Assembly: GCA_937921595.1 (NCBI GenBank)
Contig: CAKZTD010000439.1
Coordinates: 1-36,021, forward strand
Origin: an uncultured Saprospiraceae bacterium
GTDB taxonomy: Bacteria; Bacteroidota; Bacteroidia; Chitinophagales; Saprospiraceae
DNA: 36,021 nt
Direction of reading: 5' to 3'
Shown: in pieces, positions 1-36,021 of the stretch
Layout of the letters: each line of letters starts with the position of its first letter
How positions within the stretch are numbered: position 1 is the stretch's first letter
Notes under the pieces: generated by a model
What the model saw: only the letters and a program-made list of their open reading frames with translations
Databases searched by the model: none
What the model was told of the DNA's origin: nothing
Made by a program: the position numbers and the translations under genes

Positions 1-1377
1 ATGGATAAAATTCTCCTGACGATGGAGAATATAAAATCCTCAATGTTGGAAACCAAACGAATGTATTATGATTCTAAAAATCTTTTAAAAGATTTATGTA
101 GAAAAGTAATTTCCGAAATTGAGAAGGTAGGATCATCTACTGTTATTTTTGAAACAAATAATAATGACTTAGTCTATATTCATAAGCAAATAAAAAAATC
201 AAATTATTATAAAAGTTTTTATAACATTCATGAGCATAGTGAAAAAGAGGCGAATAAAGTTGACCTATTGAAATTGAAAAATATTTGCCGAAAAACAAAA
301 AAAGAATCACTAGCAATAATCAATTGCTTTGAAAGTGAAAATTATCTATTCGTTTTGATGATTGAAAAGGAAAGTGAAATTTTGAATATCGTCCATAAAT
401 TAAATTCGGATAGCATACAATCCACACTTCAGTATCTTAAAAAAACATTTTCGAATCCAGTCATTGCATTAGAGGCAACCAAATCTTCTGTCCTTCAATT
501 TGAACAAGCTAGTGCTTTGGTTTATCAATCTATATTGAAGCCTTTATTTGAGAAAAGAAAACCTGATCATATTGTTGTTGTACCTGATGGAATTCTTAAT
601 TATATTCCATTTGAAGTATTAGTCGTAGATGGTGGAAATCGTGATGATCAAGGAGTTTCATATTTACTTCATTCGACAGCGGTTCGGTATTATCCTAGTT
701 TGAAATTATTTTCAAAATATGAATCCAAAGATGAAAAAACAGTTTCAATCAAACAGCTTGTAACAATTGCACCTGATTACAAGGTTTCGAGGTCAATGAA
801 TAAAAAGGAAAAGGAATTACCTATGTTATCTGGAGCGAGAATAGAAACAGAAAAAATTGAGCGTTTATTTCCACTAAAAGTTGTAAAACAGAATGCTTTT
901 AAAATCAATAATGATAAGCTCATGGAAAATTCTAACCAGCTACTTCATTTAGCAATGCATGCCAGTTCGGAATATGAACAAAACAAAGGCCCTGTGTTAA
1001 TTGGTTCTAATAAAAAAGAAGAGCATATATTTCTTTACGATATTGCTAGTCTACCTAAGGTGCCACCAGTTGTAATACTAAGTGCTTGCGAAACAGGACA
1101 TGGAAAATATACGTCAGGAGAAGGTTTGAAAAGCATTGGACAACAATTTTTGCAAAGCGGTACAAAGTGTACTATTCAAAATTTAAATAAAATAGAAGAC
1201 GGTACTTCTTCTGAATTAGTTATGGGGTTTTATAAAGAACTAAAAAGGAATAGAGAAAGTCACCGGGCTTTACAAAAATCAAAAATTGAATTTTTAAAAA
1301 ATGCAGATGCTTTTCATGCGCATCCTTATTTTTGGAGTTGTCTGATCTCTTATGGCCAATCTTTTAAAATTAATTAA
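1..1377 (+). CDS. CHAT-domain caspase-like protease (probably 5'-partial)
   Basis: The C-terminal half is a CHAT (caspase HetF associated with TPRs) peptidase domain, roughly residues 180-455. The catalytic dyad is visible: His320 in LAMHASSEYE and Cys363 in LSACETG, followed by the usual GEG.KSIGQQFL..G segment and a terminal HPYFWSCL, where family members commonly end in HPYFWA-F. The region before it (about 120-180) resembles the helical linker that precedes CHAT domains and contains the VVVPDGILNYIPFE strand-turn typical of the domain start. No TPR repeats are present, although they usually precede the domain. The frame is open at base 1 and the first base happens to begin an ATG, so the true start is probably upstream of the window. 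CHAT proteases act as cytoplasmic effectors in bacterial conflict systems and cleave partner proteins after activation. Domain assignment is confident; the target and activator are not visible here. Confidence 0.9.
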   Translation: MDKILLTMENIKSSMLETKRMYYDSKNLLKDLCRKVISEIEKVGSSTVIFETNNNDLVYIHKQIKKSNYYKSFYNIHEHSEKEANKVDLLKLKNICRKTKKESLAIINCFESENYLFVLMIEKESEILNIVHKLNSDSIQSTLQYLKKTFSNPVIALEATKSSVLQFEQASALVYQSILKPLFEKRKPDHIVVVPDGILNYIPFEVLVVDGGNRDDQGVSYLLHSTAVRYYPSLKLFSKYESKDEKTVSIKQLVTIAPDYKVSRSMNKKEKELPMLSGARIETEKIERLFPLKVVKQNAFKINNDKLMENSNQLLHLAMHASSEYEQNKGPVLIGSNKKEEHIFLYDIASLPKVPPVVILSACETGHGKYTSGEGLKSIGQQFLQSGTKCTIQNLNKIEDGTSSELVMGFYKELKRNRESHRALQKSKIEFLKNADAFHAHPYFWSCLISYGQSFKIN

Positions 1378-1470
1378 TCCAAGTCCTTGGTAAATATCAT
1401 CCTCTGAAACTCCTTTGTCTCTTAATATAGTGGAAAATTATTAGGACTAATAGTGAGTCAAGGGCATCTT

Positions 1471-1602
1471 TTATTTAATTTGATCCCAAAGAAAAAATCC
1501 CTTTCGTTGGTTCTTCAAAGTTTCTTCTTTAACTTCCCATTGGAATTCGGTCAAAACTACTGGATATATTTTATTGTATGTTAATAAGATATAGAACGAT
1601 TT
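1471..1602 (-). pseudogene. Possible decayed coding remnant
   Basis: The minus strand of the gap after the CHAT gene reads about 43 codons without a stop and has protein-like composition, including YPVVLTEFQWEVKEE and GFFLWDQIK before a stop at 1471-1473. Further protein-like stretches in other minus-strand frames follow downstream, for example a segment with RDKGVSEDDIYQGLGL at about 1380-1430. There is no ATG start and the frame changes. This looks like a gene broken by frameshifts, but I cannot name the family, and chance in AT-rich DNA remains possible. Confidence 0.25.
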
Positions 1603-1653
1603 TCATTTTCTTCCGTTTAATATCTGCGAAAAAATAAAATAGATTACAGGGAT

Positions 1654-2571
1654 ATGTCAATTCGAAAAAATCAATTACAAATAATTCAAAAAGGACTTCA
1701 ACTGTTAATGACGGATGAAAAAACAATGTATGATCAGATAACTATTTTGAATAAATTAAAATTTCTGGAATTCGAAATCTCAAAAGCAAGCCTAAGTAAT
1801 CTATATACTCAAAAGCAAGTAGGTAATAAAATAATAAAGAAGGCTGTCGAAGGACTTACAATACTAATAAAGTCTGAATTATGTATGGAATATAATATTA
1901 AGACGGATTGTTTTGAAAATATTCTTGCTCCTTGTAAAATGCAAAAGGTTCCAGAATTCGGAGAACTCCAAGTCGATCTTAATTTACCATATACTTTACA
2001 CACTAAAGGAAGGTTGTTCATTTCTGAAAAGACTAAGCTTATTGCTTCGGCTAAACAATCGATATATGAAATAGGTATAAGACTTCGTAGATTTACAGAT
2101 TATTTTACAACTAGAAGCGATGAAGAATATAAATCATATGTTGAAAATGTTTTAAGTAAAGGTGTGGATTTTAAATGTTACTTATTAGACCCTGATTCAA
2201 ATATTGCTCAACTTTATTTCAGAGATTTAGCAAAAATATTTCCCAAAGAAAAGAAAAGTTCAGAAATCATTAAAGAGACTGCAAATGAATTAATTTCGAT
2301 CAGTGAGGAGTTTAATAAAAAGGGGTACGATGGTAAATTTGAAGTATTTATTTATTCAAATATACCTTTTAATGCTTTTTTAGCAATAGATCCTTTTAGT
2401 TCTAATGGTCAGATGATTGTTCAACATTACATTTATGGACTTGAAAGAAGGAAGGCTCCTACACTTCAATTTACAAAAAAAAGAGCACCTAGTCTTTTTG
2501 ATAATTACTTAATTGCTCTCAAAGCGATTACTTCAAATGCCAAACAACTAACCAAAAGATATCCTATCTAA
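1654..2571 (+). CDS. Putative regulator: HTH-like N-terminus with PLD/DUF5919-like C-terminus
   Basis: This is a 305-residue soluble protein. Residues about 15-80 are helical and resemble a phage-repressor-type helix-turn-helix (SKASLSNLYTQKQVGNKIIKKAVEGL), in which a recognition-like helix is followed by a segment that counts through a repeat. From about residue 120 the pattern is that of a phospholipase-D-like or DUF5919 ligand domain: a strand IYEIGIRLRRFTDYF, then a helix, then GVDFKCYLLDPDSN, and later FEVFIYSNIPFNAFLAID. I see no HKD catalytic motif, so it is probably a sensor rather than an enzyme. It stands alone, 276 bases after the CHAT gene, and ends directly in a hairpin terminator. 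It could regulate the CHAT locus or be an independent element. I recognise the fold pattern only; the function is inferred. Confidence 0.6.
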   Translation: MSIRKNQLQIIQKGLQLLMTDEKTMYDQITILNKLKFLEFEISKASLSNLYTQKQVGNKIIKKAVEGLTILIKSELCMEYNIKTDCFENILAPCKMQKVPEFGELQVDLNLPYTLHTKGRLFISEKTKLIASAKQSIYEIGIRLRRFTDYFTTRSDEEYKSYVENVLSKGVDFKCYLLDPDSNIAQLYFRDLAKIFPKEKKSSEIIKETANELISISEEFNKKGYDGKFEVFIYSNIPFNAFLAIDPFSSNGQMIVQHYIYGLERRKAPTLQFTKKRAPSLFDNYLIALKAITSNAKQLTKRYPI

Positions 2572-2606
2572 TTCCGCTTCTTATTCTAAGAGCAGGAATG
2601 ATTTTA
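2571..2606 (+). terminator. Rho-independent-like terminator after the HTH/PLD-like gene
   Basis: A hairpin starts at the last base of the stop codon. ATTCC pairs with GGAAT, GC with GC and TCTT with AAGA, with single-base bulges and an ATTCT loop (2571-2599). It is followed by gatttt. The T tract is short, so strength is uncertain. Confidence 0.5.
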
Positions 2607-3014
2607 AGCCGATTTATTTAAAGCAAAACGACTTGAGTTTGCATAAATCTATATGGATTTATGTAAACTTTTATAATCTAGTTTTTGTGTTTTTTCAAGC
2701 TTGATATCGCTATATATTTGCAGTGTAATTTATTTGGAACACCGCACATAGCATTTCTGATTGCTTGAAAGATTAATGTCCTACATATAAAATGTTCGCT
2801 AATCACTAAGCAATATCTGTTGAAAATCATCAATAGGTAAACGGCCTTGCTATGCAATTTTTTAACGGTATTAATCTATCACGATGAAGTAGCTGCAGAT
2901 ACTTTCGGGTGATACTGGATACGTCATTAACCCGATTTTATCATTTTTAAAACTAGCTAAAATGGATATTTTATTGCATTTGTTGATTGTTATCATTGAT
3001 ACAATCATCACATA
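2607..3014. other. Gene-poor stretch
   Basis: No ORF of convincing length or composition lies between the hairpin terminators flanking this stretch. It is AT-rich and contains a short perfect inverted repeat near its left end. A weak protein-like reading on the + strand around 2850-2920 (including IYHDEVAADTFG before a stop) may be a relic of a gene, but it is too short and has no start. I see no tRNA, IS end or CRISPR repeat. Confidence 0.5.
2642..2663. repeat. Perfect 8-bp inverted repeat, candidate operator or hairpin
   Basis: CATAAATC and GATTTATG are exact reverse complements separated by TATATG, whose ends can partly pair as well, giving an almost complete 22-bp palindrome. It lies 70 bases after a stop codon with no gene close downstream, so it could be a secondary terminator, a protein-binding site or coincidence. 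Confidence 0.35.
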
Positions 3015-3052
3015 GAAAAATATGGGTGTGTTGCCTTTTAGGGAGCACACCC
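3015..3052 (-). terminator. Rho-independent terminator of the minus-strand helical-protein gene
   Basis: On the minus strand GGGTGTG (3052-3046) pairs perfectly with CACACCC (3030-3024), with further pairing inside (CC/GG around a short loop). It is followed by a T-rich run (atattttt, 3023-3016). It sits 17 bases beyond the stop codon of the minus-strand gene. This is a canonical stem plus T tract. Confidence 0.75.
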
Positions 3053-3068
3053 TATTTGAAAATCTAAT

Positions 3069-4511
3069 CTAATCTATTTGATTAATTTTACTGAGTAGCC
3101 ATTCTTTTGCAATAATAGGTTTGAGTGTTGTTGTTCTTTTGATCATTGCTTTTTTGTTTTTTGGATTTAAAAGACTCCTGTAAATGATCAAAAAATTTAG
3201 CCCCCCTTTAATAATAGATTGATGAAGTCTCTTATGGCCTTTGAGATATTTTTCAAATTGCTCACACTTTTTATAAATTTTCTTTTTATACTTTTCCCTT
3301 AATTCAAAGTAACTTCTAATTTCTATCATCTTACTTTGAAGATCAAAACTGTCATTTTTATGCTTTAAGTCTTTACAGAATTTAAGCGCGTCTTCAAATT
3401 TGTTTTTTTCAAAATGAATACGAGCATAAGCTAGACTAAGCGTATGATCTTTGACTTTTGGTTTAAGCGTATTTCCCCAAGTGTTGATAAATTGAGTCAA
3501 TTCTCTATGCACACCAAGAGTGCATCCGAAATTAATAACATTTACAAATAGTATTTCAGGGAAATATCCATCAACAGTGAATATGTTTTGTTTCAGTCCA
3601 ATTTTATATAAGTTGAATGATTGCTTGATTTTAGAAGTATCACCTTGCCTGATTAATTTAGCAGTGTAATTAAAGAGGTATAGCCAAAAAATAAATAACT
3701 CTCTTTTTTCAATTGGTGGGTTTTGAGAAATCTCTTTTTTTAAAACCTCAAAATTGATTTCTTCTGCATTTGTAATTAGATTTAATGCCTTCGAATATAG
3801 GCTGATCAATTTATTATTATTCCATTTGTTTTTCTGAATCAATTCTTGTGTTTCTTCAAGCAGGTTTATATCATGTTGCTCTTGAAGTAAATTTTTTCGA
3901 CTAAGCAATTCGCAAGAATATTTTAGTTTGGCTACGGCAAAAAAATGATCGAGTTGATTCATTGCTTCCAAAACAACATTTGAGTTATTGTCTAGCTTTT
4001 CAATTTCAGTTGAATAGTAGTACATGTCTTTTAATTGCAGGAGGTGTAAAGGATCCCAAAATTCTTTTTGCTTCTTTTTTTCTATTCGATTACTTATCCT
4101 TTTTATATGTCCTAAGTAGTCATTTTTTAAATTTCTTTTCTTTAATGCCTTTAATTTTATTACCTCAGATTCAAAAGAAAAAGTTTTTGTTTCCATCCAA
4201 GTTAAGTACCTCATAATATAGCTGTAAAGGTCAGAAATAGAATTTTGAAGATTTATAATTTTTGTCTCTTTCGTCATCTCTTTTTTGTACACAAAATTAT
4301 GCATGGCATCAATGTATAAGGCTCTATCCGCTGGTTTAAATTTTGGAGCAAATGAATATAAATATTCAAAAATTTTAAGCTCTATATATTTTGTACTGAA
4401 ATGAAACTTCAGAAAATTATCTAAATCGTGCAGTTCTTTTTTAGAAAATGTTCTTAAAAGCCGAATTATCTTGGTTTTTTCGAGATCAATACCACGGTGA
4501 AATTTTACCAT
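3069..4511 (-). CDS. Conserved-type alpha-helical protein of unknown function
   Basis: This 480-residue protein is Lys-rich and predicted almost wholly alpha-helical, with no signal peptide or clear transmembrane segment. It opens with KTKIIRLLRTFSKKELHDLDNFL, an N-terminal pattern I associate with helical proteins of Saprospiria-type genomes; from the DNA alone I cannot assign a function. Helix-pair spacing in the middle and C-terminal half (e.g. LAYARIHFEKNKFEDALKF) suggests degenerate TPR-like packing. I chose the ATG at 4511. The frame extends seven codons upstream to a TTG at 4532, which is less likely in these genomes. It is monocistronic, divergent from the small HTH gene at 4669, and closed by a strong terminator. 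A link to the neighbouring conflict operon is possible only by position. Confidence 0.7.
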   Translation of the reverse strand: MVKFHRGIDLEKTKIIRLLRTFSKKELHDLDNFLKFHFSTKYIELKIFEYLYSFAPKFKPADRALYIDAMHNFVYKKEMTKETKIINLQNSISDLYSYIMRYLTWMETKTFSFESEVIKLKALKKRNLKNDYLGHIKRISNRIEKKKQKEFWDPLHLLQLKDMYYYSTEIEKLDNNSNVVLEAMNQLDHFFAVAKLKYSCELLSRKNLLQEQHDINLLEETQELIQKNKWNNNKLISLYSKALNLITNAEEINFEVLKKEISQNPPIEKRELFIFWLYLFNYTAKLIRQGDTSKIKQSFNLYKIGLKQNIFTVDGYFPEILFVNVINFGCTLGVHRELTQFINTWGNTLKPKVKDHTLSLAYARIHFEKNKFEDALKFCKDLKHKNDSFDLQSKMIEIRSYFELREKYKKKIYKKCEQFEKYLKGHKRLHQSIIKGGLNFLIIYRSLLNPKNKKAMIKRTTTLKPIIAKEWLLSKINQID

Positions 4512-4570
4512 TTTGTATATTTTTTTAGCCAAAAATGTAGTTAAAGGTAGTTTTTATAAAGATAGTTACT

Positions 4571-4579
4571 GTAAATATA
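4571..4579 (-). promoter_or_regulatory. Weak candidate -7 element for the minus-strand helical-protein gene
   Basis: Read on the minus strand the bases are TATATTTAC, one mismatch from the Bacteroidota -7 consensus TAnnTTTG. It lies about 60 bases before the chosen ATG in the only intergenic space between two divergent genes. AT-rich background makes chance matches likely. Confidence 0.25.
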
Positions 4580-4668
4580 CGGTGAAAAATATTAAAAACG
4601 AGAATTTGCTAGGGGCTATATATGTGTTATTGTTATGATCTTTAATGTGACCAAAACTTTGCAGTGAT

Positions 4669-4992
4669 ATGAAGCCTCAACGAAAACAAATCTTAGATAC
4701 ATTTGAAGAACATGTCTATTTTAAATTCAAAAAGCATTGTGAAAGGCATCAACTAACTTTTGAAATAAAGAGCCTTATTACTTTTTTAATTGATTTTGAA
4801 ATCATCTCGGACAAAACCGTTTTATATCACGTCATTGTTTATGAATTTGAGGAATTATATCGTCAAGAGAAATTTCAAAAAACAAAGACCGTAGCTAAAC
4901 TTGCCAATCGATTTAATATTTCAGAAAGAAGCATTTGGAATATTTTGAAAAAAGCAAAAATAGAATCTAGAAAAACTCAAACCTTAGGATAG
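4669..4992 (+). CDS. Small helix-turn-helix DNA-binding protein
   Basis: This 107-residue basic protein ends in a clear helix-turn-helix, about residues 75-98 (KTVAKLANRFNISERSIWNILKKA), with the AxLANRFNIS-RSIW spacing seen in Mor-like and sigma-70 region-4-like HTH modules. The N-terminal 70 residues are helical and may form a dimerisation unit (LITFLIDFEII). It lies 48 bases upstream of the EAD-bearing 711-residue gene and is divergent from the helical-protein gene at 4511. That is the usual position for an autoregulator of the following operon. A poor match to a Bacteroidota -7 element (AAACTTTG) sits only eight bases before the ATG, so I do not rely on it. The regulator role is inferred; HTH recognition is reasonably firm. 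Confidence 0.65.
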   Translation: MKPQRKQILDTFEEHVYFKFKKHCERHQLTFEIKSLITFLIDFEIISDKTVLYHVIVYEFEELYRQEKFQKTKTVAKLANRFNISERSIWNILKKAKIESRKTQTLG

Positions 4993-5040
4993 AAGACAAA
5001 TAAACACAGTACCTCTTTTACTTCAAAAAACAATTTAGAT

Positions 5041-7176
5041 ATGGAAATATCAGATCTTAAAATTATCGTTTATAATGAAATCGGCAAGGCAGAGATATCA
5101 AATGTTCTGCTAGTTCTTCGCGAAGTTTTGGATATCAGCACAGATACCTTCAAAGATTTTACAAGAGAAAGAGCAAGGTTTAATAACCTGAAAAAAGACA
5201 ACATGAAAGGTAATATGCCTTTTGATAGTTTTCTTATAGAGCGATCAAAAATTGTTGAATCTCTAACCGAATTACAAAATCAAATAGTAGAAGACGACCT
5301 GGTTGAGGGTTGGGCCAGTTTGCCAATCATTCAAAGTTATTTGGAAGAAGAAGATCCTCAAAATGGCGAAGAAGGAATACAGGATATTGCTTTAGGAGAA
5401 TATTCTGACATTGTCCTTACTCAAAATGCACCGTCTAATGGAGCTATTCAAGAATTAAACGAAGAGGATTTTGAGAAACTCGAAACCCTATTAATTAAAA
5501 CACAAGATGCTATTGAAGTCGAAGCTTATGATGAAGCAGAGGTGTATTGCTTGGAAGCAAAAGAAATTGATAAAAAAAGCCCTCAGGTTTATGAATATCT
5601 CGCGTTGATTTATTTTAAAAGAATGGATTCAAGTGATATTATAAAAGGGGCCATAAATGGGAGTGATTCGAAAAAGACACTTAGGCATATCTTTCAATAT
5701 GTTCGAAGGTTTAATCAGTTTAGCCATAGATATAGAAGTGATGCGATAAATATTGCAAGAGAAAATATTCGAACCATCGGAGTATTACTGACTGAAAGTC
5801 TAAAAGAAGAGTACCAGAAATTAAAATGGGATGAAAAAAATCTCGTCTGGAAATGCTTAGGGTTTTATATGGAAATATATGAGCTACTCAACCAGCCGAT
5901 GGGCTTTATGGACTCTGCTATTCTTGAATTGAGTGGAGCAGGAAAAGTACTTTGGCTTAGAGTAGAAAAAGACAAAATAAAAAATCGATATGGTCGAAAT
6001 TTTAATGCTTTAGGACTAAGAAAAAACTTTATAAATAAACTTATTGAAAACTATTCTAATGAGGAAAATACAGAAGAAGAAGTTATTCAAAAAACAGAAA
6101 AAAGATTAGCTAATAATTTCTACTATAAAATATTTAGAAATTATAATAGTATAAATCCTGTAAGAGATTCTAAAGGATGGAGTAGTTGGGATGACCAGCA
6201 AAAAAAAGAAATCATCCAATATTTAAATGCTTCGAAAGTAGGGTATCTGTTGTTTGAGAGCTCGGATTACCTAGAACCAGAAATAAAACAAAGGTTTTTA
6301 GAAACACCTTTTAAAGAGCTGGTCGGAAGAGGGAAGCCATTCTTGTCTTGGATTTCACTTTCTAATAATGGTCAACTTCAAACTTCAAAAAAAATAAGTA
6401 ACCTGAGATATCAAGCCATAAACGAATTAGAATTTTTAGCTAAAAAATTAAATATAGATTTTAAAAATCTAAAAATTGAATTAAAGAAATCCCTCTTCGA
6501 GAAGCAATTGAAATACAATCAAAGGCTATTTGACAATGTCTCTAAAGATATGTCTCAAGCAACAGTTACTGATCAGGAAAAAGCAAAAGCAAAGGTAGAT
6601 CTGATCAAATATATGCAACGCCAGTTTATGTTGGTACGACAAGAGATTGGAGAGGTAAATGAATATTTAGAACCTCCTTTAAAAGAATTACTCGGAAACG
6701 GATTTTTTAATGAATGGATAAAAGTTGGATTAGATGGTAATCTTGAAAATGATATCGATTCAGCTGCACTAAAGTTTGATGCTGTTGAATTGCTGATCAA
6801 GTTTCTCAATTGTAAAAAAGATTATCAATATAAATTTTCTACCATTGATGATGCCTTCTTTGAATCCTTTGCTAAAGTAAACTATAATAATTATCAAACG
6901 ATTTTAAAAAATAATCCAGTAATACTCCCTGAGGATGACTCCTATCAAATAATTGATATTATGAAAAACCTGGAGTTAACTTTTTTAGCAACAGGAAGGC
7001 CAGAGTTTCTCAAACCTGTTTACGACGAAATCTCTTCTAATAATTGGGTATTCAAAGAAAACGAAGAATTTAAAAATCAACCGAATTGTAAAGAATTAGG
7101 ATTTGATGCAGTGGAGTATTTAGAAAGAATTCATTCAATTATTCAATCTATACAATCTGCTCAAGTTCAGATTTGA
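5041..7176 (+). CDS. Large EAD11-like adaptor protein with TPR-like segment
   Basis: This is a 711-residue cytoplasmic protein. Residues about 1-90 match the effector-associated domain pattern found elsewhere in this locus: a helix ending in VLREVLDI, then FKDFTRERARFNNLKKDNMKGNM, then F--F-IERSKIVESLTELQNQI. This corresponds to 'sRF--L-r---g-it--e---E-nkI---Ll-lld' in the other three copies. An acidic linker follows, then a TPR-like hairpin at about 145-195 (AYDEAEVYCLEAKEIDKKSPQVYEYLALIYFK). The remaining roughly 500 residues are helical, with many Lys, Glu and aromatic residues and no motif I recognise. It is the first large gene of the operon, 15 bases before a stand-alone EAD protein. 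A scaffold, sensor or kinase substrate are all possible; I infer a scaffold because it joins an EAD to a large helical body. Confidence 0.65.
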   Translation: MEISDLKIIVYNEIGKAEISNVLLVLREVLDISTDTFKDFTRERARFNNLKKDNMKGNMPFDSFLIERSKIVESLTELQNQIVEDDLVEGWASLPIIQSYLEEEDPQNGEEGIQDIALGEYSDIVLTQNAPSNGAIQELNEEDFEKLETLLIKTQDAIEVEAYDEAEVYCLEAKEIDKKSPQVYEYLALIYFKRMDSSDIIKGAINGSDSKKTLRHIFQYVRRFNQFSHRYRSDAINIARENIRTIGVLLTESLKEEYQKLKWDEKNLVWKCLGFYMEIYELLNQPMGFMDSAILELSGAGKVLWLRVEKDKIKNRYGRNFNALGLRKNFINKLIENYSNEENTEEEVIQKTEKRLANNFYYKIFRNYNSINPVRDSKGWSSWDDQQKKEIIQYLNASKVGYLLFESSDYLEPEIKQRFLETPFKELVGRGKPFLSWISLSNNGQLQTSKKISNLRYQAINELEFLAKKLNIDFKNLKIELKKSLFEKQLKYNQRLFDNVSKDMSQATVTDQEKAKAKVDLIKYMQRQFMLVRQEIGEVNEYLEPPLKELLGNGFFNEWIKVGLDGNLENDIDSAALKFDAVELLIKFLNCKKDYQYKFSTIDDAFFESFAKVNYNNYQTILKNNPVILPEDDSYQIIDIMKNLELTFLATGRPEFLKPVYDEISSNNWVFKENEEFKNQPNCKELGFDAVEYLERIHSIIQSIQSAQVQI

Positions 7177-7191
7177 TAAAACAACAGCGTT

Positions 7192-7650
7192 ATGAATGAT
7201 CATGTTTTAAAATTGGTTGAGGCTGGTTTAATCAAAAAAGCACTAGAGGAAATGATTCCTCATGGATTACATAAAATAGAATGCACAGAACTCCTTTCTC
7301 GATTTTCTCAGAATGAAAGAGCGTTCAAAAAAGGATATGTCACCTCTGAGGTTTACAGAATCGAAAAAATAAAAATTACAGATATTCTCATTGAAATTTT
7401 AAATAGAGAAGAAACAGAAAAGAATAAAGGAGATTCGCTTCCATTTGCACTTTTGTTGCAAAGACAAAAGGCCAAAAATGTTGAGAGTCAAATTAAAATA
7501 GAAATGGAACGCCTCAATGCAATTAACAGAGATTTGAAAAAAGAAAATGACGAGGAGCGGAAAGTAAGTCTGAATATTCGAATCAAAGAAAAAGAAAAAG
7601 ATATCGATGATCTAATGAAGCAATTAAAAGAAATCAATAATAATATTTAA
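7192..7650 (+). CDS. Stand-alone EAD11-like adaptor with coiled coil
   Basis: This 152-residue protein has an EAD11-like domain in its N-terminal 75 residues: LVEAGLIKKALEEMI, LLSRFSQNERAFKKGYVTSE and YRIEKIKITDILIEILN. The rest (about 85-152) is a highly charged coiled coil rich in Lys and Glu (IKIEMERLNAINRDLKKEN, IRIKEKEKDIDDLMKQLKE). EADs mediate like-with-like contacts between components of NTP-dependent conflict systems. Here the coiled coil would oligomerise the adaptor and so could cluster the other EAD proteins of the operon. It sits between the large EAD protein and the vWA gene. It has no catalytic motif, signal peptide or membrane segment. Confidence 0.72.
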   Translation: MNDHVLKLVEAGLIKKALEEMIPHGLHKIECTELLSRFSQNERAFKKGYVTSEVYRIEKIKITDILIEILNREETEKNKGDSLPFALLLQRQKAKNVESQIKIEMERLNAINRDLKKENDEERKVSLNIRIKEKEKDIDDLMKQLKEINNNI

Positions 7651-7687
7651 AAACAAAAAGGCAGTAGTCTTCAAAAAACAATTAATT

Positions 7688-8362
7688 ATGGCTTATAATG
7701 ATTTTAGTACAGAGTCCCCTGAAAACTACGAACAAAAATGTTTGTGTGTACTTTTACTAGATGTTTCTGGTTCTATGCAAGGAGATCCTATTGATCAGTT
7801 AAATATAGGACTTCAAGAATTCCAGCAAGAAATTAAAAATGATCCTACTACATCCAATCGTCTGGAAATAGCTATTGTTACTTTTGGTAGTAATATAGAT
7901 GTTGTTCAAGATCCTTCCCTAATTAATAATTTCACTATGCCAACCCTAGCTGTTCATGGGTCTACTAAAATGGTAGATGGAATCAAACAGGCATTAGAAT
8001 TAGTAGATAGTCGGAAAAAATGGTACAGAGATAGTGGACAGCCTTATTATCGACCATGGGTTATTTTAATTACTGATGGAGTACCAGATGGAGATCAGGA
8101 TGTAGCCGGTATTTCGGTTGAAATAGAACAAGGGGTTCAAAATAAAACATTTATTTTTTATGCAGTAGGAGTGGAGGGGTATGATAAAAATATTTTAACA
8201 CAGATTTCTTCTCCAAGTATGCCGCCAAGTCCATTGAAAGGATTAAAATTTGGACAATTCTTTAAATGGCTAAGTGCTAGTATGTCCACAGTAGCAAGTT
8301 CTACTGATGGTGCAACAGTTGATCTTCCAGATCCTGACTGGATGAAAGGATTTACCATTTAA
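7688..8362 (+). CDS. TerY/YegL-like von Willebrand A domain protein
   Basis: A 224-residue single-domain vWA protein. The metal-ion-dependent adhesion site is complete: DVSGS near residue 25, the threonine in HGSTKM near 98, and the aspartate in ITDGVPDGD near 137. In the TerY-P triad, and in the E. coli YegI-YegK-YegL group, a vWA protein of this kind is encoded with a PP2C phosphatase and a Ser/Thr kinase. The next genes are exactly those, so the assignment rests on both sequence and context. No signal peptide is present, so it acts in the cytoplasm, probably as a metal-dependent scaffold or phospho-regulated partner. The C-terminal 40 residues (LKGLKFGQFFKWLSASMS) match the usual end of TerY-type proteins. 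Confidence 0.88.
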   Translation: MAYNDFSTESPENYEQKCLCVLLLDVSGSMQGDPIDQLNIGLQEFQQEIKNDPTTSNRLEIAIVTFGSNIDVVQDPSLINNFTMPTLAVHGSTKMVDGIKQALELVDSRKKWYRDSGQPYYRPWVILITDGVPDGDQDVAGISVEIEQGVQNKTFIFYAVGVEGYDKNILTQISSPSMPPSPLKGLKFGQFFKWLSASMSTVASSTDGATVDLPDPDWMKGFTI

Positions 8363-8389
8363 TTTTAATCTTAATTTAATTTATCTGTC

Positions 8390-10375
8390 ATGAAAAAATA
8401 TATTTTTTCAATACTATTTTATTGTTTACCACTTTTCTGTTTTTGCCAAACTGCTGCAGAGATTGAAATTATTGACGAAGCTCTTACTGAAATAGGAGGA
8501 ACCATTTCTATCAAATATTTTGAAGTAAGAGGTAAAAATGATGTTCTAACTGAAGAACATTTAAAGTCGCTGATCAATTTAAATAAAAAGGTGGAAAAAT
8601 ATTATCCTAAAGGAAATGATCTTACAAAAGATATTTACAATATTCGATTTTGTGTTCATAAAGAAACTAGAGATAAGCATTATAAAACCCATTCTAGTGT
8701 TGAAGAATATATCGATTTTGTTTTTGACGAGTATGTTAATACGGCTTTTAAAAGAGGAGGAGAATATGATGTAAGTCAAAAGTTAAAGGCTATCAAGAAA
8801 AAAGCAAAAGAGAAATATGATCAACTCGCCCCCGCAGATAAATCACCTGTAAAAACCATAGAATCTCCATCGGAAGTACTCATAGAAGAGGTTGATGGGA
8901 AAAGTACTTCTAAGGAAGATTCTATAAGGCAAGAGATGGCGAACAAAACGGACTCTCTAGATATGAAAAATAGAATTGATAGTTTGGAGGAAGTCGTAGC
9001 AGGTTTGAAAGCAACCAAAGAAAAGGAAGCTGAGAAAAAGAGAAATGAAGATGATAAGAACGATAATAAAGATACTGTTTTTAAGAGTAAAGCCTTTTAC
9101 TTCCTTTCTTTAATTGGGATTAGTTTATTAGGTGTGTTATTATTCAAAAATAGGAACAAATTAAAAATGAAAAAAATAGATAAACCCTTAATAGAATTAA
9201 AAAAAGAACAAGAAGAGAATGAAGAGAAAAAAAAGCGAGAAGTAGAGCCAACTAAAAAGAAAAACGAGAAGGGGATTAAGAAAATTAAAAACAAAAAATA
9301 TACTAAAAATAAGAAAAAGAAAGGAGATACGAAAGAGAAAGAAATTGTAGTAAATGCAGAAGTAGAGCATGATATTTCCGAAGAAAATGTAGCGGAGGAT
9401 CAGGAGGTTAAAAATCAAGATGCAGGTGGGGGAGTAGATGAAGAAAATCTCTCAGAAAAAGAAAATAAAGAAGGGGACCTAACTCCTCCTGTAAAATTTA
9501 CGGAGCAAACTTCAATTTCTAAATTTTTGACAGTCGGCGCTTCGGTTATCGGGAAATCACACATAGAGAATAATTTACCTTGCCAAGACAATCATTTCAT
9601 TAAAGAATTAGATTATGGTTGGACATTAGCGGTGACTGCTGATGGAGCCGGTTCTGCGAAAAGATCTGAAATTGGTTCCAAGCTCGTTAGTCATTTGAGT
9701 GTCGAAAAAGTATTTGTTGAAGCCCTTGAGAAAACCGATTGGTTTGAGAAAGGAGGATTTCCAAAAAATGATAATGAATGGGGGGATATTGCAAAAGAAG
9801 GTTTTAGGAAAATCTATGATGCACTATGCAAATATAGTCTCAATAGAGATGATACAGCTTTAAAAGATTTGGCTTGTACCGTGATCATTGCGATTATACG
9901 TCCAGAAGGAATTTTAGTCTCTCATATTGGAGATGGTAGAGCTGGGTATAAAAACAGTAAAGGAGAATGGAAGTCGATAATTGATCCCTATAGAGGAGAA
10001 GAAGCTAATTCGACGGTATTCATTACTTCAAATATTTGGGAAGAAAATCTTATCGACATATATATGGAATCTAGAGTAATCAAGGAGGATATCAAAGCAT
10101 TTACACTACTGTCAGATGGTTGCGAAAATCATGCTTTTAAGTGTAGTCATATAGATCCTGAGACTCAACTTTGGTCCGATCCGAATTTACCTTTCAGTGG
10201 TTTTTACGAACCGGTTATCGAGACTTTATTAAACCTTAAAAATGAAAATATTTCTAATAAAGAAATGCAGGAAAGATGGGAGAATTTTCTAAAAAATGGA
10301 AGCGAAGGATTGAAAAATGAATCAGATGATAAAACCATGATTCTAGGAATTTATCAAAGCGATGAAAAAGAATAA
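8390..10375 (+). CDS. Membrane-anchored PP2C-type protein phosphatase
   Basis: A 661-residue bitopic protein. Residues 1-20 form a signal peptide (SILFYCLPLFCFCQ), and about 20-230 an extracytoplasmic region that is Lys/Glu-rich and coiled-coil-like near its end. One transmembrane segment spans about 236-255 (FYFLSLIGISLLGVLLF). A very charged Lys/Glu linker of about 120 residues leads to a C-terminal PP2C_2-type phosphatase from about 379 to 655. Its metal-binding motifs are present: CQDNH, VTADGAGSAKRSE, SHIGDGRAGY, LLSDGCENHAF and DDKTM. The expected reaction is removal of phosphate from Ser/Thr, most likely from proteins phosphorylated by the two kinases just downstream. An exported N-terminal region on a PP2C_2 enzyme is unusual and suggests that its activity answers to an envelope signal. 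Topology is read from hydrophobicity only. Confidence 0.87.
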   Translation: MKKYIFSILFYCLPLFCFCQTAAEIEIIDEALTEIGGTISIKYFEVRGKNDVLTEEHLKSLINLNKKVEKYYPKGNDLTKDIYNIRFCVHKETRDKHYKTHSSVEEYIDFVFDEYVNTAFKRGGEYDVSQKLKAIKKKAKEKYDQLAPADKSPVKTIESPSEVLIEEVDGKSTSKEDSIRQEMANKTDSLDMKNRIDSLEEVVAGLKATKEKEAEKKRNEDDKNDNKDTVFKSKAFYFLSLIGISLLGVLLFKNRNKLKMKKIDKPLIELKKEQEENEEKKKREVEPTKKKNEKGIKKIKNKKYTKNKKKKGDTKEKEIVVNAEVEHDISEENVAEDQEVKNQDAGGGVDEENLSEKENKEGDLTPPVKFTEQTSISKFLTVGASVIGKSHIENNLPCQDNHFIKELDYGWTLAVTADGAGSAKRSEIGSKLVSHLSVEKVFVEALEKTDWFEKGGFPKNDNEWGDIAKEGFRKIYDALCKYSLNRDDTALKDLACTVIIAIIRPEGILVSHIGDGRAGYKNSKGEWKSIIDPYRGEEANSTVFITSNIWEENLIDIYMESRVIKEDIKAFTLLSDGCENHAFKCSHIDPETQLWSDPNLPFSGFYEPVIETLLNLKNENISNKEMQERWENFLKNGSEGLKNESDDKTMILGIYQSDEKE

Positions 10376-10400
10376 AGATTATTCTAAAAGCAATAATTAA

Positions 10401-12353
10401 ATGTCAGTTTATAGAGATTCAAATGGTGAAATTATACAACTAACTCAACCTCACTTTGCTGCTGGGGGAGAAGGTCAGGTATATTTCATTAAGGACTCTT
10501 TGAAATATCAAAATTGTTGCGCGAAAATATATTTTAAAAATAAAATAAATACTAATCGGCAAGATAAGTTGCAATATATGGTTTTGAATCCACCACCAAA
10601 TTTGATGAGTAGTGGATATCGAATATGCTGGCCCCTTAGTATTCTATTTAATGAAAAAGGTTTTTGTGGATTTATAATGCCTTTGGCATTTAAGAATAGT
10701 GAGTCACCTTATGAGTTATGTAATCCAAAAATCAATGCTAAACTTTCTTCTTATTGGCATCAGAAATATAGAAGAGATACGGATTTAGGAAGATTGTCAA
10801 GATTGAAGCTTTGCGTTAATATTGCTATTGCAGTACATGCAATTCACACGACAGCAAGATATATTTTATTAGATCTAAAACCTCAGAATTTATTAGTAAC
10901 AGATCATGGAAATGTTTCTATTATTGATTTTGATTCTATTCAAATTTCAGAAAATAAAAGAGTTTTATTTTATGGTTCTGCAGCAACAGCAGATTACATG
11001 CCTCCAGAAGCAAAAGGAGTGAATTTTCAAAAACAATATATTTCAAATCATTGGGATGAGTTTTCTTTGGCAGTCATTTTTTATCAATTGCTCACAGGTG
11101 TTCATCCTTATGCAAGTACGACCAAACCAGAGTATGGTGAACTTCCATCAATAGGAGAAAAAATTAGCTTCGGACTATTTGTTCATGGAAGCAAGAGTGC
11201 AAGTCATATCAAAGTGACTCCTCCTTTTCATAATACTTTTCACTTACACCTTGCTCCAGAAATTAGAAAACTATTTTTAAAAGCATTTGACTATGGGCAT
11301 ACCAATCCTAATGTAAGACCTTCTGCTGAAGAATGGGGAAAGACCCTTTTTAGAATTGTAAATAATACTGAAGTTTTACAACCTAAAACTAATTCACGAG
11401 CTCGAGTTGTTCCGGCTCCACAAGTTCCTCCTGTTCGACAAGCTGTTCCAATTAGACCGCCTAAACCAAGAGTTACTCAGCGAACCAGTAAAAAGAGAAC
11501 TGCCGCGGTAAAGGCCACGACTCCTGCATATAAAAGGAAAACTAATCAGCCAAAGCAGCCCTCAAATATTGGAGGAGTATTGGTTTTTGTGTTATTAATT
11601 TTACTAGCTATTGGAGGGTATTATTTTCTCTTTGGAAAGGGAAAAGAGCGCATGTATTCAAAGGAGGTAATTGTTCCAGAGGAAAAAGTTGACACTAAAA
11701 TATACAAGAAGTCAAAACAAGAAAAGGTTGTAGAAGATTTTATTACTTATATCGGAAATCAGCAATTGGATGAAGCTTACGAATTATCGAGAAATGAAAA
11801 CTGGAAATCAAAAAGCAGTTTTGTTAAAGGCTATGGAGGAGTTGTGTCAACGAATGTAAAAGAGATAAAACTTAGGAATTCACCTAAAAATTATCCAATT
11901 GTATGGATAAAGTATTATGCAAAAGACCCTGTCAATGATAGAAAAAAGCATGGCAGAGAGAATATTTTATATTATCAAGATTTTCATCTTCGGGATTTTA
12001 AGGGTGAATTTAAAATAACTAAAGCCACCTTAGAAACCCCTGAATTAAAAGTAGCCTTGGATTTTCTTGATTACTTAGCAGAAGGTGACTTAGAGGAAGC
12101 ATATGATCTTATAGATCCTTTCTGGATGCAGAAAAAATTATTTAGAGATGGGTATAAAGATATTACTAATCTTGAGATATATGATTTTAAAATCATTAAA
12201 AATAAAAATCCAAAGAAGTCTGTGATTTGGGTGAAATACTTTGCTAAAGATCCAGTCAATGATAGTTCTAGAGCTGGAGAAATGTACCATCAAAAATTCC
12301 ATATAAAAGAAATAAGCAATAAACTCAGAATTACAAGAATAGAGAAAGGTTGA
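10401..12353 (+). CDS. YegI-like Ser/Thr kinase with transmembrane anchor and duplicated exported domain
   Basis: A 650-residue protein with an N-terminal kinase domain, about 1-315: Gly-rich loop AAGGEGQVYF, Lys42 in CAKIYF, catalytic Asp158 in LLDLKPQN (replacing HRDxKxxN) and metal Asp176 in DFDS (replacing DFG). This D-LKPQN / DFDS form is characteristic of the YegI and TerY-P kinase group, so activity is plausible despite the missing HRD. A Pro/Lys-rich linker leads to one transmembrane helix at about 391-412. Beyond it lie two tandem copies of a domain of about 95 residues (roughly 440-535 and 550-650), each ending in a shared motif (VWIKYYAKDPVND and IWVKYFAKDPVND) and resembling NTF2-like or DUF4878 folds. 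The exported half probably senses; the cytoplasmic half phosphorylates. The PP2C gene is 25 bases upstream and a second kinase 24 bases downstream. Confidence 0.87.
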   Translation: MSVYRDSNGEIIQLTQPHFAAGGEGQVYFIKDSLKYQNCCAKIYFKNKINTNRQDKLQYMVLNPPPNLMSSGYRICWPLSILFNEKGFCGFIMPLAFKNSESPYELCNPKINAKLSSYWHQKYRRDTDLGRLSRLKLCVNIAIAVHAIHTTARYILLDLKPQNLLVTDHGNVSIIDFDSIQISENKRVLFYGSAATADYMPPEAKGVNFQKQYISNHWDEFSLAVIFYQLLTGVHPYASTTKPEYGELPSIGEKISFGLFVHGSKSASHIKVTPPFHNTFHLHLAPEIRKLFLKAFDYGHTNPNVRPSAEEWGKTLFRIVNNTEVLQPKTNSRARVVPAPQVPPVRQAVPIRPPKPRVTQRTSKKRTAAVKATTPAYKRKTNQPKQPSNIGGVLVFVLLILLAIGGYYFLFGKGKERMYSKEVIVPEEKVDTKIYKKSKQEKVVEDFITYIGNQQLDEAYELSRNENWKSKSSFVKGYGGVVSTNVKEIKLRNSPKNYPIVWIKYYAKDPVNDRKKHGRENILYYQDFHLRDFKGEFKITKATLETPELKVALDFLDYLAEGDLEEAYDLIDPFWMQKKLFRDGYKDITNLEIYDFKIIKNKNPKKSVIWVKYFAKDPVNDSSRAGEMYHQKFHIKEISNKLRITRIEKG

Positions 12354-12377
12354 TCAAGAGTAATTAAAGGAAGTTCA

Positions 12378-13733
12378 ATGAAAGTCATAAATGCGAAAAA
12401 TAAAATACTGAATATAGAAAAGAAACCTTTTGCTTCGGGAGGAGAAGGCGCTGTTTACTTATTTAAAGATCCAGGGTTTGAAAATTATTGTGTGAAAATT
12501 TATTTTGATAATGAAAAGGATGTTGTTAAAGCAAAAGCTAAGGCTAAAGAAAGAGAACAGAAAGTAACCTTTATGGTGAACAATCAACCTCAAAATCTAG
12601 AGAAAGATAATTGTTTGCTTTGCTGGCCCATCGAAGTGATTTATGATTTTAAAACTAAAGAATTTATTGGCTTTATGATGCCAAAAGCTTTTTCTAAAAG
12701 TGAACTTCTTTACAAGATATGTTTAACCAAAAATAATTCAAGTCTTTCAAAAAAATGGGATACTAAATATGATAGAAAAGAAGTAAGTGGATTGATTAGT
12801 AGACTCAAATTATGTGTTAATATTTCTAGTGGCTTGAATGCTATTCATCAAACTCAAAAATATGTGCTCATTGACTTTAAGCCTCAAAATGTTCTAGTCA
12901 CTCACACAGGAAAAGTATCTGTTATCGATTTAGATTCCATTCAGATTAATGGACAATTTAAAGGAACGGTTTGTACACCAGAGTATATGCCACCAGAAGG
13001 AAACACTCAGGTTCCTTCAAAAATGTTTGTTGAAGAATCATGGGATAGATTTACTATGGCGATTGTTTTTTATCAATTATTATTTGGTTTGCATCCTTAT
13101 TGTATAACGCCGCTTCCTTCTTTTAGTAAAGAATCGACAGTTCATTCACACATTAAACTTGGATTGTTTCCGTTTGGAACGAATGCTCATTATATCCAAA
13201 CAAAACCGGACTTGCATGATAAATTTCACTTGCTTCCTAAAAAATTTAGATTACTGTTTATTAGAAGTTTTGATTTAGGGCATCAAAACCCTGATGCGCG
13301 GCCATCGGCTCAAGAGTGGGGGAGTACTATTTTTTCTGAAATAAGACTGACAACTTCACAAAGCAATTTTTCGAAATCTTTAAAAAAAACAAACCTTCAA
13401 AAAAAAAATAAAATCCAAACTAATAAAACAAATATTTCCCAAAAAGCACCTTTAATAATCAAAGAAAAACCTAAGTCATATTTAAAAGGAATTTTAGCTC
13501 AATTTGTAGGAATGGGTCTGTTTTACACTCATCCTCATTTTAGCAGGAAATGGATTTATTTTTTATTTTTTGCCTATGCAGTGATAGATTTTTTTCTTGC
13601 GAATACAGGTGTAAAACCATTTAGCAGTGACTTCGGATACGTGACATTTTTGATCTCATTATTTGTGGTATATGTTATAGGTCTTTTTGATGTTGTTGTA
13701 TCTGTCGATAAGACTAATAATAAAAATGTATAA
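12378..13733 (+). CDS. Second YegI-like Ser/Thr kinase with C-terminal membrane helices
   Basis: A 451-residue paralogue of the preceding kinase. The Gly loop is ASGGEGAVYL, the Lys is Lys40 (CVKIYF), the catalytic loop is LIDFKPQN with Asp166, and the metal motif is DLDS with Asp184. The substitutions for HRD and DFG follow the same scheme as in its neighbour, so the two arose by duplication or belong to one family. After a Lys/Asn-rich linker the C-terminal 80 residues carry about three hydrophobic segments (LAQFVGMGLFY, KWIYFLFFAYAVIDFFLA, VTFLISLFVVYVIGLF), resembling TM2-like membrane hairpins, and there is no exported sensory domain. Two kinases in one operon with one phosphatase suggest a cascade or two inputs. 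The end overlaps or nearly touches the next gene, which implies coupled translation. Confidence 0.87.
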   Translation: MKVINAKNKILNIEKKPFASGGEGAVYLFKDPGFENYCVKIYFDNEKDVVKAKAKAKEREQKVTFMVNNQPQNLEKDNCLLCWPIEVIYDFKTKEFIGFMMPKAFSKSELLYKICLTKNNSSLSKKWDTKYDRKEVSGLISRLKLCVNISSGLNAIHQTQKYVLIDFKPQNVLVTHTGKVSVIDLDSIQINGQFKGTVCTPEYMPPEGNTQVPSKMFVEESWDRFTMAIVFYQLLFGLHPYCITPLPSFSKESTVHSHIKLGLFPFGTNAHYIQTKPDLHDKFHLLPKKFRLLFIRSFDLGHQNPDARPSAQEWGSTIFSEIRLTTSQSNFSKSLKKTNLQKKNKIQTNKTNISQKAPLIIKEKPKSYLKGILAQFVGMGLFYTHPHFSRKWIYFLFFAYAVIDFFLANTGVKPFSSDFGYVTFLISLFVVYVIGLFDVVVSVDKTNNKNV

Positions 13734-13752
13734 GCCTCCAAAAAACAAAATT

Positions 13753-15075
13753 ATGAATAACCTTACCCGATATGTATCAGCAGCAGTTTATAAAGATGGA
13801 ACGCTCCGGTCAAATATCTTGGATATTTATGAGAATAAATACAAAGCCATTGCTGAACCTCATGGTCTTGATTTAGATGTTTTATCTAAGCATTGTTACA
13901 AAGCTCAATCACTAATGACTACTAAGAATATTTTTATGTTTTTAGCTAGCATTACGCTCTTGTTTCCAGTAGGATTTCTTGTCTCATATATCTATAGTAT
14001 TTACATCGAAAACAAAATTCTAAGAGGAGAATTCTCTGAAAATAAAACACAAAACAACACTAAATCTAGTCAAAAGATAATTACTCAAAAGAGTTCACAG
14101 ATTAGTAAAAACGTTATTTATTATGATGGATTTTCCCCTTTTGTAGGAGCAGGAGTTAAAGTTAATAGTTGGTCTTTTGCTATTGATACTGATAAGCCAG
14201 AGCAGAAAGGCACTAGTCCTAAAGATTTTAAAATTAGTGAAATATACGAACTCATTTTAAATGAAGTTAAAGGATTGAATTTTCAAAATCTAGAGATATT
14301 CGACCGTTTGGTCATTAATGGATCTGCTATCAGAGAGAATAAAAAACTGCTCCCTAATCAACTTGGTTTTCCTCTTAATAATATTACCGAAAAAGAGATC
14401 AAATCCTTTATGGATATTTCAAACAAAAATGCTAGATACTACCAGTTGATTCAGATTAAAGATTGGGATGACGAATTGATCTTAAGTATCTATTTACGTT
14501 TTTATAAAAATGATCGAAATCTATTTGTTGAAAGCACTTATTATGTTTTGACTCCTCTTAAAGAAGAATATAAAAGTATTAAATCAATGAGTATGAATCT
14601 TTCTTTTTTAGATTATTGGAAAATGTTATTGATGTCTTTGTTTACAACTGTTTTCGAGATGATAGGTTCCGTCTTCTATGTTTATAATAGGATTCTTCAG
14701 GGAATATATAAGATCATTTATGGTCGGTATCCAAAAGAACGTAAAAGTTTTCTGCAAGCAAAAAGGAATCCAGATTTTAATTATGGAACCGCGCTAAGTA
14801 TTCGAGAATTAGTTGCCAGTAAAAATTACCAACAATATTTTCAGGTATTGGATAAGGACATGTATTTAAAAATAATTGAGAAAAGAGTTTTGAATACGAT
14901 CACTTCTTTTTTAGAATCGAAAAACATAAACACATCCGAATTTAAAGAAAGAGAAACTCAATTATTAAATAATGGAATTATTATAACTGGTGGAAATGTC
15001 AATGCTAAAAATATAGCAGTCGGAAAAAAAGCTACTATTAAAGAACGGATAAGCAAAGCGATTAATACTACCTAA
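13753..15075 (+). CDS. Membrane protein with C-terminal Gly/Asn/Val repeat motif
   Basis: About 440 residues from the ATG at 13753, which sits in the aattATG context common in this operon. An ATG at 13726, overlapping the kinase stop, would add nine residues. A membrane hairpin-like segment lies at about 60-85 (FMFLASITLLFPVGFLVSYIYSIYI) and a second amphipathic or membrane stretch at about 290-325. Between them is a soluble mixed alpha/beta region with the notable stretch YYDGFSPFVGAGVKVNSWSFAID, which recurs to my eye in membrane partners of such systems, although I cannot name the family. The C-terminus (about 407-430) has GIIITGGNVNAKNIAVGKKA, nearly the same as the start of the next protein. 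Function unknown; likely a membrane component of the complex. Confidence 0.6.
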   Translation: MNNLTRYVSAAVYKDGTLRSNILDIYENKYKAIAEPHGLDLDVLSKHCYKAQSLMTTKNIFMFLASITLLFPVGFLVSYIYSIYIENKILRGEFSENKTQNNTKSSQKIITQKSSQISKNVIYYDGFSPFVGAGVKVNSWSFAIDTDKPEQKGTSPKDFKISEIYELILNEVKGLNFQNLEIFDRLVINGSAIRENKKLLPNQLGFPLNNITEKEIKSFMDISNKNARYYQLIQIKDWDDELILSIYLRFYKNDRNLFVESTYYVLTPLKEEYKSIKSMSMNLSFLDYWKMLLMSLFTTVFEMIGSVFYVYNRILQGIYKIIYGRYPKERKSFLQAKRNPDFNYGTALSIRELVASKNYQQYFQVLDKDMYLKIIEKRVLNTITSFLESKNINTSEFKERETQLLNNGIIITGGNVNAKNIAVGKKATIKERISKAINTT

Positions 15076-15101
15076 ATAAATTATTAGAAACCTTTAGACT
15101 A

Positions 15102-15485
15102 ATGAAAAACAAAAAAAATAATAACAAAGGAATTATCATAAGTGGTGGAACGATAAATACAAATAATTTATCCGTTGGGAATAATGCAAGTATCAATTCG
15201 AAAGAGACGACTTCTGAAAATACAAAAAACGGACAAGACGATTTTCAAATTAATATTCAGAATTTAATTAGTGAAGGGAAGCTAGAAGAAGCAATAAAAG
15301 TCGTGAAAGAATTAGCGCAAAATAATAGTAATAAAAACTTGTTAAGAGGAATTTTATTGATTGCTTCAAACCATTCACTCCTTCAAGATCAAAAAATGCA
15401 TGATCTTATAACACTTGAAAAGTATAGTGTAGAAAACAGTAAAATCGCTAGCAATATTTTAACTCTCGTTGAATCAAAATTATAA
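15102..15485 (+). CDS. Small EAD11-like adaptor with Gly/Asn/Val repeat motif
   Basis: A 127-residue cytoplasmic protein in two parts. Residues about 8-32 (GIIISGGTINTNNLSVGNNA) repeat the motif that ends the upstream membrane protein. After a polar linker, residues about 47-127 form an EAD11-like helical domain: IQNLISEGKLEEAIKVVKEL, then HSLLQDQKMHDLITLEKYSVENSKIASNILTLVE. The motif would contact the membrane protein or polymerise, and the EAD would recruit another EAD protein such as the nucleosidase. That makes this gene a plausible bridge between membrane and effector, but the bridge is inference. It is followed two bases later by the zinc-ribbon gene, consistent with tight co-translation. 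Confidence 0.68.
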   Translation: MKNKKNNNKGIIISGGTINTNNLSVGNNASINSKETTSENTKNGQDDFQINIQNLISEGKLEEAIKVVKELAQNNSNKNLLRGILLIASNHSLLQDQKMHDLITLEKYSVENSKIASNILTLVESKL

Positions 15486-15487
15486 TT

Positions 15488-16084
15488 ATGAATTCAATAG
15501 ATCAAGGAAAATGTATAAATCTTAATTATTGTACGCTTGCTCAAAATGGAGTCATTCAAGAGGTCGCATCGGAGACTGAATTTAAATGCCAGGAATGCGA
15601 AAGAGCGTTAAGTCCAATTAATTCAAAAGAAAATTTTAGATTAATCAAGCCAGTTTTATTGGTTGCTAGTGTTCTTACGGTCTTTGGATGTTTAGCATTT
15701 TATATGACTTCTGAGAACTGGTTTCCTTCCTTTACGGATAAGCAGGAAGAAAATATTGATCCTGTTGTAAATCATCTAATTATTCAAGAAGAAGATTATA
15801 GCCATGATGAATTGAGAAACATACTCTTACATATTGGGAATGAGAATATTGATTTTGATGATAGAATTAAAGCTGCTGATGAATCGATCAATCTACATTT
15901 TTCTCCTCAAGCTCGAGTAAAAGAAATCGGATTGAATGGGACCGTAGTTAAAATTCATATGGCTAAAGATTATTTAATTTACCTGTCTAGTGTTATTACT
16001 TTAAAAGATATAGAAGTTTTAGAGTCGAAAATTTCAAAACAAGGTTCAAAATACAGAGAAGTTTCGCTTCGTGAAATACATTAA
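15488..16084 (+). CDS. Zinc-ribbon single-pass membrane protein
   Basis: A 198-residue protein. The N-terminal 40 residues hold four cysteines spaced as a zinc ribbon: C-x5-C at 9 and 15 and C-x2-C at 34 and 37, in the pattern GKCINLNYCTLA...FKCQECERAL. I associate this form with membrane partners of conflict operons, where it precedes various exported domains. One transmembrane helix spans about 52-73 (PVLLVASVLTVFGCLAFYM), placing the ribbon inside and the C-terminal 120 residues outside. The exported part has a helix-strand pattern (NILLHIGNENIDFDDRIKAADESI, then FSPQARVKEIG) resembling the exported NTF2-like proteins downstream. It probably passes a signal across the inner membrane. Zinc binding is inferred from the cysteines. 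Confidence 0.65.
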   Translation: MNSIDQGKCINLNYCTLAQNGVIQEVASETEFKCQECERALSPINSKENFRLIKPVLLVASVLTVFGCLAFYMTSENWFPSFTDKQEENIDPVVNHLIIQEEDYSHDELRNILLHIGNENIDFDDRIKAADESINLHFSPQARVKEIGLNGTVVKIHMAKDYLIYLSSVITLKDIEVLESKISKQGSKYREVSLREIH

Positions 16085-16087
16085 ATT

Positions 16088-16678
16088 ATGAAAAAATATC
16101 TCCTACTGCTATTTGTTTTGTCTCTTGTTTGTTCTACCGAGGCAAACAGTCAATCGAGATTAAGTCCAGAAGAGATAGCTGATTTCAACAGAGATGCAGT
16201 TGCAAAAATAAATACTTTAACTAATTATATTTCAAAAATTGGAGATAAGAAATATGGAGATGTCCGAGATAGATTTGTTGATTTAGCTGTTGATCTTTTT
16301 AGAAGTAATGCTCTAATTGAGGTTTCTTCAAAAAACAGAAATAGCACTAATTCATATGGTGTTCGAGAATATCTCAATAGGATGAAACAACTTAATTACA
16401 AAGTAGTCATTGTGGAATACGTTGCAGAGGCTTCTTACTTTAGTAAGTTTACGGAAGTGAAAAATGCTGATGGTTCTATTAAGTATATCGCGACTGCGAC
16501 TATTGGCCAACGGTTTTGTGGGAAAAGAAATGTCAATAATGAACTCGATAAAAACGATTGCCATTATGAAGATTATACTGAAAAAAATATTGAAATAGAA
16601 CTAAAGAGAATAAAGGATTATCATGGTGTGCATTGGGTCGTTTTACTTGGTGATATAAGGGTAACGAAAACTAAGTAA
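16088..16678 (+). CDS. Exported NTF2-like protein of unknown function
   Basis: A 196-residue protein with a signal peptide of about 21 residues (KKYLLLLFVLSLVCSTEANSQ) and no lipobox or membrane helix. The mature part reads as a helix pair (AVAKINTLTNYISKIG, VRDRFVDLAVDLFRSNALIEVSS), then YGVREYLNRMKQLNY and an antiparallel sheet, which is the layout of NTF2-like folds. The same 'VREYLNR / IRSYLGQ / FRTYLTS' element recurs in the two following exported proteins, so the three are probably related. It contains two cysteines late in the protein (FCGKR and DCHYED) that may form a disulfide in the periplasm. Function unknown; a periplasmic partner of the kinase or zinc-ribbon exported domains is the natural guess. 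Confidence 0.6.
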   Translation: MKKYLLLLFVLSLVCSTEANSQSRLSPEEIADFNRDAVAKINTLTNYISKIGDKKYGDVRDRFVDLAVDLFRSNALIEVSSKNRNSTNSYGVREYLNRMKQLNYKVVIVEYVAEASYFSKFTEVKNADGSIKYIATATIGQRFCGKRNVNNELDKNDCHYEDYTEKNIEIELKRIKDYHGVHWVVLLGDIRVTKTK

Positions 16679-16679
16679 A

Positions 16680-18083
16680 ATGAAACGGATAGAATATGTG
16701 GTCTTAATTCTTTTTGTATACTTGTCTGCTTGTAAAGGAGATCTTTCGGTTAGTAAGGAGCAGAAATCAATAGGGCAGGGTTCTATAGATTCTGCTTTGG
16801 TTTTTAATTTATTTACTGATAAAGATTCTAATAATCTAAGTTTTGATAATGATATTCTTAATTATAAAGTGAAACAAATAGATCAGTTTATTGATCGATT
16901 CAATTTTAAAGAAAACTTTAAAGGTCAAAGAATAAATAAGGCATTAACAATTAATGAACGGATAGAAAATATTTCTCATTTATTTGACAATCGATTTCTT
17001 GTTGACTGTGATACTAATTTGGTTATTCAATTTATTGAGAATATATGTTTAGAAGAAAAAAATATTGCTTTATCAGACCCTTTTGTTTTTTCTAAGATTA
17101 GTTATAATGTGCTATTTAAAAATAATCCTTCTAGCATAGAGGTTACACTGAAATATCAAACTAATTCTGATACCACCTTTCAATGGGTTTTTGCAGGTTT
17201 AAATGGAGAGTTTTTAAACATGGATATTTTTGCTAAACAAAATAACATCCTATATCCTAATGCTCATGAGTTTAATTTTTTGAGATTAAATAAATCCTTG
17301 CAAGATAATAAAGATGTTGTTGACCTGATGCCAACTGGTTTTAGTACAGATTTTAATAGTATCCTGTTGTATTTGTTACACGCTGGAGATTTAGAAGTCC
17401 AAGAAATAAAAAGTCACGAAATTCAGTTTTTGCAAATCAAAGATTGGATTTTTAAAGTGAAATTTATTGATCGATTTGAGGAAAATAGCGGATGGTTGAT
17501 TTATGAAATATTTCAAATATCTGATTCTATTAAAAACGAGTATTTGGCTCAACAACTACATGTGACTAATCGAAAAAATCTATTCGATTATCCAATTGGG
17601 AATAGTATTAATAATAAAAAGAAAGTGATTGATTTTAATTCAGTAGATCAACAAGCATTAAAAGATATAGTAAAAAAGTATGCAGCATGTATCGAAAATT
17701 TAACAGCCATCAATCAAGTTGGTTCTCAAGGAGAAGTAGACAGTTTGTTAAGTTTGTTTGTCTCTCCTGAAGCAAGAGTTGTTAATGACCTTTTAGATGG
17801 AGAAACAGATGAATTAATTTCTATTCGCTCTTATTTAGGTCAAATCGTTCAGATGAATCTAGATACTCAATTGATGAAAATTGATTTTCAATTCGACTCA
17901 GAATTACCCATCCGTTTTGAAGAAAGAGATTCCAATTATTATGCTTTAATCAATGTGATAAAAAATATTAGAATTGAAGGGGAAGTAGCGAAAGAAATTA
18001 AAGAAATAATTATTATCGATTTACGGAATAAAAAAATTGCAAATACATCAAACAATTTTAGTATTAAATCTAGTGTGCAATGA
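16680..18083 (+). CDS. Lipoprotein with NTF2-like C-terminal domain
   Basis: A 467-residue lipoprotein. The signal sequence ends in YLSAC with the lipidated cysteine at position 18 (IEYVVLILFVYLSAC). Residues about 45-300 form an unassigned region that begins IDQFIDRFNFKENF. The C-terminal 150 residues contain LSLFVSPEARVVNDLLDGE and ISIRSYLGQIVQMN followed by a beta-rich end, the NTF2-like arrangement seen in its neighbours. It starts one base after the previous stop and overlaps the next gene by four bases (ATGA), so translation is probably coupled. Being lipidated, it sits on the periplasmic side of the inner or outer membrane. No enzyme motif is visible. Confidence 0.62.
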   Translation: MKRIEYVVLILFVYLSACKGDLSVSKEQKSIGQGSIDSALVFNLFTDKDSNNLSFDNDILNYKVKQIDQFIDRFNFKENFKGQRINKALTINERIENISHLFDNRFLVDCDTNLVIQFIENICLEEKNIALSDPFVFSKISYNVLFKNNPSSIEVTLKYQTNSDTTFQWVFAGLNGEFLNMDIFAKQNNILYPNAHEFNFLRLNKSLQDNKDVVDLMPTGFSTDFNSILLYLLHAGDLEVQEIKSHEIQFLQIKDWIFKVKFIDRFEENSGWLIYEIFQISDSIKNEYLAQQLHVTNRKNLFDYPIGNSINNKKKVIDFNSVDQQALKDIVKKYAACIENLTAINQVGSQGEVDSLLSLFVSPEARVVNDLLDGETDELISIRSYLGQIVQMNLDTQLMKIDFQFDSELPIRFEERDSNYYALINVIKNIRIEGEVAKEIKEIIIIDLRNKKIANTSNNFSIKSSVQ

Positions 18084-19417
18084 TAGTCAAAAAATACAAT
18101 ATAAAACTTGCTTGTGTTCTGTTTTTATTAATGGCTTCTTCATTTTTAAATACCAATGATATTGCTTTTGAAAAAGAAATTGAATCTTTAGTAAATCAAT
18201 ACATTGAGAGTTTAGTTACTTATTCTAATAATTCTAATCCTCAAGATGTAGCGGTGTTGCAACTGGAATTATTAGACTTTTTTGAAGACCCCGGGCATTC
18301 CCATTATTATGACCTATTTGACGAAAGTGAGAATGATAAAATGGAATTTAGAACCTATCTGACTTCTATAGAAGACAATTATGGGAATAATATTGAAATC
18401 AATATCAAAGAACTTTCTATTGATGATTGTGTCGAAAATACAGGCGATGGAGAAGCTTTTGTAACGGCTACTTTTACAAAAGAAATGAAATATAATAACC
18501 AGTCTAGAACGGTAGAGAACATTCTTAAAGTTAATATCAATAGTAAACCATATCGGATTAATATTATTGGAATGCCGGAACATTTTAGTGATCCTTCTAA
18601 TTGTTCAGGGCAAAATAAATCAAAGGCCAAAAAGAAAGATGCCAAATCACTTTCGAAAAAATATATTCAACAAGGTGATGTTTTTTTTGCTAATAAGAAA
18701 TACTTAGAAGCTAAAGACGCTTATACTAATGCGAAATTTTATCAACTAGACTTAATAGAAATAAACGCCAAAATAAAGAAATGTGAGAACCTTATGAGTG
18801 TTGAAATATTTGAACAAAAGGCTGAGGTTTATTTTAGTCAAAAACAATACACACTGGCAAAGGAATATTATACAAAAGCACTGACTTTTTCTGGATCACA
18901 ATCCACATCAATAAGCACCAAAATACAAGAATGTGATAGGTTGTTTAATCTAGATAATTATAATTTTTATAAAAAACAAGGAGATCAATATTTTCAAAAA
19001 AAATATTACGTCAATGCTCATTCATCTTACAGGATTGCTGATAAATATAAACCTAATGATTCTTATGTCAATCAAAAAATAAAAGAATGTACGCTTGCAT
19101 TGAATAAACCAAAAAGTTCTTTTGCCTCGATCAAGAAAGAAATAAATGATGCGAAGCAAATGGCTAAAAGGAAAAAATATATAGAGGCTTTTAGGGTGAT
19201 GGATAAATATAAAGACAGTGGACAGTTGGATAAAGACGCTTATTATATCATGGCAATGATCCTTTATAAAAATGCGAAAGGTGTGCAAAGAAAAATGAAA
19301 TATTCTAAAACTCAGGCTTTTAATTATTGTCGTTTGTACATGCTTAAAGCTAAAAGTAAAGGACATCAGAAAGCAACTCATATGTATGATAATGTATTCA
19401 GTAGAAAAATTAAATAA
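18080..19417 (+). CDS. Exported NTF2-like / TPR repeat protein
   Basis: A 445-residue protein with a signal peptide (IKLACVLFLLMASSFLN). An N-terminal domain of about 150 residues contains EFRTYLTSIEDNYG and a sheet like the two preceding exported proteins, including a cysteine pair that may bridge (DDCVENT and DPSNCS). After a Lys-rich linker, three TPR-like units follow from about 190 to 340. Each begins with a helix of the form Q-GD-FF--KKY-EAK--Y--A and is spaced by I--KI-ECE-L; YFSQKQYTLAKEYYTKAL and YFQKKYYVNAHSSYRIA are the clearest. The last 100 residues are helical with a Sel1-like arrangement (AFNYCRLYMLKAKSKGHQKA). It probably builds a periplasmic scaffold. The start overlaps the previous stop by four bases. 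Confidence 0.65.
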   Translation: MIVKKYNIKLACVLFLLMASSFLNTNDIAFEKEIESLVNQYIESLVTYSNNSNPQDVAVLQLELLDFFEDPGHSHYYDLFDESENDKMEFRTYLTSIEDNYGNNIEINIKELSIDDCVENTGDGEAFVTATFTKEMKYNNQSRTVENILKVNINSKPYRINIIGMPEHFSDPSNCSGQNKSKAKKKDAKSLSKKYIQQGDVFFANKKYLEAKDAYTNAKFYQLDLIEINAKIKKCENLMSVEIFEQKAEVYFSQKQYTLAKEYYTKALTFSGSQSTSISTKIQECDRLFNLDNYNFYKKQGDQYFQKKYYVNAHSSYRIADKYKPNDSYVNQKIKECTLALNKPKSSFASIKKEINDAKQMAKRKKYIEAFRVMDKYKDSGQLDKDAYYIMAMILYKNAKGVQRKMKYSKTQAFNYCRLYMLKAKSKGHQKATHMYDNVFSRKIK

Positions 19418-19420
19418 ATT

Positions 19421-20212
19421 ATGAAAGATTTTAAATTAATTCCCCTGTTTTTTTTGATGTTTTACACTAGTTCTATTTTTTCACAAGGCGATTTCGATAT
19501 TGATTTTTCCCCAAAGCTTTTCTCTCTTCGAGAAGCCAGATTGTCTCTTGGCTTTGGAGCTGAGTTGGTTTATTTGCTTGATAGTGATGATGTTGCTAAT
19601 AGGGCAGTATACCATAGTTTTAGTGGGTCGCCAGAATCAATAAAATTTGATTATGATGACGACTTTCCGGGTGTCGGATATTATTTAGCATTAGATTTTT
19701 ATGCTCCTAATTCTATCATAGGATTCTATTCTGAATTGAAATATTCAATCACAAAATTCAAGATTAAAGACAATGATGACATTACTGACCAGTATGAAAA
19801 TTCCTTTTTTGAAATTCCATTCTATTTAAAACTTCGTCCGGGTAAAATTGAAAGTGATCATCATCTTTTAATTATGGCAGGAGGAGCTTATGCCTTTCCG
19901 CTAAGTGTAAAACATACGGTCGGTAATGTTGTAGATGAAGATATTGACCAGATGCGAAATTACTTAAGTTTAGGAGGGATGCTAGGTTATGAATATTATG
20001 CAGGTGATTTAATTTCTAGGTCTAGGTCAACAAAAAGTTCTTTAAATGACCAAGCGAGAGTAATAATTTATAGCAGATTTAATTATAGATTTCAGTCCCC
20101 CTTTAATCCTAATTATGGTGAGAGAGTTGTTGCGACTATTGATAACGATGATTTAATTTTTAAAGATCTTGCAGTGACATTTGGAGTAAGTATATTTTTT
20201 AAAATAAAGTAA
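19421..20212 (+). CDS. Outer-membrane beta-barrel protein
   Basis: A 263-residue protein with a signal peptide (FKLIPLFFLMFYTSSIFSQ) and alternating amphipathic strands typical of the porin/OMP_b-brl families (SLGFGAELVYLL, YYLALDFYAPNSIIGFYSELKYSIT, FEIPFYLKLRPGK, LLIMAGGAYAFPLSVK, YSRFNYRFQSPFNPNYG). The final strand is DLAVTFGVSIFFKIK, although the usual terminal aromatic is followed by three residues here. It lies three bases after the TPR gene and 27 before the nucleosidase, so it is embedded in the operon rather than next to it. An outer-membrane barrel inside a conflict system suggests a surface or periplasmic input. It could instead be a passenger gene. Confidence 0.7.
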   Translation: MKDFKLIPLFFLMFYTSSIFSQGDFDIDFSPKLFSLREARLSLGFGAELVYLLDSDDVANRAVYHSFSGSPESIKFDYDDDFPGVGYYLALDFYAPNSIIGFYSELKYSITKFKIKDNDDITDQYENSFFEIPFYLKLRPGKIESDHHLLIMAGGAYAFPLSVKHTVGNVVDEDIDQMRNYLSLGGMLGYEYYAGDLISRSRSTKSSLNDQARVIIYSRFNYRFQSPFNPNYGERVVATIDNDDLIFKDLAVTFGVSIFFKIK

Positions 20213-20239
20213 AATACCAAATAACATCAAATATAAAAT

Positions 20240-21694
20240 ATGAAGATCATCATCTTTACACCATTGGAGTTAGAATATTTGGCAATCAGAACAAACCTTT
20301 CTGAGTTAGAAAAAATTCCTGTCAATGGTATCGTTTATGAAAAAGGAATTTTCAAAGGTTCATATTTAAATTATGAAGTGATCTTGTGCCAAGCAGGGGT
20401 AACGAATAAGGTGATGGGCATTGCTGTTGAAAGAGCAATTCAATATTTTCAACCGTCTCTTGCAATTCTTTCAGGAATTGCAGGAGGTGTTAAAGATGTA
20501 TCTTTAGGGAGTGTGATTGTTGGACTTAAAGTTTATGATTATGAATCAGGGAAAGAGACAGAAAACGGATATGTAGCTCGACCGGAGTCTATTAACTTTA
20601 GCCCTGATCTGATCAGTTTTGCTCAATCTATTGCAAAAGATCAAAAATGGAAAGCCTCTCTTAAAACAGAAAAAGAAGATCCTCAAGTATTCTTCGGAGC
20701 TATTGCTGCCGGAGAGAAAGTGATTGCTTCTACAGATTCTGAACTTTATAAAAGGATAAAAAAATATTTTAATGATACGCTTGCGGTTGAAATGGAAGCA
20801 TTTGGTTTTGCAAAAGCATTGGAAAATCATCCTTTTGTAAAATCATTATGTGTGCGTGGGATTTCGGATTTACTAGACAATAAGTCGGATTCAGATAAGG
20901 AAGGAAGTCAACCTATCGCAGCTAGACATGCTGCTGGATTTATTTTTGAATTGCTCGATCAACTAGAAGAAAGGTATTTGATTTTACCTTTAATGGAACC
21001 TAAAAAACTTTCTAGTGAAATATTCAAAGCTGTTAAGACTGCATTAGATCAAGACCAACCTTTGTCAGAAGCTAGCTTAAATTTAATAAACCATATTGAA
21101 AAAGTTATTCCTCAGGCTTATAAGGAGTATGTGGAAGATCAAAAAGATGAAGATGCTCCAGCAGTTTTTAGATCGATGTTAAGAAAGAAAATGAATAGTG
21201 ATGATGAGCTGGTAAAAGTGTTTTCTAATTTATTAAATCTCTTAAATAGTATGAAAAATCAAGGTACAACCAATCAGAATACTACGATCAAAGACAACGA
21301 GATTAAACAGAATAAAGGAAATATAGCCTTTGGTAATCAAACGAACACTACCAACGATTTAAAAAATAATCAAGGCACTATTTATATTGCCGATACGATC
21401 AATATTAAACAAATACTTCAAGATACTCCCAAAGCAGAAAAAGTAGTAAAAGAAGAGGGTTTTGAAACTATTCGTTCATTGATTGCTCAGAATAAAATAA
21501 AATTAGCAATAGAGGCACTATTGATTAAAACGAATAATTCTAACGAAAAAAATTCAACGATCCTTTTTGCAAGCCGATGGAATGATCTTCAAAGACAAAA
21601 AAGAAACAAACTGATTACAAGTGAACAAAATAGAATTGAACACAATTTAATTGTTATTGGTGTATTAGAACTTTTAGATGACTTAGAAATATAG
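20240..21694 (+). CDS. MTAN/PNP-family nucleosidase effector with C-terminal EAD11-like domain
   Basis: A 484-residue protein. Residues 1-240 form a nucleoside phosphorylase/nucleosidase domain of the MTA/SAH nucleosidase type. Visible elements are Glu12 in TPLELEYLAI (the place of the catalytic-site Glu of E. coli MTAN), the GIAGGV phosphate/ribose loop, VEMEAFGFA with Glu184 and Met185 for ribose binding, and RGISDLLD with Asp210 as the general acid. A helical linker (about 245-340) and a Gly/Asn/Ile motif segment (NKGNIAFGNQTN, then GTIYIADTINI) lead to an EAD11-like domain at about 405-484 (IRSLIAQNKIKLAIEALLI, FASRWNDLQRQKRNKLI, NRIEHNLIVIGVLELLDDLE). PNP-superfamily domains act as ATP-destroying effectors in antiphage systems such as Detocs. 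I infer that this is the cytoplasmic effector; the substrate (ATP, SAH or another nucleoside) cannot be told from sequence. Confidence 0.85.
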   Translation: MKIIIFTPLELEYLAIRTNLSELEKIPVNGIVYEKGIFKGSYLNYEVILCQAGVTNKVMGIAVERAIQYFQPSLAILSGIAGGVKDVSLGSVIVGLKVYDYESGKETENGYVARPESINFSPDLISFAQSIAKDQKWKASLKTEKEDPQVFFGAIAAGEKVIASTDSELYKRIKKYFNDTLAVEMEAFGFAKALENHPFVKSLCVRGISDLLDNKSDSDKEGSQPIAARHAAGFIFELLDQLEERYLILPLMEPKKLSSEIFKAVKTALDQDQPLSEASLNLINHIEKVIPQAYKEYVEDQKDEDAPAVFRSMLRKKMNSDDELVKVFSNLLNLLNSMKNQGTTNQNTTIKDNEIKQNKGNIAFGNQTNTTNDLKNNQGTIYIADTINIKQILQDTPKAEKVVKEEGFETIRSLIAQNKIKLAIEALLIKTNNSNEKNSTILFASRWNDLQRQKRNKLITSEQNRIEHNLIVIGVLELLDDLEI

Positions 21695-21761
21695 GATTAG
21701 GAAGATTGATTGTCTTCAAAATTCTAGTTTGATGATTTTAGGAAAGGAAGAGAGTATTTCA

Positions 21762-22107
21762 TTAAACGAAATTTTTTCTTCCAACAAAATTCCTCAATGC
21801 ATTCCGAGCATCAGTGTTTGAATTTGATATTTCAATTCTACCCTTTTCTGAAGAAGCCAATTCCTTCTTGAAAAAATCAATTACATCTAATACCACTTCC
21901 TTTTTGAAGCTAAATAGGCGCTATAGTTTTTCTATATTTATCCAATCCTTCACTTTCGATTACTTTTTCATAGCCTAAGCAGAAAATTATTCCCCTGTGG
22001 AATTTGAACAAGGGGCTTATGGAGAAAGCAAAAAGTAAAAGGAATACTAATGTTATATACGTTATTTTGATAATATTTATTAATAGTATAGGGTTATTTT
22101 CAATTTT
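21762..22107 (-). pseudogene. Frameshifted coding remnant, family unknown
   Basis: Two minus-strand open segments with protein-like composition abut in different frames. The upstream one (22107 down to about 21913) reads a hydrophobic stretch, then FHRGIIFCLGYEKVIESEG and LDKYRKTIAPI before a stop. The downstream one (about 21920 to 21762) reads FKKEVVLDVIDFFKKELASS and later DARNALRNFVGRKNFV before a stop. Together they look like one short gene broken near 21910-21920, with no start codon left. The family is not recognised. A sequencing or assembly indel is possible. Confidence 0.35.
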
Positions 22108-22172
22108 TTAATTATTATTGTTGACAACTTTAGAAAATTAGCTAAACTTTATCGCTTTTGATATTTTCTAAT

Positions 22173-22201
22173 TTTGTGTTTTTCCTCTCAGTTTAACTTT
22201 G
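22173..22201 (+). promoter_or_regulatory. Candidate Bacteroidota-type promoter ahead of FIST/kinase pair
   Basis: An exact -7 match, TAACTTTG (22194-22201), has TTTG (22173-22176) 17 bases upstream, slightly closer than the usual spacing of about 19-21. If used, it would give a leader of about 270 bases before the FIST gene, or it could drive the 32-codon frame at 22303. Chance is possible in AT-rich DNA. Confidence 0.3.
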
Positions 22202-22479
22202 TCTCTCAACAAAATTTGCATAAAAACATTATTCTATTAGAATTTGTTTAAAAATTCTGCTTGTCCAGTCAGGCGGTTTTTTTGAGGCCTCAGTAGCCTA
22301 GTATGAAATATAAGCAAGCTCTCAATGATGCAACAACTAGCAAAAAACACAGTTTAAGGTTTATTAAGTATATTGATTTAGGTATATTTTTTGTATAATT
22401 AATGATGAAAACCCGCCTCTTTAAGTTTTGTAAAATACCCAAAAGATTAATCTAACCCATATAACAAAAACTGCAAATA

Positions 22480-23580
22480 ATGATAAAAAGTATTGTAAAT
22501 AACCAGACTGGGCAATCTCTTGAAGATGCTCTTAAGGCTATGGTTGATAATGAGAATGTACAATCAATAATTTTGTATATTAGCGAAAATTTTAGGTTTG
22601 ACCCTGATATTCTTTCCCAACAATTGAAATCCATTGATAAAACAGTAATTGGAGGTGTATTTCCTGAAGTTATAATGAACGGTAAACGTTCTGGAGACAG
22701 TGCAGTATTGTTAGGATTACCTTTTTCAATGTCATACACAACGATTAATGAATTTGATGAAGGTAAGATAATCGAAAAAGTAACAGAGGAACTGAATGAA
22801 GATATTGATGAAAACAGTACTTTTCTTATATTTATAGATGCGCTTGTTCGAGACAAAGCTATTTTATTTGATTGTCTCTACAATTATTATGGTTCAATTC
22901 CTAATTATCTGGGTGGAGGAACAGGGACCTTAAAGTTTGAACCTTTGCCGTGTATTGTTACAAATGAAGGGATGATCCAAGGAGCAGGAATAGTAGCTAC
23001 TATTGCTCAAAAAATTAATATAGGAGTCGCACATGGGTGGTCTCCAATTAGTAGCCAATTAAAAGTAACAGAAGTTTCTAACAATGAGATCATTAGCTTA
23101 GATTGGAAACCAGTGATGGAAGTTTATCAAGCGATTGTTGAAAAACATTCTAAAAAAGAATTTGATTATGATGATTTTTTTAATTGTGTAAAGTCATATC
23201 CAATTGGTATTCAAAAGTTAAATGATAACTTGACAGTCAGAGACCCATTCAAAACAGAAAATGGACGACTTTTTCTATTAGATGATATTGAAGAAGGGGC
23301 TTATGTGCAGGTGCTCTATGGCAATTTGGAAACCTTGATTGATGGGGCTACTGAAGCAAGGAAAAAAGCTGAGAAAGAAAGCACTAATCATAACAATACA
23401 ATTATTATTGATTGCATATCACGGGGCTTATTTATGGAAGAAAAATTTGCTGAAGAATTGAAGCAATTGGATCCAATGTCCAATTCATTTGGAGCATTGA
23501 CTTTAGGTGAAATTGCAAATAATGGAGATGAATATTTAGATATTTACAATAAAACTGCAGTAGTTGGAATTTTCGAATAA
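22480..23580 (+). CDS. FIST-domain sensory protein
   Basis: A 366-residue soluble protein covering FIST_N (about 20-200) and FIST_C (about 205-350). Recognisable features are the early VQSIILYISENFRFDPDILSQQL, the strand IGGVFPEVIMNGKRSGDSAVLLGL, the Gly-rich YLGGGTGTLKF, the exchange-like VAHGWSPIS and the terminal FGALTLGEIANNGDEYLDIYNKTAVVG, which is typical of FIST_C. FIST domains are thought to bind small ligands such as amino acids and are usually coupled to signalling proteins. Here the 3' end overlaps the start of a hybrid histidine kinase by 17 bases, so this protein most likely supplies the input to that kinase. It has no signal peptide or membrane helix, so sensing would be cytoplasmic. 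Confidence 0.88.
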   Translation: MIKSIVNNQTGQSLEDALKAMVDNENVQSIILYISENFRFDPDILSQQLKSIDKTVIGGVFPEVIMNGKRSGDSAVLLGLPFSMSYTTINEFDEGKIIEKVTEELNEDIDENSTFLIFIDALVRDKAILFDCLYNYYGSIPNYLGGGTGTLKFEPLPCIVTNEGMIQGAGIVATIAQKINIGVAHGWSPISSQLKVTEVSNNEIISLDWKPVMEVYQAIVEKHSKKEFDYDDFFNCVKSYPIGIQKLNDNLTVRDPFKTENGRLFLLDDIEEGAYVQVLYGNLETLIDGATEARKKAEKESTNHNNTIIIDCISRGLFMEEKFAEELKQLDPMSNSFGALTLGEIANNGDEYLDIYNKTAVVGIFE

Positions 23581-25531
23581 TAAAAAATTGCACATATTAA
23601 GTGACGTTCTTTTGGAGTTGGCTTTATCTATAGGAAGTCAACAGTCCAGTACTAAACTGGTACATAAAAGTGTGCCCTTATTATTGAAACGATTAGAGTG
23701 CAACACTTGTGGTTTATTTAATATAGATAAAGAGGAAGTTTTAAAAGCGCAGTTTATTGTACCTGGTATTTTTCCTAAAACATCTTTTTTTCAAAAACTT
23801 AAGACCCTTCCCATTCAGCTTGATTTTTCTTTAGACGGGCAATTCTGTTACTTTTTTCCCATTTCAGAAAATGAATATTTGTTTTTAAGACGGAAAACAC
23901 CTTTTACTGAAATTCAATTAAGGGAGCTTAAACCTTTGCTACTTTTTTTAGTGAATACTTATTACAATTTAAATGAAAAGAGTAGAAGAGAAAAAATAGA
24001 GAAAGAGGTAGAAAAACTTTCTTTGGTCGCAAGTCAAAGTACTAATGGTGTAGTGATTACAGATATTAATGGACGACTAGAATGGATGAATGAAGGATTT
24101 ACAAAAGTTTCAGGTTGGACATTGGATGAAGTAAGAGGGAAGAAACCCGGAGATTTTTTGCAAGGTGAAGGTACTGATCAGGAAATGATTCAAGTAATGC
24201 GAGATAGTGTAGCCAATAAAAAGGGATTTGATGTAGAGATAATGAATTATAATAAAGCAGGTTTTCCTTATTGGATTCAGATTACTTGCAATCCATTGAT
24301 TAATAATAGTGGTGAGGTCACAGGATTTATGGCAATCGAATCGGATATTAGTATTCGAAAGCAATATGAACAGGAACTAATTGAAGCTAAAAATGCAGCC
24401 ATTGAAGCTCAAAAAGCAGAAGAGAATTTTCTGGCGAATATGAGTCATGAGATCAGGACACCTTTGAATGCTGTTATCGGTATGATTAGCCTGCTGTACG
24501 AAACTAGTTTGAATGAAGAACAACTGGATTATATTAAAACGTTGGACCATTCATCGAGTTTTCTTTTAGGGTTAATTTCTAATGTTCTAGACATCCAAAA
24601 AATTCAAACTGGTAATATTGAAGTGGTCAAATCTACTATTAACTTCTCGACGATTCTAGATAACATTCAAATGACTTATGAGAATCGGGTAAAGGAGAAA
24701 GGACTTAAAGTCAGAATGACAAAGGATGAAAATATTCCTACACATATAATTTCTGATAAAACCATCCTCCAACAGATTCTAAATAATTTGATGAGTAATG
24801 CTGAGAAATTTACTAAGGAGGGTGAAATTGGAATTCGAGCTTCGCAAATTACCTGGAAAGAAAAGCTATCTCTTCAGTTAGAAGTTTACGATACTGGTGC
24901 GGGTATTGAGTCCGATAAGAAACAGTTTTTGTTCAAAAAATTCAAACAAATTCATGCTCCTGAGTTAACCAATACAAGGGGAACCGGATTGGGACTAGCG
25001 ATTACAAAAGATTTGGTAGAGGTTCTAGAAGGAGAAATTTCAGTAGAAAGTGAATTTGGAAAAGGAAGTGTTTTTATTGTTAAGTTTCCTATAGAATTAC
25101 CTAAAAAAGTAATTAGAACACAGCGTGAAGATAACATACCACTTTCGGAGATAAATGTATTCTCAGATATTAAGATTTTAGTCGTCGAAGACAATTTTAT
25201 GAATCAGAAGTTTATCATTCGGCTGTTAAAAAAATTAAATATTAATTTTGATTTAGCGGAAGATGGTAAGCAGGCAATAGAAAGAGTCAATGTTGAAAAG
25301 TATGATGTAATATTGATGGATATTCAACTTCCCGATACCAATGGATTTGAAGTGACCAAAATTATAAAAAGTACTCAAAATCCTAATACGGATACAAAAA
25401 TGATTGCATTGACTGCTTCTGCGATGGGCAAGGATATTTTAAAAGCACAAGCAGTTGGTATGGATGATTTCTTATCTAAGCCATTTCGTCCAAAAGATTT
25501 ATTGGCAAAATTAGAGAATGTTTTGGGGTAA
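23564..25531 (+). CDS. Hybrid sensor histidine kinase (PAS-HisKA-HATPase-REC)
   Basis: A 655-residue cytoplasmic kinase. The start is a TTG overlapping the FIST gene by 17 bases. No in-frame ATG occurs before the PAS domain, so a non-ATG start is needed; the TTG at 23588 is an alternative. Residues 1-145 are unassigned (GAF-like at best). A PAS plus PAC domain (about 149-265) has GKKPGDFLQGEGTD, the LOV-type position where photoactive proteins carry NCRFLQ, but without the cysteine, so it is not expected to be a flavin photosensor. Then come HisKA with His295 in MSHEIRTPLNAV, the HATPase with N-box NNLMSNAEKFT and boxes DTGAGI and GTGLGLAITKDL, and a receiver with phosphoacceptor Asp586 in ILMDIQLPD and SKPFRPKDL. 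No output domain follows, so phosphate is probably passed on elsewhere. Confidence 0.93.
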   Translation: MEFSNNKKLHILSDVLLELALSIGSQQSSTKLVHKSVPLLLKRLECNTCGLFNIDKEEVLKAQFIVPGIFPKTSFFQKLKTLPIQLDFSLDGQFCYFFPISENEYLFLRRKTPFTEIQLRELKPLLLFLVNTYYNLNEKSRREKIEKEVEKLSLVASQSTNGVVITDINGRLEWMNEGFTKVSGWTLDEVRGKKPGDFLQGEGTDQEMIQVMRDSVANKKGFDVEIMNYNKAGFPYWIQITCNPLINNSGEVTGFMAIESDISIRKQYEQELIEAKNAAIEAQKAEENFLANMSHEIRTPLNAVIGMISLLYETSLNEEQLDYIKTLDHSSSFLLGLISNVLDIQKIQTGNIEVVKSTINFSTILDNIQMTYENRVKEKGLKVRMTKDENIPTHIISDKTILQQILNNLMSNAEKFTKEGEIGIRASQITWKEKLSLQLEVYDTGAGIESDKKQFLFKKFKQIHAPELTNTRGTGLGLAITKDLVEVLEGEISVESEFGKGSVFIVKFPIELPKKVIRTQREDNIPLSEINVFSDIKILVVEDNFMNQKFIIRLLKKLNINFDLAEDGKQAIERVNVEKYDVILMDIQLPDTNGFEVTKIIKSTQNPNTDTKMIALTASAMGKDILKAQAVGMDDFLSKPFRPKDLLAKLENVLG

Positions 25532-25583
25532 TTTTTTCTACTTAAGCTCTTTGCTTAACTTAAAAAATATTTTATATCACTTC

Positions 25584-27143
25584 TTATTCCAGAAAATCCT
25601 CCTCCACAAAAACGAAAATTGATCTACCGATCACAGCTCCGTCCTGATTGGTTATTTCCAGATAATAATTTCCTTGAGGCAAACTTTCTAAGTCGAGTTT
25701 AAGTGCATGTTCACCCTTTTTGAAAAACTTGTTTTCATAAGCAGTGATCTGGGTTTGATTTGAAAAATCTTTTATCAGCACGTTTAAGGATTGTGCTTTA
25801 TTTACCTGGATTTTGAATACAGGTTTAGGAACACAAATAAGGGTGGGAGAAGGCCGTAATTTGATGCCGGAATCTGTAAATTCTAAAGGCATTATCAAAT
25901 CAAAATATACTAGAAACAATTCTTCGTACATCCGTCTTCCTTGCTTCATCTCTCTGGGAGGATCACTTGGATTGAATAAATTGTCGGAGGTATTGTCATA
26001 TTCGGTGAGGGCATGGACAAAAGTTCCTGCGTGTAACTTTATAGGCTGATCGAAGTCAAATTGTTGCTTCCATTTTAAATCCCAATCTGTAATTTTCAAA
26101 AGCGACTGAGAATGTTCCCGCGTAGGATCGGAAACAAATACTTCCCATTTTCGACCTAAGAGATGACTATGCGGCATTATTCCACTTAGCTCCATATCGA
26201 ATGGAACTTCAAATTTTGCATGGAACCGAATCTTTTCATTAGCGGGGATTTCTAAAGGAGGATTGGTTAGGATATAAGAATGGATTAAGGGAATGTTTTG
26301 ATGGATTTTTGAAGCGGGTTTCTCTGAGAATTTTATTTTTATAAAAGAACTATCTTTTTGAGGAGTGCCCGTAGGACCGTAATGGATGTGTAAAAGTAGC
26401 TTCGCATTTTTCGGTAAATATTTGCCACTATTTTCAGGAAAAAAGGTTGCTCCTTTTAGCGGATGCCAAGTGTACCATCTGCTTTGATCTGGAACAATTC
26501 CGATCTCTCCAAAACTAAAATATCCATATTGTGGATCCCATTCATCGAGTGTTTTTACCTTGTCAGAATTATCCAATGAAATAAAACAAGATCTAACAAT
26601 AGAAGCATTGCCGGGAACAAATTCAATAGCATTGATTATTTTATCTTGGTCAAAGTTTGTAGGTAAAACAAAGGTTCGAAATTGATCGTAATAAACGCCG
26701 TATTGCTCGAATGATTCAGACATAGAAATGATCGCATCAGGATTGTCAATGGTCGATTTTTTAGCTTTTAAATCTAGTTGGGGGAGCTTGTCAATCGCTC
26801 CTTTTTCTAAACCATTGTCTACCCATTTTTTGATGAGTTCAATTTCTTTTTCCGTCAACTGGCGATCTCCTTTAAAATGATGATTGGAATTAACAGGTTT
26901 CCACGGAGGCATGTATTTAATCTCCGTGACGTATTTTATCATGGAAGCGTATGCGGAAATTTCTTCGTAATTGGTAAAGGGCATGGGAGCGATTTGCCCA
27001 TTTTGATGACAAGGTGTACATTTTTCAAATACGATAGGAGCAATGTGTTCGGAGAAATTTATGTTCTGCGCAGACAAGGATAAGCCTACAAAAAGAAATA
27101 AGGCAATTCTAATAATTGGTTTTAGTATAGCATCATTTCGCAT
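25584..27143 (-). CDS. Exported cytochrome c fused to copper type II monooxygenase-like domains
   Basis: A 519-residue exported protein with signal peptide (LFLFVGLSLSAQ), a c-type heme motif CTPCH at 42-46 with a likely axial Met in YMPPW, and then two jelly-roll-like domains resembling peptidylglycine/dopamine monooxygenases. The second copper site looks kept: HSHLLG in IMPHSHLLGRKWEVF and Met in GRRMYEELFLVYFD. For the first site, His in LLHIHYGPTG is present, but the usual paired histidines (VVHH after PGN) are replaced by Arg184-Ser185 in PGNASIVRSCF. The protein may therefore bind only one copper and act differently from the monooxygenases. A C-terminal beta extension follows. It begins one base after the thioredoxin-fold gene upstream and is the last gene of the minus-strand redox operon. 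Confidence 0.8.
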   Translation of the reverse strand: MRNDAILKPIIRIALFLFVGLSLSAQNINFSEHIAPIVFEKCTPCHQNGQIAPMPFTNYEEISAYASMIKYVTEIKYMPPWKPVNSNHHFKGDRQLTEKEIELIKKWVDNGLEKGAIDKLPQLDLKAKKSTIDNPDAIISMSESFEQYGVYYDQFRTFVLPTNFDQDKIINAIEFVPGNASIVRSCFISLDNSDKVKTLDEWDPQYGYFSFGEIGIVPDQSRWYTWHPLKGATFFPENSGKYLPKNAKLLLHIHYGPTGTPQKDSSFIKIKFSEKPASKIHQNIPLIHSYILTNPPLEIPANEKIRFHAKFEVPFDMELSGIMPHSHLLGRKWEVFVSDPTREHSQSLLKITDWDLKWKQQFDFDQPIKLHAGTFVHALTEYDNTSDNLFNPSDPPREMKQGRRMYEELFLVYFDLIMPLEFTDSGIKLRPSPTLICVPKPVFKIQVNKAQSLNVLIKDFSNQTQITAYENKFFKKGEHALKLDLESLPQGNYYLEITNQDGAVIGRSIFVFVEEDFLE

Positions 27144-27144
27144 A

Positions 27145-27654
27145 TTAATGAAACGTGATATAGCAACCTACTGCATTTGCCCAAGGTTTTGAAATGGTCA
27201 TTCCGTTGATCAGGTTATCGAGTACTTGTACCATTTCGTTCTTTCGCGGGCCATGTTTCATTTTACCTGGAGCACGATATGCATCACTAATTCTGCCTCG
27301 ATAAACTACTTCACCCAAGTCGTTTAAAACAACCGCTTCTGGAGTGATGGTCGCTTCTAGTTTTTTAGAAAAACCTTGATAATAATCCAGCTTAATTTTG
27401 AATTCTGAAAGGCCATATTCTTTTAGGAATTTATCTGCAGATTTTTGGGTACTATTTTTCATAGGAAATACGGCATAAAAATCTACTTGATTTCCAAATT
27501 TTTTATAAGCTTCTTGCAAAGGTTTCGCCATGTAAATGCTAATCGGGCATTTTTCAGCAACAAAAATATATACGCTGTAATTATTTTGGGAGTGACCAAA
27601 TATACTGGCACTCATAAATAGAATGGTGAAAAAAAATGCCTTTAAAAATTTCAT
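27145..27654 (-). CDS. Exported thioredoxin-fold (redoxin-like) protein
   Basis: A 169-residue protein with signal peptide (FLKAFFFTILFMSASIFGHSQ) and a thioredoxin-like core: VYIFVAEKCPISIYMAKPLQ with a single active-site-position cysteine, FPMKNSTQKSADKFLKEYG, then the cis-Pro region TPEAVVLNDLGEVVYRGRI. The form VFv...CPIS with a late VGC is typical of redoxin-domain proteins encoded beside, or fused to, cytochrome/monooxygenase proteins. Here a second cysteine does occur close to the C-terminus in AVGCYI, which may pair with the first. It lies one base from the cytochrome/monooxygenase gene, so the two are very likely partners in the periplasm. A conventional peroxidase or reductase activity is not evident. 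Confidence 0.8.
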   Translation of the reverse strand: MKFLKAFFFTILFMSASIFGHSQNNYSVYIFVAEKCPISIYMAKPLQEAYKKFGNQVDFYAVFPMKNSTQKSADKFLKEYGLSEFKIKLDYYQGFSKKLEATITPEAVVLNDLGEVVYRGRISDAYRAPGKMKHGPRKNEMVQVLDNLINGMTISKPWANAVGCYITFH

Positions 27655-27667
27655 GGTTTATAACTTT

Positions 27668-28555
27668 TTATTCGTGAATTTTCGGTTTTTTAACGGTAAA
27701 GACTCTGGAAACATTAAAGCCGAAATGGATATCACCATCTGCCCAATTGCCAATCGTTTCCGTAATAAAACCTTTTTCAATCATGGAGGTAGAATTTGTA
27801 AAATGCAATTGAAAAACATGCCCTCCTGTTTCAATGTCTAAACCGATGGATAAAGAATTTCTATAACCTGGTGCCAATGGATCATTTAATACATAGATGT
27901 ATTCCGCATTGATTGCTAATCGATTATTTAGCTTGATTCGAGTCGCTGCACCTAAGGCATAAACATCGTTTTTTTCTTCTAATGTTCTCACTAGGTTTCG
28001 GTGGACAATAGTAGGGGAGAGTTGAAAAGAAAAAATGTTGTTAAACTTTCGACCTAGAATTAATTGCCAAGTATAATACATCCTTGAACTGAAATAATTT
28101 TCCCGATCAGGGTTTTGCCACTTTATGGTTTTGATTGCTGTACTTGCCAACAAGGAAGCAGTGAGTGGCATTTTCTTCTTTCCGGTACTTTGTCTTAAAA
28201 AACGATATTTTAAAAATCCATCTAATGTTTTTTCATAACTGCTTCGACCAAACCCCATGGTGATATTATCTGTGATACCATAGTCTCCACCGATTCGAAT
28301 ACTCGCTGCATCTAATCCAAATAATTCATACAAACCTCCATTTAAAAAACCAAATCGATGCGATATTTTGATGTCTAATACTCCTCCTGCTGTACTTTCT
28401 ATAGAGTGCAAATTGATAACCCGATTGGTTTTAAAAGCTGCTGTTGTAAAATCGGTTACCTCTTCTTCTCCCAATAAAGAAAGCAAATCTTCTTCTTCCT
28501 GTGCATGGACTAAGATACTGGATAAAATGAAAAGTATTAAGAATATCGTTCTCAT
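27668..28555 (-). CDS. DUF5777-family beta-barrel outer-membrane protein
   Basis: A 295-residue protein with signal peptide (FLILFILSSILVHAQ) followed by an acidic stretch, then the DUF5777 pattern: TTAAFKTNRVINLHSIESTA, LDIKISHRFGFLNGG, LFGLDAASIRIGGDYGITDN and TMGFGRSSYEKTLDGFLKY. Alternating strands continue to the end (LSIGLDIETGGHVFQLHFTN, FITETIGNW, DIHFGFNVSRVF). DUF5777 proteins are outer-membrane barrels of unknown role in Bacteroidota, and I know them next to YceI and cytochrome genes. The same neighbours occur here, 36 and 13 bases away. It may provide an outer-membrane conduit or anchor for the redox proteins. Confidence 0.85.
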   Translation of the reverse strand: MRTIFLILFILSSILVHAQEEEDLLSLLGEEEVTDFTTAAFKTNRVINLHSIESTAGGVLDIKISHRFGFLNGGLYELFGLDAASIRIGGDYGITDNITMGFGRSSYEKTLDGFLKYRFLRQSTGKKKMPLTASLLASTAIKTIKWQNPDRENYFSSRMYYTWQLILGRKFNNIFSFQLSPTIVHRNLVRTLEEKNDVYALGAATRIKLNNRLAINAEYIYVLNDPLAPGYRNSLSIGLDIETGGHVFQLHFTNSTSMIEKGFITETIGNWADGDIHFGFNVSRVFTVKKPKIHE

Positions 28556-28591
28556 GTATTTAGAATTATTAAATAGCTATTTTTTAAAATA

Positions 28592-29176
28592 TTAATTCTT
28601 TTGAGTAAGGTGATCATTTTTTTTCTTGAATAATTCGTAATTCATATTCACAGATATTTGAACAGTTTTAGCAATGTTATCTTTTACGACAGCAGGAACT
28701 TTAATTTTGTAATCAGCAACTGCTACTTCGAAATTTGAACTTGCAGAAATCTTCCCATCCTTGATGTTTATCGTTCCATCTACTTCTATCTCATTGCTTT
28801 CGCCGTGGATGGTAAGTTTACCTTTTACTTTTGTAGGGTAGTCTCCATCTTTTGAAAAATCAATCTTAGTAAGATCTGCAATTGCTCCTTTAAAAATTGC
28901 TTTAGGAAATTTGTCACTCTCCATATAATTTTCATTGAAATGCTCTTGCATTAAAGCTTTTTCAAATTGGAACGCTTTTATTAAAACAGCGAATTCCATT
29001 TTGCCAGTTTCTAAATCAATGATGCTGGTTGCTTTTTGATTGGACGCTTCGATTTTTTCCAAAGGAGCTTCCGATGAAAAGGTAATCTTTCCGGTTCGGG
29101 TGAAATGTTTTTGAGCTTGTAAATTAATTCCTAGGAATAAGATACAGGTGATTAATAACAGTTTTGAGATTTTCAT
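28592..29176 (-). CDS. YceI-family periplasmic lipocalin-like protein
   Basis: 194 residues from the ATG at 29176, which gives a clean signal peptide (ISKLLLITCILFLGINLQAQ). An ATG at 29224 would add sixteen residues and spoil it. The mature protein has the YceI layout: FTRTGKITFSSEAPLEKIEA, then MEFAVLIKAFQFEKALMQEHFNENY, then the signature FPKAIFKG, then GKLTIHGESNEIEVDG and the final sheet. YceI proteins bind amphiphilic isoprenoid or quinone-like molecules in a lipocalin-like cavity. Residue 17 of the longer frame is the true start in my reading. It lies between the OB-fold and DUF5777 genes in the same operon, which suggests a lipid-cofactor carrier role. Confidence 0.9.
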   Translation of the reverse strand: MKISKLLLITCILFLGINLQAQKHFTRTGKITFSSEAPLEKIEASNQKATSIIDLETGKMEFAVLIKAFQFEKALMQEHFNENYMESDKFPKAIFKGAIADLTKIDFSKDGDYPTKVKGKLTIHGESNEIEVDGTINIKDGKISASSNFEVAVADYKIKVPAVVKDNIAKTVQISVNMNYELFKKKNDHLTQKN

Positions 29177-29210
29177 GTTATGTGTTTTTAATTTTTTTTT
29201 AAACAAATTT

Positions 29211-29621
29211 TTAAACTTCGACACATCTGACCAATACTACGTCCATTAAAACTCCAGTACAGATGCCTTTAAATTTTACAGTTTCCCCTTCTTTAAAATC
29301 GGTTCGTTTATGTTTTGCTAGATTATCCATTTGACAAATCACGCCAAACATTTCACCTCCAGCATCCAGCGTAATACTGGTCATGCCATTTTCATCCTTA
29401 GTGACATCCTTAACAACTCCTTCTATTTCCATAACCTTATCCAGGTATTTTGTGTTAGCATCTGCTTCGTTGTTTTCAAAATCTGCGAAAAGCTGAATAG
29501 CTGAAAGTTCAAGATCTGTTTTGGCTTTGCTAATATTTTTATGCGGTTTATTGTACATGTAAAAACCAAATGCACCACCGATGAAAACTAAGAGAATAAT
29601 GTATTTTAGATATTTTTTCAT
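29211..29621 (-). CDS. Membrane-anchored OB-fold (tRNA_anti-like) protein
   Basis: A 136-residue protein with one N-terminal transmembrane helix (YIILLVFIGGAFGFYMY) that may also be an uncleaved signal anchor, followed by an exported OB-fold of the tRNA_anti-like type: AIQLFADFENNEADANTKYLDKVMEIEGVV, ITLDAGGEMFGVICQM and VKFKGICTGVLMDVVLVRC. This family is widespread in Bacteroidota beside YceI and cytochrome genes, and its role is not established. It has two cysteines on adjacent strands. It is placed between a cytochrome lipoprotein and YceI, and no nucleic-acid function is expected in the periplasm. Confidence 0.82.
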   Translation of the reverse strand: MKKYLKYIILLVFIGGAFGFYMYNKPHKNISKAKTDLELSAIQLFADFENNEADANTKYLDKVMEIEGVVKDVTKDENGMTSITLDAGGEMFGVICQMDNLAKHKRTDFKEGETVKFKGICTGVLMDVVLVRCVEV

Positions 29622-29644
29622 AAGTGTAAGTTTTTAATGTTTTT

Positions 29645-30007
29645 CTAATTATTCAAAGCTCCATTCATAATCCAAACTTCAATTTTTTCAATATCACATT
29701 CCAATAACGGTGGTTCGTTTTTAGGCATCGGAGAAAAACCATTTTCTCTTTTTATCACTCCAATCAATGCTCCGGAGTCTACATATGGTTTTAGATTATC
29801 GTATCCTTCAATGGTGATGCCTCCAAAATTATTCGCAGCATCATGACAACGGTAGCAGTTGTCTTCAATGATTTTTAAAATGTTTCCACTAAAAGTGACC
29901 CCTTCCGTACTGCATTCAGCAGTGCCGTATAATTCTTCTTCTTTATCATAATAGCAAGAGGCTATGAATAAAGACAAGAAACAGATTGTTATTAATGTTG
30001 ATCTCAT
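29645..30007 (-). CDS. Small c-type cytochrome lipoprotein
   Basis: A 120-residue lipoprotein. The signal ends in FIASC with lipidated Cys18. One heme c attachment motif, CYRCH, lies at 51-55 (ILKIIEDNCYRCHDA), followed by GGITIEGYDNLKPYVDSGALIGVI and MPKNEPPLLECDIEKIEVWI, the short cytochrome form found in Bacteroidota, with a likely axial Met in PMPKNEPP. It resembles the second half of the next gene upstream (CQGCH and GGIDLVDYDGV-KVV), so the two share descent. It is expected to carry one electron at the periplasmic or cell surface face. Confidence 0.83.
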   Translation of the reverse strand: MRSTLITICFLSLFIASCYYDKEEELYGTAECSTEGVTFSGNILKIIEDNCYRCHDAANNFGGITIEGYDNLKPYVDSGALIGVIKRENGFSPMPKNEPPLLECDIEKIEVWIMNGALNN

Positions 30008-30026
30008 TTTATTTTAAATTTGAGAT

Positions 30027-30800
30027 TTAATTATTTGGTGCACCATCCTCAACCCACGATCGAATTTTCGAAATATTACAATCAGACAATTGATCACCAC
30101 CTTGAGGCATATTTTCAAAACCAGAATCCCAAGAAATAGCACCAATCAATTTGCCATCATCAGCCACTACTTTTACACCATCATAATCAACCAGATCAAT
30201 CCCACCAGAAGGAACACTTCCACTATGACAGCCTTGACAATGACTAGCAATAATTGGTTGAACAATAATTGAAAAACTTACATCCGTAGAATCGCATTCT
30301 GATAGAGTAGGGTCGCATTCTAGGTTTTCGCCACCTTGCAAAATCCATTGAGCAATGATTTGAATTTGCTCTGAACTCAGTGCAGCTGTAGGTGCAGGAG
30401 GCATTCGTTCATCAAGATCACTATCTACTAAAACCTCATAGATCTCACTGTCATTAAGATTGAAAGGTTCAACATCAGCAGTAGCAATCACGTCTTCATA
30501 AGATTCTAAAATAACACCATCTTCCGCAGAGGCTGCATCGTGACAACCACTAAAAGCACAGTTAGAATTTAGAATCGGTAAAACATCTTGATCAAAATAA
30601 ATGACCTGTGGATCGCAAGGCACTGCAACTGGCATTGTATCTACTGGCATCGTATCCACCGGCATGGTGTCTATATCCATGGTATCTATCGGCATCATAT
30701 CATCATCAATTGGAATCATTGGGTTATGTTTGCAAGACCAATTTTGTAAAACCAATATGATCAGCCCGATAAATAAAGATATTTTTAAAACGCTCTTCAT
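30027..30800 (-). CDS. Two-domain c-type cytochrome lipoprotein
   Basis: A 257-residue protein with an N-terminal hydrophobic signal and a probable lipidated cysteine at 23 (VLQNWSC, a weak lipobox). Then comes an acidic repeat PVDTM/PIDTM at about 29-58, and two cytochrome modules. The first has a widened heme motif CAFSGCH (81-87, four residues between the cysteines) with MPP in DERMPPAPTAAL. The second has a standard CQGCH (188-192) and NMPQGGDQL. It follows the giant surface protein gene after a strong terminator and is probably the first gene of a separate transcript of smaller redox genes. It most likely passes electrons between two hemes near the outer membrane. Confidence 0.82.
   Translation of the reverse strand: MKSVLKISLFIGLIILVLQNWSCKHNPMIPIDDDMMPIDTMDIDTMPVDTMPVDTMPVAVPCDPQVIYFDQDVLPILNSNCAFSGCHDAASAEDGVILESYEDVIATADVEPFNLNDSEIYEVLVDSDLDERMPPAPTAALSSEQIQIIAQWILQGGENLECDPTLSECDSTDVSFSIIVQPIIASHCQGCHSGSVPSGGIDLVDYDGVKVVADDGKLIGAISWDSGFENMPQGGDQLSDCNISKIRSWVEDGAPNN
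30631..30720 (-). repeat. 15-bp tandem repeat coding for a PVDTM-type linker
   Basis: Six 15-base units of the form ggcatNgtatcNacc (in + orientation) lie in frame in the two-domain cytochrome gene, encoding repeated (P/M)-V/I-D-T/D-M residues. The units at 30631-30645, 30646-30660 and 30661-30675 are closest to each other; the last two are diverged. Such repeats can vary in copy number. Confidence 0.7.
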
Positions 30801-30870
30801 ATTATAAAAATAAAAAGGATTGACTATATATTATAACATAGCATCCCGAATGAGAAAATTAATAAACTGA

Positions 30871-30924
30871 AAGGGCAAAAGGAGTTACGGAAATGGATTC
30901 CCTAAACGAACCCATTTCCACTCC
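30871..30924 (-). terminator. Rho-independent terminator after the giant surface-protein gene
   Basis: On the minus strand GGAGT then GGAAATGG pair with CCATTTCC then ACTCC (13 pairs with a three-base bulge), enclosing a 15-base loop. They are followed by ttttgccctttc. The hairpin begins ten bases beyond the stop codon, so it should end the giant transcript and set off the smaller redox genes. Confidence 0.75.
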
Positions 30925-30933
30925 TTGCCAGGT

Positions 30934-33900
30934 TTATTGGACAATCACCTTGGCTCTGTAAACCCCATTTTCTCCCTTAATTTCAATAAAGTAAATACTT
31001 CTAGCTAGAGATCTCTCTAATTGCAGGTTTACTTGTTCGGATCCTGATATTGTTTTTTCCAATATCGTTTTTCCGCTGACATCATAAATCTTAAATGGTA
31101 GATTTCGGTTATAATCGTTTTCATGAATGCCACTAATCGTCCATTGAATGTTTTGAGATTCTACTGGATTAGGGAAAACGAGTAGCGGTAAATTTCTATC
31201 TGGTTCATTAGTACTTGTTGTATTCACATAGACAATCTGACAATACGAACTATTACATCCCAATTCGGTATCTTGAACTAAGAGACAAACATTATAAGCT
31301 CCAGGTTCATCATAAAAATGTTCCGGACTTTGTTCATTACTGGTACTGGCATCTCCAAATCCCCAAAGCCATTGGTTCGGATTACCTTCCGTAAGGTCGA
31401 TAAACTGAACACCGTTATTTTCTTCATCAATAGTGAAAGCAAAATCTACTAAGAGTTCCAAACAAGGGTCAGCTAAGTCAATGGTCATACAAGTATCTGA
31501 GGTACAAGATCCAGCTTCTATCGTGAGGCAAACTTCATATATGCCAAGTGTATCATAAGTAAATACCGGATTTTGAACCCCTTGTTGAGAAAATCCATTT
31601 CCAAAATCCCATGTCCAGTTGGTAATGGAATCTGAAGTGATAGACTGATCAAAGAAACTTACCGTTAATCCTTCGTTTTCAAAATTAAAATCAGCTTGAC
31701 ATTGATAAACTCCGATACTAATCGAATCACAAACCGAAGCGATACATCCTTCTACGTTTTCAATTTCTACACATACTTCATAGGTGCCTTCTTCAGCATA
31801 AACCTGAAGTGGATTTTGAATATTTGCAGTGTCTCCATTTCCGAAATCCCAAGACCAAGATATGACATTAGGTGTTTGGCAAAAAAACTGCGCTTCTAAA
31901 TTCGGGTGGTCAATTTCCTGAATAAAAATTGCTTCGAACCCTAAACATGGATCATTACAATTTGGCATTTCGAAAGTCGTTTCAAAATTACAATCAGGAT
32001 CATCCAAATCTTGAATCAGCAAGTCATGTGTTTGTCCATCAGCGATAATTGTACTCGAGAATGTATTTGTTCCATTGCCCGAATAATCAAAAGGATTTTC
32101 AGGGAGACTTGATCCATCTATACTTACATTATAACCAGAGAGTCCATTGTTTTGACTGATGAAAGTGAATTCTACATTCAGTGAATCATCATCACATGGA
32201 TCAATAACGGTGATCGTTCCGGCCATGCCTCCGCCATCTGGTGTGCCATGAGGAACACAATAATAAGGATGGAAACCTGTGTTTTGAATAACAAATTCAT
32301 AAACTGCTCCTTGCCCAAGAAATCCACTATTCCAAGCGTCATCTCCACTTATCGTATCACTGGTTGAAGTATGTGGAATCTCTCCGGTCCAAATCCAACG
32401 AACAGTGTCTCCTAATTCGATGGTAATGTCTCTTGGTTCAAATTCAAAATCAAGGACTTCTACTTCATGTACGGTAGATACTCCTGTTTCAACGGTCAGA
32501 TCTGAGAGTAGACAAGAAAGATTACAATCGACTACACTAATGTTGATACTGTCAGTACAAGAAATTTCATTTAGATCATTGACTGAAATCGTATGCGTTT
32601 GACCATCACCATTTATTTCAATATTGACGACCGTAGAATTTCCAGTATAATTAAATGGGCTTCCATTAATCAGACTTCCGTCTAAAAATAAATCAAATAG
32701 TCCATCTACTCCTGGATTTTCAACGTCGATGGTAATGGCATATTCTAGATTTCCATTTGCATCACAATTACTTAATTGCTCGGCTAAAATGTCAATTAAA
32801 CAAACAGGAGGAGAACAATCTTCCGTTGTAATTTCTAAACTCGTATTACAATCCAAACTATCCAAATCTTGAAGCTCAATAAGATGAGTCATCCCATCTC
32901 CAGGGACATCTAAATTGATCAAAGTAGAACCACTAAGATCATAATCAAACGGACTGCCTAGTATTTCAGAACCATCAAGAAGAAGACTAAATGCAGTACT
33001 TGAATTTTGATTCGAAACTAAAATCTCATAAGGTATCATACCATTAGGATCGCAATTACCAGTACTCTCTGTATCTGCATTTAAGCTACAGTCCGTAGAG
33101 CAATTTGGAGTCAATATTTCTATGGTTTGAAAACAGTTTTCATCTTCTGAGTCTTGAATTAAAATAGTATGATTCATTCCATCTCCTGGGACATTCAAGC
33201 TTATTGAATTGAATCCACTAGGATCATAAAAATACGGACCAGAAGGGTCAAGTATATCATCGATGAAAATATCATATCCTTGAGGACTTCCAGCTTCGCT
33301 ATTGAAAGTCAGATCAACACTTACCAAACCGTTTTGACAATTTTCAGTGATGACGGTAATCGTTCCAGCCATTCCAATGCCTTCTGGTTCGCCATGAGGC
33401 GTACAATAATAAGGATGGAAACCTTCGCTTGTCAGGATGAGATCATAAATAGCTCCTTCTCCTAAGAGTCCTGAATCCCAAACATCATTGCCGGTCGTCG
33501 CATCAGAGGTAGTGGTATGTTGTATTACATCTGTCCAAATGAAACGTACAGTATCACCAAGGTTTATAGAAATGTCTTTTGGTAAAAACTCAAAGTCTTT
33601 GACCTCTACGATATGTGTAACAGGTGGGGTGAATTCAACTGATGCATTTGAAATATCACAAGTAGCACTACAGTCGATTACTTCTACCTGAGTCGTTGCA
33701 GCACAAAACGGAACATCGAAATCTTGGACCGTAATTAAATGGACTTGTCCATCTCCAGGAATACTAATCATGTAAGTATTCATTCCAGTTGGATCGGTGT
33801 AGGCGATAGGGTTTTGAGGAATAGGAATCCCATCTACAAAAATATTATAACCATTTGGTGAACCGCTGGTGACACTGAAATTTACTTCTACAGCAACTTC

Positions 33901-36021
33901 TCCATTTTCGCAATTCGGCAAAGCGTGAATCATACCTGCCATTCCAATTCCTCCTGGTCCTCCATGAGGGATACAGTAGTACGGATGATCTCCTTCAGAA
34001 TTTATAACCTGTCCAAATTCGCCTCCTAATCCCAGGTAACCACTATCCCATGCATCTGGTCCGGTCAGTGCATCACTTGTTGCAGTATGAGGAATCTCTC
34101 CGGTCCAAACAAAACGGACGGCTTCTCCTGTTCTTAGGGTGACTTCCAGTGGTTCGAATTCGTTATCTTTTACTTCGATGATTTGGACTAGGTTTTCACC
34201 AGTCATGGCTTCTAGATTTTGAATTTCACAAAGCACATCGCAGAAAGGTGTCTCAAAAGAAGCGGTAGCTGCACAAAATTCAATTTCTAAATCCTGGACT
34301 GTAATCAGATGAGTACTAGCGTCTCCAGGAATATTGATGATGGTACTATTGAAACCCATAGGATCATCGTAAGGGATAGGTCCTGTTAGGAAACTGCCAT
34401 CTAGGAATACGTTATAACCCAATGGGCTTCCGTTCGTTGTTTCGAAACTCAGATTCATGGAAGCAATTCCTTCATCACAATTTTCAAAAGCATTAATTTT
34501 TCCTGCCATTCCAATACCTCCTGGTCCTCCATGAGGTTCACAATAGTAGGAGTGTAAGCCTGCTTCTTGAATGACAATTTCATAAGTTGCTCCTTGACCT
34601 AGATAAGGACTTGCCCAAGTATCAGGTCCGGAAGTCGCATCTGAAGTGGTCGTATGTTCAATTACTCCTGTCCAGAAAAATTCTATGGTATCTCCTTGTA
34701 AAACATTAATCGAATCTGGCGCAAATACAAAGTCTTTTACTTCAATGAAATGACGTTTGTTTTCACTCACTTGGAGGTTTATGATTTCACAAACAGGACC
34801 GCATAGTGGTGTTAGAATTTCTACGCTAGCAATGCAATTTATACTATCTACATCTTGGACTTCTATCGTTCTATTAGTCCCCGTTCCAGTAATCATGATA
34901 CTTAGATCCGTAGGATTAGAAGCATTATAATTAAAAGGACTTCCTGCGTATACATTTCCATCGACTAGGATATTAAAGCTAGCACCTGTATTTTCAGCAG
35001 TGATAGAAAGATCGATTGGAACTAGATTGTTTGAATCACAGTCTCCATTTTGATTAGCCTCTAGACTTATGCTGCAAGGATCATTTAAGGCACAATCACT
35101 TACTTGGATATTTCCTTCTATTGTACAATTGTTATCTCCAATATCTTCAATTAAAATAGCGTGTAAAGCACCATCTCCTTCTATGGAAATGATCAGGTTA
35201 TTTATTCCGGATGGATGATAATCAAAAGGACTATTCGGATGTAAAATATTATCGATGTAAAGATTAAAACCTTCAAAACCTCCATTGGCTTCTACGAAAT
35301 TTATTTCAACGGAAACTTCTCCATTATCGCAAGGAGGGATAGCGGTGATTGTACCGGCCATTCCCGTTCCGTCAGGTAGACCATGAGGAATACAATAGTA
35401 AGAATGGACTCCTTCGTTTTGAATGTTAACATCAAAAGTTGCTCCTTGATTTAAAAGATCACTATTCCAACTATCCGGTCCGGTTTCAATTGAAGAGGTG
35501 GACGTATGTGCTATTACTCCTGTCCAATCAAAATGAATTTGATCTCCAATATTTACGGTAATGTCTCTTGGTATAAATTCATAATCTTCTACCTGTACAG
35601 TATGTGTTGCAGGATTACCACTAGTGACATCATTTAGGGTCAAATCAGAAAGTATACAATCTGCTATACAATTTGCAGTAATTAAATCCGCATTTGCAGA
35701 ACAAGTATTATCATCAAGATCAATAATTTCAAAAGCATGAGAATTTCCATCGCCAGTCACATTAATGGTGACTACAGTAGTCCCTGAAGCATCATAAGAA
35801 AAAGTGCCAACAGAAACCGCATCGACAAAAACTTCAAAGCCAGAAGCGCCACCTCCCACATCCGTCACGGTCAAATCTACAGGCACATTATCATTGGCAT
35901 CACAAGCTCCATTTTCCTCAGCAGAAAGTGAAAGCTGGCAAGTAGATGCATCACAATCCGGTGTAGAAATAGTAGCAGAAGCATTACAAGTAGCATCATC
36001 TGCATCGACGATTTCAATGGT
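30934..36021 (-). CDS. Giant T9SS-secreted protein with cupredoxin repeats and PKD domains (5'-partial)
   Basis: The frame is open to the window edge, giving at least 1695 residues. The codon that could be taken as a start at 35886 is a GTG inside an uninterrupted repeat, so the real start lies outside. Cysteine-containing beta modules of about 75 residues, marked by GDG-xH-ixxxD and a C after D-D-xx, occur nine times plus a partial copy. Five plastocyanin-like cupredoxins alternate with them (window residues about 139-228, 423-512, 611-701, 801-891 and 1184-1273). Each has a complete type I copper set: His in IxHTxTS, Cys and His in YYCxPHG, and Met in GMAG. Three PKD domains follow (about 1355-1605; WDFGNGD, WDFGNGF, WGFGDAS), then a type IX sorting domain (VFPNPVES...IYDVSGK...YFIEIKGENG). 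It is therefore exported and attached or released at the surface. Electron transfer or copper capture is inferred from the intact sites. Confidence 0.9.
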   Translation of the reverse strand, partial: TIEIVDADDATCNASATISTPDCDASTCQLSLSAEENGACDANDNVPVDLTVTDVGGGASGFEVFVDAVSVGTFSYDASGTTVVTINVTGDGNSHAFEIIDLDDNTCSANADLITANCIADCILSDLTLNDVTSGNPATHTVQVEDYEFIPRDITVNIGDQIHFDWTGVIAHTSTSSIETGPDSWNSDLLNQGATFDVNIQNEGVHSYYCIPHGLPDGTGMAGTITAIPPCDNGEVSVEINFVEANGGFEGFNLYIDNILHPNSPFDYHPSGINNLIISIEGDGALHAILIEDIGDNNCTIEGNIQVSDCALNDPCSISLEANQNGDCDSNNLVPIDLSITAENTGASFNILVDGNVYAGSPFNYNASNPTDLSIMITGTGTNRTIEVQDVDSINCIASVEILTPLCGPVCEIINLQVSENKRHFIEVKDFVFAPDSINVLQGDTIEFFWTGVIEHTTTSDATSGPDTWASPYLGQGATYEIVIQEAGLHSYYCEPHGGPGGIGMAGKINAFENCDEGIASMNLSFETTNGSPLGYNVFLDGSFLTGPIPYDDPMGFNSTIINIPGDASTHLITVQDLEIEFCAATASFETPFCDVLCEIQNLEAMTGENLVQIIEVKDNEFEPLEVTLRTGEAVRFVWTGEIPHTATSDALTGPDAWDSGYLGLGGEFGQVINSEGDHPYYCIPHGGPGGIGMAGMIHALPNCENGEVAVEVNFSVTSGSPNGYNIFVDGIPIPQNPIAYTDPTGMNTYMISIPGDGQVHLITVQDFDVPFCAATTQVEVIDCSATCDISNASVEFTPPVTHIVEVKDFEFLPKDISINLGDTVRFIWTDVIQHTTTSDATTGNDVWDSGLLGEGAIYDLILTSEGFHPYYCTPHGEPEGIGMAGTITVITENCQNGLVSVDLTFNSEAGSPQGYDIFIDDILDPSGPYFYDPSGFNSISLNVPGDGMNHTILIQDSEDENCFQTIEILTPNCSTDCSLNADTESTGNCDPNGMIPYEILVSNQNSSTAFSLLLDGSEILGSPFDYDLSGSTLINLDVPGDGMTHLIELQDLDSLDCNTSLEITTEDCSPPVCLIDILAEQLSNCDANGNLEYAITIDVENPGVDGLFDLFLDGSLINGSPFNYTGNSTVVNIEINGDGQTHTISVNDLNEISCTDSINISVVDCNLSCLLSDLTVETGVSTVHEVEVLDFEFEPRDITIELGDTVRWIWTGEIPHTSTSDTISGDDAWNSGFLGQGAVYEFVIQNTGFHPYYCVPHGTPDGGGMAGTITVIDPCDDDSLNVEFTFISQNNGLSGYNVSIDGSSLPENPFDYSGNGTNTFSSTIIADGQTHDLLIQDLDDPDCNFETTFEMPNCNDPCLGFEAIFIQEIDHPNLEAQFFCQTPNVISWSWDFGNGDTANIQNPLQVYAEEGTYEVCVEIENVEGCIASVCDSISIGVYQCQADFNFENEGLTVSFFDQSITSDSITNWTWDFGNGFSQQGVQNPVFTYDTLGIYEVCLTIEAGSCTSDTCMTIDLADPCLELLVDFAFTIDEENNGVQFIDLTEGNPNQWLWGFGDASTSNEQSPEHFYDEPGAYNVCLLVQDTELGCNSSYCQIVYVNTTSTNEPDRNLPLLVFPNPVESQNIQWTISGIHENDYNRNLPFKIYDVSGKTILEKTISGSEQVNLQLERSLARSIYFIEIKGENGVYRAKVIVQ
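32203..35606 (-). repeat. Five interleaved cupredoxin-coding repeats in the giant gene
   Basis: Units lie at 35606-35338, 34755-34487, 34190-33920, 33619-33351 and 32470-32203, each about 270 bases. Between the first four, gaps of about 580, 300 and 300 bases hold one or two beta modules; a longer 880-base gap precedes the last. DNA is only partly conserved between units, while the copper-ligand residues are invariant, so the repeats are old and under selection. Confidence 0.8.

Follow-up and report, generated by a model that had tools for sequence, protein, structure and literature searches.

In the phage-defence system Detocs, DtcC is a PNP effector under two-component phospho-signalling. 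TerY-P triads, in which genes for a vWA protein, a PP2C and a Ser/Thr kinase lie side by side, are presented in passages of PMC11090510 as hypothetical metal-sensing phosphorylation switches. In EAD-linked conflict systems (VMAP, iSTAND and DO-GTPase/GAP1 systems; Kaur et al. 2020, PMC7159879), one EAD occurs several times, once on an enzymatic effector; sections of that paper describe PNP effectors and EAD pairing in such systems, and name a kinase-PP2C-vWA set among the themes of actinobacterial GAP1-N2 loci. In BASS, short Gly/Asn-rich motifs lie at the facing termini of neighbouring products, and facing motifs of such a kind are treated as amyloid signalling motifs in a part of PMC8086366. 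The locus described here is made of parts of known kinds in a combination that looks new, and no title naming such an assembly was found in searches of the open-licence PMC literature.

The locus was found in the 8.04 Mb draft genome of an uncultured Saprospiraceae bacterium, on a contig of 36,021 nucleotides (C439), the whole of which is referred to below as the window. A preliminary description had counted sixteen genes between positions 4669 and 21694; ORF calling gave 15 main ORFs, all on the + strand. The single operon-like run that it had proposed was recovered, with intergenic gaps of at most 48 bases (48, 15, 37, 27, 25, 24, 19, 26, 2, 3, 1, -4, 3 and 27), and 785 bases separated the last ORF, PNP-EAD11, from the next gene. 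A terminator-like hairpin followed by a T-run was recognised by pattern 3' of the PNP (22257..22276, + strand), in a search that found 9 such sites compared with 6.7 (sd 2.9) in shuffles. Internal terminators were considered and set aside, as the + strand matches within the run lie inside coding regions and the overall number of sites is close to that in shuffles. A Bacteroidota promoter pattern matched the + strand only at 119 and 22544, and therefore nowhere in the run, and the - strand eight times.

All of the enzyme and switch domains named in the preliminary description were matched above the Pfam cut-off: VWA (PF00092, E = 1.2e-9), PP2C_2 (PF13672, 5.6e-36), Pkinase twice (PF00069, 4.2e-16 and 7.7e-12) and PNP_UDP_1 (PF01048, 1.2e-20), the last with a C-terminal EAD11 (PF19964, 9.2e-15). 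EAD11 was also present at 5041-7176 (1.6e-7) and 15102-15485 (2.1e-13). Thus, three of the four EAD11-like proteins that had been announced exceeded the cut-off, and the fourth (7192-7650) was borderline, at 24.9 bits against a cut-off of 26, and at 26.7 bits in a genome search. Active- or metal-site motifs, which we take to be catalytic, were found in the vWA, the PP2C, both kinases and the PNP. PADLOC matched the kinases to kinase models such as PD-T4-6, and the PNP to PDC-M60C and a PN-superfamily effector model; the vWA and PP2C had no PADLOC match. Like EAD-linked conflict systems, the run carries one EAD in several proteins (four, one of them borderline), once on an enzymatic effector; unlike them, it has no MoxR-vWA, STAND or DO-GTPase core, with zero Pfam matches to MoxR, STAND, GTPase, NB-ARC or NACHT among the 15 ORFs, and its switch would be phosphorylation. 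With moderate confidence, we read the run as a conflict operon, most likely anti-phage and dormancy- or death-inducing, in which an inner-membrane phospho-switch would set off the PNP by way of motif and EAD11 contacts.

The switch would consist of a TerY-P-like vWA-PP2C-kinase-kinase set spanning the inner membrane. The vWA protein (7688..8362), for which 37 relatives were collected, is TerY-like and has MIDAS residues. The PP2C (8390..10375) has a signal-peptide-like start, about 200 predicted exported residues, a TM at 234-252 and a PP2C domain. Because of this start and TM, and with K/R counts of 3 before and 7 after the TM, its catalytic C-terminus is predicted to be cytosolic, so that the signal-peptide PP2C claimed earlier holds for the start of the protein but not for its catalytic domain. 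These topology calls come from hydropathy heuristics, not from a trained topology predictor. The first kinase, kinA (10401..12353), has a TM at 393-411, around which the K/R counts are 4 and 4 and do not settle the side; its kinase domain was placed in the cytosol because an N-terminal kinase needs ATP there, and its C-terminal domain is presumably exported. The duplication of this C-terminal domain was clear (repeat score of 181 versus a shuffled mean of 31, reached by none of 1000 shuffles), as had been claimed. Models of the exported domains were too weak for use (pLDDT 52 and 43). The second kinase, kinB (12378..13733), is 45% identical to kinA and has a C-terminal hydrophobic segment. The set thus resembles TerY-P triads in that its vWA, PP2C and Ser/Thr kinase genes adjoin one another and have active-site motifs, but differs from them in its membrane-spanning PP2C, its two kinases, its vWA and PP2C outside the PADLOC models, and its kinase tails, since Pfam gave neither a zinc ribbon nor an OB fold in kinA or kinB. 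The prediction that the triad crosses the inner membrane is supported by the topology calls.

Similar triads were observed in other taxa. A search of the species-genome collection with a five-protein vWA alignment gave 37 loci, possibly a lower bound, as 100 stretches matched the search patterns; ORF calls recognised a vWA in 35 of them, a PP2C in 26 and a kinase in 24. In the vWA tree, the window belongs to a group of 16 rows with 100/99 support, a very long row among them, that includes Desulfococcaceae, Candidatus Marithrix, Flavobacteriaceae, Prevotella and two Saprospiraceae, among others; the other side holds 23 Bacteroidota rows, including the remaining Saprospiraceae. Among the matches listed, the closest vWA (62% identity) is from a Desulfococcaceae genome. 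Using the same heuristic, a TM before the PP2C domain was predicted in 6 of the 9 PP2Cs on the window's side of the tree (L065, L067, L068, L075, L078 and L097) versus 0 of the 17 on the other side. A duplicated segment past a TM, judged by eye, was also seen in the L064 kinase. On the strength of the PP2C counts and this kinase, the inner-membrane triad is a recurring variant, in line with the membrane-crossing switch proposed earlier. At a threshold of 1e-20, the kinase was matched in 8 of 150 family genomes, its own included, and most of these copies had no neighbouring vWA and PP2C in the stretches read. The window PP2C was found only in its own genome among 395 phylum genomes (up to the best 3 candidates scored per genome).

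Between the EAD11 adaptors and the effector, the run contains five genes for predicted envelope proteins: z198 (15488..16084), with a Cys-containing N-terminus, a TM and a probably exported domain; sp196 (16088..16678), predicted to be exported; lipo467 (16680..18083), lipoprotein-like according to a lipobox heuristic; tpr445 (18080..19417), a putative exported TPR protein whose Pfam TPR match is below the cut-off; and omp263 (19421..20212), an outer-membrane barrel candidate with a sub-threshold OMP_b-brl_2 (PF13568) match. A 59-column segment is common to sp196 and z198 (hhalign 87.7%). Assignment of the exported domains to one NTF2-like family was rejected, with inconsistent pairwise shuffles, an hhalign link between sp196 and z198 only, and single-sequence models that were too weak. 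Relatives of tpr445 occurred in 2 other genomes of the 150 searched; a tpr445 profile match in L143, to a TPR-rich protein, was left uncounted. In L166, z198, sp196, tpr445 and omp263 are contiguous and in the window's order (33, 27, 23 and 22% identity, respectively), and L167 holds tpr445-omp263, so that these four genes are not a chance string. No relative of lipo467 was found in the locus sets fetched. On gene order and homology, the envelope block is a real module independent of the triad, which recurs without triad or PNP: no triad genes were found around either of its two recurrences (stretches L166, L167 and L213-L215), and phmmer gave zero matches for the five exported proteins in 20 kinase loci and 37 vWA loci. 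Failure of the exported genes to recur with the triad had been named beforehand as the mark of a chance neighbour; the outcome is split, as they do recur, but separately from it.

These observations bear on how far outwards the switch may reach. The preliminary description had proposed a trans-envelope alarm, whose inner-membrane part is supported by the triad topology and whose outer-membrane trigger gained no direct support. In such an outside-in alarm, the envelope proteins and the exported kinase and phosphatase domains would read surface damage or contact, and the Ser/Thr switch would pass the signal on, via a prion-like motif anchored in the membrane and EAD11 contacts, to a suicide nucleosidase. 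Such an alarm would stand where sister genomes have GTPase, chaperone or cyclic-nucleotide triggers beside the same effector family. Since the block relatives lack the triad and the exported proteins are absent from the kinase and vWA loci, an alarm started at the outer membrane stays an inference, and we regard this reading as tentative. We consider it unlikely that the PNP is set off by the triad and adaptors from within the cell, for instance upon recognition of a phage component, with z198-omp263 as passenger cargo having its own surface function. The L166 block would fit such cargo, as its neighbours are another tprR copy, an M48 peptidase, proteins of the PKD/CHU_C and PorP/SprF kinds and a VWA_2 protein whose start resembles a signal peptide, in a stretch with neither triad nor PNP; TerY-P kinases, moreover, are described with zinc-ribbon or OB tails in passages of PMC11090510, and the PP2C near PNP-EAD11 in L143 has no predicted TM. 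However, the block sits within the run, between adaptors and effector, where the genes are -4 to 27 bases apart, and the window PP2C and kinA apparently have exported parts themselves.

The last gene of the run, PNP-EAD11 (20240..21694), encodes a putative MTA/SAH-nucleosidase-like effector with a C-terminal EAD11. It carries the motifs LELEY, EMEA and ISD at 9, 184 and 208, presumably the Glu/Glu/Asp catalytic motifs of the PNP family, and the solved proteins closest to it in sequence are MTA/SAH nucleosidases. With its PNP_UDP_1 domain, it resembles DtcC as a putative PNP-superfamily effector beneath a proposed phospho-signalling switch, but the window uses Ser/Thr kinases and a PP2C instead of a two-component system. 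Among 199 family genomes (up to the best 8 candidates scored per genome), the protein was present in 22, its own included, with 28 further places in 21 genomes, all of which were fetched. The PNP/EAD11 nucleosidase is a Saprospiraceae effector family, predicted from these sequences and new here.

To either side of the start of the run, we found a frame of three genes that is conserved around the PNP relatives: w02 (1654..2571, + strand; 305 aa, no Pfam family above cut-off), with profile relatives in 16 of the 28 PNP loci; tprR (3069..4532, - strand; 487 aa, TPR-like), divergent from hth and present in 22; and hth (4669..4992, + strand; 107 aa, HTH-like, with weak Pfam HTH matches below cut-off), present in 18. 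The part of this frame outside the run (1654-4532) lay beyond the region treated in the preliminary description. All three genes were present in 12 of the 28 loci. The 22 loci with tprR compare with 1.26 expected from the density of tprR in the window's own genome, which has 27 copies. The loci without tprR were L130, L134, L144, L145, L174 and L175, and the PNP lies near a contig end in L130, L134 and L175. In four sets of comparison loci, neither hth nor w02 was found (0/20, 0/37, 0/20 and 0/25), and tprR occurred in 1/20, 0/37 and 0/20, the remaining 25 loci having been selected for tprR. The idea of tprR as a general frame in its own genome was discarded: the 25 stretches covering the other 26 copies (two stretches overlap) contain neither hth nor w02. 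Interrupted tprR copies were likewise dismissed, since six search rows show one stop and ORF calls give uninterrupted frames. The PNP was the next recognised gene after hth in 14 of the 18 hth-bearing loci, and the order of the two differed in L141, L170, L171 and L172.

The genes adjoining the PNP relatives were varied, as judged from a Pfam scan covering part of the neighbours across the 28 loci. In L168, the w02/tprR/hth frame and the PNP enclose GASH, DO-GTPase2, DO-GTPase1 and GAP1-N1 with EAD1; the hth-to-PNP slot, which holds thirteen genes including the triad in the window, is thus occupied there by the four genes of a GTPase system. The two loci therefore have in common the frame and the PNP effector, but in L168 the GTPase-system genes replace the triad and EAD11 genes, and the PNP is without EAD11. 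In L145, the PNP adjoins a DncV-like cyclase, E2-E1 and JAB in a CBASS II layout (PADLOC: cyclase 4.8e-110, E1-E2 2e-138, JAB 2.6e-50). Elsewhere, it adjoins AAA_5, VWA_CoxE and a TIR protein whose iSTAND match is sub-threshold (L174), GrpE/HSP70/HSP70-VWA (L130), a DO-GTPase2 match at 28.0 bits against a cut-off of 27 (L140), ThiF/JAB (L173), or ZorA/ZorB-like (Zorya-like) genes (L131), and in L144 it is part of a GAP1-N1 fusion. These neighbours (CBASS, DO-GTPase/GAP1, AAA-vWA-TIR, HSP70-vWA, E1/JAB or Zorya-like genes), which include several known triggers, agree with the earlier proposal of a conflict-type locus with a nucleosidase effector. Replacement of a GTPase system by a triad is credible because PMC7159879, in the sections cited above, has PNP effectors, EAD pairing and the kinase-PP2C-vWA theme.

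According to vWA, PP2C and kinase HMMs, L143 was the sole triad-bearing locus among the other 28 PNP loci. Within one 20 kb stretch, it holds vWA, PP2C, kinase, tprR, w02 and PNP-EAD11, as in the window; hth was not found there. The VWA, PP2C_2 (7.5e-14) and Pkinase (4.1e-11) genes are directed away from tprR and followed by DUF4407 and SIR2-like genes, and PNP-EAD11 lies on the other side of tprR, which is on the other strand and separates the triad from the PNP. This triad is divergent, with zero phmmer matches at 1e-3 to the window triad proteins, and apparently soluble, neither a signal peptide nor a TM being predicted in its PP2C. L143 therefore places a triad, tprR and PNP-EAD11 together in a second genome, although with a divergent triad and the PNP in another transcription unit, not as one operon. 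This genome (G137) carries L143, L168 and the envelope block L166 on three separate contigs.

The distribution of the parts could also be explained by a composite operon, in which independent modules are co-transcribed in a hotspot and no signal passes from the triad to the PNP. EAD11 and PNP were missing from all 37 vWA-locus stretches, 27 of the 28 other PNP places had no triad nearby (several of the 28 stretches being short contigs), and the modules differ in distribution; EAD11 was found anywhere in the genome in 5 of the 28 vWA-locus genomes searched (28 of the 37 loci supplied). Nevertheless, the PNP repeatedly adjoins a switch module, with a GTPase switch in the same slot in L168, L143 has a second triad next to tprR and near PNP-EAD11, and EAD11 copies occur both beside the triad and on the PNP, so that we regard a composite as improbable.

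The conflict-operon reading requires a path from the switch to the PNP, for which the EAD11 proteins and a pair of motifs are candidates. EADbig (5041..7176; 711 aa) has an N-terminal EAD11 followed by an unknown region, and EADsm (7192..7650; 152 aa) has the borderline EAD11 and a Lys/Glu-rich tail; no relatives of either were found in the locus sets fetched. Moreover, a membrane protein, mem440 (13753..15075, with the ATG at 13753 chosen; the ORF list offers a TTG at 13687), ends in a Gly/Asn-rich motif that matches the head of the next product, the EAD11 adaptor ead127 (15102..15485), with a score of 82 (shuffled mean 28.9, maximum 57). This pair had been overlooked in the preliminary description. 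As in BASS, short Gly/Asn-rich motifs thus lie at facing termini of neighbouring products (0 of 2000 shuffles reaching the score), but the window has no NLR match, the receptor-side carrier is a membrane protein, its partner is an EAD11 adaptor, and the likeness is one of sequence.

Relatives of mem440 were found in actinobacteria. A Streptomyces relative is 27.6% identical over the whole length (E = 2e-49) and has a similar tail, and one from Nonomuraea contains an FHA domain (7.2e-14), a reader of phosphothreonine. In two actinobacterial neighbourhoods from a plasmid collection, mem440 was the sole window protein with matches; no further relatives were present in the locus sets, and among 395 phylum genomes (up to the best 4 candidates scored per genome) it was found in its own genome only. 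A motif HMM, seeded from 9 PNP tails of relatives and then iterated, was run against 1825 proteins and found 17 at E 0.1: 12 PNPs, 4 small motif-EAD11 proteins and one 886-aa neighbour in L130. The motif-EAD11 genes adjoin the PNP in L127, L133, L136 and L139, in a layout similar to that of ead127, and are on the strand opposite to the PNP in L127 and L136. No window protein reached E 0.1 with this HMM, so the window motif is tied to that of the relatives by architecture, not by score. The match of the window PNP to the mem440 or ead127 motif was not significant, with 616 and 251 of 2000 shuffles, respectively, reaching the score.

In the mechanism that we favour, the exported parts of the PP2C and kinA would read periplasmic cues and thereby shift the kinase/phosphatase balance at the inner face, and the phosphorylation state would be handed to mem440. 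The mem440 tail would then template the same motif on ead127; the motif pair itself is seen in the sequence, and the membrane side and the templating are predictions. The EAD11 of ead127 would meet that of PNP-EAD11, and probably those of EADbig and EADsm, so that the nucleosidase is clustered and activated, cleaves a nucleotide or nucleoside, and brings the cell to a halt. Expression is probably controlled by w02, tprR and hth, and the envelope block, a separately mobile module, may supply or sense an outer signal. In favour of this reading, we counted the same-strand run, the slot swap in L168, the triad in L143, the PNP beside varied triggers, the tree-side difference in PP2C TMs (6/9 versus 0/17), the mem440-ead127 match, the FHA-bearing mem440 relative, the active-site motifs, and the motif-EAD11 genes adjoining the PNP in four other loci. 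Against it, we counted the triad being found in 1 of 28 PNP loci and divergent there, the vWA loci without EAD11 or PNP (37 of 37), the window proteins missed by the motif HMM, the non-significant PNP motif match, and the envelope block without a triad elsewhere. It is very improbable that the locus is a metal- or stress-responsive TerY-P switch with the PNP as a metabolic or second-messenger enzyme, as the metal-sensing role described for TerY-P triads in passages of PMC11090510 and the MTA/SAH nucleosidases nearest to the PNP could imply, given that EAD11-bearing PNP relatives lie in the CBASS II layout of L145 and beside other conflict modules.

Taken as a conflict operon, the locus suggests a modular build of immunity in these bacteria, with interchangeable triggers set next to one effector within one conserved frame, and with Ser/Thr phosphorylation across the inner membrane as one trigger that can fill this place. 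This would make a defined set of 15 genes a possible test case for a bacterial counterpart of receptor-kinase immunity.

Outside the run, the window opens with a CHAT gene (1-1377; E 4e-43), which extends inward from the contig edge and lies upstream of the frame gene w02. Beyond the run, a FIST sensor gene precedes one for a hybrid PAS histidine kinase (22480-25531). A separate cluster on the minus strand (25584-35886) encodes a cytochrome-c-like protein, a DUF5777 barrel and a protein of 1650 aa in which copper-binding, PKD and Por-secretion-tail domains are combined.

Among other Saprospiraceae genomes, locus L143 was found to carry a divergent vWA-PP2C-kinase triad, downstream of which lie DUF4407 and SIR2-like genes (13155-19900), with tprR and PNP-EAD11 adjoining; a DUF4407 gene also lies near PNP-EAD11 in L140. 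In two Bacteroidales genomes, two vWA genes were observed upstream of exported-PP2C and kinase genes (L068, 10001-11454; L075, 10001-13064). Some CoCoNuT operons are described as carrying TerY vWA genes in duplicate (PMC11090510).

Relatives of the PNP domain were also present in other types of conflict loci. At L174 (3-3770, minus strand), a single protein, whose gene reaches the contig end, fuses caspase (Peptidase_C14), CHAT, PNP_UDP_1 and FGE-sulfatase domains; this gene adjoins AAA_5, VWA_CoxE and TIR genes. At L145 (371-5671, minus strand), cyclase, E2-E1 and JAB genes form a CBASS type II layout, the effector of which has a SAVED/peptidase-effector-like N-terminus, followed by PNP and then EAD11.

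Four more EAD11 genes were identified in the window's own draft genome, on contigs C101, C143, C203 and C278 (L003, L004, L005 and L007). By eye, one of these has a DUF4062-like N-terminus; seven transmembrane segments were predicted in another and a single segment in the other two, the last of which has, again by eye, an OmpA-like C-terminus.

In the same genome, tprR belongs to a 27-copy family, found at 27 places (L176-L187 and L188-L212). Many copies adjoin genes for large proteins with signal-peptide-like starts and, among the loci fetched, three exhibited CHAT-profile matches (L198, L201 and L211).
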